Of a DNA stretch of 64,000 bases, positions 1 through 64,000 are shown in pieces (the first letter of the stretch is position 1; every line of letters begins with the position of its first letter). Source of the DNA: Mesobacillus subterraneus. GTDB taxonomy: Bacteria > Bacillota > Bacilli > Bacillales > Cytobacillaceae. Made by a program: the position numbers and the translations under genes. The notes beneath the pieces were generated by a model, which ran no database searches, was not told the DNA's origin, and saw only the letters and a program-made list of their open reading frames with translations. The stretch is from positions 2,914,001-2,978,000 of the forward strand of contig NZ_CP129019.1 in NCBI RefSeq assembly GCF_020524355.2, in the 5' to 3' direction.

Positions 1-932
1 TATTTTCCCCAGCGCATTGCGATTGCTCCCCATGTTAAACCTCCGCCAAAACCTACCATTACTACTACATCGCCATCCTTGATCTTACCTGCTTCCAGTT
101 CTTCAAAAAGCGAAATCGGTATTGAGGCGGCTGATGTATTTCCATATTTGTGGACGGTCTTTGACATTTTTTCTACCGGCAGTTCAAGCCGCTGGCGGGC
201 AGATTCCATAATCCTGATATTGGCCTGGTGAGGAATAAGGAAATCAACATCCTCTTTTGAAAGTCCAGCTTTTTCAAGGACATTAATGCTGCTCTCACCC
301 ATTTGCCTGACAGCAAATTTAAAAACTTCACGGCCATTCATCACAATATAGTCATCCTGGTACAAATGCTTGCCGCCTGAACCATCAGATCCGAGCTCAA
401 AGGAAAGCACCCCTCTGCCATCAGGAACAGGTCCCATGACGACCGCCCCAGCTCCATCACCAAACAACACAGCAGTGTTACGATCGTTCCAATCGGTTAT
501 CTTGGAAAGCTTTTCTACACCTACTATTAAAACATACTTATAAGTACCTGCTTCAATAAATTGTTTGCCCGTAACCATTCCATACATGAATCCGGCACAT
601 GCCGCACTCAAATCCATTGCTGCCGCATTTTTCGCACCAAGTTGATCCTGGAGCATACAGGATACTGTCGGGAAGGGCTGGTCAGGAGTGACTGTCGCCA
701 CAAGAATTAAATCGAGTTCCTCAGCTGAGATCCCAGCATTATTAATTGCCTCAACAGCGGCACGATAGGCTAAATCCGAAGTTTCCATATCGTCGCCTGC
801 TATTCTTCTTTCTTCAATCCCTGTCATTGTTCTGATCCACTCATCCGAAGTATCCATTTTCTTCTCCAAATCAAGGTTTGTTACAACCTCCTCTGGCAAA
901 TAACGCCCAACCCCAGTTATCCCTGCATTCAT
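1..932 (-). CDS. fabH: beta-ketoacyl-ACP synthase III (FabH), last stop base off the left edge
   Basis: Condenses acetyl- or branched-chain acyl-CoA with malonyl-ACP to start type II fatty acid synthesis in the cytosol. The reading frame is open from the ATG at 932 to the window edge and covers 310 residues. The Cys-His-Asn triad of the family is visible: Cys112 in a DLSAACAGF context, His in HQANIR and Asn in GNTSAASIP. The last in-window bases read TA after WGK, so the stop probably straddles the edge and the protein is complete. An earlier in-frame ATG lies flush against the GGAG; the ATG at 932 has AAAGGAG at about 9 nt and is preferred. A FapR-like box lies upstream. fabF would be expected beyond the edge. 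Confidence 0.95.
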
Positions 933-991
933 GGGATCCATCTCCTTTTATCTTAGATTCTGTCTATTTCATTTTACTTTTATTATCAATT

Positions 992-1010
992 ATTATGACT
1001 TGGTACTAAT
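992..1010 (-). promoter_or_regulatory. candidate FapR operator upstream of fabH
   Basis: On the minus strand the 19 bases read ATTAGTACC then six divergent bases then TAAT. The left half matches the Bacillus FapR consensus (ATTAGTACCTGATACTAAT) exactly and the outer right half also matches, 14 of 19 overall. FapR senses malonyl-CoA and represses fatty acid genes, and fabHA is a known target in B. subtilis. The right half is imperfect, so this is a candidate only. Confidence 0.55.
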
Positions 1011-1220
1011 TTTAGCAGAAACTGCTCTTTCACTGCAACTGAAAAATAACAATTCCGCTCCTGCCCTAGTCCAAGTGGACTGATCAATCATAAACTGACA
1101 GTGAAGGCCAATGCTTTTAGGCCGGTTGTTGACAATCCAAGGCAGTCTGAGATTAGGCAGTCTAACCAGTTGCTCAAGAGTTTTTTAAATAGATCGGAAC
1201 ATTGAAAGGTGGGAGTGAAA

Positions 1221-1530
1221 ATGGAAGATGAAAGAGAAAGGGACTTATTTGGTTTCAAGCTAAAGAGAGATAATGAAGAGAGTTCCAATCAAGAAGAAAA
1301 AGAGTATACTCATTTCGATCAATTTATGTTCGGGCGGCCGGCCAAGAAATAACGAAGAAGCTAGTGAACAAAACGGAAAAAGCGATTCTCCCCTCAACCA
1401 GTATCTAGGTAAAATTGATTTAGATGAAGTCATGCACCATGTAGATACACTGATTACATCAGCCAGAGAGCTCAAGCCGCTAATGGGCAAGGTAAAACCA
1501 CTTTTTGACCATTTTATAGAAAAAAAATAA
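1221..1530 (+). CDS. yjzB: small YjzB-position protein, frameshifted
   Basis: Two overlapping reading frames look like halves of one small protein. The first, from ATG 1221 behind GGGAG, encodes an acidic N-terminus ending FMFGRPAKK and stops at 1352. The second continues in the next frame with NNEEASEQNG and ends KVKPLFDHFIEKK at 1530. Removing one base near 1329-1340 (a GGGCGGCCGGCC stretch) joins them into about 102 residues. In B. subtilis yjzB is the divergent gene between comZ and fabHA, and this gene has the same position and orientation. The assignment rests on position; I do not recognise a domain. Function unknown. Confidence 0.5.
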
Positions 1531-1556
1531 AAGCTGAGAACACTTCTCAGCTTTTA
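1530..1556. terminator. bidirectional intrinsic terminator (yjzB-like / comZ)
   Basis: AAGCTGAGAA and TTCTCAGCTT form a 10-bp stem around a CAC loop, flanked by an A-run on the left and TTTTATT on the right. It serves both converging genes. Confidence 0.85.
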
Positions 1557-1568
1557 TTCCTGAATATA

Positions 1569-1757
1569 TTATTCTTTTGCAGCATCTGCTTTTCCCAGCT
1601 CGTAAGCTTCGTTCATTACATTAGTGAAAAGTGTGAAAAATGGCTGCAGATTGTCCATATTCAATTCAATGCCTGCCTCCTGAAGTTTTTGCTGAGCTTC
1701 CGGAAGGTATTTCATCGCGATTTGCATGAACTCCATTGTTTTATCATTACTTTGCAT
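1569..1757 (-). CDS. comZ: competence protein ComZ
   Basis: A 62-residue protein closely resembling B. subtilis ComZ, sharing the EFMQIAMKYLPEAQ start and the NVMNEAYELGKAD end. ComZ lowers comG operon expression and so negatively modulates competence. It follows med on the same strand with a 24-nt gap, as in B. subtilis, where both come from one transcript. AAGGAG lies 8 nt before the ATG. Confidence 0.93.
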   Translation of the reverse strand: MQSNDKTMEFMQIAMKYLPEAQQKLQEAGIELNMDNLQPFFTLFTNVMNEAYELGKADAAKE

Positions 1758-1781
1758 GTTGATTATCTCCTTCTATTATAT

Positions 1782-2733
1782 TTACTGGTTGGGTAATTTC
1801 CCTGTTTCTTTATAAGCATTTATAAAAGTGCCTATTCTTTCCCTAAACTTGGAATCGACTTTTGGACTGAATTCGCCGAGGGAGATAACTCCATCCTGAA
1901 AGTCGAATGATAGGTTACCCGACTTTAATTCACCAGTATTGAATTTCTCAGCCGTCAATTCATACAAGTCATCAACGTGCTGGACAGTACTCGTCAATAC
2001 CGTCGACTCACCAAAATCTGACTGATCCGAAATAAAGCCAATAATATGTAAGCCTCTGTCCTTCACCCTTTCAATCACGGGTACATTATACCCATCTCCA
2101 GCAGGATAAATGACATCGGCACCCTCATCCAATACAGCTTCAAGAACATCGAGTGCTTTCTTTTGGTTATCCCAGTGTCCAACAAAACGAATGTCGACCT
2201 TCATATCCTTGTTTTCAAAAATCGCACCATCATAAAAGCCCTCCACTTCAGGCTGCCATTCATATGCAGCGATGATTCCAACCTTGCCGGTTTTCGACAT
2301 GTGGCTCGCCACCATCCCGCCAAAAAAGCCCATGGCATATCCTTTAAAATTTAGGCTTGTCGAGTTTTTTGTTCTGGCATCTCCATTAAAGCTAATAAAA
2401 TGTATGTCAGGATAGTTCCTTGATATCTTATTGAAATAAGCTGCGTACTCATTTCCATGCCCATAAATGAGGTTAACTCCCTGCCGGTCGAACTCTTTCA
2501 CTGCAGCCTCTACATCTTCCTGTGAACTCATACCTTCTTTGAAAAAGACATCAACTCCCAGGCTGGATTGGATTTGCAGAAGTCCTCGATATCCTTTCGT
2601 CCCCCACACCTGATCATTAATAGTTTCAGGCACCAACAGGCCGACTTTCTCCACCTTCCCTGTTGAAAGAGGTTGTCCGCATCCCCCCAAGCAAAAGAAG
2701 GCTTAACATTATTAGCCCGAAACGTTTCAGCAT
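1782..2733 (-). CDS. med: Med, BMP-family substrate-binding lipoprotein and competence regulator, frameshifted in the signal peptide
   Basis: About 315 residues with the PBP1-ABC/BMP fold; shared landmarks with B. subtilis Med are TINDQVWGTKGYRGLL, YGHGNEYA, MGFFGGM and YPAGDGYNVPV. Med raises comK expression, and BMP proteins bind nucleoside-like ligands at the membrane. The mature part is open only from a TTG at 2690. Behind AAAGGAG, the ATG at 2733 encodes a hydrophobic signal (MLKRFGLIMLSLLLLG) one frame away. The break is a six-G run at 2683-2688: five G would give the continuous lipobox LLLGGC with its lipidation Cys. I therefore place the start at 2733 and treat the run as a one-base excess. 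It lies upstream of comZ. Confidence 0.88.
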
Positions 2734-2877
2734 CCGATGCATCTCCTTTATGCGCCACTGTGCAAATCCTTAAAATCATTCAGTGTTCGCTTTATTAAAA
2801 TGGAACCGATTAAAAGAATCTTTTTACCATTTTACTCTTTGGAGTACGACTTTGAAAAGTAATTTTACAAAATTCGC

Positions 2878-3705
2878 TTAGACTCTGCTGTCCTGTATTC
2901 GGATAAATTGCTCCTTTTGCCTTCTTAAACCCTTGCTGACTTGCTCGTTTTGGCCTACTATCCTGACTTGAATACTTTCTTTTAGTACTGGCGCTGCGAC
3001 CTCGTTCCTGAGGATTGCAGCATCCTGGCCAATCAGTTCCTCTGCACACTGCAGCCATCTGTCCTGTTCTCCACTTGATAGTATATACTGGACCTGTTGG
3101 CCTGATTCAGCCATTTCCATTATCATTTTCACAGCATCATCTATATACAGGCAATCATGCGTCCACTCCCATTTGCTGATAGGAGGAACATTCCTGCCAT
3201 TAAGTGAAGATTGAGAGAGCGCTTGCTGGAAAAAACACTCTTCCGGCTGCCAGGGACCATAAATGGTCGGTAAATAAATGGTTAGAAGTGTAGATTTCCA
3301 ATTGCTGATAGATGAGCTGATTTTTGTTTCTGCCTCTCTAATATCCGTATTTTCCTCGGCACAATAGGCTGGCAGAATAACAGCTGTCGGCAACTTTTTC
3401 AAATGACGTTCTTCTAATTTGCTGAGAAGTGCTTTCAATAAATCATTTGTGCCATTTCGTGTCTGGAGCGACTCAAACAAAGTCACGAACAGAAACCCTT
3501 CTGACTGCTCAGCTTCCCAATCTTTCAGACTGATTTCTGAGAAGTTGGCATTCCGGCCGATTTCAAGACGTTTTTCCTCTGTAAAATAATCATCTATCTT
3601 TCCTGACTGGTGGATTCCATCTACCTCAACGCCTAGATCAAGCATATGACGGCACAGACTATATCCTATAAAGTCATATATTCCGAGAATCGTTGCCCTT
3701 TCCAT
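2878..3705 (-). CDS. NAD(P)-dependent epimerase/dehydratase-like protein
   Basis: 275 residues. The start (RATILGIYDFIGYSLCRHML) and the central YLPTIYGPWQPEECFF followed by TIDDAVKMI-like sequence are typical of extended SDR epimerases. The nucleotide-binding glycine motif is degenerate (G-x5-G rather than GxxGxxG) and no clear YxxxK catalytic pair is visible, so it may bind a nucleotide without catalysis or be inactive. AAGGAGGAGT precedes the ATG. It lies upstream of med on the same strand with a 144-nt gap, where B. subtilis carries yjaV; orthology is positional only. Substrate unknown. Confidence 0.7.
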   Translation of the reverse strand: MERATILGIYDFIGYSLCRHMLDLGVEVDGIHQSGKIDDYFTEEKRLEIGRNANFSEISLKDWEAEQSEGFLFVTLFESLQTRNGTNDLLKALLSKLEERHLKKLPTAVILPAYCAEENTDIREAETKISSSISNWKSTLLTIYLPTIYGPWQPEECFFQQALSQSSLNGRNVPPISKWEWTHDCLYIDDAVKMIMEMAESGQQVQYILSSGEQDRWLQCAEELIGQDAAILRNEVAAPVLKESIQVRIVGQNEQVSKGLRRQKEQFIRIQDSRV

Positions 3706-3773
3706 ATTGAACTCCTCCTTGCAAATACTCTCTTGTATCTTATGAATCTAAAACTGAAAATATTTGCAGGGAG

Positions 3774-4511
3774 TTAAAGGACTTGCTCATATTTTGTAAA
3801 AAATTGTACGATTTGACTTCCTACTTGAAGCACTTTTTCTGGAAGTACGTAACTTACGGTAACTGGGAGGTCCGCTCTTTCCCAATCATATGAGAGATCC
3901 TTAATGATACTTGACTGCTTATATGCTCTGTTTCCTGATAATACATGTATGATTTTTACTGGCGTTTCTTTATTGAAAGCAGGACTTGAAGAGCCTTCAT
4001 CAATACTCTCAAGGAGCTTGCTAATCTCAATTTCATATGCAGCTTCTAGTTCTGCAACAAGCTTTTTATAAAAAAACTTATTCTCTTTTTCCTGCTCCAA
4101 ATGCTTACTCAATGAGAGGATTGGATTGATCAAGACCAGACTCCTGATTTTAGAATCACCATCAGCTAATAGCTTCAAGGCAACAAGTGCCCCCATCCCC
4201 TCTGCAACTACATGGAAAGAACTATTCAGTATTTCATTGCGGACGATATGGCTGCACAGTCTCATTGTTAACTCGACAGCCTTCTCACTTCCCCAATGTC
4301 TTCCAAATAAGTTTGAATAAAAGACAGTATACCCTTCGTTTTTCAGTATGTTCAACAGTGAACGTTTACCTTCATTCTGTGTCCAGAAGCTGCTTTCGCT
4401 GTTCACAAAATGCCTTTCATCTCCAATCGTCAGGATACCGAAACCATTTGTCCTTTGAGGATAATGGATGACATTCCATTCGGTATCCAGTTTAAAGTTC
4501 CGGCTCTCCAT
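3774..4511 (-). CDS. alpha/beta-hydrolase-like protein lacking the nucleophile serine
   Basis: 245 residues with an alpha/beta-hydrolase layout: early strands, then a nucleophile-elbow position reading VVAEGMGALVAL and a following SLVLINPIL strand. The elbow normally reads GxSxG, but here Ser is Gly (A-E-G-M-G), so classical hydrolase activity is unlikely. B. subtilis has yjaU in this position and this may be its counterpart, by synteny only. AAGGGGTTGG precedes the ATG. It is co-oriented with the epimerase-like gene 68 nt downstream and probably shares its transcript. Function unknown. Confidence 0.65.
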   Translation of the reverse strand: MESRNFKLDTEWNVIHYPQRTNGFGILTIGDERHFVNSESSFWTQNEGKRSLLNILKNEGYTVFYSNLFGRHWGSEKAVELTMRLCSHIVRNEILNSSFHVVAEGMGALVALKLLADGDSKIRSLVLINPILSLSKHLEQEKENKFFYKKLVAELEAAYEIEISKLLESIDEGSSSPAFNKETPVKIIHVLSGNRAYKQSSIIKDLSYDWERADLPVTVSYVLPEKVLQVGSQIVQFFTKYEQVL

Positions 4512-4772
4512 CTTACCAACCCCTTTCCTACAGATTATTCATATTACTGTATGTTATTTAACGGGAAATGAAAGGGGATTTGCCCATTTTTCTATATTAA
4601 TCCCTTCTCTTAGGGTAAAAAATCTCATGATATTGTCATATTAATTTTACCATATTTTAGAAATATAGAAATGTGCAATGAAAACGCTTTTCATTTTAAT
4701 TAAAATTCATTTATAATTTATATGGCTTATGGTAAAATGAGAAAAGATTTAATAATGTAAGAGGTGAAAATC

Positions 4773-4961
4773 GTGAAATATTTCTGGACACTACTCTGGA
4801 CATTCCTTCTTGTTCTAATGCTAAATTACGTGGCTGGTGCGATGATCGGTGTTGGATTGGACTTAGTTCAAAGCACGATCCTTGCGATTGTGGCAACAAT
4901 CATTATCCTTGTGATTCCGGCTGTTCTTCCAAATGGATCTGAAGAAAATCATCAACATTAA
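4773..4961 (+). CDS. yjzD: small membrane protein YjzD (DUF2929-like)
   Basis: 62 residues with two predicted membrane segments, WTLLWTFLLVLMLNYV and TILAIVATIIILVIPAVL, and a polar tail. The YFWTLLWTFLLV start and VLPN end match the YjzD/DUF2929 type. I choose GTG 4773, which has GAGGTG 6 nt upstream, over GTG 4764, which overlaps that site. In B. subtilis yjzC and yjzD lie together between argF and med; here clpB separates them. Function unknown. Confidence 0.7.
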   Translation: MKYFWTLLWTFLLVLMLNYVAGAMIGVGLDLVQSTILAIVATIIILVIPAVLPNGSEENHQH

Positions 4962-4971
4962 AGTACATAAG

Positions 4972-5069
4972 AAAAGCGCAAGCGCCTCGTTCAGCCCCGA
5001 CAAGCGACTCGAGGGGCTAGGCGCTGAAGCTAGACAATTCTAGAAGGTGAATTTATACTTTCTTATTCA
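4972..5069 (+). repeat. dispersed structured repeat, short form R1 with 3' tail
   Basis: Begins AAAAGCGCAAGCGCC and ends at CTAGACA near 5036. Only the outer arms are present: CAGCCCCGAC at about 4992 pairs with GGGGCTAGGCGC at 5013-5024. The internal hairpin present in longer copies is missing. The AT-rich tail (AATTCTAGAAGG to TTATTCAG) leads straight into the clpB terminator. It lies between converging yjzD and clpB. Confidence 0.8.
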
Positions 5070-5103
5070 GAAAAAAAAGTCATCCTAGAGGATGACTTTT
5101 TTT
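5070..5103 (-). terminator. clpB terminator
   Basis: AAAGTCATCC and GGATGACTTT pair around TAGA, flanked by A and T runs on both sides, so it can act in both directions. Confidence 0.85.
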
Positions 5104-5118
5104 CTCTATTAAAGCTTC

Positions 5119-7718
5119 TTACTTTACATTCAAGGATATATCTCCATTTTCTACGCCAATTTCCACCCGGCTCTTCTCTTTAACTCTGCCTGCAATGATT
5201 TCCCTCGCGAGCTTTGTTTCTAAGCTCCTCTGGATGAATCTCTTTAGCGGCCTAGCGCCGTATACTGGATCGAATCCTTGCTCAGCTAAGAACTCTTTTG
5301 CTTCATCGGTGATTGACAGCTCAATTTGCTGGTCTGCAAGCCTTGCTTGCAGAGTCTTTATTAATTTTCCAACAATCATCTTAATCTCCTTTAATGCCAG
5401 AGGCTTGAAAAGGATGATTTCATCCACACGATTCAGAAATTCCGGACGGAAATGGCCGCGAAGCTGGGCCATTACAAGATCCCTGGTTTCAGAGGAAATT
5501 TCCTCGTCTCCCCCCTGCCGGTCAAGCAAGTAATGAGAGCCAATATTGGATGTCATAATAATGACCGTATTCTTAAAGTCGACCATTCTGCCTTGTGAAT
5601 CCGTTACCCGTCCATCATCCAGCATCTGCAACAGGATATTGAAGACTTCCGGATGAGCCTTCTCCACTTCATCAAGGAGGATGACCGAATACGGATTTCT
5701 TCTGACTGCTTCTGTCAGCTGGCCGCCTTCTTCATAACCTACATAACCTGGAGGTGCCCCTATCAGCCTTGATACTGCATGTTTTTCCATATATTCAGAC
5801 ATATCTATTCGAATGATATGTTCTTCACTGTCAAATAAAGACTGAGCAAGCGTTTGGCCAGTTCCGTTTTACCTACACCGGTAGGACCTAGAAAAATGAA
5901 AGATCCAATTGGCCGATTTGGATCCTTGATGCCTGCTCTGGCTCTGAGGACCGCGTCGGATACGAGTGATACTGCTTCATCCTGTCCAACAACCCGATCA
6001 TGTAGAATGCTTTCTAGCTTGAGAAGCTTTTCCCGCTCTCCTTCAACAAGCTTCATCACTGGTATGCCTGTCCATCTTGAGACGATTGACGCAATTTCAT
6101 CTTCAGTCACTTCTTCGCGAAGGAGCCTCTCACCTTCACTTTTGCTAACCTCCTGCTCAAGTGCCTTGAGGTCTTTTTCAAGAGAAGGTATTCGGCCGTG
6201 CCTAAGCTCAGCAGCCTTATTTAAATCATAGTCATTTTCCGCTTTATCAAGTTCTCGCCGAAGTTTTTCCAGCAGTTCTCGCTGCTCCTGAACCTTTTGG
6301 ATGCCTTCTTTTTCTTTCTGCCACCTTGACTTCATTGCATTAGCTTTTTCCCTCAAGTTAGCAAGCTCCTTACGAAGAGTTTCAAGGCGGACTCGGCTAG
6401 CATCATCTTTTTCCTTAGTTAGCGCAGCTTCTTCAATTTCTAACTGCATGACCCTTCTAGTCACTTCATCAAGCTCAGTCGGCATTGAGTCAATTTCTGT
6501 ACGGATCATCGCGCATGCTTCATCTACGAGGTCAATCGCCTTGTCTGGCAAGAATCGGTCCGTAATGTAACGATCTGATAATGTAGCTGCAGCAACCAGC
6601 GCACGGTCATGGATATTCACTCCATGGTGAATTTCAAACCTTTCCTTCAATCCTCGTAAAATGGAAACAGTATCCTCGACATCTGGTTCTTGAACCAATA
6701 CCTGCTGGAATCGGCGTTCCAAAGCTGGGTCTTTTTCAATGTATTTTCGGTGTTCATCAAGAGTCGTTGCACCGATACAATGAAGTTCCCCACGAGCAAG
6801 CATTGGTTTCAGCATATTCCCGGCATCCATTGCCCCCTCTGTTTTACCCGCGCCAACAATGGTATGGAGTTCGTCTATGAATAACAGGATTTTCCCTTCA
6901 CTCTTTTTCACTTCATTCAAGACCGCTTTTAATCTCTCTTCAAATTCTCCCCGGAATTTCGCACCTGCTATCAGGGCGCTCATGTCGAGTGCAAAAATTG
7001 TCTTTTCCTTTAAGCCTTCCGGAACATCCCTGCGAACGATCCTTTGGGCGAGCCCTTCTACAATAGCTGTCTTCCCTACGCCTGGCTCCCCAATCAGGAC
7101 CGGATTGTTTTTCGTCTTCCTTGACAGGATACGGATGACATTGCGAATTTCACTGTCCCTGCCGATTACCGGGTCGACCTTTCCGGTCCGGACTTCCTCG
7201 ACAAGGTCACGGCCATATTTTTTTAATACTTCATACGTTGCTTCTGGGTTTTGTGAAGTCACTCTCTGGTTCCCCCTAACCTCTTTAATTCTTGCTAATA
7301 ATTTTTCTTTGCTAACTCCTAATTTTCTCATTGCTCCGCCAGATTCAGATCCAGGAATTTCAAGAGCGGCCAACAAAACATGTTCTACGGACAAATAGTC
7401 ATCTTCAAACTGTTTCATTTCCTTTTCGGCCTGAGCTAAAACCTTTTGAAGCGTTGCGGTAATAAATAATTTCCCCTGTTCTACACCACTTCCTGAAACT
7501 TGAGGTTTCTTTGACAGGGTAAGATTTAATCCATCTATAAAATGCTCCATTTTCATTCCGATACCAGTAAGCAATGTTGCCGCCAGATTGCCATCCTCTT
7601 CAAGTAGGGCAAGCAGCAGGTGTGCATCATCCACTTCCTGGTGATTATGTTGAACAGCCAGGGTCTGGGCTGAAACAAATGCTTTCTGCAAACTTTCGGT
7701 CATCTTATTTAAATTCAT
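5119..7718 (-). CDS. clpB: ClpB disaggregase ATPase, frameshifted at the second Walker A
   Basis: About 866 residues, the normal ClpB length. It is a hexameric AAA+ ATPase that resolubilises aggregated protein with DnaK. In order: Clp-N repeats (1-145), NBD1 with [13 protein letters not shown] and the [12 protein letters not shown]alker B, a coiled-coil middle domain (about 400-520), and NBD2 with [12 protein letters not shown] and [13 protein letters not shown]. The frame breaks just after GKTELAK: the run at 5853-5855 is AAA on the coding strand, and a fourth A restores [13 protein letters not shown] into MSEYMEKH. This is the only deletion-type break in the window. ATG 7718 has AAGGAG 9 nt upstream and is preferred over TTG 7724. 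A CtsR operator sits in the leader. Confidence 0.93.
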
Positions 7719-7730
7719 GCCCAATCACTC

Positions 7731-7747
7731 CTTGACCTTTTTTGACC
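7731..7747 (-). promoter_or_regulatory. CtsR operator of clpB
   Basis: On the minus strand GGTCAAA, three A, then GGTCAAG, the tandem heptad pattern of CtsR ((A/G)GTCAAA-N3-(A/G)GTCAAA). It lies between an AT-rich TATAAT-containing stretch at about 7750-7765 and the SD, so bound CtsR would block initiation. CtsR repression of clp genes is established in Firmicutes. Confidence 0.85.
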
Positions 7748-7781
7748 TTTAATTATATTATAATAAAAATTCCCAAATAGT

Positions 7782-7806
7782 AAAGCCATCCGCACTGGAT
7801 GGCTTT
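7782..7806 (-). terminator. yjzC terminator
   Basis: AAAGCCATCC and GGATGGCTTT pair around GCACT. It separates yjzC from clpB. Confidence 0.75.
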
Positions 7807-7868
7807 ACTGAATTATGATTTTATTCCGGAAATTGCTTTTATCCTGAATGAACAGGATCTTGAACTTT

Positions 7869-8051
7869 TTATTTGAACTTTGGCATGTACGTCCAGTGGC
7901 GATTGTGATTGGAGTTTTCCGGAAAACGGTCCCCAGCTTTTAGTTTGATTTTTTGCGGATTATTGACATTGCTGCCTGTTTCTCCAATTTCAATATAAAT
8001 CCCATTATTTGGTGCCTTTTGTCCAGCACGAAATTGATGACTTTGACCCAT
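7869..8051 (-). CDS. yjzC: YjzC family protein
   Basis: 60 residues, MGQSHQFRAGQKAPNNG to HNRHWTYMPKFK, very similar to B. subtilis YjzC (59 residues). The ATG at 8051 has GAAGGAGG 6 nt upstream, which rules out the longer reading frame beginning at 8084. It is a soluble, basic protein of unknown function. In B. subtilis it lies next to argF, as here apart from uppP. Confidence 0.85.
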   Translation of the reverse strand: MGQSHQFRAGQKAPNNGIYIEIGETGSNVNNPQKIKLKAGDRFPENSNHNRHWTYMPKFK

Positions 8052-8204
8052 TTGCCATCCTCCTTCATTAAAGTATTCCGGCAATTTTATTATTTACTGA
8101 TTTAAATAAAGTATTTATGCTTAATTTATCCTTCCAAAAAAAAAGGTTATACGGTACATTAGTGTAATGAGTTTATAAATTAAGTGGAGGAAATTAAAAA
8201 CCAT

Positions 8205-9017
8205 ATGGACAATTTCTATGAACTGATTAAATACATATTTCTAGGCCTATTCCAGGGTATTACTGAACCAATTCCTGTTTCATCAAGCGGACATCTTGAA
8301 ATAGCAGAGCACTTTTTTAAACTTAAAATTGAAGGAATGAGTTTTGCTCTATTGATGAATTCAGCTTCACTCTTTGCTGTTTTGTTAATTTACAGAGCCG
8401 ATATCATCCGGTTAATCGTGAACGGGATTGTCTATCTTAAAAGTAAAGATCCCGAAGCAAAATCTGACTTTATGTTCATCATTTATTTGATTGTTGGAAC
8501 GATTCCTGCAGGAGTCATAGGGGTCCTATTCGCGGATTTTATCGAGGACAAATTAGCTGATATTAAAACTGTCGGCGTAACACTGATCATTACTGGCCTT
8601 GCTCTCTGGCTGATCCGAAACCTGCGTGGCCGCAAGAATGACGGCGATTTAAGTCTGAAAGATGCCATTATTGTCGGACTTGCCCAAGCAGTTGCCCTTA
8701 TTCCCGGAATCAGTCGTTCTGGTGCGACCATTGTCGCTGCGATGAGCCTAGGCATGAAACAGGAAACTGCGCTAAGGTACTCTTTCCTGCTTTATATTCC
8801 AGTTAGTTTCGGAGGGATGATTCTCGGGTTTTCTGACCTTTTACTTGATGAACGTCTTGGAGAATTAGCAGTGCCATATATCTTTGCGTTCATTGCATCA
8901 CTGATTGCCTCTTACTTCTCTTTAAAATGGTTTATGAATATCATGGCGCGAGGAAACTTGAAATACTTTGCGATATACTGCTTCATTGTAGGACCACTTG
9001 TCCTCTTCTTTTCTTAA
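8205..9017 (+). CDS. uppP: undecaprenyl-diphosphatase UppP (BacA family)
   Basis: Integral membrane phosphatase that recycles undecaprenyl pyrophosphate to the carrier phosphate for cell-wall polymer synthesis and can confer bacitracin resistance. 270 residues with seven or eight hydrophobic segments and both family signatures: [19 protein letters not shown] near the N-terminus (catalytic Glu and Ser/His) and PGISRSGAT in the C-terminal half. GTG 8184 would overlap the GGAGG, so I use ATG 8205, though its spacing of about 13 nt is long. Transcribed alone. Confidence 0.92.
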
Positions 9018-9022
9018 TACTC

Positions 9023-9052
9023 AAAAACCGGCTACCTTAATAGCCGGTTTTT
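9023..9052 (+). terminator. uppP terminator
   Basis: AAAAACCGGCTA and TAGCCGGTTTTT form a 12-bp stem around CCTTAA. Confidence 0.9.
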
Positions 9053-9065
9053 GTGTTTTTTTGTA

Positions 9066-9212
9066 GGTATATGGAGTGTCCTCTTATCTGCCCTTTTGCA
9101 TCTTGGATTACTCATTCGGGTTACAGAATCTTCCTATAGGACCTTTTCGCTCCTTAACCACTCATTCGGTCTTATAGAACATCTCTTTGGACTTTTTCAC
9201 CTATTCAACCAC
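9066..9212. repeat. degenerate 50-bp tandem repeat, about three units
   Basis: Three diverged units of about 50 bp. Each has a CTTT(T/C)GC or CTTTTTCAC core and ends AACC-ACT-CATTCGG or GGATT-ACT-CATTCGG. The clearest pair starts ACTCATTCGG at 9110 and 9160. It fills the gap between the uppP terminator and the argF stop. No gene seen. Confidence 0.6.
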
Positions 9213-10169
9213 TTAATCTTTCAATATCTCCACAAGCAATGCCTTTTGGGCATGGAGCCGGTTGCCTGCCTGTTCGAATACGATGGAATGCTGGCCGTCG
9301 ATCACTTCTGCTGTTACCTCTTCGCCGCGGTGGGCGGGAAGGCAGTGCAGGAACAGATAGTCTTCCTTTGCAGCTCTGAGCAATGTTTCGTTCACCTGGT
9401 ATTCATTAAAATCCGTCAATCTCTGTTCATTTTCGAGTTCCTGGCCCATGCTGGTCCATACATCAGTATAGATGATATCCGCGTCAGCAACTGCTTCTTG
9501 AGGAGACTCGGTGATGACCATGTTAGCGCCGCTTTGCGTTGCAAAGTTTGCACAGCGAGCAGTTATCGTCTCATCAGGAAAGTATCCCTTGGGAGAAGCA
9601 ACACATACATCCATCCCGACTTTTGTACAGGCGACCATAAGTGAGTGGGCGACATTGTTTCCATCACCAATGTAAGCAAGCTTGAGGCCTTTAAGCGTCC
9701 CTTTTTTTTCGTAGATCGTCAGCAGGTCAGCTAGTGCCTGGCATGGATGGTACAAATCGGTCAGACCGTTGATGACCGGAATGTCTGCATAATCGGCCAA
9801 CTCTTCAACTGAATGGTGCGAGAAGGTTCTGATCATGATGCCATCAACATACTGCGAAAGAACCTGGGCAGTGTCTGCCACCGTCTCACCTCGCCCCAGC
9901 TGGAGATCGTTTCCATTTAAATAAAGTGCACTTCCTCCAAGCTGAATCATGCCTACCTCAAAAGATACTCTCGTACGTGTTGACGACTTGTCGAAGATCA
10001 TTCCAAGTACTTTTCCTTTAAGTGGATGATCAAATTGCTTTTTCAATGTTTTTTGCTTTAAAACTACTGCCTTATCTAACAGCGTTAAAATTTCCGCTGG
10101 CTCTAAATCGACCAGGGTTAACAAGTCCTTGCCCTTTATATCAATATTTATCTGCTGTAGCGCTGTCAT
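9213..10169 (-). CDS. argF: ornithine carbamoyltransferase
   Basis: Converts ornithine and carbamoyl phosphate to citrulline in arginine synthesis. 318 residues with the carbamoyl-phosphate motif SSTRTR, the HPCQ motif at about 140, and the ornithine-side [10 protein letters not shown] near the C-terminus. Last gene of the minus-strand arginine operon; its ATG overlaps the carB stop by 4 nt (ATGA), indicating translational coupling. The same gene ends the B. subtilis arg operon. Confidence 0.97.
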
Positions 10170-13100
10170 TCTGCCATCACTTCCTCATTAGATTCTCTCA
10201 GCCATTGTTCCAGGGAGTTGACATTCCAACTTTCAACCGAGGCACTTTTTATCAGTGCATGGAGAGTTTCTTTATGCGTCAATACGATTTTTCGGTTTTT
10301 CACCGCCCATTCTCTCAGTAAAATATCCTTGTCTGATGCACCAGGACAATACAAAGCTGCCACCTTTTGATGGTCGACTACTTTTTCGATATGAATTAAA
10401 TTGGAACCAGAAGACAGTTTTCTTGTTTCCAATAGGTCTTTTTCGTCTGCAAATGCAATGTCTCCGTAGACAGCATTTCCGCTGATTGAATGAAAACTCT
10501 TATTCAATGCTTCTTCAAGTGTCGAAGCAATGCTGATTCCTTCTCCGGTCGATATCATTTGCGGACCAGTCTTTGCATCCAAGCCTTTTAAGGCAAAATT
10601 CGAAAACACAGGATGTTTAACACATGTGTACCGTGCATTAGAGTCGAGTAACACCTCATCTTTCGACAAAATATATTTCCCGAGCAATATTTTTGTCGCT
10701 TTTTTAACTAAATCAACACCGGCTATCTTGCTGACAATCGGCATTGTCCTGCTTGAGCGAGGATTTACTTCGAGCAAGAACACATCGCATCCCTTCACAA
10801 TGAACTGGATGTTCATTAATCCCTTATACTTCAATTCCTTGACGATTCTCTTTGCATACTCGGTCATTTTCTGTTTTGTTTCACTAGAAAAGCTTTGGGC
10901 TGGAATGATGCAAAAACTGTCCCCTGAATGAACACCTGTTTTTTCAATGTGCTCAATGATGGCAGGAATCAGGACATGCTCTCCATCGGACGCAAGATCA
11001 AGCTCCGCCTCAGTTGCTTCAAGGTATTGATCCACCAGAATAGGATATGAAATACTTCCTGCATCAATAGCACTTTTAAGTTCCTGTGCGTTTCGAAGCA
11101 CCACCATATTCAGTCCGCCAATGACATAGGAGGGCCGGATTAATACTGGATACCCTAACCGCCGAACAGAGCTGACCAGTTCACTGTCGCCTTCAGCTGT
11201 TTCACCCTTTACTCGCGGAATTTTAAGCTTGTCGAGCAGCTGGTAAAATTGATCCCGGTCTTCAAACATATCAATGGTTGCTGAACTCGTTCCCAGCAGC
11301 TTGACTCCCGCTTCCTCGAGTTCTTTTGCCAGATTCAATGCAGTCTGCCCTCCCAACTGGACAATGACTTCATCTACCTCTTCAATTTCAACCACATTCA
11401 AGATGTCTTCCAGGGTTAAGGGTTCAAAATATAATCGATCAGATATGGCAAAATCAGTACTAACGGTTTCCGGATTATTATTTATCATGATTGTTTCTAC
11501 ATTTTCTTCTTTGAGGGCAAAAACACCATGCACACAGCAATAATCAAATTCGATCCCCTGACCGATGCTGATCGGACCGCTGCCAATCACTAGCACCTTT
11601 CGTTTCCCGCTTTTAACTATCGCCTCATTTTTCCCAAGATAGCTGGAGTAAAAATAATTGGAGGCAGATTCAAATTCTGCCGCACATGTATCGACCATTT
11701 TGTAAACAGGTGTAATTCCGTGCTTTTTTCGCAGCTCCCTGACCACTTTTTCACTAACCTTCCACTCTTTTGCCAGGTAGGAATCACTGTACCCCTTTTC
11801 TTTTAGGTACCTTAAATCTGAAGCTGTGATGTTCTCGATTTTACGTCCTTCAATCTCCTTCTCAATGCTGGTCAAAGTCTTGAATCTATGAAGGAAAAAC
11901 AAATCTATTTTTGTTTTTTCATGGAGAGGTTCGATTTGCTCACCCCGGCGCAACAGTTCGAGCAATGCAAAAATCCGCTGATCTGTCTGTTTTTCTGCCA
12001 ATGAATATAGCTGTGCAACAGTATATGCTTCAAATGCCGGCAGTCGTAAATCCAGCGTTTTTATGTTCAGGGAACGGACAGCTTTGTGAAAGGCTCGTTC
12101 AAAGCTCCGGTCAATTGCCATCGCTTCCCCTGTTGCCTTCATTTGTGTTCCTAATTTTCTGTCGATTTGCGGGAATTGCTCAAACGGCCATTTCGGTATT
12201 TTCACTACTACATAGTCGAGCGATGGCTCATAGCTGGCAAAGGTAGTGCCGGTTACAGGGTTTTTTATCTCAGCAAGATTGTATCCGACTGCAAGCTTTG
12301 CCGCCACCCGTGCAATCGGGTATCCTGTAGCTTTTGATGCAAGAGCTGATGATCTGCTGACCCTCGGGTTCACCTCAATTAAGTAATAATTTTTGCTATT
12401 AGGATCGAGAGCAAACTGGATGTTGCAGCCTCCAACGATTCCTAGAGCTGAAATGATTTTAACAGCTGATGTCCTTAGCATCTGGTATTCTCGATCCGTC
12501 AGCGTCTGTGAGGGAGCTACTACAATAGAATCGCCTGTGTGGATGCCAACTGGGTCAATGTTCTCCATATTGCAGATGGCGATACAAGTACCTGCAGCAT
12601 CACGCATCATTTCGTATTCGATTTCTTTATAGCCTGCGATGCTTTTTTCGACCAGGCATTGCTTTATTGGACTCTCACTTAATCCACCCGAAACGAGAAA
12701 GATCAATTCTTCCATTGTTTCAGCTATCCCGCCGCCTGTGCCACCTAATGTGTACGCTGGCCTGACAATCAGAGGAAAGCCGATCTTCTCAGCAAAAGTG
12801 ACCGCCTCTTCAATAATTTGAACAATTTCACTTTCTGGCACTGGTTCATTCAACTCATGCATTAAGCTCCGGAAGGCTTCTCTGTCTTCACCTTGCTTAA
12901 TACTTGCAACCGAGGTCCCCAGCACCTTTACATTGTACTTTTCGAGAACTCCTTCTTCACTTAGCTTAAAAACAAGATTCAATCCTGCCTGGCCGCCCAG
13001 AGTCCCTAAAATCCCATCCGGCTTTTCCCGCTTGATTACTTTTTCCACACCTTCAACAGTCATCGGTTCAAAATAGACTGAATCAGCGAATATCTTGTCT

Positions 13101-13267
13101 GTCATTACGGTTGCCGGGTTATTGTTTACAAGGATGACCCGATAGCCTTCTTCTTTCAAGGCGATGCATGCCTGTGTCCCTGCATAATCAAATTCAGCGG
13201 CCTGGCCGATGATAATCGGGCCAGAACCGATTACTAATATTGATTTAATCTTTGTATCCTTAGGCAT
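10166..13267 (-). CDS. carB: carbamoyl-phosphate synthase large subunit, arginine-specific
   Basis: 1033 residues, slightly shorter than the pyrimidine-pathway paralogue (about 1070) and matching the arginine-specific CarB of Bacillus. Two homologous ATP-grasp halves, each with a GSGPI.IGQ start (residues about 13 and 555) and a NPR(V/S)SRSS/T motif (about 300 and 840), then a short allosteric-type C-terminus. It makes carbamoyl phosphate from ammonia, bicarbonate and 2 ATP together with CarA. The ATG overlaps the end of carA by 8 nt and its stop overlaps argF by 4. Confidence 0.96.
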
Positions 13268-14339
13268 AGCTGACTTCTCTCCGCTTTCTGTATTTTACTG
13301 TATTGATGAAATCTTCAAATATAAATACACTATCTTCAGGGCCCGGGCTGGCTTCGGGGTGGAATTGAACTGTCATCAGCGGCCACTTTTCATGGTAAAG
13401 GCCTTCGATAGACTGATCATTTTTGTTGATGAAACGAACCTTCAGACCAGTGTTGCTGATACTGTTTTGGTCAACAGCATAGCTATGGTTTTGCGAGGAC
13501 ATGAATACCCGATTGCTTTTCATATCGTAAACTGGCTGGTTTGCCCCGCGATGTCCAAAGAGCATTTTGTTTGTATCGCCTCCAAGCGCCAGCGCAGCCA
13601 GCTGGTGCCCAAGGCAAATGCCCAATACAGGAAAATGCTCGATTACTTTCCTGACTTCATGAAGCTGACCGAATAATTCCTTCGGGTCACCAGGTCCGTT
13701 AGATAAAAGCACCCCATCTGGCCTCAGTTCAGCAATTTTCTCAAAGCTATAGTTATAAGGAACAATTGTCACCAGGCATTTTTGTTTTATCAGATAGTCG
13801 GCAATCGATTTCTTAAAACCGTAATCGATTAACACAATATGGGTGTCGCCAATCCCGATAGATTTTGGTGCAGTAGAGGATACCTCCTGCACCTTGAGAG
13901 CATTCAATGTTTCACGGTTTGAATCACAAACTGATTTGCATGATAAAAGTGCTGGCATTGTGCCGTTCTCACGTATGCATTTCACGAGCTCTCGAGTATC
14001 AACATGCTGTAGTAAAGGGATTTCCCATTTCTGAAGATATTCAGTAAGTGAGTGCTTGGCTTCATAGTGATAAGCTGTTTTAGCAGCTTCTAAAACGATT
14101 ACGGCTGCAACATGTGGCTTCTTGCTTTCAAAATCCTTATCATTGATGCCATAGTTGCCCACCAGTGGATACGTGAAAACAATGATTTGATTCTTGTATG
14201 AAGGATCAGTCAGCACTTCTTGATAACCCGTCATTCCTGTATAAAATACAATCTCACCGACAACTCCCTCTTCAGCTAGCGATCCATCCAAGTGTCCCTG
14301 AAATGTCTTGCCGTCAGCCAGATGCAGATATCCTTTCAT
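13260..14339 (-). CDS. carA: carbamoyl-phosphate synthase small subunit, arginine-specific
   Basis: Glutamine amidotransferase subunit that supplies ammonia to CarB. 359 residues: the N-terminal CarA-specific domain (LADGKTFQG, TGMTGYQEVLTDPSY) and a class I GATase domain with catalytic Cys in GICLGHQ and His/Glu in QFHPEASPGPED. I use ATG 14339 (MKGYLHLA), which has GGAGAGGT 6 nt upstream, rather than the upstream codon at 14354. It lies between argD and carB in the operon. Confidence 0.95.
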   Translation of the reverse strand: MKGYLHLADGKTFQGHLDGSLAEEGVVGEIVFYTGMTGYQEVLTDPSYKNQIIVFTYPLVGNYGINDKDFESKKPHVAAVIVLEAAKTAYHYEAKHSLTEYLQKWEIPLLQHVDTRELVKCIRENGTMPALLSCKSVCDSNRETLNALKVQEVSSTAPKSIGIGDTHIVLIDYGFKKSIADYLIKQKCLVTIVPYNYSFEKIAELRPDGVLLSNGPGDPKELFGQLHEVRKVIEHFPVLGICLGHQLAALALGGDTNKMLFGHRGANQPVYDMKSNRVFMSSQNHSYAVDQNSISNTGLKVRFINKNDQSIEGLYHEKWPLMTVQFHPEASPGPEDSVFIFEDFINTVKYRKRREVSYA

Positions 14340-14415
14340 CAGACACCTCTCCAAATGTATATTTATTTAAAGTAACTTATTTTTATGCATTCTATATTAA
14401 AAAAATTTAATGCTG

Positions 14416-15570
14416 TCAGGCTGTTACCTTAGATTTACTTATGGTTTTTTTCATCAAAGATACAGCCCTTTCAATCTCCTTTGCTGTCACATTCAAAGGC
14501 GGAAGAAGACGGACTACCTTTTCTCCTGCAGGCAACGCAATCAGTCCAGATTGCCTTAATTCAGCAAGAATTGGCTGCGTACCAACAGTCAGTTCGATTC
14601 CAGTCATTAATCCCAGTCCCCTGATTTCTTTAACGACTTCCAAGCAGCCGAGTTCCTTATTCAGCAGTTCAAACATTAGTATCCCTTTGTCAGATACCTC
14701 TTTTAGGAATTCTTCTTTAAAAATAATGTCCATAACTGCTATCGCAGCAGTAATGCTGATAGGGTTTCCGCCAAATGTCGAGCCATGGCTTCCAGGACCA
14801 AAAAACTCCGCCAGTTCTGCCTTTCCAATGGCAGCCCCTATCGGAAATCCATTCCCAAGACCTTTGGCAACGGTAATGATATCCGGTTCAATCCCAAAAT
14901 GCTGAAATGCAAATGGCTTCCCTGTCCGCCCGATCCCTGTCTGGATTTCATCGATAATAAGCAGGACCCCACTTTCAGCACATACACTTGCTGCTTCCTT
15001 TATAAATTCATTTTTAACGACATGGATTCCGCCCTCACCCTGGACAATTTCAATCATTACTGCAGCTGTATCAGAATCAATTTCAGTTTTTAAAGCCTTA
15101 AGGTCATTGAAGGGCAGATGAACAAATGTTTCAAGCATGCTTCCAAACCCCTGCTTGATTTTATCCTGTCCGGTCGCTGCCATTCCTGCGAAAGTCCTGC
15201 CATGAAAGGATTGCAGAAATGTAATGATTTTGGTACGTCCAGTAGCTTTTCTTGCCAGTTTAATAGCTGCTTCATTTGCTTCGGCTCCACTATTGGCAAA
15301 AAATACACAACCCAGTCCTGAACCCTCTGCGAGCTTTTTCGCTGCTTTTTCCTGGATACTTTGCGGAAAGAGATTCGAGACATGCCAGAATAATTCCAGC
15401 TGTTCCTTGACTGCATGTTCAACTGCTTCAGGACGGTGGACCAAATTGCAGACACCGATGCCAGAAGTAAAATCCAAATATTGCTTTCCAGCCTTGTCAT
15501 AAAGAATCGTCCCAGCTCCTTTTACAGGCTCTATTTCCCATCGTTGATAGGTCGGGAATAAATGGCTCAT
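14416..15570 (-). CDS. argD: acetylornithine aminotransferase
   Basis: PLP enzyme that transaminates N-acetylglutamate semialdehyde. 384 residues, class III aminotransferase; SGAEANEAAIKLARK, the IIDEIQTGIGRTG signature and the AKGLGNGFPIGA lysine region are present. The ATG overlaps the argB stop (TAATG). Part of the arg operon. Confidence 0.96.
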   Translation of the reverse strand: MSHLFPTYQRWEIEPVKGAGTILYDKAGKQYLDFTSGIGVCNLVHRPEAVEHAVKEQLELFWHVSNLFPQSIQEKAAKKLAEGSGLGCVFFANSGAEANEAAIKLARKATGRTKIITFLQSFHGRTFAGMAATGQDKIKQGFGSMLETFVHLPFNDLKALKTEIDSDTAAVMIEIVQGEGGIHVVKNEFIKEAASVCAESGVLLIIDEIQTGIGRTGKPFAFQHFGIEPDIITVAKGLGNGFPIGAAIGKAELAEFFGPGSHGSTFGGNPISITAAIAVMDIIFKEEFLKEVSDKGILMFELLNKELGCLEVVKEIRGLGLMTGIELTVGTQPILAELRQSGLIALPAGEKVVRLLPPLNVTAKEIERAVSLMKKTISKSKVTA

Positions 15571-16340
15571 TAAAACACCTCAGCTTTTGCGGCAATCGCT
15601 GTTCCGTGCCAGCAGTTATTTTTATAGAATTGCTTTTTGCCAGAAATAATCATGACTGTCTCTACGCCTGCCTCTGTAGCAGACAATGCTGATTTCACCT
15701 TTGGCACCATTCCTCCATAAATACTTCCATCAGAAAGATAGCTCTCGATTTGACGATTAGTTATTTCATTCACAAGTTCACCATCTATCAGGATTCCGTC
15801 AACATTGGTTACAAATGCGCAACGTTCAGCCTTCAAGGCTTTCGCAATCGATGCAGCAGCATAATCGCCATTTATATTTAGCTTGCTGCCATCTTCGGCA
15901 ATGCCGATTGGCGTCATCACGGGAATATAGCCATTTTGGACTGCCAGCATAATCAAGTCATTGTTTACATGTGTGATCGTTCCTACGTATCCCAAACTCT
16001 GCTTATCAATGAAATCCGCCTGGAGACAATGCCCGTCGCATCCATTGATACCGAGAGCATTGAAGTCCCGCTTGTTCAGCATGCTGCACAGCTGCCGGTT
16101 CGTCTGTCCCGACAATACCATGTCTACAATTTCGATTGTCTTTTCGCATGTCACTCTAAGACCATCTTTGAAGTTAGCAGGTATATGGTACAAATCAAGC
16201 ATTGAATTGATGGCTGGTCCTCCGCCATGAACGATAACGGGATAAAATCCATCCTCCATCAATTCCTTTAAACTATTGAAGAAATTGTCATTAAGCTCCT
16301 CCAACACACTTCCCCCGCATTTAATGACCACAGTTTTCAA
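15570..16340 (-). CDS. argB: acetylglutamate kinase
   Basis: Phosphorylates N-acetylglutamate; in many bacteria this is the arginine-feedback step. 256 residues of the amino-acid kinase fold with N-terminal VIKCGGSVLEE, VHGGGPAINSML and the C-terminal GGMVPKVKSAL. The start is a TTG preceded by AAAGGGGCGG. Sits between argJ (14-nt gap) and argD (overlap). Confidence 0.96.
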   Translation of the reverse strand: MKTVVIKCGGSVLEELNDNFFNSLKELMEDGFYPVIVHGGGPAINSMLDLYHIPANFKDGLRVTCEKTIEIVDMVLSGQTNRQLCSMLNKRDFNALGINGCDGHCLQADFIDKQSLGYVGTITHVNNDLIMLAVQNGYIPVMTPIGIAEDGSKLNINGDYAAASIAKALKAERCAFVTNVDGILIDGELVNEITNRQIESYLSDGSIYGGMVPKVKSALSATEAGVETVMIISGKKQFYKNNCWHGTAIAAKAEVF

Positions 16341-16353
16341 TTAATCCGCCCCT

Positions 16354-17589
16354 TTATGTCCGATAGCTTGCATTTATTTTCACATAATCATAAGAAAGAT
16401 CGCAGCCCCAGGCCATTCCTTTTCCTTCACCCAAATGAAGGTCAACGAAAATTTCAACCTTGTCATTCATCAGGTACTCCCTCGCATGATCTTCATCAAA
16501 TGCAACCGGTGTACTATTTTTAAGCATTGTTATTTCTCCCAGGGAGATATCAACTGTATTTGGATTTATGGATGCCCCACTCTGACCAATAGCTCCTATT
16601 ATTCGTCCCCAGTTCGCATCTGCACCATAGACTGCTGTTTTGACTAGATTGGATCCAGCGATCTGTTTTCCGACCACTCGTGCTTCTTCCTCTGACATTG
16701 CGCCTGATACTGAAATTTCAATCAGTTTAGTGGCTCCCTCTCCATCCTTTGCGATCTGTTTTGCCAGACTTGCACTGCTTTCTTTTAACAGGTCAACAAA
16801 AATTCCCCATTCTGGATGATTCGGGTCCAATGGCTGATTCCCTGCCGCTCCATTTGCCATCACCAGCACCATATCATTCGTTGATGTATCTCCATCCACT
16901 GTAATTTGATTGAAGGTTATATTCGTTACATCTTTTAGTGCGGCAGTCAGGTGTTCACTTGAGATATTTGCATCTGTTGTTAAAAAGCCTAGCATCGTTG
17001 CCATATTTGGATGAATCATTCCTGAACCCTTTGCGGCTCCCCCGATACTTACTGTTATTCCGTCAATCCTGGCAGAATAACAGCAGCTTTTCATTACCGT
17101 ATCCGTTGTCAGGATAGCCGTTTGAAAGTATTCTGCATTATCAGCTGATTTGCCAATGACCAGATTTTCGATTCCAGATTCGATTTTTTCCATTTGCATA
17201 AATTCACCAATCACACCTGTCGAAGCGACTGCAACCTGATGTTCCGGAATCCCCATTTTTGCTGCTGCCAATGAGCGCATCTTCAACGCATCCTGATACC
17301 CCTGTTCTCCGGTGCAAGCATTCGCACATGCACTGTTGACGACGATTGCCCGGAGGACATTTTCTTTTGCAATACTTTGCTGAGTAACCACCAATGGCGC
17401 TGCCTGAAAGTGACTCGTTGTGTATACTGCGGCACAACTTGCTGGTATCTCGCTAACAATCATTCCTAAATCAAGCTTTGTATAACGCAGCCCTGCATGT
17501 ACTCCACCGCATTGAAAACCTTTTGGGGTCAAAATGCTTCCATCTGGGACACTTTTTATTAATTGCTTGTCAGTCATTGCCTGGTACAT
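16354..17589 (-). CDS. argJ: bifunctional ornithine acetyltransferase/N-acetylglutamate synthase
   Basis: Recycles the acetyl group from N-acetylornithine to glutamate. 411 residues; the self-cleavage site is visible in GSGMIHPNMATMLGF, where the Thr becomes the new N-terminal nucleophile. GGAGGAAAAT precedes ATG 17589, so the MYQAM start is used. The argC stop is 12 nt upstream. Confidence 0.96.
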   Translation of the reverse strand: MYQAMTDKQLIKSVPDGSILTPKGFQCGGVHAGLRYTKLDLGMIVSEIPASCAAVYTTSHFQAAPLVVTQQSIAKENVLRAIVVNSACANACTGEQGYQDALKMRSLAAAKMGIPEHQVAVASTGVIGEFMQMEKIESGIENLVIGKSADNAEYFQTAILTTDTVMKSCCYSARIDGITVSIGGAAKGSGMIHPNMATMLGFLTTDANISSEHLTAALKDVTNITFNQITVDGDTSTNDMVLVMANGAAGNQPLDPNHPEWGIFVDLLKESSASLAKQIAKDGEGATKLIEISVSGAMSEEEARVVGKQIAGSNLVKTAVYGADANWGRIIGAIGQSGASINPNTVDISLGEITMLKNSTPVAFDEDHAREYLMNDKVEIFVDLHLGEGKGMAWGCDLSYDYVKINASYRT

Positions 17590-17600
17590 ATTTTCCTCCT

Positions 17601-18636
17601 TTATGGATACAGTGGAATCATCTCTAGTCCTGCCGTTTCCTCTAATTTAAACATGATATTGGCATTTTGGACTGCCTGCCCTGCGGCACCTTTCACTAAA
17701 TTATCGATCACCGACACAATCGTCAGCCTTCCTGTCCTGCTGTCACTATGCAATCCAATATCACAGTAATTCGATCCCTTGACCTCTTTGACTGAAGGGG
17801 AAAACCCCTTTTTTCCTTACTCTTATAAATGGATGGCCATCATATACTTCCTTATATAAATCTATCAGCCTTGAAGTATTTAACTCTTCTTTTAACTGGA
17901 CATATATTGTGGCCATGATTCCCCTGGTAAGAGGCATTAGATGTGTGCTGAAGGTTATCTTTACCTCTTCTCCATTCCAAAGACTGAGCTGCTGTTCGAT
18001 TTCCGGAATATGCTGGTGGTCATTCACTTTATAAATTTTGAAATTTTCATTCAACTCTGCGTATAGAGTACCCATTGATGGAGACCTTCCAGCTCCTGAG
18101 ACACCAGATTTTGCGTCGATTATGATACTATTCTTCTCAATCAGCTTTTCTGTCAGCACAGGTGCCAGCCCAAGGAGTGCTGCAGTCGGATAGCAGCCTG
18201 GATTGGCCAGCAGATTCGCGTTCATAATCTGCTCCCTGTTCCATTCACTTAAGCCATATACTGCTTCATTTAGAATAGAGGTATCGACCGATTCTTGCTT
18301 ATACCATGCTTCATAGGCTGATGCGTCTTTCAATCTCAGGTCACCTGATAGATCAATAATTTTAATGCCTTTATTAAAAAATGATTCAGCAAGCTTGCCG
18401 GAAACTTTTGAAGGAGTTGCCAGGAACACAATGTCTGCTTCCTCGGCTATTTTATCAGTGTCAATCTTGGTGAGGACCTTATCGAAAATTCCTGTTAAAT
18501 GGGGATATTCTTCGGAAACAGGTTTTTCATCTCTTGTTGTGTGGATTGAATGAATATGGAAATATGGATGATTTGCCAGGATACGGATCAATTCTCCTCC
18601 GCCATATCCAGTGGAACCAATAATCGCTGCCTTCAC
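17601..18636 (-). CDS. argC: N-acetyl-gamma-glutamyl-phosphate reductase, frameshifted
   Basis: NADPH-dependent third step of arginine synthesis and first gene of the operon. Rossmann start [13 protein letters not shown] and the active-site [12 protein letters not shown] are intact. After RVRKKGVFP the frame is lost. The coding strand has CCCC opposite GGGG 17797-17800; CCC gives [13 protein letters not shown] and continues to the normal end [12 protein letters not shown] and a TAA at 17601, for about 345 residues. Start GTG 18636 has AAAGGAGG 7 nt upstream; the longer 18672 start lacks one. Confidence 0.92.
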
Positions 18637-18657
18637 TTGAAACCTCCTTTCAACATA

Positions 18658-18671
18658 TGCATAAATAAACA
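18658..18671 (-). promoter_or_regulatory. weak ARG-box-like site before argC
   Basis: TGCATAAATAAACA resembles an AhrC/ArgR half-site pair (TGNAT-N5-ATNCA) with a good left half and a poor right half. The argC leader is expected to carry such sites; this is the best one seen. Confidence 0.3.
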
Positions 18672-18750
18672 CATAATTTTATAATTATAAATAAATTTCT
18701 TTTTATTATAAAAACAACGGAAGGAAAACGCAATAGATTTATTAACAATA

Positions 18751-18765
18751 TGTGAACAATTCACA
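18751..18765. promoter_or_regulatory. palindrome TGTGAACAATTCACA in the argC-fnr gap
   Basis: A 15-bp palindrome with arms TGTGAA and TTCACA around CAA. It is one base shorter than the Fnr box (TGTGA-N6-TCACA) and than a Rex site (TTGTGAA-N4-TTCACAA). Downstream on the plus strand TTGCTG (18773), 17 bp and TATAAT (18796-18801) form a plausible fnr promoter, with the palindrome centred near -50. Confidence 0.5.
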
Positions 18766-18860
18766 ATTTTATTGCTGGCTTTGTATGCTTTACAATATAA
18801 TAATATTAATATTAGATACGGAAGGGAGTATATCACTCCCGTAAATAAGGTGGTATTCAT

Positions 18861-19553
18861 ATGTTGACTGCAACAACGTTGTCACCAAATTTGAATAAGC
18901 TTTTTGAAAAAGTCCACAGAATAAAGAGTATTGACAAAGGACGCTTCCTTTTTGAAGAAGGTAATGCCGCAGCTGAGCTGTACATTATCCAGAGCGGGAA
19001 ATTTCAGATAAGCAAAATGGTACCAGATGGACGAGAATTAACAATCAGAATGTGTTCAGCTGGCGAATTGGTTGGTGAGTTGTCATTGTTCAGCCCAGCA
19101 TCTCAGCATATCTTGAATGCCCGCGCCTCAGAAAGCGGGACCGTGGCGGTTATTCAAAAGGATAAGCTAGAGGCTGAAATTGAAAAGGATAGCGGGCTGG
19201 CACTGGAACTTGTTAAATGGCTTTCCCTGCAGCACCGCAAATCGCAAACAAGGTTCAGAGACCTGGTCCTTCATGGTAAAAAAGGGGCTTTGTACTCAAC
19301 GCTGATCCGGATGGTAAACAGTTACGGAGTAAAAACAGAAGACGGCTTGAAGATTGATGTATCGCTGACGAACCAGGAGCTCGCAAACTTTTGTGGAACC
19401 TCACGCGAAGTCGTGAACAGATTATTGAGCGATTTAAGGAAAAGTAAAATCATTTCCATTGATAAAGGATTCATTACCGTCCATGCACTCAATAAGCTGA
19501 AGAGAGAAATAGATTGTGAAAATTGCCCGATAGAGATATGCAATATAGAATAG
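18861..19553 (+). CDS. fnr: Fnr-type anaerobic regulator with C-terminal Cys cluster (paralogue 1)
   Basis: 230-residue Crp/Fnr protein: cyclic-nucleotide-binding-type barrel (1-115), dimer helix, winged HTH with QELANFCGTSREVVNRLL. As in B. subtilis Fnr, the Fe-S ligands are C-terminal (C-x2-C-x4-C in CENCPIEIC), with an Asp at 134 in RFRDLVL matching the fourth ligand Asp141. The recognition helix keeps R-E-x3-R as in Crp, consistent with TGTGA half-sites. Divergent from argC. AAGGTGG precedes the ATG. A second paralogue lies at 30866. Confidence 0.93.
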   Translation: MLTATTLSPNLNKLFEKVHRIKSIDKGRFLFEEGNAAAELYIIQSGKFQISKMVPDGRELTIRMCSAGELVGELSLFSPASQHILNARASESGTVAVIQKDKLEAEIEKDSGLALELVKWLSLQHRKSQTRFRDLVLHGKKGALYSTLIRMVNSYGVKTEDGLKIDVSLTNQELANFCGTSREVVNRLLSDLRKSKIISIDKGFITVHALNKLKREIDCENCPIEICNIE

Positions 19554-19555
19554 AA

Positions 19556-19584
19556 AAAGCCGTCAGTGCATCACTGGCGGCTTT
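19556..19584. terminator. terminator between fnr-1 and ywiC
   Basis: AAAGCCGTCAGTG and CACTGGCGGCTTT pair around CAT with one mismatch; A-rich before it, short T-run after. Confidence 0.75.
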
Positions 19585-19614
19585 ACTTATTCTCTGTTTT
19601 CGCATTGACTATCA

Positions 19615-20331
19615 TTACAAGATCGCAAACAGCATGATGATAAAAAAAAGCACTGCGTTCACGATTTCGTATATCCCTACCTTCATGACAGAAAGCGGTT
19701 TTCCATAAAATGCTACAGCTCTGATCAAGCTTGCTACTGCGGCAACAGCGACTATGACTTCTCCAGCTGCGAGCCACAGTACAGGTACCAATAGATGGTA
19801 GGTCCAGGAAATCCATTTAAATTGGCTGTTCTTCTTTTCGCGAATCATAGTTTTCACATAAAATGTACTTCCGGTAAAAAATAGAATACTGGAAGTAAAA
19901 ACAAGCAGTGCGTTTTCATTGATTTCCCCATTTGGCAGAAAGCTGCTGGCCAAACCGGCTATAGAAAATACAACGATGGCACTTAGATCATTCAGCAGCG
20001 CCCGGTCTTTATTTTTAGCAGAGAAGTAGGCATTAAGCATAAAAAACGGAATCATCGAAAATCCGAACGTGACGATTGTTGGTGTCGTGAACAATGGAAC
20101 CATTAAGAACGCAAGAGCGGGGATCATATAAATAAGCACCCATTTACGATAATATGGGATTTTCTTTTTCTTGAACATCAACAAAAGTGGATATGTGCCT
20201 AAATATAATAATAGCCATCCAATAAAAAACGGGATATGCTGCCAAACTATTTCACTTGCCGCTGCCCCAAGCCAGAAAGGGATGATCAACATCGCCCAGG
20301 CCCCATGCTGTTTTGGCATAAATAACTTCAT
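19615..20331 (-). CDS. ywiC: YwiC-like membrane protein
   Basis: 238 residues, mostly hydrophobic, with about seven membrane segments. The conserved KQHGAWAMLIIPFWLGA start is typical of the YwiC-like family. In B. subtilis ywiC lies in the narK-fnr-ywiC-narGHJI region, and here it converges with fnr. I use ATG 20331 (MKLFMPKQHG), behind AAGGGAGTG, not 20388. An Fnr box at -41.5 predicts anaerobic induction. Biochemical role unknown. Confidence 0.85.
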   Translation of the reverse strand: MKLFMPKQHGAWAMLIIPFWLGAAASEIVWQHIPFFIGWLLLYLGTYPLLLMFKKKKIPYYRKWVLIYMIPALAFLMVPLFTTPTIVTFGFSMIPFFMLNAYFSAKNKDRALLNDLSAIVVFSIAGLASSFLPNGEINENALLVFTSSILFFTGSTFYVKTMIREKKNSQFKWISWTYHLLVPVLWLAAGEVIVAVAAVASLIRAVAFYGKPLSVMKVGIYEIVNAVLFFIIMLFAIL

Positions 20332-20362
20332 GAATGAACACTCCCTTATGTTTCCTAACTTA

Positions 20363-20405
20363 AATATAAAGCAGGCAAAGGAATGCATAAGTGAAACACA
20401 TCACA
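20363..20405 (-). promoter_or_regulatory. Fnr-activated promoter of ywiC
   Basis: On the minus strand TGTGATGTGTTTCACT (20390-20405) is an exact TGTGA-N6-TCACT box. A TATATT -10 at 20363-20368 follows after 21 nt, which puts the box centre at -41.5, the class II activator position. Confidence 0.85.
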
Positions 20406-20590
20406 TATATCAGTGTGGATATCAAAATGACACCGAACTGTCAAAAACAACATATTTATAAAGGCATTCGTTCATTATTTTTATCAAAAAGCCTGAGCCC
20501 CTTAGTCAGCGAATTCAACTTGTACAGCCATTTCTTTATAAACAGAATTGTAGTAAACTGGAAGGTGATTGCAAAAGAAGGGGTGATCAA

Positions 20591-21163
20591 ATGAAAAACC
20601 AAATGAATCAGTTGTTTAAAGACAAACGGAGCGTCCATGTCCTGTATGCCTATAATGAATTAGATAAATACATTGAACAAGCTGTTAGTTACATAGAAGA
20701 CGCCGTTATGGCGGAAGAATATGTTATCTTCATTGAAAATGAACCTCTATTTCGTTTAATCAACAAAGAACTAAGCTCACGATTAGCGGAAGATCAAATG
20801 GAATTTGTTCATTGGGTTAACAACTTTGATTTTTATTATTCCAGCGGCAATTATCATCCTCCTGCAATACTGGATTATTTTAATAAGATGGTGGAGCCTT
20901 ATATAGAAAATGGAACCTCTTTCCGATCCTGGGCACATGTTGAGTGGGCCTCTATGAAAGACCCACTGCATATCATTGAAGATTTTGAAAGAATTGTAGA
21001 CGAAGCTGTAAACACACTTTATTTTCCACTGATTTGTGCTTACGAAGGGCTGAAAATGCCAGACCATCTCATAAAAATCCTGTTGGAAACACACCCTTAT
21101 GTTCTAAAAGATGATAATTTCACAGTCTCTGATGAATACCAATTACCAAGTGGTCAAAGATAA
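20591..21163 (+). CDS. MEDS-domain sensory protein
   Basis: 190 residues, soluble. HVLYAYNELDKYIEQAVSYIEDAVMAEEYVIFIEN and later SWAHVEWAS and LICAYEGLKMP resemble the MEDS/DcmR sensory domain, found in signalling proteins of methanogens, methylotrophs and Bacilli, often fused to kinases or regulators. Here the domain stands alone with no output domain. GGGGTGATC precedes the ATG. Placed among Fnr-linked genes but without an Fnr box of its own that I can see. Ligand and partner unknown. Confidence 0.7.
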   Translation: MKNQMNQLFKDKRSVHVLYAYNELDKYIEQAVSYIEDAVMAEEYVIFIENEPLFRLINKELSSRLAEDQMEFVHWVNNFDFYYSSGNYHPPAILDYFNKMVEPYIENGTSFRSWAHVEWASMKDPLHIIEDFERIVDEAVNTLYFPLICAYEGLKMPDHLIKILLETHPYVLKDDNFTVSDEYQLPSGQR

Positions 21164-21165
21164 AG

Positions 21166-21198
21166 AAAAACGCTTAGGAGCCCCCCTAAGCGTTTTTT
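21166..21198 (+). terminator. terminator of the MEDS gene
   Basis: AAAACGCTTAGG and CCTAAGCGTTTT around a short AGCCCC loop, followed by T. Confidence 0.9.
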
Positions 21199-21292
21199 AT
21201 GTCACTTTTTACTTAACCATTACCTAAACAAGTAGTACTATTTCACATAGCTTCTTTTGATTTCGTTATTCAATCTATAACAAAACCTAAAT

Positions 21293-21721
21293 TCAGCCTC
21301 TTCTATCGAATTGCAGTTTTAAATAGATTTTCTTTATATATAAATGCGGTTTTAATAAATAGTAAATTTCCTTCGTGAATGCCAGGCTTAGTAGGAACAG
21401 GAAAACAATAATAAAGTGCACCTTTGAGAGAATGGATACGTCCGTGACCAGGCTCATATCTGGCTGCAATTGGGCAAGGCTGATGAGCCATCTAAACAGC
21501 AATACTGGTTCGTAGGCTATACTGCTCGACAGCACGATAGCAATGCCTGTTGCTGTGCTGGCAACCATTAGCGTCTTCACGACGACAAGCAGAAAACTTC
21601 CTGCCTTCGAACGCGTTTCTTCTTCTCTTGATTCGTCATATTGCCAAACGAGCCCCATTGCCACTATTGCTGCAACAGTATACGGATATACAATCCATAA
21701 AAAGATTTGTAGCATTTCCAA
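21293..21721 (-). CDS. short membrane protein resembling nitrate reductase gamma subunit (NarI)
   Basis: 142 residues with three or four hydrophobic segments. The C-terminal half (FRWLISLAQLQPD then SKVHFIIVFLFLLSLAFTKEIYYLL) resembles the last part of NarI, including the His facing a heme. The N-terminal part (FLWIVYPYTVAAIVAMGLVWQY) also fits the first NarI helix, but the His residues NarI uses for its other heme ligands are absent. It cannot be a normal diheme NarI. The start is TTG 21721, behind GAGGTGAGAG. No narGHJ is near. Could be a diverged orphan subunit. Confidence 0.5.
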   Translation of the reverse strand: MEMLQIFLWIVYPYTVAAIVAMGLVWQYDESREEETRSKAGSFLLVVVKTLMVASTATGIAIVLSSSIAYEPVLLFRWLISLAQLQPDMSLVTDVSILSKVHFIIVFLFLLSLAFTKEIYYLLKPHLYIKKIYLKLQFDRRG

Positions 21722-22048
21722 TTGCTCTCACCTCACACATATCTCTCAACATGAACCCCATTTAACATTCTAACCGGGGAAGCATGAAGTGACAGTGACA
21801 AAAGTCGCCGTTTATGTCTAAAATAAGAACTTTTTCTTGGAAAGCCGAATACTCAATAGGCTGTTAACGTAAAGATGGCTGTTAAAATCCTAATGCCTAA
21901 TTTAATGAACTATATTCCAATAGTGCAGGTCTGTAGCTCATTAATCATAAGAAGCATCATCTTTACAAAAAAATATAGGCAATTCAGTCCATTTTTGTAT
22001 TCCAAGCAACAAAGTTTTTGAAAAGAGCCAATCACGAAAGGGAAGCAC
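21722..22048. other. 327-nt gap without a recognisable gene
   Basis: AT-rich stretch upstream of the NarI-like gene and downstream of mobB. No open frame with an RBS, no Fnr box and no strong hairpin seen. Confidence 0.5.
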
Positions 22049-22565
22049 CTATTGTGTTCTGATGTACTCTAAAATCCAGTTGACTCCTTCTTCAATCTCA
22101 AATACTGGAATAGACGAACCCTTTAACATGTTTACCAACTCTGCTTTCCGGCAAAGGACCACCTGGATATTTTTAAGCTTTTCAACCATCTCCAAATCGC
22201 TCTCATCACGCAGGATGACAGCCTTAGGATATGATTCATTCTTATAACCTTCTATCAAGATCACATCAGGCTTGAAGAAGGATAGCATGGCTATTTCTTC
22301 AGATAATGACCAATCTCCGTTTTCAGCATGAATGACCATCCTGCCTCCCCCCTTCTACGAGTGAGACAGCTGCACCTGCCTTTACATGCTTGTCGGAATC
22401 CTTCGCCTCAACAACTTCCGGCCTGCCGCCATGCCCATGGTGTTTGACTGTCGCAACTTTCAGACCTATTGAAGCTAGCTGATGGATCAATGTTAGGCTT
22501 AGCGTTGTTTTTCCGCTGTTTTGGTACCCTGCAACCTGGAAGAGCACTGGTTTTACCAAGGCCAT
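22049..22565 (-). CDS. mobB: molybdopterin-guanine dinucleotide biosynthesis protein MobB, frameshifted
   Basis: About 171 residues. P-loop GTPase-like protein that assists guanylation of the molybdenum cofactor. The N-terminal half has the Walker A VAGYQNSGKTTL and VKHHGHGG; the C-terminal half has VILIEGYKNE. They are in different frames: the six-C plus-strand run at 22347-22352 (GGGGGG in coding sense) must lose one base to give VEGGGRMVIHAEN. Its ATG lies inside the end of moeA, a 13-nt overlap that implies coupling. Confidence 0.9.
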
Positions 22566-23819
22566 TCACTGCCCTCATGGTCCTCCAGCAACAGAACTTC
22601 TACCTCTGACCCTTCTTCAAAGCCTCTGGTACCACCAGGCAAAATCATGAGGGAGTTAGCTCCGGCAAGGCTCATGATAATATTTGATTTATCCAGTCCG
22701 CTAGGTGTCACTACCAGTTTGCCATTCTCTACTCTAAGAGCACTCCTTACAAATCTAGTAAATGGATTTGCTTTAGGGAAATTGGCGTCAAGAACCGCTT
22801 TTTCCTTCCTTAAATGAGGCTGTTCCGTGTAAAGCATCGTCCTGATGATTGGACGAGCGAACAACTCGAAGCCAACATAGCATGCGGATGGGTTTCCTGA
22901 CAGGCCAAACAATAACTTGCCCTCAAGCTGTGCTACTGTAGTGACGCTGCCCGGTCTCATTGCTACTTTATTGAACAGTACCTCCGCCCCCATTTTTGCA
23001 TAAATCTCCGGAAGATAATCATAGTCCCCGACGGAAACCCCACCGGTAGTAATGAATAAATCAACTTCTTCAATCGCTTTGCTTACTGCATCAAAGCATG
23101 TGTCAAAATCATCAGGAAGCTGGCCAAAATATTTCACTTCTGCTCCAGCACGAATAATTTGCGCAGATATCATATAGGAATTGCTGTTTCTAATTTTACC
23201 TGGCTCAAGGGGTTCATCGACATCAAGCAATTCAGTTCCTGTTGCATATAACCCGATTACCGGCTTCTTTGATACAGGTACTTCCGCATATCCAAAAGTA
23301 GCCAGCATTGCCTGGATACCTGGATTGATGAAGGTGCCTTTTTTTTACAAGCACCTCCCCTTCCTTCGCATCCTCACCTCGGTAGGAAACATTTTCTCCT
23401 TCCTTATGTTTCCGCTTCGTTTCCATATATTTTTTTCCTTCTCGTTCAATTTCCCTGGATAATTCAAGCATGACAACCGCATCAGCCCCTACAGGCATCT
23501 GGGCACCAGTCATGATCCTGACCGCCTGGTATGGTCCAAGTTCTTTATCCGTAAGCATACCTGCTCCGATATGGTCAATGACTTCAAATTCAACAGCGTG
23601 ACTTTGAGAAGCTTCCATCGTATCTATAGACCTCACCGCATATCCATCATACGGGGCCCTGGTAAAATGAGGGACATCGCTGGTTGCCGTCAGATCCTCA
23701 GACAGATAGCGACCATAGCTCTCATTAATTGACACATATTCAGTGGAGCCTTCCTTCTTATGCTCCATTACTCTCTTAACTGCCTCTCCAATCGGAATTG
23801 GGTTTCTTTTTTCCAACAT
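22553..23819 (-). CDS. moeA: molybdopterin molybdenumtransferase MoeA, frameshifted
   Basis: Inserts molybdate into adenylylated molybdopterin. About 421 residues: N-terminal MLEKRNPIPIGEAV, FTRAPYDGYAVRS, GAQMPVGADAVVMLE; C-terminal VGDYDYLPE, GLSGNPSACYVGFELF. The frame changes at an A8 run in coding sense (T8 at 23339-23346); seven A give EVLVKKGTFINPGIQAML. ATG 23819 has AGGAG at 9 nt; the upstream extension to 23900 has none. First gene of moeA-mobB, supporting molybdenum enzymes such as respiratory nitrate reductase. Confidence 0.92.
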
Positions 23820-23955
23820 ATAATCAGCTCCTATTGCAGGCTTAACTTCTAAATTTACCCTTTTCATTATAAGAGTAATGTAAAAATGTAAACATAACAA
23901 ACCTCACAGTATTCTCTCATAAAATCTCCTGAAAATATGTAGATTTTTTGTGAAG

Positions 23956-23998
23956 TGTGATGCACATCACCAAGTAGTAAAACCATTTCCTTTATGAT
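23956..23998 (+). promoter_or_regulatory. Fnr-activated promoter of ric
   Basis: TGTGATGCACATCACC (23956-23971) is a TGTGA-N6-TCACC box; TATGAT (23993-23998) follows after exactly 21 nt, so the box centre is at -41.5. Confidence 0.85.
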
Positions 23999-24041
23999 GA
24001 GTATGTAAACAGTATTAAATAATTTACTGGAGGTTTCTTAC

Positions 24042-24740
24042 ATGAAAATGCCTTTTGATCAAAATTCTTTAGTTAAAGATATTGTCAATATATTCCCGCA
24101 ATCAAGTGATTTATTCAAGCAGAATAGACTGGATTTCTGCTGTGGCGGAAACCGTCCTTTAGCAGAAGCGGCTGGCGAACAGAACCTGGATGTACCTGCA
24201 ATCATGAAGGAACTAGAAGAACTATATCGCAAGCATAACGGCGCTGCAGAAAGCATGGAAGTCTGGACAGAAACTGGCTCTGCAGAATTGATTGACCATA
24301 TCAAGAACAAATACCACCGCGAGCTTGAAGAAGAGTTGAAATTGCTTAGCCCGTATGTAACGAAGGTAGCTAAAGTTCATGGCGAGCGCCACGAAGAGCT
24401 GTTGAGAGTTTATGAACTTTTTTACGAGTTGAAGAAGGAACTCCTGGAGCATACTGCTAAAGAAGAAGCAACTGTCTTTCCAATGTTGCTACAGCTCGAA
24501 ACAGCCAGTGATGAAAAACTTGCCGAGATGATTTCAGAAATCAAAGAGCTAGAAAAGGAACATGACCATGCTGGTTCCATCCTGAAAGAGTTACGTGAAA
24601 TCACTGCAGACTTCAATCCGCCAATGGATGCATGCGGAACATATCGATTAGTATACAAGCGTCTTGAAGCCGTTGAATCACATACCTTTATGCACGTACA
24701 CCTCGAAAACAACATCCTGTTCCCAAGGTATATTGCCTAA
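24042..24740 (+). CDS. ric: di-iron iron-sulfur cluster repair protein (RIC/ScdA/YtfE)
   Basis: 232 residues. N-terminal DUF542-type domain with DFCCGGNRPL (about 30), then a four-helix hemerythrin-like domain with metal-ligand His/Glu residues in YHRELEEEL, HGERHEELLRVY, EHTAKEEATVF, KEHDHAG and HVHLENNILFP. RIC proteins restore Fe-S clusters damaged by nitric oxide or oxidants. The Fnr box at -41.5 fits expression in nitrate/nitrite respiration, when NO forms. Good AGG RBS region (CTGGAGG) 11 nt upstream. Confidence 0.93.
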   Translation: MKMPFDQNSLVKDIVNIFPQSSDLFKQNRLDFCCGGNRPLAEAAGEQNLDVPAIMKELEELYRKHNGAAESMEVWTETGSAELIDHIKNKYHRELEEELKLLSPYVTKVAKVHGERHEELLRVYELFYELKKELLEHTAKEEATVFPMLLQLETASDEKLAEMISEIKELEKEHDHAGSILKELREITADFNPPMDACGTYRLVYKRLEAVESHTFMHVHLENNILFPRYIA

Positions 24741-24746
24741 CCTGTT

Positions 24747-24776
24747 AAAAAGACCTCATCCATGGATGAGGTCTTT
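24747..24776. terminator. terminator between ric and cls
   Basis: AAAGACCTCATCC and GGATGAGGTCTTT around AT; acts on ric and possibly on cls from the other side. Confidence 0.85.
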
Positions 24777-24818
24777 CAGTTTCTTTCAAGATCGTTTTCA
24801 AAGCATCAGCAATGAAGG

Positions 24819-26328
24819 CTACAATGCCCCGGAGAACAGCCGTGCGAAGGATTCTTTTGTTCGTTCCCACAGCCCGCGCTTATGATACTGAACAGGACTG
24901 ATTTTTTCTGACTCTTCCAGGTCCTTTTCATAATGAGCCACAAGGTCCCTGATTGAGCTTGTACCAAACAGGAATACATTGACTTCAAAATTAAGATGGA
25001 AGCTTCGCATGTCCATATTGGCTGTGCCAATCGAAGCGATATTGCCGTCGACAATGATGACCTTCTGATGCAAAAAGCCTTTTTTGTATGAATAGATTTC
25101 AGCACCATTCCTCAATAGCTCTGAATAGTAAGAGCGACTCGCATATTGCGTAAGATAGCTGTCATTGATTTCTGGTACCATGATTCTTACTTCAATTCCC
25201 TTTGCTGCCGCTACTCTCAATGCAGTACGAATGGCTTCATCAGGGACAAAATAAGGTGTGGCAATCCAAATCGATTTTGTTGCACAGGACATCATCGTAT
25301 AATAAAAGTCACTTATTCCCTGCTGTGTATCCGGTCCGCTTGGCACCACCTGAATAGCTCCATCGAGTTCATCCTCTTCATGGGGTTTTTTCACCGCCCG
25401 ATGACTCTCTAGGACATTCTCTCCGCTTATATACTCCCAATCAAGCAGGAAGACATTGTGAAGAGTATACAAAGACTCTCCTGTCAACATCATGTGAGTA
25501 TCACGCCAGAAACCGATATTGTCATCTTCCCCCTAGATACTCAACTCCAACATTTAACCCTCCTGTAAATCCGACTTCCCCATCAATGATGACGATTTTC
25601 CTGTGGTTGCGGAAATTGAATTTTTGATTGAAGAATCCATACTTGAGCGGAGAAAAAGGAGCGGCTTTAATGCCTGCTTCCTGCATATCCTTTAAATCCG
25701 CTGCCGCGATCTTCATGCTTCCAGCAGCATCAAAAATGAACAACACCTCGACACCCTGCCGTGCTTTTTCAATCAGAATATCAATAATCTCCCTGCCAAG
25801 CCTGTCAGATCTGAAGATATAATATTCCATGTGAATGAACTTTTTAGCTTCTTTCAGTCTTTTTTTAATTTCCTTAAAAGTTTCTTCTCCATTTTTCAGG
25901 ATCTTTGCCCTGGAAGCAGTGGTAATCGGAGTCAATGTTGCATTCTTTGCATATTTTGCAAAGCACTGCTGATTTTCAACGAGAAATGAAAGGTCCCTCG
26001 ACTCTTCCTTCCTCATCAGTTTTTCCCACTGATCACGATCTCGTGTACGCTTGCTTTTATATAAATAACCCTTCAAATACAACTGCCCCGAGAATAGGTA
26101 GAAGAAATAACCTCCCACAGGAAAAAGCAGCATGACATACATCCACATCAGTGTGTGCTGTGCAGAGCGGTTTTCAAGCATCAAAGAATACATGCTAAAA
26201 AGGATAATCAACGCATAAATCAGTAGTGCTGTTAATTTGAAAGTCTCACTATAATCCGTAAAAAAAACAATATAAACACAAGCCATCAAAACAAATACAA
26301 ATATGAATTCAAGTCTTCTTTTTAGCAT
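24819..26328 (-). CDS. cls: cardiolipin synthase, frameshifted
   Basis: Phospholipase D superfamily enzyme of the membrane that joins phosphatidylglycerol molecules. About 502 residues: two N-terminal membrane helices, then two HKD motifs, NHRKIVIIDGEVGFTGG and LHQKVIIVDGNIASIGT. The frame breaks after VGVEYLG at a G5 run (C5 at 25529-25533); four G give EDDNIGFWRDTHMML. ATG 26328 (MLKRRLEF) has GGAG 9 nt upstream and is preferred to 26346. It lies between ric and moaA. Confidence 0.92.
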
Positions 26329-26473
26329 CTCAGCATTCTCCAACAAAATTTTATAGTAGATTCATGTATACCCTAAAATCCCTTATCCGGAAACATAGTG
26401 TGCCAAATTTCCCAGAGGCGATAAGCACACCAGCATGATGTGACCTAAGATAATGAGTGATCAAGAGTTTGCA

Positions 26474-26494
26474 GGCTGAGGCGCTGGAGCTGGA
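26474..26494 (+). repeat. remnant of the dispersed repeat (R2, 3' end only)
   Basis: GGCTGAGGCGCTGGAGCTGG matches the last part of the family (GGGGCTAGGCGCTGGAGCTGG). The 5' arm is missing. It precedes the moaA terminator. Confidence 0.55.
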
Positions 26495-26546
26495 TTACGA
26501 AAACTTCATGAAGTTTTCCACAACTCAATACTTAATTCTATTAACC

Positions 26547-26571
26547 ATAAAAAAAGACCCCCGAAGGAGTC
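26547..26571 (-). terminator. moaA terminator
   Basis: On the minus strand AAGACTCC, TTCG, GGGGGTCTT and a run of seven T. Confidence 0.8.
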
Positions 26572-27588
26572 TTAACCGCCAATATAGGACATTTCGATTT
26601 TCTTTCTGTTCGCAACTGTTTCAGCCGTACGTTCATCGGAATAACGGTCGGTTCTATGGTTCCAGACGTCCGTAATGCGTGAGCGAAGTTCATCATCCGA
26701 TGCTCCCGCTCGCATGAAGTCACGGATATCATGTCCATTGCCGTTGAACAGGCATGTGAATATCTGACCGTTTGCAGACAAACGTGACCTTGTGCAGCTT
26801 GAACAGAATGACTCTGATACAGAAGAAATGAAGCCGACATTGATATCCGTACCTTTATATCGGTATTTCTTAGCGACTTCCCCGAAGTATTCCGGATCAA
26901 CTGGTTCTAGTTCATAGTGCTCGCTGATCAAATCGTGGATCTGCTTTTTGGTGATGACATCATCCATTTTCCAGCCGTTCGTGCTGCCTACATCCATGTA
27001 TTCAATATAACGAAGCTCCAGGCCTTCTTTTTTGCAGAATTCAGCCATTGGGATGATTTCAGAATCATTGAGCCCCTTTTTAATTACCGTATTGATTTTC
27101 ACACCCAAGCCAGCTTTCTTCGCTGCTTCTATTCCCTTTAATACCGGTCCGACTCCAACATTCCGGCCATTGATTTGACCGAACAGTTCATCTTTAAGAC
27201 TGTCCAGACTGATATTGACCCTTTTCAGGCCTGCAGCATACAGCTCATCAGCATATTTCGGCAGCATTACACCATTGGTGGTCAAAGCAATATCCTTCAA
27301 CCCTTCAATCTCATTCAGCATTTTTACAAGAACAGGCAATTCTTTACGCATTAACGGCTCTCCGCCTGTTAGCCTAATTTTTTCTACACCTAGTTCAATG
27401 AATATTTTGGCTACACGCTCAATCTCTTCATAAGACAGAAGTTCGCTTTTAGGCAAGAACGCAAAATCAGGCCCAAAAATTTCAGCAGGCATACAATACT
27501 GACAGCGGAAATTGCATCGATCTATAACAGAAATCCGCAAGTCGCGTAGCGGTCTATTTAATTGGTCTTTAATTATGTTTTTTACCAT
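26572..27588 (-). CDS. moaA: GTP 3',8-cyclase MoaA
   Basis: Radical SAM enzyme for the first step of molybdenum cofactor synthesis. 338 residues: N-terminal CNFRCQYC (CxxxCxxC for the SAM cluster), LTGGEPL, the C-terminal cluster [18 protein letters not shown], and the C-terminal Gly-Gly required for activity. ATG 27588 (MVKNII) has TTGGAG at 8 nt. The neighbours moeA-mobB and the Fnr-type promoter point to Moco supply for anaerobic nitrate reductase. Confidence 0.96.
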
Positions 27589-27626
27589 TAGTGTCAACTC
27601 CAATTATAGAAGTTATGATTATTGAC

Positions 27627-27669
27627 ATTGTAACAGCAACAAAGATTGTTAACTGTTAATATTCTCACA
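27627..27669 (-). promoter_or_regulatory. probable Fnr-activated promoter of moaA
   Basis: On the minus strand TGTGAGAATATTAACA (27654-27669), 9 of 10 consensus positions, and TACAAT (27627-27632) after 21 nt. The spacing equals that of the other four boxes here. Confidence 0.7.
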
Positions 27670-27839
27670 GTAACATCAATAGTCCTCTATTAAAATAGTA
27701 CATTTCCTTCTTATTTCTATATTACAACATAAAAACTGCCAGGATAGTGTTTTTATCGAGAATTGTCATCATGTTGTCATATTATTGGTTGTAAAATGAA
27801 CAAAATCATACTATTATTCATTTTTCTATATAAATAAAA

Positions 27840-27866
27840 AAAAGTACCAGAAATTCCTGGTACCCC
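27840..27866 (-). terminator. narK operon terminator
   Basis: GTACCAG and CTGGTAC around GAATTT, with an eight-base T run on the minus strand. Confidence 0.8.
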
Positions 27867-27933
27867 TATAATAATTAATTGTAACTTATTTTATCTAATT
27901 TAACGAATTTTGCGAATCCAATTGAGCCACACC

Positions 27934-29100
27934 TCATTTTTTCCGCAACGAGAGGATCAAGATTAGAGCAACTCCAAAAGTGGCACCTATCCACCAAAAA
28001 CCCATTGAATACGATCCCGTCAACTCCTTGAATGTTCCTAAAATATTCGGAAGGAAAAATCCTCCAAAGCCACCGGCTGCCCCTACAAATCCAGTAAATA
28101 TTCCTACTTCACGTGGGAACCTTGTCGGGATTACCTGGAACAATGCGCCATTTGCAACCCCAAAAATCAGCATTGCAAGAATGAACAACGGCAATGTTAG
28201 ATACAGTGGAGGCAAGAAGCCAATGAAGCCTAGCATTACGGCAGCAAGGATGAATAGCCTGATCAAAAGGTTGATGCCACCAAGCCGGTCCGCAAAGTAG
28301 CCTCCAATCGGCCTCACGAAGCTTCCTGCAAAAACAGCGATCGTCACCAAGTCACCCGCTGTAACTTTAGAAATTCCATATTGATCGACAAAGAAGATTC
28401 CTAAATAACTCGTTAATCCTACAAATCCGCCAAATGACAAGCTATAAAAGAAGCTAAAAATCCAGGTTTCTTTTATTTTTACAATTGCTAGATATTGTGA
28501 CAGTTTTTGTGGTTTTGGAGCATTTGGACAATCTTTAGCAAAAATGACAAACACAATGAACGCGATTAGAAGCGGGATCAGCGAAAAACCAAAAACCCCA
28601 TGCCAACCATAAGCTTCAGCAATTCTTGGCGCAAACAAAGTAGCTAATACCGTACCACTGTTTCCTGCTCCTGCAATGCCCATGACCAAACCTTGATGTT
28701 CTGGTGGATACCATCGGCTAGCGAGCGGCAATGCGACAGCGAAACTGGCTCCTGCAATTCCTAATAAGAAACCAAAAGCCTGAACCTCTGTAAAAGAATT
28801 GCCAAACTGCCATCCCCAAAATAGAGGGATGATGGTCAGCAGCATCCCTATAATCCCCATCCGCTTTCCGCCATATCGGTCTGCCAAAAGTCCCATCGGA
28901 ATCCTGAGAAGGGATCCCCCAAGGATAGGGATTCCCACCATCAGCCCTTTTTCAGCTGGTGAAAGCCCAAAATCCTGGACGATAAATGTGGAGGTTGCCC
29001 CCACCATGACCCAAATCATGAAACTAATATCAAAATACAAGAACGAAGAAAGCAAAGTCGGTAAATGTCCACTTTTTAAAAAGCTCTTAATATTACTCAT
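27934..29100 (-). CDS. narK: nitrate/nitrite transporter, NarK1-type MFS
   Basis: 388 residues, twelve membrane segments. The two glycine-rich nitrate-signature helices are visible: GIAGAGNSGTVLATLF in the first half and GFVGAAGGFGGFFLP in the second. This resembles the proton-coupled nitrate importer branch (NarK1/NasA type). Second gene of a two-transporter operon, 40 nt after the NarK2-type gene. GAGGAG lies 10 nt before the ATG. Confidence 0.9.
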   Translation of the reverse strand: MSNIKSFLKSGHLPTLLSSFLYFDISFMIWVMVGATSTFIVQDFGLSPAEKGLMVGIPILGGSLLRIPMGLLADRYGGKRMGIIGMLLTIIPLFWGWQFGNSFTEVQAFGFLLGIAGASFAVALPLASRWYPPEHQGLVMGIAGAGNSGTVLATLFAPRIAEAYGWHGVFGFSLIPLLIAFIVFVIFAKDCPNAPKPQKLSQYLAIVKIKETWIFSFFYSLSFGGFVGLTSYLGIFFVDQYGISKVTAGDLVTIAVFAGSFVRPIGGYFADRLGGINLLIRLFILAAVMLGFIGFLPPLYLTLPLFILAMLIFGVANGALFQVIPTRFPREVGIFTGFVGAAGGFGGFFLPNILGTFKELTGSYSMGFWWIGATFGVALILILSLRKK

Positions 29101-29140
29101 TCGCTAATGCTCCTCATTATTAGTATTTGAATCATGCAAA

Positions 29141-30434
29141 CTAGCACTTCACTTCTGCATTTTTTCGTGAGTAATAGTACCATGTGATGACTAGGCTGAT
29201 TACATAATAAGCGATAAAGATATACAGTGCCAGATTAGCTGCGCCAGTGGCAGCTAGTGACCAGCTGAAGATTTTCGGAATGATGAATGCACCATATGCA
29301 GCGACTGCTGCAGTAAAGCCTAACACGGGGGCTGCCTGCTTTGGTTCAAAGATAAATGGAATCATCCTGAATGTAGAGCCATTGGCAATCCCTGTTGTAA
29401 AAAACAGAATGATAAACATCGTTAAAAATCCTGGAAAACTATTGATATTAAGGAAGTATATGACCCCAAATGTGGCACCGATCATCACAATAATATCCCA
29501 AAATGTCACAATCGCTCCGCCAACTTTATCTGCAATCCACCCACCCAGAGGCCTTACTGCTGCGCCAACCAATGGTCCAAGGAATGCCAGCTGCAATGCA
29601 TTGACTTCAGGGAATTCTGATTTGATCAGCAATGGGAATGCCGCAGCATAACCAATAAATGACCCGAAGCACATTGTATAAATCCAAGACATAATCCAAG
29701 TGTGTTTGTTTTTGAAAATAATTGACTGTTCTTTGAACGATTGCTTTGCGTTCGGAAGGTTATCCATCCCGAAGTATGCGGCAATTGCAACAATTATTAT
29801 TGGGACAATCCATATAAATGCTGCATTTTGTATCCAGACTTCCTTGCCATCAGGCATCAGCTGCGAAGTACCAAAAATGCCAGAAAAGATTCCTGTTGTT
29901 ATGACAATCGGTGTTAAAAATTGAACAGCACTTACTCCAAGGTTGCCTATCCCTGCATTGAGTCCGTTGGCAGATCCTTTTAGCCTTTTAGGAAAAAAGA
30001 AGCTGATATTTGCCATGGAGGAGGAAAAGTTCCCACCGCCGATTCCGCACAAAGCGGCTAAAATAGCCATGGTCGTAAAAGACGTCTCCGGGTTCTGTAC
30101 GGCAATCCCTATCCCGATTGCCGGGATTAACAAGGAAGCTGTACTAATGACTGTCCAGTTCCTTCCCCCCAAACACTCCTGGCATGAAGGTAAAGAAAAT
30201 TCTGAAGGTTGCTCCCACAAGTCCCGGAAGTGCAGCCAAGGTGAATAATTCACTTGATGTAAAATTAAAACCGGCATCATTCAACCTTACAGCAGTAACA
30301 GACCAAATCTGCCATACGATAAAAGCAAGGAATAAGGCCGGAATTGAAATCCAAAGATTCCTCTGGGCATGGGCCTTTCCTTCCTTTAACCAAAATTCAT
30401 CGTTCTCTGGTTCCCATTGTTTGATCCTAGCCAT
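29141..30434 (-). CDS. narK: nitrate/nitrite transporter, NarK2-type MFS, frameshifted
   Basis: About 430 residues, MFS. The N-terminus (WEPENDEFWLKEG, then AHAQRNLWISIPALFLAF) and the signature GGGNFSSSMANISFFFP match the larger E. coli NarK-like nitrate/nitrite antiporter branch. The frame breaks at a six-G run (C6 at 30165-30170); five G give MPGVFGGRNWTVISTASLLIP. The second signature helix is FTAAVAAYGAFIIP. Led by an Fnr box, it heads the narK pair. AAAGGATG precedes the ATG. Confidence 0.9.
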
Positions 30435-30505
30435 CTTAAAACATCCTTTCGTTAAGTTCTAAAAAGCCTTTTCAAAATCTAGCGAGCAAAAAAATCTTTG
30501 GTTCA

Positions 30506-30548
30506 ATCGTAGAAAACTCTTCAACGTTATTATGTGATTAACTTCACA
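30506..30548 (-). promoter_or_regulatory. Fnr-activated promoter of the narK pair
   Basis: TGTGATTAACTTCACA (30533-30548) is a full TGTGA-N6-TCACA palindrome. TACGAT at 30506-30511 on the minus strand lies 21 nt downstream, giving -41.5. Its -10 is weaker than in the other Fnr promoters here, and no comparable -10 fits on the plus strand. Confidence 0.8.
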
Positions 30549-30608
30549 CCTATTTTGTTGTTCAACAAAACGTCACAGTTTGCTCCAAACCCTGCTACCG
30601 CTACTCTC

Positions 30609-30622
30609 TTATACCGGTATAA
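30609..30622. promoter_or_regulatory. 14-bp palindrome in the narK-fnr gap
   Basis: TTATACCGGTATAA is perfectly palindromic and its right end forms TATAAT (30618-30623) on the plus strand, a possible -10 for fnr-2 without a clear -35. The remainder of the 430-nt gap holds the narK Fnr promoter and otherwise nothing recognised. Confidence 0.4.
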
Positions 30623-30865
30623 TAAAACTAAGGTTATTTGTTTCTGAATTGTGAACATACAACCATTTAAATGTGACGACATTTTGACAATTGGTGATTC
30701 GATATCCAATTAACACTATGCCGGTGTTATTATTGTTACAAACAAATTACTCGTTACGGAAAATCAACTGTTCATGACGTGTCTCAGATTTTTTGGACAC
30801 TGTTTAAATTTCAACCTTTAGCGACAATCTTTAGCAGAGCAAATTTTTAAAAAAGGGTGATGACC

Positions 30866-31564
30866 ATGCCAAACACAACTAAAGTAACTCATTCAATTGA
30901 AATTAAAGAATTACTCCAGTTTGCCGACCGGACGATCCAGGTACCAAAAGGTTCATACCTGTTCCAGGAAGGCATGGAGGCTGAGGAGCTTTATTTGATC
31001 CTGGGAGGCAAGGTCCAAATCAGCAAAGTCACCCAGGATGACCGCGAGCTTGCATTAAGAATCTGCGGAGAGAACGATATTTGCGGAGAATTGACACTTT
31101 TTACTGATGCACCTAAGTACCTCTTAAGTGCGCTTATCCTGGAAGATGCGAAAATCGCAGCAATCAGAAAAGATGTAATTGAAAAGGAGATATTCCACAA
31201 TCCGAAACTTGCATTTGAATTCATGAAGTGGATGAGCGATCATTTTCGCAAAACACAGACTAAATTCCGCGACTTAGTACTTAACGGGAAAAAAGGAGCA
31301 TTATTCTCCACCTTGATCCGAATGACTAACAGCTATGGATTCCAGAAAGATACCGGCATTCTGATTGACCTGCCGCTGACAAACCAGGAGCTGGCAAATT
31401 TCTGCGGAACATCCCGCGAAAGCACGAATCGCATCCTGAATGAACTGAAGCGAGAAGGAATCATTTCAATTAAAAAAGGGAAAATCCTGGTTCATGATGT
31501 GAATTATTTACGCCAGGAAATCGGCTGTGAAAACTGTCCAGCGGTATTTTGTTCAATAGATTAA
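30866..31564 (+). CDS. fnr: Fnr-type anaerobic regulator with C-terminal Cys cluster (paralogue 2)
   Basis: 232 residues with the same layout as the protein at 18861: sensory barrel, RDLVLNGKKGALFSTLIR dimer-helix region with the conserved Asp, HTH QELANFCGTSRESTNRIL, and the Cys cluster CENCPAVFC (C-x2-C-x4-C). All ligands of a [4Fe-4S] sensor of the B. subtilis Fnr type are present. I use ATG 30866 (MPNTTK), with AAGGGTG upstream, over GTG 30857. Divergent from narK, as a controlling regulator would be. Confidence 0.93.
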   Translation: MPNTTKVTHSIEIKELLQFADRTIQVPKGSYLFQEGMEAEELYLILGGKVQISKVTQDDRELALRICGENDICGELTLFTDAPKYLLSALILEDAKIAAIRKDVIEKEIFHNPKLAFEFMKWMSDHFRKTQTKFRDLVLNGKKGALFSTLIRMTNSYGFQKDTGILIDLPLTNQELANFCGTSRESTNRILNELKREGIISIKKGKILVHDVNYLRQEIGCENCPAVFCSID

Positions 31565-31568
31565 TGAT

Positions 31569-31609
31569 AAAAAGCGAGTGAATCCCCTTTTGGATTCACT
31601 CGCTTTTTC
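31569..31609. terminator. bidirectional terminator fnr-2 / radical SAM gene
   Basis: AAAAAGCGAGTGAATCC and GGATTCACTCGCTTTTT around CCTTTT; very stable stem. Confidence 0.9.
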
Positions 31610-31633
31610 AATCGTACGCGGAGGAGAGCTTCA

Positions 31634-32761
31634 TCAGCTCTCCTGCTTTTGTTTTCTCAACGCTTTAGGAATGTATACGCAGAATGGCTCGCTCTCCAGG
31701 TAATCACCAGTCATGGCATATGCTCTTGAACGTGAACCCCCGCATACATGCCTGAACTCGCATACTCCGCATTTCCCCTTGTACTCGTCAGGATTCCTCA
31801 AAGACTTGAAGACAGGAGAATCCCTGTAAATTTCAGCAAGCGGCTGTTCCCTTACGTTCCCTGCTTTTACAGGCAGCAGTCCGCTTGGGTATACATCTCC
31901 AACGTGAGATATAAACACAAAACCATTGCCATCATTGACTCCTTTTGGCGCACGACCAAGTCCGTCAATGGATCCAGTTAATCCTTCCTTCGTCAGCGCG
32001 GTCAAATAATCTATTTCTTCTGTATGATCCTTTGCTTCGCGCATTTTTTGCTGGATGACAACCCGGCGATAATGCTGCGCCGCAGTCGTTTTAATGTCGA
32101 ACTTAACCTTCTTGCTTAAATCATATAGCCAGGTGAAGACTTTTTCATGCTCCACCGGTGAGATCATGTCCTTTTCCTGACCGCGTCCTGTCGGAACAAG
32201 GAAGAACACACTCCAAAGAACACACTCCAAATCTTCCACCATCTTGGCCATTTCATCTAAATACTCAATATTATACCGTGAGATAACAGTATTGATTTGA
32301 ATCGGGATTTCCAACTCATGCAAATACTTGATTCTTTCCATCGTCAGATCAAAAGAGCCTGCTGTTCCCCTGAAGTGATCGTGGACTTCAGCTGTAGGAC
32401 CGTCGATGCTGAACGCCCAGCGGGACAATCCTACTGACTTCGCCTTTTCAATCGCTTCCTTCGTCACATTAGGAGTGGCACTCGGTGTCATTGATACACG
32501 AACGCCTTTTTTCACCGCATATTCTGCGATATCAAAAACGTCCTCTCTCATCAATGGGTCCCCACCAGTGAAAACAAGCATCGGATTATTCATTTCATAT
32601 ATTTGGTCAATCAGCGCTTTACCTTCCTCAAAGGACAGTTCACGCGGATCTCTTCTATATTGTGCTTCCGCACGGCAGTGCAGGCATTTTAATTGGCAGG
32701 CTCTGGTAAGTTCCCAAATCACAATGAATGGGTCTTTGTTAAAATCTCTTTCAAACATCAT
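31634..32761 (-). CDS. radical SAM/SPASM protein of the NirJ/AhbC-D type
   Basis: 375 residues. SAM cluster CQLKCLHC (about 20), FTGGDPLMR, and a SPASM-like C-terminal cluster CGVCEFRHVCGG followed by SRSRAYAMTGDY and a last Cys in EPFC. This C-terminus is typical of NirJ/Ahb proteins that modify heme precursors (heme d1, alternative heme pathway) and of the related TIGR04053 group. No nir or ahb partner is in the window, so the substrate is open. AAGGAGG precedes tandem ATGs at 32761/32758. Fnr promoter upstream. Confidence 0.8.
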   Translation of the reverse strand: MMFERDFNKDPFIVIWELTRACQLKCLHCRAEAQYRRDPRELSFEEGKALIDQIYEMNNPMLVFTGGDPLMREDVFDIAEYAVKKGVRVSMTPSATPNVTKEAIEKAKSVGLSRWAFSIDGPTAEVHDHFRGTAGSFDLTMERIKYLHELEIPIQINTVISRYNIEYLDEMAKMVEDLECVLWSVFFLVPTGRGQEKDMISPVEHEKVFTWLYDLSKKVKFDIKTTAAQHYRRVVIQQKMREAKDHTEEIDYLTALTKEGLTGSIDGLGRAPKGVNDGNGFVFISHVGDVYPSGLLPVKAGNVREQPLAEIYRDSPVFKSLRNPDEYKGKCGVCEFRHVCGGSRSRAYAMTGDYLESEPFCVYIPKALRKQKQES

Positions 32762-32793
32762 TGGCGCCTCCTTAAGTACATCTCTATAAAAGA

Positions 32794-32836
32794 AGTATAT
32801 AAGTGTTACCAACATGATTAAGTGAACTAACTCACA
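32794..32836 (-). promoter_or_regulatory. Fnr-activated promoter of the radical SAM gene
   Basis: On the minus strand TGTGAGTTAGTTCACT (32821-32836) is an exact box; TATACT (32794-32799) follows after 21 nt. Confidence 0.85.
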
Positions 32837-32889
32837 TAAATAGACCCTTAATGGTCATTTTGTATGACAATTTTGTGACCTGAAAGAAC

Positions 32890-33253
32890 AAAAAGCGGAA
32901 GCGCATCGTTCAGTCCCGACAAGCGCTGGAGGGCCGACCGGTGAAGTCGTTCTTTGACTTCACCTGAGCGAACCGAAATCGAAATGTATAGCCGACTGTC
33001 CAGAAACGCAGAAACTGGAGACTCCGACAAAGAAGCGCTTTTTGCTTCTGCCGGCGGAGTTGAAGTTTCGGAGTTTCTAGGAGGCGACACTAGACAATTC
33101 GAAAAGCGGAGGCGACTGCTCAACTCCGACAAGCGTTGGAGGGCCTGACAGTGAAGTCGCTCTTTGACTTCATTGGCAGGACCGAAACGTCTCGAGGAGT
33201 TAGGAGCCGCAGCTAGACAAGCGACTCGAGGGGCTAGGCGCTGGAGCTGGATT
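32890..33253 (+). repeat. dispersed repeat R3, nested composite
   Basis: The left arm of a type A element (AAAAGCGG, CAGTCCCGACAAGCG, internal TGAAGTC..GACTTCA hairpin at about 32943-32964) runs to ACCGAA. A type C module follows (about 32976-33100, own AGAAGC..GCTTCT hairpin), then a type B module (about 33101-33217; CAACTCC..GGAGTTAG arms and its own TGAAGTC hairpin). The A right arm (GCGACTCGAGGGGCTAGGCGC) closes it at 33221-33253. Short open frames here are by-products. Confidence 0.8.
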
Positions 33254-33274
33254 AAGAAAACCAACTATAGAAAA

Positions 33275-33300
33275 AAGCAGCAGGAGAACCTGCTGCTCTT
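33275..33300 (-). terminator. yitW terminator
   Basis: AGCAGCAGG and CCTGCTGCT around AGAA, with A6 to the left (T6 on the minus strand). Confidence 0.85.
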
Positions 33301-33313
33301 AGAAGGATATGAT

Positions 33314-33625
33314 TTAATCTCTTACGCCTAAAGCAATTTTTGCATAACGGGACATCATGTCCTTGGACCATGGCGGGTTGAAAACGATATTAACTTCTGT
33401 ATCTTTTACTTCTGGAAGGTCGGCAAGAGCCAATTTGACCTGCTCAACAATCGTGCCTGCAAGCGGGCAGCCCATAGACGTCAATGTCATAGTCACTGTC
33501 GCAAGGCCTTCCTCGTTCAAATCCACATCATATACAAGCCCTAAATTAACGATATCAACGCCAAGTTCAGGGTCAACAACCATTTCAAGCGCCCCCATAA
33601 GGCTATCTTTCAATTCTTCATCCAT
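33314..33625 (-). CDS. yitW: MIP18/SufT-like Fe-S assembly protein YitW
   Basis: 103 residues of the MIP18 (DUF59) family; DPELGVDIVNLGLVYDV and the conserved Cys in TSMGCPLAGTI and FNPPWSKDMMS are present. Such proteins help deliver Fe-S clusters (SufT, PaaD). AAAGGAG lies upstream of the ATG. Lies downstream of yitV, as in B. subtilis. Confidence 0.92.
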   Translation of the reverse strand: MDEELKDSLMGALEMVVDPELGVDIVNLGLVYDVDLNEEGLATVTMTLTSMGCPLAGTIVEQVKLALADLPEVKDTEVNIVFNPPWSKDMMSRYAKIALGVRD

Positions 33626-33703
33626 CGGTGAACACTCCTTTTTTATTGCTTCAACCTATTACTATCATAACAATGATTTGTACCCATTAAAAGCAGAAAG
33701 CCA

Positions 33704-34471
33704 TTAGATATGCTTTTCAAACCAGTTTGCAGTTGCCTCAACACCCGCATTTGACACATTGTGGCCAGCATTTTCATCTGTGATGAATTCAAACTTTCCT
33801 TTTGCTCCTTCATAGCTTTTCCTGTTTTGCTCGTAAAAATGATATGCAGCTTGGTGGGGAACGACTGGATCTAACCTTCCATGCCAGAATAACAGCGGGC
33901 GTCCGTTCAGTTTTTCAGGCTGAAGGCTTAAGTCGTACTGTTTAAGCTGATTAAGCAAATCTGATACTTGCTCCTGGGATAAGCCTATCTTAACATTCCT
34001 TTTTTCCATTTCGTTCAGCTGCCATAATGCGAAATCCTCGAATGAAGGATTCCCCATCAAGCTGACACCTGTTCTTATCCACTCATGCTTGGCCATCGCA
34101 CCAAGTGTCGTAATACCGCCCATCGATGTACCGGCAACGCCGATTCTCGCTGGGTCCACCAGACCTTCCTCAACAAGCTCCTGCTTGATCGTCGAAAGCT
34201 CCTCAATAGACGTGAGGACGATTTCCCAAAAGCGGAAGCCCAGCTCAGTTTCTGATAATCCTTCACTGCGGGTTCCGTGATATTTCGCCTCAGGCATGAT
34301 AACCCTAAAGCCTTTTTCGGCAAAAAGGTAAGCATAATGCATATTACGTTCTGTTGTGCTCGTAAATCCATGCAGAAAAATAATCAAAGGCATGCTATCT
34401 GAAAATTGCTTTTGTTTTACAATATGGAGAACGGGAATATGTTCAATGCGTTTCTTCTCGACTAAAATCAA
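33704..34471 (-). CDS. yitV: esterase/prolyl-oligopeptidase-like hydrolase YitV
   Basis: 255 residues, alpha/beta hydrolase with LHGFTSTTERN oxyanion region, nucleophile GTSMGG (about 120), Asp in HGRLDPVVP and His in NAGHNVS: a complete Ser-Asp-His triad. Length and order (yitV before yitW) equal B. subtilis. Substrate unknown. The stop lies 78 nt before the yitW ATG, so they may be cotranscribed. Confidence 0.9.
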   Translation of the reverse strand: MILVEKKRIEHIPVLHIVKQKQFSDSMPLIIFLHGFTSTTERNMHYAYLFAEKGFRVIMPEAKYHGTRSEGLSETELGFRFWEIVLTSIEELSTIKQELVEEGLVDPARIGVAGTSMGGITTLGAMAKHEWIRTGVSLMGNPSFEDFALWQLNEMEKRNVKIGLSQEQVSDLLNQLKQYDLSLQPEKLNGRPLLFWHGRLDPVVPHQAAYHFYEQNRKSYEGAKGKFEFITDENAGHNVSNAGVEATANWFEKHI

Positions 34472-34655
34472 TAATTAACCCTCCTGAAGCAAGCGGATAT
34501 TAAATTTACCGCACTTTTAAGTATCTAAAATGATTTTTTTACAATTTATATGTAAAATGGTTACCATAGTGGTTATAAGACCAATTAACCATCAACCAAT
34601 ATATGTATTGTAGAACTCTTACGAAAAAAGAGCCAATCATACGCATATCAACAAG

Positions 34656-35064
34656 AAAAGCGGATGGGCCTAGGTCAGCCCCGACAAACGCTGGAGGGCC
34701 GACCGGTGAAGTCGTTCTTTGACTTCATTGGGCGGACCGAAGCGACTCGAGGGGCTAGGCGCGGGAGCTGGACAACAAGAAAAGCGGATGGTGCCTAGGT
34801 CAGCCCCGACAAGCGCTGGAGGGCCGACCGGTGAAGTCGTTCTTTGACTTCATTGGGCGGACCGAAATCGAAATGTATAGCCGACTGTCCAGAAACGCAG
34901 AAACTGGAGACTCCGACAAAGAAGCGCTTTTTGCTTCTGCCGGCGGAGTTGAAGTTTCGGAGTTTCTAGGAGGCGACACTAGACAAGCGACTCGAGGGGC
35001 TAGGCGCGGGAGCTGGACAACAAGAAAAGCGGATGGGCCTTGGTCAGTCCCGACAAGCGGTGGA
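34656..35064 (+). repeat. dispersed repeat R4, tandem 2.3 copies, one with a nested module
   Basis: Unit 1 (34656-34773) is a full type A element. Unit 2 (34780-35019) is type A interrupted after ACCGAA by a type C module that ends CTAGACAA just before GCGACTCGAG. Unit 3 (35024-35064) is truncated after GACAAGCGGTGGA. The units are separated by the same ACAACAAG. They fill the yitV-yitU divergent gap. Confidence 0.85.
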
Positions 35065-35129
35065 CCCAGGCATTACACGAGTGTAGAGTCTTGTTTTTAA
35101 AGGAAAAATAGAGATAAGAAGGAGTATTT

Positions 35130-35948
35130 ATGGCTGAAAAACATTTAATTGCATTAGATCTTGATGGAACTTTACTTACAGATGATAAAACGATTTCAGA
35201 AAAGAACAAACACGTAATTAAAAAGGCACGGGAAGCAGGTCATGTTGTCATGATCGCAACAGGGAGACCATTCCGTTCCAGCGAAATGTATTACCATGAG
35301 CTTGCGCTTGATACGCCAATCGTCAACTTCAACGGTGCGTTTATCCATCATCCGCTCGATAATAACTGGGGAGTACACCATTCTCCGCTCTCAATCGATG
35401 TGGCAAAGGATATAGTCGAGGCGCTTGATGATTTCAAATTCTACAATATTATCGCTGAAGTAATCGACGATGTGTATGTACATTATCATGATGAAAAATT
35501 GATGGACATCTTTAATATGGGAAATCCGAATATCACGACCGGCGATCTGAGAAGATATTTGAAAGCATCTCCAACTAGTATGCTGATCCATGCTGATGAA
35601 GAGCATGTCCGTAAAATCCGTAATCATCTTTCAGAAGTCCATGCCGAAGTGATCGACCATAGAAGCTGGGCTGCTCCGTTCCATGTCGTCGAAATCGTTA
35701 AAAACGGCTTGAACAAAGCAGTTGGCTTAAAGAAAGCATCAGATTACTTCCAGATCCCAGCAGACCGCATCATTGCTTTCGGCGATGAGGATAACGATTT
35801 GGAAATGCTTGAATACGCGGGTCGCGGAATCGCGATGGGCAATGCAGTCGCCGAAGTTAAAAACATCGCCAACGACATGACATTGACAAACGAAGAAGAC
35901 GGCATTGGTGTCTACTTGAATGATTTGCTGAATTTAAAAGCTCTATAA
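35130..35948 (+). CDS. yitU: HAD phosphatase YitU
   Basis: 272 residues, Cof-type HAD hydrolase. DLDGTLLTDD carries the nucleophile Asp; TGRPF, KAVGLKKAS and GDEDNDLEMLE give motifs II-IV. B. subtilis YitU dephosphorylates a flavin-pathway intermediate and related phosphates; the same role is inferred. GAAGGAG precedes the ATG. Divergent from yitV across repeat R4, whereas B. subtilis has them in one direction. Confidence 0.92.
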   Translation: MAEKHLIALDLDGTLLTDDKTISEKNKHVIKKAREAGHVVMIATGRPFRSSEMYYHELALDTPIVNFNGAFIHHPLDNNWGVHHSPLSIDVAKDIVEALDDFKFYNIIAEVIDDVYVHYHDEKLMDIFNMGNPNITTGDLRRYLKASPTSMLIHADEEHVRKIRNHLSEVHAEVIDHRSWAAPFHVVEIVKNGLNKAVGLKKASDYFQIPADRIIAFGDEDNDLEMLEYAGRGIAMGNAVAEVKNIANDMTLTNEEDGIGVYLNDLLNLKAL

Positions 35949-35957
35949 GATAAACCC

Positions 35958-35992
35958 AAGATGTCCGGTAGAAAAACTCTATCGGACATTTT
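35958..35992 (+). terminator. yitU terminator
   Basis: ATGTCCGGTAGA and TCTATCGGACAT around AAAAC, followed by TTTT. Confidence 0.85.
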
Positions 35993-36016
35993 ACGTTAGT
36001 GAAAAAATATCCACAT

Positions 36017-36140
36017 AGGCTCGATGGAGACACTTAATTTTGCGAACGGCGGAGATTGCGCTATCCATCGCCTTGATGGAGACACATAAAAAGGACATCT
36101 GCAATTGGTAATTGCAGATGAGTGTCCATTAATATTTTTT
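36017..36140. other. intergenic stem-loop with repeated GATGGAGACAC motif
   Basis: GATGGAGACAC occurs twice, at about 36023 and 36074. Then CATCTGCAATT-GGT-AATTGCAGATG (36096-36120), a perfect 11-bp stem inside GGACA/TGTCC, is followed by an A/T tract with T6. It may be a terminator or a small structured RNA. No gene seen between 35949 and 36326. Confidence 0.45.
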
Positions 36141-36326
36141 ACCGGCTTATTACCCTTAATTGATGTAAATTTCTCTGCTTTACCGATAAAATTGTAAATC
36201 ATTCCATGTACCAACCCACTTCAACTTGCCACAGGACCGTTTGTTTTCATGCCAAAGGGAGCATACTAAAAGTGAAACAGCGTTACTGACTGTTTCAAAT
36301 TCGCTCGTAGATGGAGGGGTAAAACG

Positions 36327-36479
36327 ATGGGTAAAAGCAATAAATCCAAGCGTTTTGTACAGCAAGGTGCAGATACTGTCTCCAAGCATTATGAACGATT
36401 CCCTTACCACACCACGTATGCCGAGGCTGAAGCTCAAAAGATGGCGAATGTCAGAGAATCCTCTTTAGGGGGAATTTAA
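36327..36479 (+). CDS. 50-residue hypothetical protein
   Basis: MGKSNKSKRFVQQGADTV to NVRESSLGGI, hydrophilic, with GGAGGGG 8 nt upstream. CATACTA at 36262-36268 resembles a forespore sigma-factor -10, but no -35 is clear. Its stop abuts the ATG of the next gene. B. subtilis has yizC near here; this or the next gene may correspond. Function unknown. Confidence 0.65.
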   Translation: MGKSNKSKRFVQQGADTVSKHYERFPYHTTYAEAEAQKMANVRESSLGGI

Positions 36480-36671
36480 ATGGGAAACAGGCTTTTTCAG
36501 GAAGCTAGGAAGGCTGTCCAGTTAGCTCAAACTGCGGAGCCTGCGGAACAGTCTGCAGCCATCAACACAGCTAAAAATGCTCTGTCATCAGCCTATGCCA
36601 ATACGACAATGGCTGAAAAAGAGCAGCTTCGGTCATTTCAGGACGAGCTGAATTCAATTGAAGGCAAGTAA
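36480..36671 (+). CDS. 63-residue DUF3813-like protein
   Basis: MGNRLFQEARKAVQLAQ then NALSSAYANTTMAEKEQLR; helical, soluble. The sequence resembles the small Bacillus DUF3813 family. The ATG immediately follows the preceding stop (TAAATG) with GGGGGA 8 nt upstream, so translation is likely coupled. Function unknown. Confidence 0.75.
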   Translation: MGNRLFQEARKAVQLAQTAEPAEQSAAINTAKNALSSAYANTTMAEKEQLRSFQDELNSIEGK

Positions 36672-36711
36672 AAATCAAAAGCTGGCGGTATTCCGCCAGC
36701 TTTTGATTTTC
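36671..36711. terminator. bidirectional terminator
   Basis: AAAATCAAAAGCTGGCGG and CCGCCAGCTTTTGATTTT form an 18-bp stem around TATT. Confidence 0.95.
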
Positions 36712-37499
36712 TAATTATGATTGTTGAACCTTTCAAGCAACACTGGATAAGTATGGATGATTTCGCCATCCTTGCTGCGTTCGTATAGATTAAGTATGAC
36801 AGATCCATTTTGCGGAAGCTTTGCTTCTGGTATTGAAATTTCCAGCAAAAACGGATTCCATTGATGGTATTTCTCTCCAGGAATCACTTCTGTTTCAGGA
36901 ATCAACTGGTTGTGTCCATCCTCAGCAGTATAATAGAACTTTCCATTGATTGGCCTGGCTTCACCCTTTATTTCATAAATCCCATTGCTCCCTGCTGTTA
37001 CTACGCCTTTAAAAACAGGATTTTCTCCAGGGATATACATTGTCTTTGTATCAGTGAGCAGTTTTTTGTCCCCGACAGGTTTTCCATTGATGCTGATTGC
37101 TTTTAACTGTGCAATGACTGTGTATTTACCTTCCGGGACTCTTTTTCCTGACTTCGAGTAGTCCCAGCTCTCCACCCATTTCATTTTCTCCTGCGGTTTC
37201 AATCTCAACGTTTCAAAAGCCTGGGCAAATGATTTTCCTTCTGAGTATAGATACACCTTATTCTTATTCGCATCGAACACTGAAATTTCGTATTTCTGTG
37301 ATGTTGGGAATTCAAAAGAAAGCTCTGTATTCCCCTGGTTATGCAATATGATTTCAAATTCGGCTTTCTCAGGATCAGCCACAGGATCAATGTAAAAGCT
37401 GTATTCCAGATTTGCTGGTGGCTGCTTTTCTTCTCCAATAGCCAGGACAGGTGCCACGGCCATCAAAAGCAAAATGATCAACAAACTGACCTTTCTCAT
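36711..37499 (-). CDS. exported BsuPI-domain (intracellular proteinase inhibitor type) protein
   Basis: 262 residues. Residues 1-20 form a signal peptide. About 30-150 is a BsuPI domain (LHNQGNTELSFEFPTSQKYEISVFD, KWVESWDYS), the fold of the B. subtilis intracellular proteinase inhibitor Ipi. Residues about 160-255 (GVVTAGSNGIYEIKGEARP, NPFLLEISIP, LNLYERSKDGE) resemble a Gmad2-type immunoglobulin-like domain. ipi lies at the same place (between yitT and yitU) in B. subtilis but has no signal peptide, so here the domain acts outside the cytosol. GGAGG precedes the ATG. Confidence 0.8.
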   Translation of the reverse strand: MRKVSLLIILLLMAVAPVLAIGEEKQPPANLEYSFYIDPVADPEKAEFEIILHNQGNTELSFEFPTSQKYEISVFDANKNKVYLYSEGKSFAQAFETLRLKPQEKMKWVESWDYSKSGKRVPEGKYTVIAQLKAISINGKPVGDKKLLTDTKTMYIPGENPVFKGVVTAGSNGIYEIKGEARPINGKFYYTAEDGHNQLIPETEVIPGEKYHQWNPFLLEISIPEAKLPQNGSVILNLYERSKDGEIIHTYPVLLERFNNHN

Positions 37500-37522
37500 T
37501 TACCAAACCTCCATTTCAGTGA

Positions 37523-38365
37523 TTACTCCCTTCGGAAAAAACCGAAGATCCCAGCTGTCTCAACAATATTAGTGAACGCATGAGGATCGACTTCCTTGAT
37601 AATGTGTTCCAGGTCATACAATTCATACCTTGTCACAACAATGATCAGCATTTCTTTCTGTTCTCCTGAAAAAGCTCCCTTGGCAGGCAACAGTGTGATG
37701 CCTCGTACAAGTTTGTCATGAATGGCTTTCTTAAGTTCATCTGACTTTTTCGTAACGATCATCGCCGTCAGCTTTTCATGCCGTGTATGGATGGCATCAA
37801 TTAACCTGGTGGACACATACAGAGCGACAAGAGTATAGAGTGCGTTTTCCCATCCAAATACAAAGCCAGCAGTCATTATAATGATGCCATTCAAGGTAAA
37901 GAAATATGTACCCACCGGGCGATCATTCATTCGTGACAGGACCATTGCTATAATATCCATTCCACCTGTGGAAGCCCCCCATTTTAAGGTCAAACCAACG
38001 CCAATCGCTGCAATGACACCCCCAAAAACTGCATTCAGCAAAATATCACTAGATACTTCTTTAACAGGCAGTAGTTCAAGAAAGAATGATGAAAGCAGAA
38101 CCGAGATAAAACTATATAGGGTAAATGATTTCCCTACCTTCTTCCAGCCAAGGATCGTCACCGGAATATTCAATAGCAATAGAAGAATACCGGTAGAAAT
38201 AGTAAATGGCGCGAATTCACCAAGTATGCTCGAAACGAGCTGTGCGATTCCGGTAAAGCCGCTTGCATAGACATTTGCCGGTATTAAAAAGAAGTTAAGT
38301 GACATAGCATTCAAGAATGCGCCGATCACCACGATGATGATTTTTTTTGTTTCCAACCAGACCAT
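37523..38365 (-). CDS. yitT: YitT family membrane protein
   Basis: 280 residues: five or six membrane segments (DUF161 part, with SGFTGIAQL and LTLKWGASTGGMDIIAMVLSR) and a cytosolic C-terminal DUF2179 domain (TAMIVTKKSDELKKAI, EVDPHAFTNI). Function unestablished. GGGGG precedes the ATG. It diverges from yitS as in the B. subtilis yitS-yitT neighbourhood. Confidence 0.93.
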   Translation of the reverse strand: MVWLETKKIIIVVIGAFLNAMSLNFFLIPANVYASGFTGIAQLVSSILGEFAPFTISTGILLLLLNIPVTILGWKKVGKSFTLYSFISVLLSSFFLELLPVKEVSSDILLNAVFGGVIAAIGVGLTLKWGASTGGMDIIAMVLSRMNDRPVGTYFFTLNGIIIMTAGFVFGWENALYTLVALYVSTRLIDAIHTRHEKLTAMIVTKKSDELKKAIHDKLVRGITLLPAKGAFSGEQKEMLIIVVTRYELYDLEHIIKEVDPHAFTNIVETAGIFGFFRRE

Positions 38366-38493
38366 GTAAATCCCCCTTATTCTTTTCTATTCTTCCTGTA
38401 CCCCTATTTTGCCGAAAATCACTATATTTAATTGTCTTTTTCGCATATTCCCTATAAACTATTAACATATAAGGTCGAAAGCAGGTGAAAGTT

Positions 38494-39354
38494 ATGTCAG
38501 TAAAAATCATGGCTGACAGTGCATGTGATTTGCCATTGAGTTTTTATGAAGAAAATGATGCAATACTATTCCCGTTGAAGGTCCATATTAATGGCAATGA
38601 ATATGAGGACCTACGAACAATCCAGCCAAAAGAAGTGTACGATCAAATACGTGCTGGCAACCTTCCAAAGACCTCACAGGCTTCTCCTGCTGGTTTTAAA
38701 GAAGTTTTCACGGAATTGGCCGAGAATAAGCAAGATGGAATATACATAGCTTTCTCTTCACAGCTGTCAGGGACATATCAGACAGCCGTCATGATAGGCG
38801 AGCAAGTTAAGGAGGAATACCCTGACTTCAATTTGTCGATTATCGATACAAAGTGTGCATCCCTTGGATATGGGCTAGTTGTAATGGAAGCAGCAAGGTT
38901 GGCGAAAGAGAATTTTTCCAAAGAGGAAATTATTGAAGCTGTCCAATTCCATAGCCAGCATATGGAGCATTTATTCACTGTAGATGACCTTGACCATCTT
39001 GCTAAGGGTGGACGAGTGTCAAAAGCCTCCGCATTCGTAGGCGGCCTGTTAAACATAAAGCCGCTGCTTAATGTTGAGGACGGGAAACTTGTTCCAATTG
39101 AAAAAATCCGAGGAAAGAAAAAGCTTCTCCGCAGAATTATTGAAGTCATGAAGGAACGCGGCGAGGGTTTTGAGCTTCAGATAGTCGGCATCAGCCATGC
39201 AGATGATTTCGAGACAGCCACTGAAATGAAAAATATGATTATGGAATCGTTTAGAGCGAAAGAAGTTATTATTACCTCTATCGGTGCAGCAGTTGGGTCC
39301 CACACTGGACCTGGTACCATCTCCATTTTCTTTTTAAACAAACTGCCATCATAA
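38494..39354 (+). CDS. yitS: DegV family fatty-acid-binding protein YitS
   Basis: 286 residues. DegV fold with IMADSACDLP, KTSQASP, FSSQLSGTYQTA and HTGPGTISIFF. DegV/FakB proteins bind fatty acids for phosphorylation by FakA. ATG 38494 has AGCAGGTG upstream. A terminator hairpin immediately follows and includes the ribosome binding site of the next small gene. Confidence 0.92.
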   Translation: MSVKIMADSACDLPLSFYEENDAILFPLKVHINGNEYEDLRTIQPKEVYDQIRAGNLPKTSQASPAGFKEVFTELAENKQDGIYIAFSSQLSGTYQTAVMIGEQVKEEYPDFNLSIIDTKCASLGYGLVVMEAARLAKENFSKEEIIEAVQFHSQHMEHLFTVDDLDHLAKGGRVSKASAFVGGLLNIKPLLNVEDGKLVPIEKIRGKKKLLRRIIEVMKERGEGFELQIVGISHADDFETATEMKNMIMESFRAKEVIITSIGAAVGSHTGPGTISIFFLNKLPS

Positions 39355-39362
39355 ATTTACAT

Positions 39363-39417
39363 ACTCCTTTCAAGTTTTAGGGAAAATAAAATGTACCTAA
39401 CCTGAAAGGAGTTTTTA
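39363..39417 (+). terminator. yitS terminator overlapping the next gene's SD
   Basis: ACTCCTTTCA (39363-39372) pairs with TGAAAGGAGT (39403-39412); inner TTAGG and CCTAA extend the stem, and TTTTTAT follows. The 3' strand is the Shine-Dalgarno of the gene at 39419. Confidence 0.75.
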
Positions 39418-39418
39418 T

Positions 39419-39550
39419 ATGCCACATACATCTGATAATGATAAAAAAGCAAAGGACAACAACGCCCTTCGCCACGAAAAAAATATGATGCGTGAAAAGA
39501 ACCGCAAAGCAGGCAAGAACCAGTACTCAAAAAAGTCAGATCATCTATAA
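39419..39550 (+). CDS. 43-residue basic DUF3941-like protein
   Basis: MPHTSDNDKKAKDNNALR to GKNQYSKKSDHL, highly charged. AAAGGAG lies 7 nt before the ATG but inside the yitS terminator stem. The pattern resembles DUF3941, a small Bacillus family of unknown function. Confidence 0.7.
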   Translation: MPHTSDNDKKAKDNNALRHEKNMMREKNRKAGKNQYSKKSDHL

Positions 39551-39580
39551 AAAAAATAGAGCCAGCCGGCTCTATTTTTC
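39551..39580. terminator. bidirectional terminator before cvfB
   Basis: AAAATAGAGCC and GGCTCTATTTT around AGCC. Confidence 0.9.
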
Positions 39581-40436
39581 TTTTTTATAAGTCCAATTGT
39601 CTTCCTGATAGATCTTTCCTTCTTTCATTAGCCTTCCCAAGGCTCGCTTGAAACAACCTTTGCTCATGCCGAAGCGTTCCTGAATGTCCTCTGCCATGCT
39701 CTTGTCATGGTATGGCATTGCGCCATTACGGAGCTCCAGGTATTCCATGATTTTCTCGGCGTCTTCATCCAAAGCTTCCTGCTTGCGCGGCAAAAGCGAG
39801 ATATTGACAGAGCCATCCGGCTTTACATCAATAATTCTTCCCTCTACTTTTTGACCTATCCTCGGCTCAGTCTGGCGCTGTGATTCATGGATGAATCCCT
39901 TAAAGCCTTCCGCTGTGGTCATCCAGCTTCCAACCCTTGCCGTCCTATATATATAGCCATGGACATTCTTGTTAAAATCACTTCTTGTAGCCTTGACGGA
40001 GATTTCCTGAATGACAGGGTCAGTTGCCATTCGCGCATAAATCATATTGTTGCGATTTACTCGAAGCGTGATATAAAGCAAGTCACCTTCTTTCGGCCAA
40101 ACTGATTTTACAACTGGCAGATCTTCCTCCCCCTAGTAAAACATCCTTACTGATGCCGATATCAAGGAATATACCGATACCTTCTTTAACATCAACGACA
40201 GGTACCCACTCATAGTGTCCTACCTGTACTTTCGGTATAGTCGTTGTCGCTGCAAGTCTCCCTCTTGATTCAACAAATAGGAAAACCTCAACCTTATCTC
40301 CTTCTTCAAATGACCGGTCTGTATCATTCGAATGGAGAAGAACATCCTCTTCCCCGTCTGTTAAAAAGTAGCCGAAATCAACAATTCTTGCTACGGTCAG
40401 TTCCAAAGTCTGACCTGTATATTCGTTCAAGGACAT
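39572..40436 (-). CDS. cvfB: S1 RNA-binding protein CvfB (YitL), frameshifted
   Basis: About 287 residues: three S1-like OB folds (around TVARIVDFGYFL, VDVKEGIGIFLDIGI and VGRVIYRTARVGSW-like regions) and a C-terminal winged helix (FGMSKGCFKRALGRLMKEGKIY). CvfB influences virulence and RNA-level regulation in Staphylococcus. The frame breaks at a G5 run (C5 at 40129-40133); four G give DVLLGEEDLPVVKSVWPKEG. GGAGGGATTAT precedes ATG 40436. Overlaps the terminator at its 3' end. Confidence 0.9.
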
Positions 40437-40477
40437 ATAATCCCTCCTGTTTCGTTATTAACATCTTACCCAAATAA

Positions 40478-40795
40478 GAAAGCGTAAGCGACTTGTTCTG
40501 CCCCGACAAGCGTTAGATGGCCGACCGGTGAAGTCGTTCTTTGACTTCATTGGCAGGACTGAACTCGAAAAGTATAGCCGAGTTTCTAGGAGGCGACACT
40601 AGACAATTTGAAAAGCGGAGGCGACTGCCCAACTCCGACAAGCGTTGGAGGGCCTGACAGTGAAGTCGCTCTTTGACTTCATTGGCAGGACCGAAACGTC
40701 TCGATGAGTTAGGAGCCGCAGCTGGACAAGCGTCTCGATGAGTTACGAGCCGCAGCTAGACAAACGATCGACGGGCTAGGCGCTTGAGCTAGACT
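40478..40795 (+). repeat. dispersed repeat R5, degenerate nested composite with tail
   Basis: A-type left part (AAAGCGTAAGCG, CTGCCCCGACAAGCG, TGAAGTC hairpin), a shortened C module (GAGTTTCTAGGAGGCGACACTAGACAA), a complete B module (about 40611-40730), a repeated B right arm, and an A right arm with ACGGGCTAGGCGC. The tail begins CTAATCTAAGTG. Confidence 0.75.
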
Positions 40796-40892
40796 CTAAT
40801 CTAAGTGAAAAAAGTTATATTTTCTTAATCAGGTAAAAAGCTCTAAATTACGTAAAGTTGTTTGAACTGCTATATTTTACTATAATGTAAGC

Positions 40893-40936
40893 AAAAGCGA
40901 AAGCGCCTAGGACAGCCATTGTCTCCTGGCGCAGCA
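40893..40936 (+). repeat. truncated dispersed repeat in the yitK leader
   Basis: AAAAGCGAAAGCGCCTAGGACAGCC matches the 5' end of type A, then diverges. It lies between a TATAAT (40880-40885, with TTGTTT 17 bp upstream) and the yitK SD, so it would be transcribed. Confidence 0.55.
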
Positions 40937-40962
40937 AAAATTTTCAAAATCCGGAGGTAGTC

Positions 40963-41454
40963 ATGTCTAAAGAGAGCTCATTTGATATTGTATCCAAAGT
41001 TGAAATGTCTGAAGTCACGAATGCAATCAGCATCGCAATGAAAGAAATCCAGACTCGCTATGATTTTAAGGGTAGCAAAAGTGATATTACACTTGATAAA
41101 GAAGAACTTGTACTCGTTTCTGATGATGAATTTAAGCTTGACCAGTTGAAGGACGTTTTATTCAGCAAGATGATCAAACGCGGAATTCCTGTGAAAAATC
41201 TTGATTATGGAAAGGTTGAACGGGCATCTGGAGGGACCGTTCGCCAAAGAGCAAAGCTTGTTCAAGGAATTGATAAGGAAAACGCGAAGAAAATTAACAC
41301 GATCATTAAAAATAGCGGCGTGAAGGTTAAGAGCCAGGTACAGGATGACCAGGTTCGCGTGACTGGAAAAAACCGCGACGACTTGCAAAAAATCATTGCA
41401 GCGGTAAGAGAAGCGGATTTGACTGTTGATGTGCAATTCGTGAATTATCGCTAA
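40963..41454 (+). CDS. yitK: YajQ family nucleotide-binding protein (YitK)
   Basis: 163 residues, two ACT-like repeats; [28 protein letters not shown] and the final [12 protein letters not shown] are conserved. Family members bind cyclic di-GMP or RNA. CCGGAGG precedes the ATG. Confidence 0.95.
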
Positions 41455-41480
41455 AAAAGTGCAAAAACTAATAAGGGTTG

Positions 41481-41516
41481 GCAAAAGCGGACTATGGTAA
41501 CATTGTCCGCTTTTGT
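41481..41516 (+). terminator. yitK terminator
   Basis: GCAAAAGCGGAC and GTCCGCTTTTG around a 12-nt loop, followed by TTG. Confidence 0.8.
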
Positions 41517-41693
41517 TGTATGGAAAATTCATGAATGGTTCACAAACCACCTACGGTATTACCCTATCATCACGTTAAAATAAATGTACTGGTCTTGAAT
41601 GTGTGACATTAGTCTTTTAACTATATTTAATTCCCTAAAACATTCACAAATCCTTCACAAAGTACTATTGGATTTCCCCTATTTTCACGTTAA

Positions 41694-41711
41694 TATACCA
41701 GTAGGGGTATA
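41694..41711. promoter_or_regulatory. CstR/CsoR-like operator over the promoter of the CoA-disulfide reductase gene
   Basis: TATACCAGTAGGGGTATA: A/T-rich arms with a G-tract core, as in CsoR/CstR sites (ATACC-N-GGGTAT). It overlaps a TATAAA -10 (41708-41713) with TTCACG 18 bp upstream. CstR senses persulfides. Confidence 0.65.
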
Positions 41712-41749
41712 AAACACATAAATTTTTTAACCGAAAGGATGACAATACA

Positions 41750-43402
41750 ATGGGTAAAAAAATCGTAATCGTTGGCGGCGTCGCAGGTGGAGCAACTACA
41801 GCAACTAAGCTTAGAAGACTTGATGAACAAGCTGAAATCGTTCTGTTTGAAAGAGGAGAATTCATTTCTTTCGCAAACTGCGGACTGCCTTATCATATCA
41901 GCGGTGTGATTGAAGACCGCAAAAAGCTGCTACTGCAAACTGTTGAAGGCATGAATGCACGTTACAACTTGGATATCCGCAATTTCTCTGAGGTGACTGC
42001 AATCAACCGTGAAGAGAAAACTGTTTCTATAAAACATGTTCAAAGTGGTGAAGAATACACAGAAAGCTATGACGTATTAGTGTTGTCACCAGGAGCGAAG
42101 CCAATCGTTCCTCCTATTGAAGGCTTGAAGAGCGCAAATGTATTTACGCTTAGAAATATTCCGGATATGGATAAAATCAAAGCATACCTTGAAGACAACA
42201 AACCAAGGAATGCTGTCGTAATCGGCGGAGGCTTCATTGGCCTTGAAATGGCTGAAAACCTTGTCCACGCTGGAGTCAATGTTACTCTAGTTGAAAAACT
42301 GCCACAGGTTATGGGTCCAGTCGACCCGGAAATGGCAGCAATCGTTGAGGATGAGCTAAGAAAGAATGGTGTTGAGCTAATCCTGGGAGACGGAATCACT
42401 GACGTACAAGAGAATGGCACAAAAGTTGTCCTTGAAAGCGGCAAGGTCCTTGATTCAGAATTGATTATCCTGTCAATCGGTGTGCGACCTGAAAACCAAC
42501 TTGCAGCTGACTCTGGCCTTGAGCTTGGAGACCGCGGCGGCATCAAGGTAAATGAATACCTTCAGACATCTGATGAATCAATTTATGCAATGGGTGACGC
42601 AATCGAGGTTACTGACTATATCAATGGTCAGCCTACCATGATTCCGCTAGCATGGCCGGCAAACCGCCAGGCGCACATTGCCGGACACCATATCAATGGA
42701 CGTAATATCGCATATCCAGGTACATTAGGCACTTCAATCGTTAAAGTATTCGAATTGACTGCTGCAACGACTGGTAATAGTGAAAAGCTATTGCGCAGAC
42801 TGGGCATCCCATATGAAGTCGTTCATATTCACCCACTGTCTCACGCTGGTTACTATCCTGGCGCAGAGCAAATCTCTCTTAAAGTTATTTTCGACAGAGA
42901 GACTGGCAAGATCTTTGGTGCACAGGCAGTCGGTAAAGATGGCGTTGACAAACGTATTGATGTCATCGCAACTGCGATCAAAGGCGGATTGAGCGTCTAT
43001 GACCTTCAGGAGCTTGAGCTAGCATATGCACCACCATTCTCTTCTGCAAAAGACCCTGTGAACATGGCTGGTTATGTCGCATCCAATATTGTTGACGGTA
43101 CGATTGAAACGGTTCAGCACTATGAAGTTGACGAGTTGCTTCAGGACGGCGCATTCATGATTGACGTGCGTACTGAGAAAGAGCATGCAGATGGCAAAAT
43201 TGAAGGCTCAAAAAACATTCCGCTTGATGACCTGCGAAATCGTCTTGACGAGCTTCCAAAAGGTGAAACAATTCTGATCACCTGCCAGGTTGGTCTAAGA
43301 GGTTACCTTGCTTCCCGTATCCTCCAGCAAAACGGCTACAAAGTCAAGAACCTGACTGGCGGCTACAAAACTTATTCAATCTTTAAAGATAAACTTAAGT
43401 AG
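41750..43402 (+). CDS. CoA-disulfide reductase with C-terminal rhodanese domain
   Basis: 550 residues. FAD/NAD(P) disulfide oxidoreductase part (1-445): VIVGGVAGGATTATKLRR, the active Cys in SFANCGLPYH (about 44), VIGGGFIGLEMAE, and AMGDAIEV. Rhodanese part (460-550) with ITCQVGLRGY carrying the persulfide Cys. CoADR-Rhd fusions reduce CoA persulfide or polysulfide and remove sulfane sulfur. The CstR-like operator supports a sulfide/persulfide stress role. Single gene with its own terminator. Confidence 0.93.
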   Translation: MGKKIVIVGGVAGGATTATKLRRLDEQAEIVLFERGEFISFANCGLPYHISGVIEDRKKLLLQTVEGMNARYNLDIRNFSEVTAINREEKTVSIKHVQSGEEYTESYDVLVLSPGAKPIVPPIEGLKSANVFTLRNIPDMDKIKAYLEDNKPRNAVVIGGGFIGLEMAENLVHAGVNVTLVEKLPQVMGPVDPEMAAIVEDELRKNGVELILGDGITDVQENGTKVVLESGKVLDSELIILSIGVRPENQLAADSGLELGDRGGIKVNEYLQTSDESIYAMGDAIEVTDYINGQPTMIPLAWPANRQAHIAGHHINGRNIAYPGTLGTSIVKVFELTAATTGNSEKLLRRLGIPYEVVHIHPLSHAGYYPGAEQISLKVIFDRETGKIFGAQAVGKDGVDKRIDVIATAIKGGLSVYDLQELELAYAPPFSSAKDPVNMAGYVASNIVDGTIETVQHYEVDELLQDGAFMIDVRTEKEHADGKIEGSKNIPLDDLRNRLDELPKGETILITCQVGLRGYLASRILQQNGYKVKNLTGGYKTYSIFKDKLK

Positions 43403-43410
43403 TATGATGG

Positions 43411-43439
43411 AGCGGCTTCCTTACAAGGGGCCGCTTTTT
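43411..43439 (+). terminator. terminator of the CoADR gene
   Basis: GAGCGGC and GCCGCTTTTT around a loop of about 13 nt. Confidence 0.75.
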
Positions 43440-43600
43440 GATGGACAGAAACAGGAGGCATTCTCTCCTTTTTGTCCGTCATCGCCCTCATGATGAACAG
43501 AAATCTGTCATCCCTTCTCTTTTTTTGTCCGTCATCACACTCATGACGGACAAAATTCATTACCTCTTGTCTTTCTTTAGTCACTTTCTGTTAGAAGAAG
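43440..43600. repeat. degenerate tandem/inverted GTCCGTCAT repeats
   Basis: TTTTTGTCCGTCATC occurs at about 43469 and 43523, with weaker related copies. TTTGTCCGTCAT (43524-43535) and ATGACGGACAAA (43543-43554) form a perfect 12-bp inverted repeat. No gene seen. Confidence 0.6.
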
Positions 43601-43676
43601 GAATTTCCATGTTTTTAATCTGGTTTTTAAAGGAATTTAATAAATGGTGATTCATATTAAAGGAGTGATTTTTACT

Positions 43677-44543
43677 ATGTCTAATGAAAATAAGAAACAA
43701 GGATTCCCGCCCCAGCACCAGGATCATCAGCCTGGTACTGAGCCGGAGATGAATCCTGAACCCAAGTCAGTTGATGAAAATTATAAAGGATCGGGAAAAC
43801 TTTCTGGCAAGGTTGCTTTGATTACCGGTGGAGACAGCGGGATTGGCAAATCGGTTGCCATCTATTATGCGAAGGAAGGCGCAGATGTAGCAATTGTCTA
43901 TCTTGAAGAAAGCAATGATGCGCAAACGACAAAGGAGCTCGTTGAAGCGGAAGGGCGTAAATGCTTGCTCCTCTCAGGTGATATTGGCAGCGAGAAATTC
44001 TGTGAGGATGCAGCACAGAAAACTCTCGATGAGTTCGGGAAAATTGATATTCTTGTCAATAATGCAGCCGAGCAGCATCCGCAAAAAAGCCTGCTCGATA
44101 TTTCTGCGGACCAGCTTGAGAAGACGTTCCGCACGAATGTATTCTCTATCTTCCACCTTACAAAGGCTGTTCTTCCACACTTAAAGAAAGGCAGCACAAT
44201 CATTAATACCTCTTCTATAACCGCATATAAAGGTCATGAGAAGCTGCTTGACTACTCATCGACAAAGGGGGCTATTGTTTCGTTTACACGTTCTCTTGCC
44301 ATGTCCCTTGCGTCACAGGGCATTCGAGTGAACAGTGTGGCTCCTGTCCCAATCTGGACACCGCTCATTCCTTCCACCTTCACTGCAGAAGAAGTAGCGA
44401 AATTCGGAACGAATGCGCCGATGGGACGTGCCGGACAGCCTTATGAGCTGGCACCAGCCTACGTCTATCTTGCTAGCGATGATTCTACTTATGTAAACGG
44501 ACAGACAATACACGTAAATGGCGGAACTATTGTCAATGGCTAA
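43677..44543 (+). CDS. SDR family oxidoreductase, general-stress type
   Basis: 288 residues. A proline/glutamine-rich N-terminal extension (FPPQHQDHQPGTEPEMNPEP) precedes a classical SDR: ITGGDSGIGK cofactor motif, NNAAEQHP, catalytic Ser in TSSITAY and YSSTKGA (Tyr-Lys). The extension is typical of B. subtilis YdaD/YhdF/YhxC proteins, several under sigma B; no sigma B promoter was clear here. Substrate unknown. AAAGGAG lies 12 nt before the chosen ATG. Confidence 0.9.
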   Translation: MSNENKKQGFPPQHQDHQPGTEPEMNPEPKSVDENYKGSGKLSGKVALITGGDSGIGKSVAIYYAKEGADVAIVYLEESNDAQTTKELVEAEGRKCLLLSGDIGSEKFCEDAAQKTLDEFGKIDILVNNAAEQHPQKSLLDISADQLEKTFRTNVFSIFHLTKAVLPHLKKGSTIINTSSITAYKGHEKLLDYSSTKGAIVSFTRSLAMSLASQGIRVNSVAPVPIWTPLIPSTFTAEEVAKFGTNAPMGRAGQPYELAPAYVYLASDDSTYVNGQTIHVNGGTIVNG

Positions 44544-44555
44544 AATATAAATAAA

Positions 44556-44717
44556 AAAAGCGCAAGCGCCTTGGTCAGCCCCGACAAGCGCTGGAGGGCC
44601 TGCCAGTGAAGTCGTTCTTTGACTTTATTGGCAGGACCGAAGCGACTCGAGGGGCTAGGCGCTGGAGCTGGAAACTAATCTAAGTCCAAAAATCTTATAT
44701 TTTCATATTCATTCAAA
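44556..44717 (+). repeat. dispersed repeat R6, complete type A with tail
   Basis: AAAAGCGCAAGCGCC, CAGCCCCGACAAGCGCTGGAG, CCTGCCAG-TGAAGTC..GACTTTA-TTGGCAGG internal hairpin, and GCGACTCGAGGGGCTAGGCGCTGG. The tail from ACTAATCTAAGT to CATATTCATT leads into the lacI terminator. Confidence 0.85.
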
Positions 44718-44767
44718 AAAACTGCACCTCAATTGTAGAATCATCAGCAATTGTGGTGCAGTTCATT
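44718..44767 (-). terminator. terminator of the LacI-family gene
   Basis: AACTGCACC-T-CAATTG and CAATTG-T-GGTGCAGTT pair around a 12-nt loop, with A-run on the left. Confidence 0.8.
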
Positions 44768-44781
44768 TTATATGGCTTTGT

Positions 44782-45825
44782 TTACACAAGTATTTCTTTA
44801 TAATCCTTAGGATGACCACAAGAATATCGAGTGACAATTTTAAAAGGAACGATGATTCGTTTAATTGGCTCGTTAGGATTCTCTATAATTTGAATCAAAC
44901 TTTTCGCAGCCTGGTATCCCAGGTCAAAAATGTTAATATCTACAGAAGTTAAAGGCGGTCTAGCCATCTCTGCTATCAATACATTGTTAAAGCTGACGAT
45001 GGAGACATCTTGTGGGACTGCAATACCCATCTCATCCAGCTTATTCAACACACCTAGTGCCATCAAGTCATCTGCAACTACCATCGCGGTTGGAGGCTGA
45101 TCCAATGAAAGCAAGACTTCAACAGCATCCTGGCCGCTTTCACGGACGAATTCGTCATTCACGATATACTTATCTTCTAAATGGATTCCGGAGTTTCTTA
45201 AAGCTTTTTCATAGCCTAGCAGACGTTCAACCGTCACGACTAAATCCAGATTTCCTCCAATGAAAGCAATCCGGTCATGACCAAGCTGGATTAGATGCTC
45301 TGTCACTTCTTTGCCTGCTTTAAAATTGTCATTATCGACATAACTGGTATTTTCATCATCTTTAAAAGGCTTTCCAATCACAACAAACGGAAAATGTCTT
45401 TCCTTCAGGTAAGCAATTACCCTGTCTTCCACCTTTGAATATAAAAGGACTACTCCATCTACTCTTCCGCCCTGAACCATTGCGACCACACCGTCGAAGA
45501 TTTCATCCTCTGTTTTTCCAGTCGTCATGTGAAGGGCATATTGCTTTGAGTGCGCTCCTTCGCTAAGACCTGTCAAGACGGTTGGAAAGAACGGGTTTTG
45601 GAAGACGACATCAGTAGAGCTCGGCATTACCAGGCCGATTGCCCGGGTGGATTGGCTAGCTAAGCTTCTGGCGATGAAGTTTGGGTGATACCCAAGCTGG
45701 TCCATAACCTCCCTGACTCTCTCTTTCGTTTTTTCGCTGATCCTTGGACTATTGGCGATTACACGCGAGACAGTTGATGGTGCGACGTTAGCCACCTTCG
45801 CAACATCTTTTATTGTGACAGCCAT
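44782..45825 (-). CDS. LacI-family regulator of maltodextrin genes (MalR/YvdE type)
   Basis: 347 residues. HTH TIKDVAKVANVAPSTVSRVI with LacI hinge RSLASQSTRAIG, then a periplasmic-binding-like sugar domain. GGGAGGTG lies 7 nt before ATG 45825, so the 45834 start is dropped. It is last in the amylase-transporter block, where B. subtilis has yvdE, so it likely binds the GCAAACGTTTG-type sites near mdxE. The effector (maltose or maltodextrin) is inferred. Confidence 0.9.
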   Translation of the reverse strand: MAVTIKDVAKVANVAPSTVSRVIANSPRISEKTKERVREVMDQLGYHPNFIARSLASQSTRAIGLVMPSSTDVVFQNPFFPTVLTGLSEGAHSKQYALHMTTGKTEDEIFDGVVAMVQGGRVDGVVLLYSKVEDRVIAYLKERHFPFVVIGKPFKDDENTSYVDNDNFKAGKEVTEHLIQLGHDRIAFIGGNLDLVVTVERLLGYEKALRNSGIHLEDKYIVNDEFVRESGQDAVEVLLSLDQPPTAMVVADDLMALGVLNKLDEMGIAVPQDVSIVSFNNVLIAEMARPPLTSVDINIFDLGYQAAKSLIQIIENPNEPIKRIIVPFKIVTRYSCGHPKDYKEILV

Positions 45826-45903
45826 TAAGTTCACCTCCCTTTTGCCAGAAAAATTCCTTATCTCTATTATAAATGATTTGTCCCGTATTATTGCTTATTT
45901 TTT

Positions 45904-45932
45904 CAAGCCCCCATTAAACAACAATGGAGGCA
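45904..45932 (-). terminator. terminator of the amylase gene
   Basis: On the minus strand GCCTCCATT, a 7-nt loop, AATGGGGGC, then TTGAAAAAAT; no long T-run, so efficiency is uncertain. Confidence 0.5.
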
Positions 45933-45954
45933 AGTTCTGGTCTAGCTTTCATTA

Positions 45955-47484
45955 TTACTTCCTTCGCTTCCTTCTTTTGAAAAGGAGGAAAATGAAGCCG
46001 AAGAACGCTGCGTATACAGCACCCATTACAGTTAAATAAGGAATATTCAATCCTGTTTTTTCAGCTAGTACATAAATTTCTGCTTTCTCACGTTCCAAAG
46101 AAAGGTTATACTCTCCATTCTTACTTCTGACAAGATCGTCTGCAAGCAAGCCTCTCAACTCTTTATCATCTTCCAGCTGATCCGATGTCAATGTGACATT
46201 CTGGGTATTTGAAGTATTATTAATTGCAATGACCGCAGTTTCGTTCTCGTAGGTCCTCTTGAACACAGCCATGCCTTTCTTTTCATAGAGAACTTCCAAA
46301 TCGCCTCTCCTTAACGAAGGAAGGTCATTGCGCAGCTCACCAATTTTCGTGGTGTAATCAATTAATTCTTTATCAGTCCTGAAGTTCATTTGTCTGCGAT
46401 TATCCGGGTCTTCCCCGCCATCAAGGGCAATTTCACTGCCATAATAAACAATCGGGATTCCAGGAGCAGTATACATATACGTCAGCGCCATCTTCCATCT
46501 CGTTCCCGGGTGCTGTCTATTCTGGACTGCTTTTCTTGTGAACCTAACCATGTCATGGTTATCAATAAAATTACCCATCAATTCAGGATTTTCATAAGTT
46601 GCCTTATTTCGCTTCGCTGTCGTTAATAGCCAGTCCAAAGTTTGGTCAGGTTTCTCAAAGGCAGTACGCAGCTGCTCATTCAGTGGAAAATCAACAAAGC
46701 CATCGATTCCCGCCTTATCATATTCAGCAATATAATTAGGATCCTCCGACCAAACCTCGCCAATCAAATAAAAATCGTCTTTGACACTTTTCACTTCTTT
46801 TGAAAAATCTGCCCAAAACTCAACCGGTACATGACGGACTGTATCAAGCCTGTAGCCGTCAATATCTGTTTCTTCTATCCACCATTTAGCGGCATCTAGT
46901 AAATATTCTTTCGTCTCCGGATTTTCCTGTGCTAAATCAGGAAGTCCATACAGCCAGTTATTCTCCAGCTGTTCCTGATCGTTCCAGTCAAAGATATCCT
47001 GTTTTTCATGGAACCAGTCTTTCTTGGCTGGGTCATTTACCCATTCGTGTTCCGGAGCGACATGGTTGACAACGAAATCAAGAATGATTTTGATGTCACG
47101 ATTATGTGCCTCTTTTACAAGCTCTTTGAACTTGTCAACGCTTCCAAAATGCTCTTCTGTATTATAGAAATCCTTAATCCAATACCCATGATAGCCTTTA
47201 TCGACATTATCGAATACAGGAGTCAGCCAGATAGCAGTAAATCCCATATCCTTAATATAATCCAGTTGGTGAATGATTCCCTGGAAGTCGCCTCCATGAT
47301 AGGCTTTTGGGTCAGTAGCATTTACATCGAAATCATTGCTATTGTCACCGTTATTAAAACGGTCAACCATTAAAAAGTAAATTGTTTCATCCTGCCATTT
47401 GCGTCCTTCTTTTTCAGCGGCACCTACCGGGAGGGCGCTAAAAAGAAGAAACGGAATCAAGATGAAGATGAGAATTTTTTTCAT
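45955..47484 (-). CDS. membrane-anchored extracellular alpha-amylase (GH13)
   Basis: 509 residues. Signal peptide (1-22), GH13 barrel with DFVVNHV, DGYRLDTVRH (nucleophile Asp214), GEVW (acid/base Glu243) and FIDNHD (Asp311), a beta domain, and a C-terminal helix (about 485-505) ending FKRRKRRK that should anchor it to the membrane facing outwards. It would release maltodextrins for MdxEFG. The ATG has GGAGGACCGG upstream. Confidence 0.92.
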   Translation of the reverse strand: MKKILIFILIPFLLFSALPVGAAEKEGRKWQDETIYFLMVDRFNNGDNSNDFDVNATDPKAYHGGDFQGIIHQLDYIKDMGFTAIWLTPVFDNVDKGYHGYWIKDFYNTEEHFGSVDKFKELVKEAHNRDIKIILDFVVNHVAPEHEWVNDPAKKDWFHEKQDIFDWNDQEQLENNWLYGLPDLAQENPETKEYLLDAAKWWIEETDIDGYRLDTVRHVPVEFWADFSKEVKSVKDDFYLIGEVWSEDPNYIAEYDKAGIDGFVDFPLNEQLRTAFEKPDQTLDWLLTTAKRNKATYENPELMGNFIDNHDMVRFTRKAVQNRQHPGTRWKMALTYMYTAPGIPIVYYGSEIALDGGEDPDNRRQMNFRTDKELIDYTTKIGELRNDLPSLRRGDLEVLYEKKGMAVFKRTYENETAVIAINNTSNTQNVTLTSDQLEDDKELRGLLADDLVRSKNGEYNLSLEREKAEIYVLAEKTGLNIPYLTVMGAVYAAFFGFIFLLFKRRKRRK

Positions 47485-47504
47485 CTCCGGTCCTCCTCAA
47501 TAAT

Positions 47505-47536
47505 TTAAGCAAAGACCAAATATGGACTTTGCTTAA
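47505..47536 (-). terminator. stem-loop between mdxG and the amylase gene
   Basis: TTAAGCAAAG and CTTTGCTTAA form a perfect 10-bp stem with a 12-nt loop; no T-run, so it may stabilise mRNA rather than stop it. Confidence 0.55.
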
Positions 47537-47556
47537 AATGTGTTTGCCCTAATAGA

Positions 47557-48399
47557 TTATCCTTTTGTTCCGCCTGCCGTCAAACCAGAAACAAAGTATT
47601 TTTGGAATGACAGGAACAGGATTGCAATCGGTACGGCGATCAGAACTGCACCGGCAGCAAATGTTGTAAATTCTGCACCGAACTGTTTGGCCACCATATC
47701 ATACAGCCCAACAGCAAGTGTGTATTTTTCTTCTGTTCTTAAGAGAATTCTCGCGAGGATGAAATCCCCGAATGGAGCGATGAAAGCGAACAATGCCACA
47801 ACAGCGATAATCGGTGTTGCAAGCGGCATGACGATTTGGAAGAAAATCCTCAAATGTCCCGCACCGTCCATTTTAGCTGATTCATCAAGTTCTTTTGGAA
47901 TTGTATCAAGGTAGCCCTTCATCAACCAAGTATTCATCGGAATTGCGCCACCAACGTATACAAGGATCAAGCCTAGATGGGTGTCAAGTAACCCAGTCAA
48001 TAATGCAAGGATGAAAATCGCAATCAGCGCTGCAAAGTTTGGAATCATCTGCAGGATCAAAAATGTCATCAAGCTGTTTTTACGTCCGATAAAACGGTAG
48101 CGTGAGAATGAATACGCCGTCAGGCTGACAAGGATGACTGTGAATACCATTGTCAGTACACTTACTTTCAGAGAATTCCAGTACCAGTACAAGTATGCGC
48201 TCTGGTTAGTATCGAAAAGTTCCTTATAGTGAGCAAGCGTAGCATTTTTCGGAATGATACTTGAGCCGGACAAGCTTTGTCCAGGATTGAAGGATGAGCC
48301 GACAATCCAAAGGAGCGGGTAGATAATAATCGCGAACATGGCTAAAATTACAAGATACGTTAGTGTCAGTCTGATATATTTCTGTCGTTTGATACTCAT
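47557..48399 (-). CDS. mdxG: maltodextrin ABC permease MdxG (MalG type)
   Basis: 280 residues, six membrane helices, with the EAA loop (ELDESAKMDGAGHLRIFFQIVMPLATP) for ATPase contact. The ATG is 1 nt from the mdxF stop. Imports maltodextrin with MdxF, MdxE and a shared ATPase (MsmX-type) encoded elsewhere. Confidence 0.95.
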   Translation of the reverse strand: MSIKRQKYIRLTLTYLVILAMFAIIIYPLLWIVGSSFNPGQSLSGSSIIPKNATLAHYKELFDTNQSAYLYWYWNSLKVSVLTMVFTVILVSLTAYSFSRYRFIGRKNSLMTFLILQMIPNFAALIAIFILALLTGLLDTHLGLILVYVGGAIPMNTWLMKGYLDTIPKELDESAKMDGAGHLRIFFQIVMPLATPIIAVVALFAFIAPFGDFILARILLRTEEKYTLAVGLYDMVAKQFGAEFTTFAAGAVLIAVPIAILFLSFQKYFVSGLTAGGTKG

Positions 48400-48400
48400 A

Positions 48401-49684
48401 TTACATCATATCCTCTTCTTGGAATGATTTCGTTCTCTTGAACTGCCATAGAGCTACTCCAATAACGATCAAAGAAAGAAGCATTGTGATGGCAGCAGCT
48501 TTGGAATATTGTGCAGATGTCATCGTCAGGCTGTAAATCCACGAAATCAGGATGTCTGTTCCGCCAGCATTTGCTCCAGAAACTGCAGGTCCTCCGCCGT
48601 TGAAGAGATAAATGATATTAAAGTTATTGAAGTTGAACGTATATTGCGTAATCAAGATTGGCGCAGTAGCGAAAAGCACGAGCGGCAATGTGATGTTCTT
48701 GAATTTCTGTAAGTTTGTCGCGCCGTCCACAGTTGCGGCTTCGTACAATTCTTCCGGAATGGATTGAAGTACCCCTGTGACCATCGCGAAGATGAATGGG
48801 AAACCAAGCCAAGTTTGAATCATGATCAAGGCAATTTTGGTGTACATCGCCTCAGTCATCCATGGAATTGGATCAATTCCAAAGAATCCAAGGATGTCAC
48901 GATTGATGGCACCGAATGATTCGTTAAACATACCAGCGAAAACAAGGATTGAAACGAATGCTGGCACTGCCCAAGGCAAGATAAATACTGTACGGATGAT
49001 GGCCTTTCCCTTTACATCCTTCTGGTTTACGAGTATCGCCAGGAACATTCCCAAAGCAACCTGGAAAGTTGTTGCGACGAATGTCCAGATGATTGTCCAT
49101 GATAACACAGAGAAGAAAGTCTGACGCCATGATTCTAACTGGAACAAATCAAAGAAGTTTTTCAATCCTACCCAATCAACCAGCTTAGCAGGCGGTGAGT
49201 GGTAAAGATCATAGTTTGTAAATGCGAGCAAGACTACGAAAATGATGGGAAAAACAACAACGAAAATAAGAAGCAGGAACCCCGGTGACATGATTAAGTA
49301 TGGGAATCCATTGTCAATCAGGTTATTATATTGCTCCTTAACCGTGCTAAGACGTTCTCCCATGTCTCTTTTCAAGCCTGTTTTATATGCATCATTTAAG
49401 TTGAATAGATAGAAACCGATTCCAAAGAGCAGGACGATCAGTGCCAGAATCCCCTCAACCAACAAGAAGATGGAATGGTCACGAGGCGTCTGCTCCCCAA
49501 GTGTAAACAGTCCCCATAAACCCATGTTGAGCAGGTCTTTAAATACACCGAAGAATGCACCGGTCAAAATAAGAAATGCGATTCCTTTTAAATATTGTTT
49601 GTTGTATAGCTGTCCTAGCCCAGGAATGATCGAAAGGGCTGTTGCTATTCTGCGGTGGTTGGTTTGATAGGATTTCTTCTCCAT
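48401..49684 (-). CDS. mdxF: maltodextrin ABC permease MdxF (MalF type)
   Basis: 427 residues. An N-terminal pair of helices and a DUF4870-like cytosolic part, then the permease core with EAA loop ELYEAATVDGATNLQKFKNITLPL. AAAGGGG lies upstream of the ATG. Separated from mdxE by 458 nt containing a stem-loop and a LacI/cre-like site. Confidence 0.95.
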   Translation of the reverse strand: MEKKSYQTNHRRIATALSIIPGLGQLYNKQYLKGIAFLILTGAFFGVFKDLLNMGLWGLFTLGEQTPRDHSIFLLVEGILALIVLLFGIGFYLFNLNDAYKTGLKRDMGERLSTVKEQYNNLIDNGFPYLIMSPGFLLLIFVVVFPIIFVVLLAFTNYDLYHSPPAKLVDWVGLKNFFDLFQLESWRQTFFSVLSWTIIWTFVATTFQVALGMFLAILVNQKDVKGKAIIRTVFILPWAVPAFVSILVFAGMFNESFGAINRDILGFFGIDPIPWMTEAMYTKIALIMIQTWLGFPFIFAMVTGVLQSIPEELYEAATVDGATNLQKFKNITLPLVLFATAPILITQYTFNFNNFNIIYLFNGGGPAVSGANAGGTDILISWIYSLTMTSAQYSKAAAITMLLSLIVIGVALWQFKRTKSFQEEDMM

Positions 49685-50142
49685 CCTATATTCCCCTTTC
49701 TCTTTCTATGTTTTTTAAGGCTCCTAATCGTTAACCCGCTTCCATCGCTTACATAGCCATTCAACACCTTTCAGCTCTATACTAAAAGGTATTGAAAAGA
49801 ATGATGATGTAATTTCAGAAAGCAATGATTCTTGCGAAGAGACCTTGGTAAAAGCATCAGATGCTTTATGAGAACGAATACATTTCCGAACTGGGGATCT
49901 TCTCGACCGCAACATTTATTTATTGTATCGAGATTTTCCTGTTTTCACTCTCATGAAGCACCTGATTAAGTATAAGTCTATTTTAGCGCAACCGTTTGCT
50001 CAATGAAAGTCTTTTTTACTGCAGTTTTCGTAAACTTTGTGACTTTCCACATATCGTCTCCTAAAAAAAACAGAAACTGGAATTTCATAGCTGAAAGTAT
50101 AACAGTACCCCCCAAGGGAGGTACTGTTATACTTTGCTGCTA
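49685..50142. other. 458-nt mdxE-mdxF gap with possible internal promoter
   Basis: No gene. It contains GCGCAACCGTTTGCTC (49986-50001), a LacI/cre-type operator with arms GCAA/TTGC around a CG centre, and the mdxE stem-loop at 50099-50132. An internal regulated promoter for mdxF is inferred. Confidence 0.5.
50099..50132 (-). terminator. stem-loop downstream of mdxE
   Basis: TATAACAGTACC and GGTACTGTTATA with further C/G pairing around the loop. The T-run is weak; partial termination or mRNA stabilisation would keep the binding protein in excess. Confidence 0.7.
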
Positions 50143-51420
50143 TTATTTTGAGTGGTTTTGCTGAATTTGTTGTTCGATTTGCTTTACAGCAGAATCAAGA
50201 GCTTCCTGTGGCTTAGCTTTGCCAGTTACAACTGTTTGCAATGCGCTTGCCATTGGAGACCAAACTTCACCCATTTCCGGGATGTTCGGCATTGGAACTG
50301 CGTCTTGAGTTTGAAGTGCAACAGCTTTAGCGCCTTCGTTCTCAGCGATTGCTGGATCGTCAACTAGAGCTACGTTTGTTGGAACTTCAGCTGTTTGTTC
50401 GAAACGGTATTTTGCATTTTCGTCGTTAGTGATGTACTCAAGGAACTTAACAGCCCATTCTTGGTTCTTAGAGTAAGAAGAAACGTGCCATCCTTTTACA
50501 CCCATGAAAGTTTTCATTGGAGTGCCATCAGCGAATTTAGGGAATGGAGCTACACCGAAATCGATGCCTGCATCTTTCATTCCGCCGAATGCCCATGGTC
50601 CATTCATTACAGAAGCAACTTTACCTTCGTTGAATAGTCCGTCCATAGCAGATCCGCCGTTTTCACCGATGATTCCATTAGGGAAAAGCTTTTCAGCGTA
50701 CCACTTCTGGATGTATTCAGTACCTTTTACAGCGCCTTCGTTGTTCAAGCCAAGATCTTGTGGATCAAGAGCTCCGTCTTTTTCGCCGAATACATATCCG
50801 CCGTTACCGCCGATTGGAGCGTGTGCAAAGTAGAAGTTATCCCAAAGTGCAAGGAAACCGTATTTGCTGTCTTTAGTGTTAGCTTTTGCGAATTCGTAAA
50901 GATCTTCCATTGTAGCAGGAACTTCAGTCATAAGAGCTTTGTTGTAGATGAATACTGGAGTTTCAGCAGACTTAGGAAGTCCGTATAATTTTCCATCAAA
51001 TGTTTGAGCACCGATTGAAGATTCAGAGAAAGTACCTTTCACTTCGTCGCTTACATTAAGTTCAGCAATGTGTCCCTGAACTGCAAGCTCACCGATTTGG
51101 TCGTGTGGAAGAGTGATGATGTCTGGGCCAGTTCCCGCAGGACCGTCAAGACGTAATTGTTCTTTCATTTTAGTTGCCATTTCTACTTCTTTGAAGTCGA
51201 TTTTGATACCGTGTTCTTTTTCAAAGTCAGCAGCTACTTTTTCAAGCCAGCCAGACTTATCTTTGTCTTCCCAAACTACTAGCTTCTCTGGTTTGGAAGC
51301 GTCTTCTGTTTTCTCGCCGTTGTCTTTTGAACCTGTGTTTTCTTCTTCTTTAGGTCCACAAGCTGCTAGTGCGCCGATCATTAAGACCAGCATCATGAAA
51401 ATCGACAATGCCTTTTTCAT
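50143..51420 (-). CDS. mdxE: maltodextrin-binding lipoprotein MdxE
   Basis: 425 residues. Signal with lipobox LAAC (Cys about 21), an acidic linker, then a MalE-type binding protein (WEDKDKSGWLEKVAADFEKEHGIKI, VMNGPWAFGG). GGAGGGGT precedes the ATG. First gene of the transport operon, with cre/LacI-type sites upstream. Confidence 0.95.
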   Translation of the reverse strand: MKKALSIFMMLVLMIGALAACGPKEEENTGSKDNGEKTEDASKPEKLVVWEDKDKSGWLEKVAADFEKEHGIKIDFKEVEMATKMKEQLRLDGPAGTGPDIITLPHDQIGELAVQGHIAELNVSDEVKGTFSESSIGAQTFDGKLYGLPKSAETPVFIYNKALMTEVPATMEDLYEFAKANTKDSKYGFLALWDNFYFAHAPIGGNGGYVFGEKDGALDPQDLGLNNEGAVKGTEYIQKWYAEKLFPNGIIGENGGSAMDGLFNEGKVASVMNGPWAFGGMKDAGIDFGVAPFPKFADGTPMKTFMGVKGWHVSSYSKNQEWAVKFLEYITNDENAKYRFEQTAEVPTNVALVDDPAIAENEGAKAVALQTQDAVPMPNIPEMGEVWSPMASALQTVVTGKAKPQEALDSAVKQIEQQIQQNHSK

Positions 51421-51480
51421 GTGTATACCCCTCCTAAAAATGTGTTTTAACTAATTATTGTGCAGAACGTTACCTATTTG

Positions 51481-51526
51481 TGCAAACGTTTGTAATTCCG
51501 TTTGCAAGTCTATGAAAACGATTGCA
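51481..51526 (-). promoter_or_regulatory. LacI-type operator and cre site upstream of mdxE
   Basis: TGCAAACGTTTGTA (51481-51494) has a palindromic CAAACGTTTG core, as for MalR/LacI operators. TGAAAACGATTGCA (51513-51526) fits the CcpA cre consensus TGWAARCGYTWNCW at all but one position. CCGTTTGCA between them adds a half-site. Together they suggest substrate induction and glucose repression. Confidence 0.65.
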
Positions 51527-51653
51527 CAACCTACCTCTTATTATAAAGACTTAAATTCTTTTGACAACTAGTTTTTTTAAAATTTTTTAAAAGCCTTGTA
51601 AAATCGTTAAAGTTTTGTGAATCAACTTTTTAATAATTGACATTTCAAAATGA

Positions 51654-53549
<1,896 letters not shown>

Positions 53550-53555
53550 ATCACT

Positions 53556-53586
53556 CACCCCTTTCCCTTGATGGAAAGGGGTTTGC
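53556..53586 (+). terminator. terminator of the cytoplasmic amylase gene
   Basis: ACCCCTTTCC and GGAAAGGGGT around CTTGAT, followed by TTGCTATTT. Confidence 0.8.
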
Positions 53587-53714
53587 TATTTGTCAAATTC
53601 CGCTAATGACGTCCTTATCCAAATATTTTTTCGTAAAACGAATCTTTTTCACTTCTAATTCCTCCTATAGTCTGTATAATTAAGGAATTGAATTACAACT
53701 TGGAGATGTAAAAC

Positions 53715-55058
53715 ATGAAGAATAAAACTGCTAAACTTTCACTTTTTGCCATTACATGGACTCTTTTTATTGAAATTCTGCTTTATATGCTGATGGGGAA
53801 TGCGGATACACTGATGCTTTCCCAGTATTCGGATAATTCCGTGGCAGCTGTTGGGGTATCCAACCAGATCCTTTCCATGGTCATCGTTATGTTCGGCTTT
53901 ATCGCAACTGGTACTGCAATCCTGGTTGCTCAGAACCTTGGCGCAAAAATGGATGAAGATGCCCGTGAAATTTCTGCGGTCTCGATTGGAGCGAATCTTG
54001 TATTCGGATTGATACTGAGCGCCGCTGTTTTCATTTTCAGTGAGCAATTATTGAGATTAATGGACTTGCCGCCTGAGCTTTTTGAAGAAGCCAATTCGTA
54101 TCTGAAAATTGTTGGTGGATTTTCGTTTATTCAATCGTTGATCATGACAGTGAGCAGCATCATCCGCAGCTACGGCTTTACCCGGGATATCATGTATGTC
54201 ACGATAGGGATGAATTTGCTGAATGTTATCGGCAACTATTTGTTCATTTTCGACCCTTTCGGCTTCCCAGTCCTAGGTGTAGAAGGTGTGGCGATTTCCA
54301 CCACTGTCAGCCGGATCCTCGGTTTGTTGGCTGCTATTTACATCATGACAAAGCGAGTTCCTGGATCATTGCCATTCTCGATGCTTTTCAGTTTTCCAAA
54401 AAAACATCTGAAAAACCTGTTGAATATCGGCATTCCTTCTGCGGGTGAGCATTTGAGCTACAATGGGTCACAGATGGTGATTACCTATTTTATTGCTACC
54501 CTTGGAACTCAGGCTTTGACGACTAAAGTTTATACACAAAACGTCATGATGTTCATCTTCCTTTTCAGTATCGCCATCAGCCAGGGCACACAGATCTTGA
54601 TTGACCATATGGTAGGTGCAAAGGAAATTGAGAAAGCTTATAAGCGGGCACTGAAAAGCTTGAAACTGGCGATAATTATTTCCATCACTACCGCTGCGCT
54701 TGTCTCATACTTCTCGAAAAATCTCCTCGGGATTTTCACTGATAATATGAGTATCATCGAACTCGGCACCACATTGATCTTGCTCACGATTATCCTTGAA
54801 CCCGGCAGATCCTTTAACCTGGTACTGATTAGTTCACTTAGGGCGGCTGGAGATGTCAAGTTCCCCGTATATATGGGAATCCTGTCAATGTGGGGAGTCA
54901 GTGTGACTTTGTCATACTACCTGGGAATATATCTTGGTTTGGGGCTTGTTGGGATATGGATCGCATTCATAGCCGACGAATGGCTGCGCGGTCTCCTCAT
55001 GCTTTGGCGCTGGAGATCCAGAGTCTGGGTGAAAAAGTCATTTGTCTCCGCAAAATAG
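53715..55058 (+). CDS. MATE family efflux transporter (YisQ-like)
   Basis: 447 residues, twelve membrane segments in two halves; NADTLMLSQYSDNSVAAVGVSNQ and IGIPSAGEHLSYNG are typical MATE helix-1/7 regions. Cation-coupled drug or metabolite export is inferred. It converges on asnO, as yisQ lies near asnO in B. subtilis. TTGGAGATG precedes the ATG. Confidence 0.9.
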   Translation: MKNKTAKLSLFAITWTLFIEILLYMLMGNADTLMLSQYSDNSVAAVGVSNQILSMVIVMFGFIATGTAILVAQNLGAKMDEDAREISAVSIGANLVFGLILSAAVFIFSEQLLRLMDLPPELFEEANSYLKIVGGFSFIQSLIMTVSSIIRSYGFTRDIMYVTIGMNLLNVIGNYLFIFDPFGFPVLGVEGVAISTTVSRILGLLAAIYIMTKRVPGSLPFSMLFSFPKKHLKNLLNIGIPSAGEHLSYNGSQMVITYFIATLGTQALTTKVYTQNVMMFIFLFSIAISQGTQILIDHMVGAKEIEKAYKRALKSLKLAIIISITTAALVSYFSKNLLGIFTDNMSIIELGTTLILLTIILEPGRSFNLVLISSLRAAGDVKFPVYMGILSMWGVSVTLSYYLGIYLGLGLVGIWIAFIADEWLRGLLMLWRWRSRVWVKKSFVSAK

Positions 55059-55154
55059 AATAAAATACGCTGATCAAATAGCAAATAGAATCCAAACGTA
55101 CTTGCTTATAGAAAATAGGATAATAGTTTTCCGCGTTTTAAATCGAAATTCAAG

Positions 55155-55285
55155 TTTTATAGCGATATTAACACTTTAATAGCTAAAATTTCTTTATTAT
55201 AGCGAAAACCTGAGTTTTATAGCGAAATTATTATTTTTATAGCGAAATTTGAATTTTTATAGCGAATTGGAAATTCTAAAGGTTT
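55155..55285. repeat. degenerate 20-22-bp tandem repeats (TTTATAGCGAAA)
   Basis: Six units with the core TTATAGCGAA or close variants at about 55157, 55176, 55196, 55216, 55237 and 55257, spaced about 20-21 nt, each followed by a variable AT-rich stretch. Between the MATE gene and the asnO terminator. No gene in this gap. Confidence 0.75.
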
Positions 55286-55304
55286 TTTTCCAGTTCTGCA
55301 TAGA

Positions 55305-55340
55305 ATAAGCAAGCCCGTTCCATAACGGGCTTGCTTTTTT
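55305..55340. terminator. asnO terminator (bidirectional)
   Basis: AAGCAAGCCCGTT and AACGGGCTTGCTT around CCAT, with T8 on the right. Confidence 0.9.
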
Positions 55341-57188
55341 TTAGTCTGCAATATTAATATTGTAATCTCTAAACCAGATATGAATCTGTGCTAACTGAGC
55401 CAAAAGCTGCGGACCTGTCATAAGCTGGCCGAACCACGGTACTTTGAAGGATGCACCCTCTGATTCAATCATTTTTTGCAGAGTGGACCTGTCAAAGAAT
55501 TCATGGAGTGCGCTGTTCGAATCGCTCATGAAATCTGACAGCATCCCTTGCACTGCCTGGGTATAAGCGGGATGATGAGTCTTCGGATATGGACTCTTTT
55601 TCCGGTACAAAACTTCATCAGGCAATGTGCCCTCCAATGCTTTGCGCAAGATTCCTTTTTCCCTCTTGCCGTGCATCTTCATTTCCCATGGAATGTTCCA
55701 GACATATTCCACAAGCCGGTGGTCGGCAAACGGAACCCTCACTTCAAGGCTGGCACCCATGCTCATCCGGTCCTTCCGATCTAGTAGTGTAGTCATGAAC
55801 CAGATGATATTCAGATAGAATAATTGTCTCCGCTTAGCCTCTACTTGATTTTCCCCATCCAGTACCGGCACCTCTGCGATTGTATCGTTGAATTTTGCCA
55901 TCATATAATCTTCGAGATTCAACTTTTTCCGCCAGTGATCCCTCAGCATGTTTTGTCGCTCATTAATCGACCGCATCCATGGAAACCCTGGTCTATTCAG
56001 ATCTTCTTCTCTGTGGAACCATGGATATCCTCCAAAGATCTCGTCAGCGCATTCGCCTGAAAGTCCTACGGTAAAATCCTGTTTGATTTCCCGGCAGAAC
56101 CAGAGCAGTGATGAATCGATATCAGCCATTCCAGGCAGGTCCCGGACATGGACAGCTTCAGTTAAATAGCCAGCCAGATCCTGCTGGGAGATGATGCTGC
56201 TATGGTGAACAGTACCAAAGGTTTCCGTCATTTTATTGATCCAGAAGGCATCAGCGTTTGGCTGGAATTCATTTTCCTTAAAATACTTGTCATTGCCTTC
56301 GTAATCGATCGAGTAAGTATGCAGGCTGCCCTTACCCTCTGCCTTATAATGATTCGCAGCAATAGCGGTGATTGCGCTTGAATCCAAGCCGCCTGAGAGG
56401 AATGTACATAGTGGTACATCTGAAACTAGCTGTCTCGTGACAGCATCGGTGAACAATCCCCGCACCTTTTCAGCTGTTTCATCGAGCGTATCTTCGTGTT
56501 TCTCACTTTTTACGTTCCAATATCTCCAAATTTTCAGTCCGTTTTTTGAAAAAGTTAGCCCATGGCCGGGTCGGAGCTCCTTCATGTTTTTAAAGATACC
56601 GGCACCGGGAGAACGGGATGGCCCAAGCCCAAATACCTCACAAAGTCCTTCCCTGTCTACCTCAGCCTTCACCTCTGGATGTGCCAGCAGCGCCTTTTGT
56701 TCAGAAGCAAACATAAGACCAGATGCTGTTTCCAGGAAAAACAGCGGCTTCACTCCAAGCCGATCGCGTCCGATAAACAGCTGTTCCTGCTGATGATCCC
56801 AGACAGCAAAGGCGAAAATTCCATTTAAATGCTCCAGACAATTTTCTTTCCATTCCATGAAAGAAGTAAGCAAAACCTCTGTATCAGAATGGCCGTTAAA
56901 GGAATATCCTTTTAATAGCAGTGCTTTTCTGAGGTCTTCCGTATTATAAAGTTCTCCGTTATAACAAATGGTATAACGGCTATCCCCTTGTGTTCTGGTC
57001 ATTGGCTGTTTGCCGCCCTCAGGGTCGACAACGACCAGCCTTTTATGACCTAGCGCAGCATGCCCCGAAGTCCAAACATTAGTATCATCGGGACCTCTTT
57101 TACTTAAAGTTTCCGCCATTTTCGCCACGGTCTTCCGTTCATGATCTAAATTTTTTCGATAGTCCACCCAGCCAGTTATTCCACACAT
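55341..57188 (-). CDS. asnO: glutamine-hydrolysing asparagine synthase AsnO
   Basis: 615 residues. Class II glutaminase domain starting with catalytic Cys2 (MCGITGW) and GHKRL, CYNGELYN; synthetase domain with the PP-loop LSGGLDSS (about 262). Makes asparagine from aspartate, ATP and glutamine. B. subtilis AsnO (614 residues) is sporulation-associated; length and neighbours agree. Divergent from the yisN-like gene. Confidence 0.93.
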   Translation of the reverse strand: MCGITGWVDYRKNLDHERKTVAKMAETLSKRGPDDTNVWTSGHAALGHKRLVVVDPEGGKQPMTRTQGDSRYTICYNGELYNTEDLRKALLLKGYSFNGHSDTEVLLTSFMEWKENCLEHLNGIFAFAVWDHQQEQLFIGRDRLGVKPLFFLETASGLMFASEQKALLAHPEVKAEVDREGLCEVFGLGPSRSPGAGIFKNMKELRPGHGLTFSKNGLKIWRYWNVKSEKHEDTLDETAEKVRGLFTDAVTRQLVSDVPLCTFLSGGLDSSAITAIAANHYKAEGKGSLHTYSIDYEGNDKYFKENEFQPNADAFWINKMTETFGTVHHSSIISQQDLAGYLTEAVHVRDLPGMADIDSSLLWFCREIKQDFTVGLSGECADEIFGGYPWFHREEDLNRPGFPWMRSINERQNMLRDHWRKKLNLEDYMMAKFNDTIAEVPVLDGENQVEAKRRQLFYLNIIWFMTTLLDRKDRMSMGASLEVRVPFADHRLVEYVWNIPWEMKMHGKREKGILRKALEGTLPDEVLYRKKSPYPKTHHPAYTQAVQGMLSDFMSDSNSALHEFFDRSTLQKMIESEGASFKVPWFGQLMTGPQLLAQLAQIHIWFRDYNINIAD

Positions 57189-57377
57189 TTTTAATCATTC
57201 CTTTCAGCGGAACTTTTGATTTCATTAAGCACTTCCAGAAACTAAACAATTGCTTAAGCATTACTCATCTTATGCACAAACAACTCAACTGGTTAATTGC
57301 CTATCTTTTAAACCATGTTATAAATTCGCCAAAATCTGTCTACAAAGAAGGTGAGCGATAATTAACGGAGGATCCAA

Positions 57378-57938
57378 ATGAATCGACAACAACGAAGCAA
57401 TCTAATTGAATTCCAGCCTCGTGCATTTAACGCCGGGACCGTAGAATATATTAATTCACAATGGGTTTTCTTTGATGAAGAAACAGAAGAGGCCGCACTT
57501 GTCGATGAATTCATCCATCAAGAAGTTGAAGTGCTGCGAAACAATAAATGGTGTAAAGGATTTTTGCTGGATAACGGCTGTATTCAAACCGGCGGTGAAA
57601 AAATTACTTTGCATGATCAGGAACTGATCAGGATCAGAAAACAACTGATCTATTCATTCGAGCGTTTGCTCGATGAACTGAATGATGAAGCGTTCGTCCA
57701 ATTTATCAATACATTGAATTCGCTCAATTTTTCGATTTATGATTGCATCTATTGTTATAACCACCTTACCTTCCTCGACCATGAGAAAGGAGTTTCAGGC
57801 GTCAACTTTTTGATTCTTGATAATGAAGAATACATCTGCAGTGTACAGCATCACTTTGATTACTTTGACACACAAAATGACAGGTTCGAATTGACCTTGA
57901 ACAACGGAAAGAGGGCCGTTATAGAGAGAATTTCCTGA
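57378..57938 (+). CDS. yisN: YisN-like protein (DUF2777)
   Basis: 186 residues, soluble, no membrane segments. MNRQQRSNLIEFQPRAFNAGTVEYI with a small beta N-terminal part and an acidic helical middle. Its position beside asnO matches B. subtilis yisN. GGAGGATCCAA precedes the ATG. Function unknown. Confidence 0.65.
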   Translation: MNRQQRSNLIEFQPRAFNAGTVEYINSQWVFFDEETEEAALVDEFIHQEVEVLRNNKWCKGFLLDNGCIQTGGEKITLHDQELIRIRKQLIYSFERLLDELNDEAFVQFINTLNSLNFSIYDCIYCYNHLTFLDHEKGVSGVNFLILDNEEYICSVQHHFDYFDTQNDRFELTLNNGKRAVIERIS

Positions 57939-57940
57939 AG

Positions 57941-58133
57941 AAAAGCGGAAGCGCCCCGGTCAGCACCGACAAGCGTTGGAGGGCCTGACAGTGAAGTCGC
58001 TCTTTGACTTCATTGACAGGACCGAAACGTCTCGAGGAGTTAGGAGCCGCAGCTAGACATGCGACTCGAGGTGCTGGGCGCTGGAGCTGGACAATTCTCG
58101 AAGTCAATTTTTCTTTCTCCTTTTTCATCAAAA
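57941..58133 (+). repeat. dispersed repeat R7, composite with compensating arm change
   Basis: Outer A arms read CAGCACC (about 57960) and GGTGCTGGGCGC (58070-58081), while other copies have CAGCCCC and GGGGCTAGGCGC, so a C-to-A change is matched by G-to-T. The interior is of type B (TGACAGTGAAGTC hairpin, GAGGAGTTAGGAGCCGC). The tail runs to the terminator at 58134. Confidence 0.8.
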
Positions 58134-58161
58134 AGAGCCTGCACTCATTGTGCAGGCTCTG
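58134..58161 (-). terminator. terminator of the GGDEF/EAL gene
   Basis: AGAGCCTGCAC and GTGCAGGCTCT around TCATT, A-run on the left. Confidence 0.9.
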
Positions 58162-58164
58162 AAC

Positions 58165-60205
58165 TTATTTTACGGTATATTCTACTTTTTCCACAGCCCT
58201 GAAGCCTTTTTCGAAAGCAGCTATATCAAGCGGTTTCTGGATATAGTACCCCTGAGCATAATGGCAGTCCAAATCTCTCAAAAGGTTCAGCTGTTCATGT
58301 GTTTCTACACCCTCGGCAACAATTTTTACAGAGAGACCTTGTCCCATCGTGATGATTGCCTTGACGATTGCAATATCTGATGGCTCATCATGAAGATTAT
58401 TGATAAATGACTGGTCGATTTTCAGCGTATCGATTGGCAAATTGCGCAAATAGCTTAATGACGAATAACCTGTCCCGAAATCATCAATCGAAACTTTCAC
58501 GCCTAGTTCCTGTAATGATTTCATTACCGAAATGCTATAGACGATATCTTTCAGCATCGCACTCTCTGTCAGCTCCAGGGAGAGGTATCCTGGTTCAAGC
58601 TGTGAAGTCTCCAAAGCTTGGATCACCTGACCAATGAACGCATGCTGTTGGAACTGATAGGCTGATACATTAACCGAAATCCCGAGATTCGGGAATCCAT
58701 TCTGCTGCCATTCTTTTGTCTGGACACATGCGGTGGTCAGCACCCATGCTCCAATCTCCTCAATCAACCCTGTTTCCTCTGCCAGAGGTATGAACTGTGC
58801 TGGCGAAACCAGTCCCAAATGCGGATGTTGCCAGCGGATTAGGGCCTCCGTACAGGTAATTTCTCCAGATTTCAAGTCCATGAGCGGCTGGTAGCAAAGG
58901 TGGAATTCATTCTTTTGGAGTGCTTTCCTTAAGTAGCTTTCAAGCTCAAGCCGTACCATTGCCTGGTCATTCATTCCGGTTGAGAAATAGGTAATCTTAT
59001 TCCCGCCTTGATTTTTCGAGCGGTTCATTGCAATATCCGCATTCTTCAGCAGTACATGCTCATCAAGACCATCCCCCCGGGAAGGAGCTGATTCCAATGC
59101 TTGCGGTGACGATAAATTCCTGATTTTGATAAAATAGAGGCATCGAAATAAGATTCTGTAATTCCCTGGCTGCTCGTGTCGTCTGGTCGATGCTGACATT
59201 CTCTGTCAGCAGCAACGTGAACTTATCCCCGCTGAATCTTCCCAGATAAGCACCTGCAGGTAACCGATCCTCGATTCTTTCGACCAGCTCTTTCAAAACA
59301 ATATCACCAGCATAATGTCCGAGACTGTCATTGATGATTTTGAAACGGTCAATATCAATGACAAGTACGGCAAGGAGTTCTTTCTTATGCCTGGCACGGT
59401 GGATCATTTCTTCTAGCTGTTCGGTAAACCTCATCCTGTTCGGCAAGCCCGTATCCTGGTCATAGTAGGCAAGCTGAATGATCTTTTCCTCTGTTTTTTT
59501 CTGAGTTGTAATATTCCGCCCGATACCATACGTTCCTACACATTCACCATTTACTGTAATCGGAATGTTTTTGATCTGAAAAATCTGGATTTCACCGCTC
59601 TTGACCGGAATTTCAATTGTGTAGGTCTGATCTTTCCCCTTTAGCGCCTGAATAAAATGTATTTTGGCACGTGGCACATCTTCCTGGTTGATAAAGTCGA
59701 GCGCTGACCTGCCTATTAGTTCATCCTCATTGTAGCCAAAGGTTTTCATGAATGACTGGTTTATACTTGTGAAATTTCCTGTTAAATCTGTTGAGTAGAC
59801 AAAGTCTCCATTATTGTCGAACAGTGAACGATAGTATTGCTCGGAAATTTTGAGGCTTTCGTTAAGCAAAAGGATATCTTGTTGTGAGGTTTCAACAAGA
59901 TTATTCAATGTGTTAATGGTGTACTGATCTTGAAGATCAAGATTAAGTTCCTGTTTATTGAAAGCTGTAAATGAAATAATGAGTTGTTTATCATCTGTGA
60001 TGCAGCCATTTGCTGCACAGCTTAACACAGTGGAGGCGGGCAGCTGCTTTTTCAGTAACTGCTCTATATGATGAAGCACAGGCTTTTCTTTTTGACTGAA
60101 AAAGATCTGCACCAATATATTGCGGTGGTCTTTGAATGAATTGCCCTCTATAAAGCTATTAAGTTGTATGTCATTTTCGTAAACGCAGCTTTTTGTCGTA
60201 GCCAT
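58165..60205 (-). CDS. PAS-GGDEF-EAL cyclic-di-GMP signalling protein, frameshifted
   Basis: About 680 residues. N-terminal region of unknown type (1-110), PAS (about 110-240, YRSLFDNNGDFVYSTD), GGDEF domain (about 250-410), EAL domain (about 420-680). The GGDEF motif reads SGDKF, so cyclase activity is unlikely. EAL retains TEALIRWQHP and DDFGTGYSSLSYL, so phosphodiesterase activity is plausible. The frame breaks between GGDEF and EAL at a six-G run (C6 at 59073-59078); five G give SSFPGDGLDEHVLL. ATG 60205 has GGAG 8 nt upstream. Confidence 0.9.
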
Positions 60206-60287
60206 TGCATTCTCCAATTATTATATTTCTCCAATAACCCTTCTCTTAAATTATCATATTTTCCGGGGTTAAGAAATGACAAAAAAA

Positions 60288-60316
60288 GAAAAAGCTGCCT
60301 ATAAAGACAGCTTTCT
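60288..60316 (-). terminator. yisL terminator
   Basis: On the minus strand AAAGCTG, about 10 nt, CAGCTTTTTC and a T-run. Confidence 0.6.
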
Positions 60317-60329
60317 TTCGACAATTTCA

Positions 60330-60686
60330 CTATTTGAACAAATATGTTCCCAGTGGAAGCGAAAAACCTAAATAGAGTACAAGAAGAACTGCGACAATGA
60401 ATTGAATCCACAGTACAGACGCTTTTTCGTTCTTTTTTGTACGGATTAAAATCATTTCCAGCATGGCGATAACCCATAAGCCTACTGCTGCCTTCAGCAC
60501 ATACATCAGGCTGATATTGATGCTGAAAAGAAGCCAGAAGCCAGTCAATAGAATGAACACGTAAAACAATCTAAGGACCATCTGGACAATTTTAGCGCCC
60601 TTTTCCTTACCGCTTTTATGTAGTCCAAGTGCTACGAAAAATAAAACCAGAGCCAAAAACCATGCTGTCATATGGGCATGTATCAT
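60330..60686 (-). CDS. yisL: YisL family membrane protein (DUF1516)
   Basis: 118 residues, four hydrophobic segments; IHAHMTAWFLALVLFFVAL start and RLFYVFILLTGFWLLF. Same length as B. subtilis YisL. GGAGGACGGG precedes the ATG. Function unknown. Confidence 0.88.
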   Translation of the reverse strand: MIHAHMTAWFLALVLFFVALGLHKSGKEKGAKIVQMVLRLFYVFILLTGFWLLFSINISLMYVLKAAVGLWVIAMLEMILIRTKKNEKASVLWIQFIVAVLLVLYLGFSLPLGTYLFK

Positions 60687-60780
60687 GTACCCGTCCTCCT
60701 AATAGTAAATTCTAAAATATCATATCATATTCAATAGGAATTTGATAAGTATAAGGTAGTTTCGAAAGACAGAACAGAAC

Positions 60781-60871
60781 AAAAAGCGCAAGCGACTCGA
60801 GGGGCTAGGTGCTGGAGCTGGACACTAATCTAAGTACAAAAATTTTATCCTTTCATATTCATTGAAAAAAG
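60781..60871 (+). repeat. dispersed repeat R8, minimal form with tail
   Basis: AAAAAGCGCAAGCGACTCGAGGGG is followed directly by the right arm and GCTGGAGCTGGAC. The left arm and internal hairpin are lost. The tail (ACTAATCTAAGT..CATATTCATT) is nearly identical to that of R6 and leads into a terminator. Confidence 0.8.
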
Positions 60872-60896
60872 AGACATCCTATTCAGGATGTCCCCC
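60872..60896 (-). terminator. terminator of the YhgE-like gene
   Basis: GACATCC and GGATGTC around TATTCA, with A6 on the left. Confidence 0.75.
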
Positions 60897-60901
60897 AGCC
60901 A

Positions 60902-63529
60902 TTACATAGCCAAATCGGTTTGTTGCGGTTCTCCTTTTGTCTTAAATAAATAGACTGTTAAGGTCATCATGGCAAAGAATATTAGAAAACCCAGAAGAAC
61001 ACCAAGATTAATCAATGCCATTGAAAAATCATTTAGTGAAATTAATGCCTTGAATCCTGCGATTGAATAAGTAAATGGCAAGTAGGCACTTAGGCTTCGA
61101 AGGTTTTCAGGCAGCATATCAATTGGAAGGTTTGCTCCAGTAGTCGAAAGCTGCATGACAACTAATACTAAAAGAATAAACCGGCCGATATTCCCAAAAG
61201 ACGCAAAGAACATAACAATAGCTGTAAATACAATACTAACCATTACCGCGAACAATACGAAACCTGCAGGGTTTGTGACCTTCAACCCCAGGATTGCAAG
61301 AACAACAATGGATAGAAGGATTGCCTGAATAACAGCTAAGGAAGCCAGTTTCAAAAATTTTGCAGCGAACCAATTCATCTTTGAAACATTAAGCTCCTGA
61401 GGCTTGTTGAAATTGATGAACATTGACATAATTAATATCCCCACGAATAAGGCAAGAGTCATCACATATGGTGCAGTAGAATCTCTATAAAGCGAATAAC
61501 CGTTTACTTTGTTACTAATTAGGTCAACTGGTGAAGAGAACATGCCAATATTTTTTTCGTTAGCTTTAATTTTTCCTGTTTCCTCGGCTCCGTCCTTTAA
61601 TCCTGCAGCCAATTCACCGCTTCCATCATAAAGTTTCCCTGCTCCTTCATTCAATTTTGTCACTCCATCAGTCAGATCTCCCCAGCCTTTTTCTACGCTG
61701 ACATTTCCGTCGCTGACTTGGACCACTCCTGAATGAATCTCGGAAGCACCAGCTGTCAGCTCACGCCACCCCTTATCTACGGTAGCATTTCCATCGCTAA
61801 CCTGAGCTGCTCCTGAATTGATTTTAGTTGCACCTGCGGCGAGCTCCTTCCAGCCTTTTTCTACCGTTTGATTACCTGCTGAGATTTGCGCTGCTCCCCC
61901 ATCAAGCTCCTTGACTCCTGCTGTGATGGTTCCCCATCCTGCATTAACCGATTTATTTCCTGCAGCTATTTGAGTTGTACCATCATGTAGCAATCCGACT
62001 TTAGTGATCATTTCATCCCAGCCAGCGGCGACACTTGCTGTACCGGCAGCCAGGACAGGTGCACTTGCTGCTAATGTTCCTACACCCTGATCGATTGAAG
62101 TTTGACCTGTTACTAATTGATTGATACCGTCAGCAAGGGAATCTGCTTTAGGTTCTTTAATATTTTCAGTGAATGTTTTTTCAAGCTTGTCAGCACCCGC
62201 TTGTAAATCCAGTAGGTCAGCAGCTTTTTTTGTATCTGAAACTGCTGCAGTAATAGCTTGACTTGTACCTAAAATGATTAAAAGGTCAGAATCTTTACGA
62301 GATTCTGGAGGTGTAGAAATATAAGCGCCAATCAATGCATTTAATCCTTTAATATTCTCGCTAAGTGCTTGTGAATTTTTTACTACCTCATCCACACCAT
62401 TAGAAATCAGAACAGTTCCAGGACCAATATCATTCCTAACTGCTAATTGTACTTTCTTTAAACCTTCTAAAACCCCAGCAGTTCCATCTTTCAAAACTGG
62501 CACATTTTCACCAATTAATTTACCGCCTGCAGCCAATTGACTGATACCCGGCTGTCCGTCATTAAGCTTTTGCAGAAGCAATCCAGTCCCTGCATTTACA
62601 TCTGCTGACCCGTCCGCCAGCTTGGTTATGTCTGCGGATTTTTCATTAAGTGAGCTTAATAGCAGACCAGTACCATCTTTCAAATCTTTTGATCCGTTAG
62701 CAAGTTTTGTAATATCGCTTTGTTTTGTTTTCAAGCTGCCTGCTAACTGAGCAGTACCTGCTGCTAGTTCCTTTGAACCAATTGCCAGCTTGGTTATGTC
62801 TCCTTGTTTTCCAGCTAATGAACCCGCCAATTGACCAGTACCACTCTTTAGTTCTAAAGTTCCAGCAGCAAGCTTTGAAATATCTGCTGACTTCTCGTTA
62901 AGAGAAGTTAAAAGGAGTTCAGTACCATCATGAAGTTCAGCGGTCCCCTCTTGAAGTTTCTCTGATCCATCTGCAGCTGATTTGAATCCATTTGACACGT
63001 CTCCAAGATTGGTGAAAATATTACTCGCATACTTTTCTGTAATCTTGTTCGCAAGCTTTTCTCTCAGTTTTTCAGTTGCACTTCTTGTCACCTGAGCAGC
63101 CATAAAATTAAGACCCTCATTCTGAGTATAATTGAGTTCTAATTTTTTCGGATCAGGTTCTAGAACTGTAGTCACTCTTTCAGAGAAGTCTTCTGGAATT
63201 TCAATGACCATGTAATATTTAAAACTTCTCAATCCTTTTTCAGCTTCCTCTGAATCTACAAACTTCCACCCTAAGTCTTTGCTTTTCTTCAAGTCTGCCA
63301 CCAAGTCTTCTCCTACATTTAGCGGCTCGTCCCCGGACATGGCACCTTGGTCATTGTTTACAACCGCAACTGGCAGATTGGAGAGATTATCATACGGTCC
63401 CCAATCTGGAGACAGCATGATTCCACCATAAACGATTGGCACCAACAAAGCTGCCATAACTGAATAGAGTACCCCTTTACTCGATGCAAGATGGGACATT
63501 TGGACCTTAAACAAGCTAAACCAATTCAT
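60902..63529 (-). CDS. YhgE/Pip family membrane protein with internal repeats
   Basis: 875 residues. One N-terminal membrane helix, then a long extracytosolic region, then five or six C-terminal helices of ABC-2 permease type (from about 685). PVAVVNNDQGA at 53-63 is the Pip/YhgE signature. Two repeat arrays lie between: about 196-330, period about 29 (KLA.GS.EL..GT..L..SL), and about 480-640, period about 28 (G..V..GW.EL.AG...I..G..Q). Relatives include phage-infection protein receptors and T7SS-associated EsaA-like proteins. GGGGGAG precedes the ATG. Confidence 0.88.
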   Translation of the reverse strand: MNWFSLFKVQMSHLASSKGVLYSVMAALLVPIVYGGIMLSPDWGPYDNLSNLPVAVVNNDQGAMSGDEPLNVGEDLVADLKKSKDLGWKFVDSEEAEKGLRSFKYYMVIEIPEDFSERVTTVLEPDPKKLELNYTQNEGLNFMAAQVTRSATEKLREKLANKITEKYASNIFTNLGDVSNGFKSAADGSEKLQEGTAELHDGTELLLTSLNEKSADISKLAAGTLELKSGTGQLAGSLAGKQGDITKLAIGSKELAAGTAQLAGSLKTKQSDITKLANGSKDLKDGTGLLLSSLNEKSADITKLADGSADVNAGTGLLLQKLNDGQPGISQLAAGGKLIGENVPVLKDGTAGVLEGLKKVQLAVRNDIGPGTVLISNGVDEVVKNSQALSENIKGLNALIGAYISTPPESRKDSDLLIILGTSQAITAAVSDTKKAADLLDLQAGADKLEKTFTENIKEPKADSLADGINQLVTGQTSIDQGVGTLAASAPVLAAGTASVAAGWDEMITKVGLLHDGTTQIAAGNKSVNAGWGTITAGVKELDGGAAQISAGNQTVEKGWKELAAGATKINSGAAQVSDGNATVDKGWRELTAGASEIHSGVVQVSDGNVSVEKGWGDLTDGVTKLNEGAGKLYDGSGELAAGLKDGAEETGKIKANEKNIGMFSSPVDLISNKVNGYSLYRDSTAPYVMTLALFVGILIMSMFINFNKPQELNVSKMNWFAAKFLKLASLAVIQAILLSIVVLAILGLKVTNPAGFVLFAVMVSIVFTAIVMFFASFGNIGRFILLVLVVMQLSTTGANLPIDMLPENLRSLSAYLPFTYSIAGFKALISLNDFSMALINLGVLLGFLIFFAMMTLTVYLFKTKGEPQQTDLAM

Positions 63530-63569
63530 TCGTACTCCCCCATGAGAATTATATATATGTTAAAGCGAC

Positions 63570-63583
63570 TGAATGAGTATTCA
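63570..63583. promoter_or_regulatory. possible TetR-type operator upstream of the YhgE-like gene
   Basis: TGAATGAGTATTCA has 5-bp arms TGAAT/ATTCA. B. subtilis yhgE relatives are often under TetR control; this is a weak candidate. Confidence 0.3.
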
Positions 63584-63681
63584 ACCACTGCCACAATTAG
63601 TATTCTCATCTATAGGTAAAAACTCCTGCATAAATTACTGAAAATAAAAAATATTTTTAATATTATAATAATATAATAAAA

Positions 63682-63713
63682 AGATTCTCCATTCATCTAA
63701 AAGGAGAATCATT
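63682..63713 (-). terminator. yisK terminator
   Basis: GATTCTCC and GGAGAATC around a 12-nt loop, with TTTTTATT on the minus strand. Confidence 0.8.
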
Positions 63714-63721
63714 TCTATTCA

Positions 63722-64000
63722 TTATTCACTTGTCACTTTATTCCTTAACGTCCCGATACTTTCAACAGTAATTTCAATAGTATCTCCAGCCTTTAGAAAC
63801 CTTTGGGGGTTGTAGCCTTTCCCTACGCCTGCTGGGGTTCCGGTAGCAATGATATCTCCTGGCTCAAGTGTCATTCCCTGGGAGAGCACCGCAATCACCT
63901 CTTCTACCGGGAAAATGAAGTTTTCCGTATTGGAATCCTGTCTCACTTCTCCATTTACTGTGGTCTTGATATCCAGGTTGTTCGGATTTGCAATGGCTGA
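63722..64000 (-). CDS. yisK: fumarylacetoacetate-hydrolase family protein YisK, 5' part off the right edge
   Basis: The C-terminal 92 residues. NENF..PVEEVIAVLSQGMTLEPGDIIATGTPAGVG and the end DTIEITVESIGTLRN are typical of FAH-fold proteins; B. subtilis YisK is an oxaloacetate decarboxylase-type enzyme. The frame stays open to 64000 (upstream residues AIANPNNLDIKTTVNGEV). Follows the yisL-yisK neighbourhood with the YhgE-like gene between them. Confidence 0.9.
   Translation of the reverse strand, partial: SAIANPNNLDIKTTVNGEVRQDSNTENFIFPVEEVIAVLSQGMTLEPGDIIATGTPAGVGKGYNPQRFLKAGDTIEITVESIGTLRNKVTSE

Follow-up and report, generated by a model that had tools for sequence, protein, structure and literature searches.

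HMMs of both element ends defined eight clusters of a short repeat in the 64-kb window (i.e. the whole stretch of DNA that was analysed), and all eight clusters lay on the + strand. The elements and the features next to them are as follows:

4969..5066, + strand: element 1, a minimal unit without inner hairpin, with type I tail (HMM ends 53; CAGCCCC/GGGGCTAG arms)
5071..5103, no strand: A-run, hairpin and T-run directly 3′ of element 1, similar to a bidirectional terminator (hairpin test, letters read)
8172..8177, no strand: empty site, filled at the orthologous place in Bacillus sp. ISL-41 (L043; 700-base flanks 88% and 86% identical; alignment)
26479..26520, + strand: element 2, a relic consisting of a 3′ end and type II tail, with A-run and hairpin on its 3′ side (HMM 3′ end only)
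32886..33255, + strand: element 3, a composite of A5′, hairpin, C unit, B unit and A3′ (HMM ends 5533 at 32891–33255; D2/D3/D7; start by reading)
32965..33097, + strand: C unit within element 3, 98% identical to 34854–34986 (D7)
33100..33219, + strand: B unit nested in element 3, CAACTCC/GGAGTTAG (HMM ends; reading)
34653..35059, + strand: element 4, tandem A units, of which the second contains a C unit, and a truncated 5′ end after them (HMM ends 53535; D1/D4/D5/D7)
40479..40827, + strand: element 5, a composite in which a B unit is nested and the B-type 3′ arm occurs twice (HMM ends 5533; reading)
40893..40917, + strand: lone 5′ end relic in the same HMM cluster as element 5, 40479–40917 (HMM; pattern match with 1 mismatch)
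44556..44707, + strand: element 6, a single A unit with type I tail, A-run and hairpin lying 3′ of it (HMM ends 53; hairpin test)
57938..58111, + strand: element 7, A5′-hairpin-B3′-A3′ with CAGCACC/GGTGCTGG, followed by A-run and hairpin (HMM ends 533; hairpin test)
60777..60857, + strand: element 8, a deletion form without 5′ inner arm, its type I tail leading to an A-run and hairpin (HMM 3′ end 60795–60857; hairpin test; start by reading)

At least eight loci with a common core had been claimed in a preliminary description of this DNA, and the loci were confirmed at more than chance frequency. Allowing up to three mismatches, AAAAGCGSAAGCGCC matched 15 times in the window (2.7 expected), and CTGGAGCTGGAC with up to two mismatches matched 12 times (3.1 expected); none of 100 shuffles reached 15 or 12, respectively. 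The claimed loci were also covered by ungapped repeat families of the window (D1–D7). The arm pairs were present as written (CAGCCCC/GGGGCTAG, CAGCACC/GGTGCTGG at 57.9 kb, and CAACTCC/GGAGTTAG in the B modules), as was the inner hairpin TGAAGTC/GACTTCA above two alternative lower stems. Two points needed correction. All loci stood, but not all are complete copies: the copy at 60.8 kb lacks the 5′ inner arm and that at 26.5 kb consists of a 3′ end only. Most copies also reach approximately 30–60 bases further 3′ than described, via an AT-rich tail to an A-run. The copy at 32.9 kb is overlapped by an antisense ORF (32848–33264; 138 aa, TTG start), which was treated as a chance occurrence.

By reading, the order within a unit is AAAAGCGNAAGCGCC, variable arm, GACAAGCG, TGGAGGGCC, inner hairpin, GGACCGAAGCG, CTCGAG, complementary arm, and CTAGGCGCTGGAGCTGGAC. 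The 5′ end had the form GC-GNAA-GC in 186 of 226 cases, an octamer which we take to be an extra-stable DNA mini-hairpin. Three kinds of unit with different arms were distinguished, each self-complementary: unit A (CAGCCCC/GGGGCTAG), unit B (CAACTCC/GGAGTTAG), and unit C (CAGAAAC/GTTTCTAG, by eye). Units are nested (pattern 5533) or arranged in tandem, about 123 bases apart, and the end orders among 136 mapped clusters of this genome (53, 533, 5533, 5353 and so forth) display a modularity like that of BOX elements; recombination or slippage between units may have produced the nested and tandem forms. Beyond GCTGGAC comes an AT-rich tail, which is either type I (...TATACTTTCTTATTCA) or type II (...TTATAATTTCCTAT); it leads up to an A-run and hairpin, which together are a terminator in reverse complement. 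Type I copies start with AATAAGAAAAGC and end with CTTTCTTATT, which gives a short terminal inverted repeat; type II copies (AGAACAAAAAGC ... TTTCCTAT) are without one.

To assess the pairing, an alignment of 62 distinct units from this genome and its relatives was used. The pattern caught 154 distinct units, of which 97 were left after removal of near-repeats (96.5%) and 62 were aligned; the selection by hand excluded A/B chimaeras (their A3′ arm comes further on), units caught twice, deletion forms, and additional near-repeats. A structure of 37 pairs was drawn from single-sequence folds and the RNAalifold consensus; RNAalifold on the 62-unit alignment itself gave 30 pairs, 14 of them with changes on both sides. 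In the 37-pair structure, 92.0% of cells paired compared with 84.2% in shuffles, and the covariation score was 0.230 compared with 0.106 ± 0.005, neither value being reached in 500 shuffles. Cells with double-sided changes numbered 149 against 36.3 ± 4.7 in shuffles (0/500 reach), and 19 of the 37 pairs had changes on both sides against 13.2 ± 1.7 (1/500 reaches); the independence of these covariation counts is overstated, because the structure derives partly from these sequences and related rows are counted separately. When the partner was slid by 1–3 columns, covariation fell to 0.019–0.074. Two pairs of the inner stem were poorly formed (27/62 and 36/61). In distant units, among them L079 and L144 (Alkalihalobacterium), whole arms had changed and were still paired. 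The earlier statement that pairing is kept while letters change thus holds for these 62 units, and the pairing is under constraint. It may act as RNA or as single-stranded DNA.

The family is not confined to the window. Across the single 4,786,507-base contig of the genome, the 3′-arm pattern matched 253 times and its reversed control not at all. The core pattern matched 288 times, the highest copy number among the genomes compared, and was present in 91 of 151 sampled genomes of the family and in 18 of 25 genera; single core matches may be due to chance, because the pattern allows two mismatches and the reversed control gave 0–2 matches per strand in some genomes. Carriers among the matches listed belong to Mesobacillus, Neobacillus, Cytobacillus, Alkalihalobacillus, Rossellomorea, Anaerobacillus, and Sporosarcina. 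The repeat had been judged apparently non-coding and without a fitting named class. None of the 136 mapped clusters of this genome lay inside a long ORF (1 of 175 in a first set made up of relatives and part of this genome), and no Rfam family reached its gathering score in the window; for 33,900–35,100, the sole Rfam match up to E = 5 had E = 2.2 and covered no element. Phage and plasmid records gave no blastn match to the element, and two exact core words found in viral contigs were discarded since the surrounding sequence was unrelated. We recognised no description of the family in the open-licence papers searched, where element words were absent too, the one word match being a paper on Drosophila.

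The elements have a marked position relative to terminators. An A-run with hairpin, i.e. a reversed intrinsic terminator, was found 3′ of the tail in 73 of the 130 clusters with a 3′ end by a strict test that the other 57 tails fail, whereas the same test outward from the 5′ end was positive for 3 of 136 clusters. The gene on the 3′ side was on the opposite strand for 108 of 130 clusters with both neighbours in this genome, and for 107 of 144 in the first set. Read as the reverse complement, ATARGAAA occurred near the T-tract in 21 of the 73 tails compared with 1 of 147 control terminators, an enrichment which shows only that this stretch belongs to the element.

The strand of the elements follows replication. 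Listed elements switch from + at 4.354 Mb to − at 4.417–4.419 Mb, at dnaA (4,410,737–4,412,053 in this genome). With the terminus set at the antipode, 123 of 136 mapped clusters opposed the replication fork. Four of the 13 exceptions were located at 1.78–1.98 Mb, where the true terminus may lie; with a terminus at 1.83 Mb, a position picked after seeing the data, the number of opposing clusters was 125 of 136. Fifteen clusters obeyed the fork against the rule for gene direction, three did the reverse, and seven obeyed neither; gene direction alone therefore does not explain the strand bias. Clusters failing the terminator test were still oriented against the fork (50 to 7). For a second genome (G028), 92 of the 100 listed sites, out of 116, fell into two strand arcs, whose two break points were chosen after viewing the sites and set without reference to a located origin.

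Comparison of loci showed that the elements have inserted and spread to new sites, a property not noticed in the preliminary description. Bacillus sp. V3-13 carries four identical 169-bp copies with unrelated flanks (L031, L046, L083, and L117), and their printed flanks contain no target duplication. A site filled in Mesobacillus boroniphilus (L040) is empty in Bacillus sp. ISL-55 (L120), with flanks 90 and 93% identical, and the gap falls at the A-run of a terminator. At the empty site of the window, the alignment with the filled locus of Bacillus sp. ISL-41 has untidy 3′ edges. Older copies stay put: one copy of this genome (L028) and one of Cytobacillus oceanisediminis (L084) occupy a common site across genera and differ by a C module. 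An autonomous copy, which might appear as a lone 5′ end with a lone 3′ end no more than 5 kb downstream, was not seen among 175 clusters (loci up to about 8 kb).

The family is thus real, structure-conserved, and mobile, and its mobiliser is a candidate only. The strand set by the fork, the lack of a target duplication, the hairpin-rich ends, and the junction at a T-tract together point to insertion of single-stranded DNA. The reading that we tentatively favour, and to which we give a little less than an even chance, is that a Y1 (IS200/IS605-type) transposase working in trans inserts these short modular repeats behind terminators as non-autonomous elements of single-stranded DNA. Such an enzyme would move the repeats in folded, single-stranded form and join each of them to the lagging-strand template immediately after an intrinsic terminator's T-tract. 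The active strand would be the reverse complement of the strand read previously; it would start behind the T-tract with the ATARGAAA-like stretch and an AT-rich hairpin, and end with a GCGC-rich hairpin and a T-rich stretch. By reading, a GAAA stretch precedes the AT-rich hairpin, and it could serve as a guide-like sequence pairing with the T-tract. If the enzyme reads the fold rather than the letters, this would explain why pairing, and not the letters, is kept.

A parallel was found among IS200-type elements of related genomes. In each of 14 IS200-type loci, which represent two clades, a hairpin and T-tract precede the left end (8 flagged by script at that position, 6 by eye), compared with about 2 of 15 other Y1 loci (L245 uncounted). 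At one locus (L252), an IS200 copy lies between a terminator and an element of the repeat family. The left ends of IS200 and of the elements look alike by eye, a likeness that is short and AT-rich. Among the open-licence papers searched, we recognised none describing IS200 behind terminators. Neither this genome nor two others (G003 and G068) gave a match to Y1_Tnp, so the copies in this genome would be relics of a lost enzyme or depend on another one; a search of this genome for a relic of L238-type IS200, run without a positive control, found none. Within the genus, copy number does not rise with the number of IS200: seven Y1 genes accompany 56 core sites in one genome (G085), four accompany 17 in another (G100), and none accompany the 288 of this genome. 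A partnership with RAYT genes in the manner of a REPtron was not supported, as no element end (E up to 1) was detected within about 2 kb in 19 RAYT-like loci and one broken Y1 locus (L253–L272). One of two RAYT-like genes tested scored above the NCBIfam cut-off for REP_Tyr_transpos. For two subclasses of TnpA-Y1, the search for REP-like sequences is reported to have found none (PMC6006769).

Alternatively, the repeats could be functional structured RNAs: once transcribed, a copy would fold and exert its effect either in cis, at the end of a transcript, or in trans, with selection having kept the copies at terminators. The strong covariation and the retention of a copy at one site across genera would suit such a function, as would the T-run that 27 of the 73 hairpins 3′ of elements also have in the element's own direction. 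On the strand read previously, G.T cells outnumber A.C cells (85 to 35), but this wobble preference nearly disappears (38 to 28) without the four irregular pairs at columns 46, 47, 50, and 51. A functional RNA would not be expected to have its strand set by the replication fork, the presence of the element varies between orthologous sites, nested and tandem forms vary freely, and no Rfam family reached its cut-off. We consider this explanation unlikely.

Two further mobilisers were weighed against a Y1 transposase. Group IIC introns are reported to be strand-biased and to insert immediately after rho-independent terminators (PMC8919778), and both target and strand bias of the present elements match this report, including the one-sided association with terminators given above; the reverse transcriptase of such introns would insert element RNA behind terminators. 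Reverse transcriptase (RT) genes are present in 15 of 21 genomes of the genus. Carriers G028, G078, G096, G108, G112, and G045 (116, 89, 109, 80, 89, and 32 core sites), however, gave no RT match, the one RT fragment of this genome has a stop and lacks four element words nearby, and no group II family reached the Rfam cut-off in the window, which makes this route improbable. Still less probable, to a degree that we regard it as very unlikely, is that a DDE transposase moved the repeats as classical MITEs with short terminal inverted repeats. The ends of type I copies fit this description, but type II copies have no inverted repeat, the four identical V3-13 copies show no target duplication, and neither the fork-set strand nor the one-sided terminator target would be expected.

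Modular self-complementary units and terminator targeting set the family apart from other palindromic non-autonomous elements. New here are the fork-opposed strand, the reversed terminator at the 3′ tail, the mobility, and the parallel to the target of IS200-type elements. A bolder version of the Y1 reading, possible but doubtful, is that the repeats form a new class, terminator-seeking single-strand-DNA 'SINEs' of Bacillaceae, whose covarying, mix-and-match folded modules would hitch on Y1 enzymes, perhaps on RAYT genes without flanking copies, and occupy the positions behind terminators on the lagging-strand template. Covarying folded repeats, lagging-strand insertion, and terminator targeting would come together in a single family, whose core sites number up to 288 in one genome. 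The family offers a natural test set for how single-strand enzymes recognise hairpins rather than letters, for why both IS200-type elements and group IIC introns land at terminators, and for whether RAYT genes in these bacteria serve any client elements. It also cautions that strong covariation within a repeat family need not imply a functional RNA.

Several known systems share traits with the family. REP/REPIN sequences, which are thought to be moved in trans on the lagging-strand template by the Y1 enzyme TnpA-REP (RAYT), and relatives of IS200/IS605 likewise comprise many short, palindromic, intergenic, non-coding, and fold-dependent copies (PMC6006769; PMC3733652). The present units differ from REP/REPIN in being about 117 bases long and modular, in their terminator target, and in having neither a flanking RAYT (none was found) nor the GTAG/CGTC core tag; this tag of REP/RAYT is absent from the core consensus of the 62 units. 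IS200-type elements of the L238 group also have a left end directly behind a terminator T-tract and hairpins near both ends, but they encode a Y1 transposase, whereas the repeat encodes nothing and has no long sequence in common with them. Group IIC introns carry a ribozyme and a reverse transcriptase, while the element consists of 100–400 bases without an Rfam match. In BOX elements of Streptococcus pneumoniae, outer modules surround a variable number of inner modules, with predicted stem-loops and an intergenic location (PMC3049150). The present family differs in sequence and host, and its inner modules are whole self-complementary units; a terminator target and a fork-set strand do not appear in the part of the BOX description compared (PMC3049150), and the likeness noted is one of architecture. 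Among Bacillaceae, intergenic stem-loop repeats are also described from the Bacillus cereus group (bcr1) and from B. halodurans (Bhal-1/Bhal-2), a likeness of description (PMC2267715; PMC3733652).

Type II tails, one of the two kinds of AT-rich 3′ tail of the repeat, frequently carry the DnaA box TTATCCACA or a near match to it (e.g. at loci L156, L162, L181, and L186). An exact match was detected in 24 of the 57 type II tails, and 46 of the 57 contained the sequence when up to one mismatch was allowed. In the genome of the window, the tails hold 11 exact copies; the total in the 623 kb of this genome scanned (overlaps included) was 17 occurrences. Titration of DnaA by the type II tails is possible.

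The outer ends of the repeat also recur with different cargo. At four loci, L043 (Bacillus sp. ISL-41), L046 (Bacillus sp. V3-13), L066, and L121, a second repeat shares these ends, while its middle is different and resembles GCCTAAAACGCCACTTCGTGTGGC.

Relatives also encode RAYT-like proteins of ~230–300 aa (L253–L270 and L272), often one per genome. No copy of the repeat was found within ~2 kb of the gene at any of these loci. Of two such proteins tested, one passed the NCBIfam REP_Tyr_transpos cut-off and the other fell just below it. Separately, IS200-type elements of two clades in relatives (L238–L244 and L246–L252) were located directly behind intrinsic terminators at all 14 loci read. 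A description of such a terminator target preference was not found in the open-licence literature searched.

An ungapped repeat search of the window returned further repeats:
55153–55266, D8, four 20-base direct repeats around TTTTATAGCGAA, intergenic
43469–43558, D10 and I2, a pair of ~35-base repeats, direct and inverted, beginning TTTTTGTCCGTCATC
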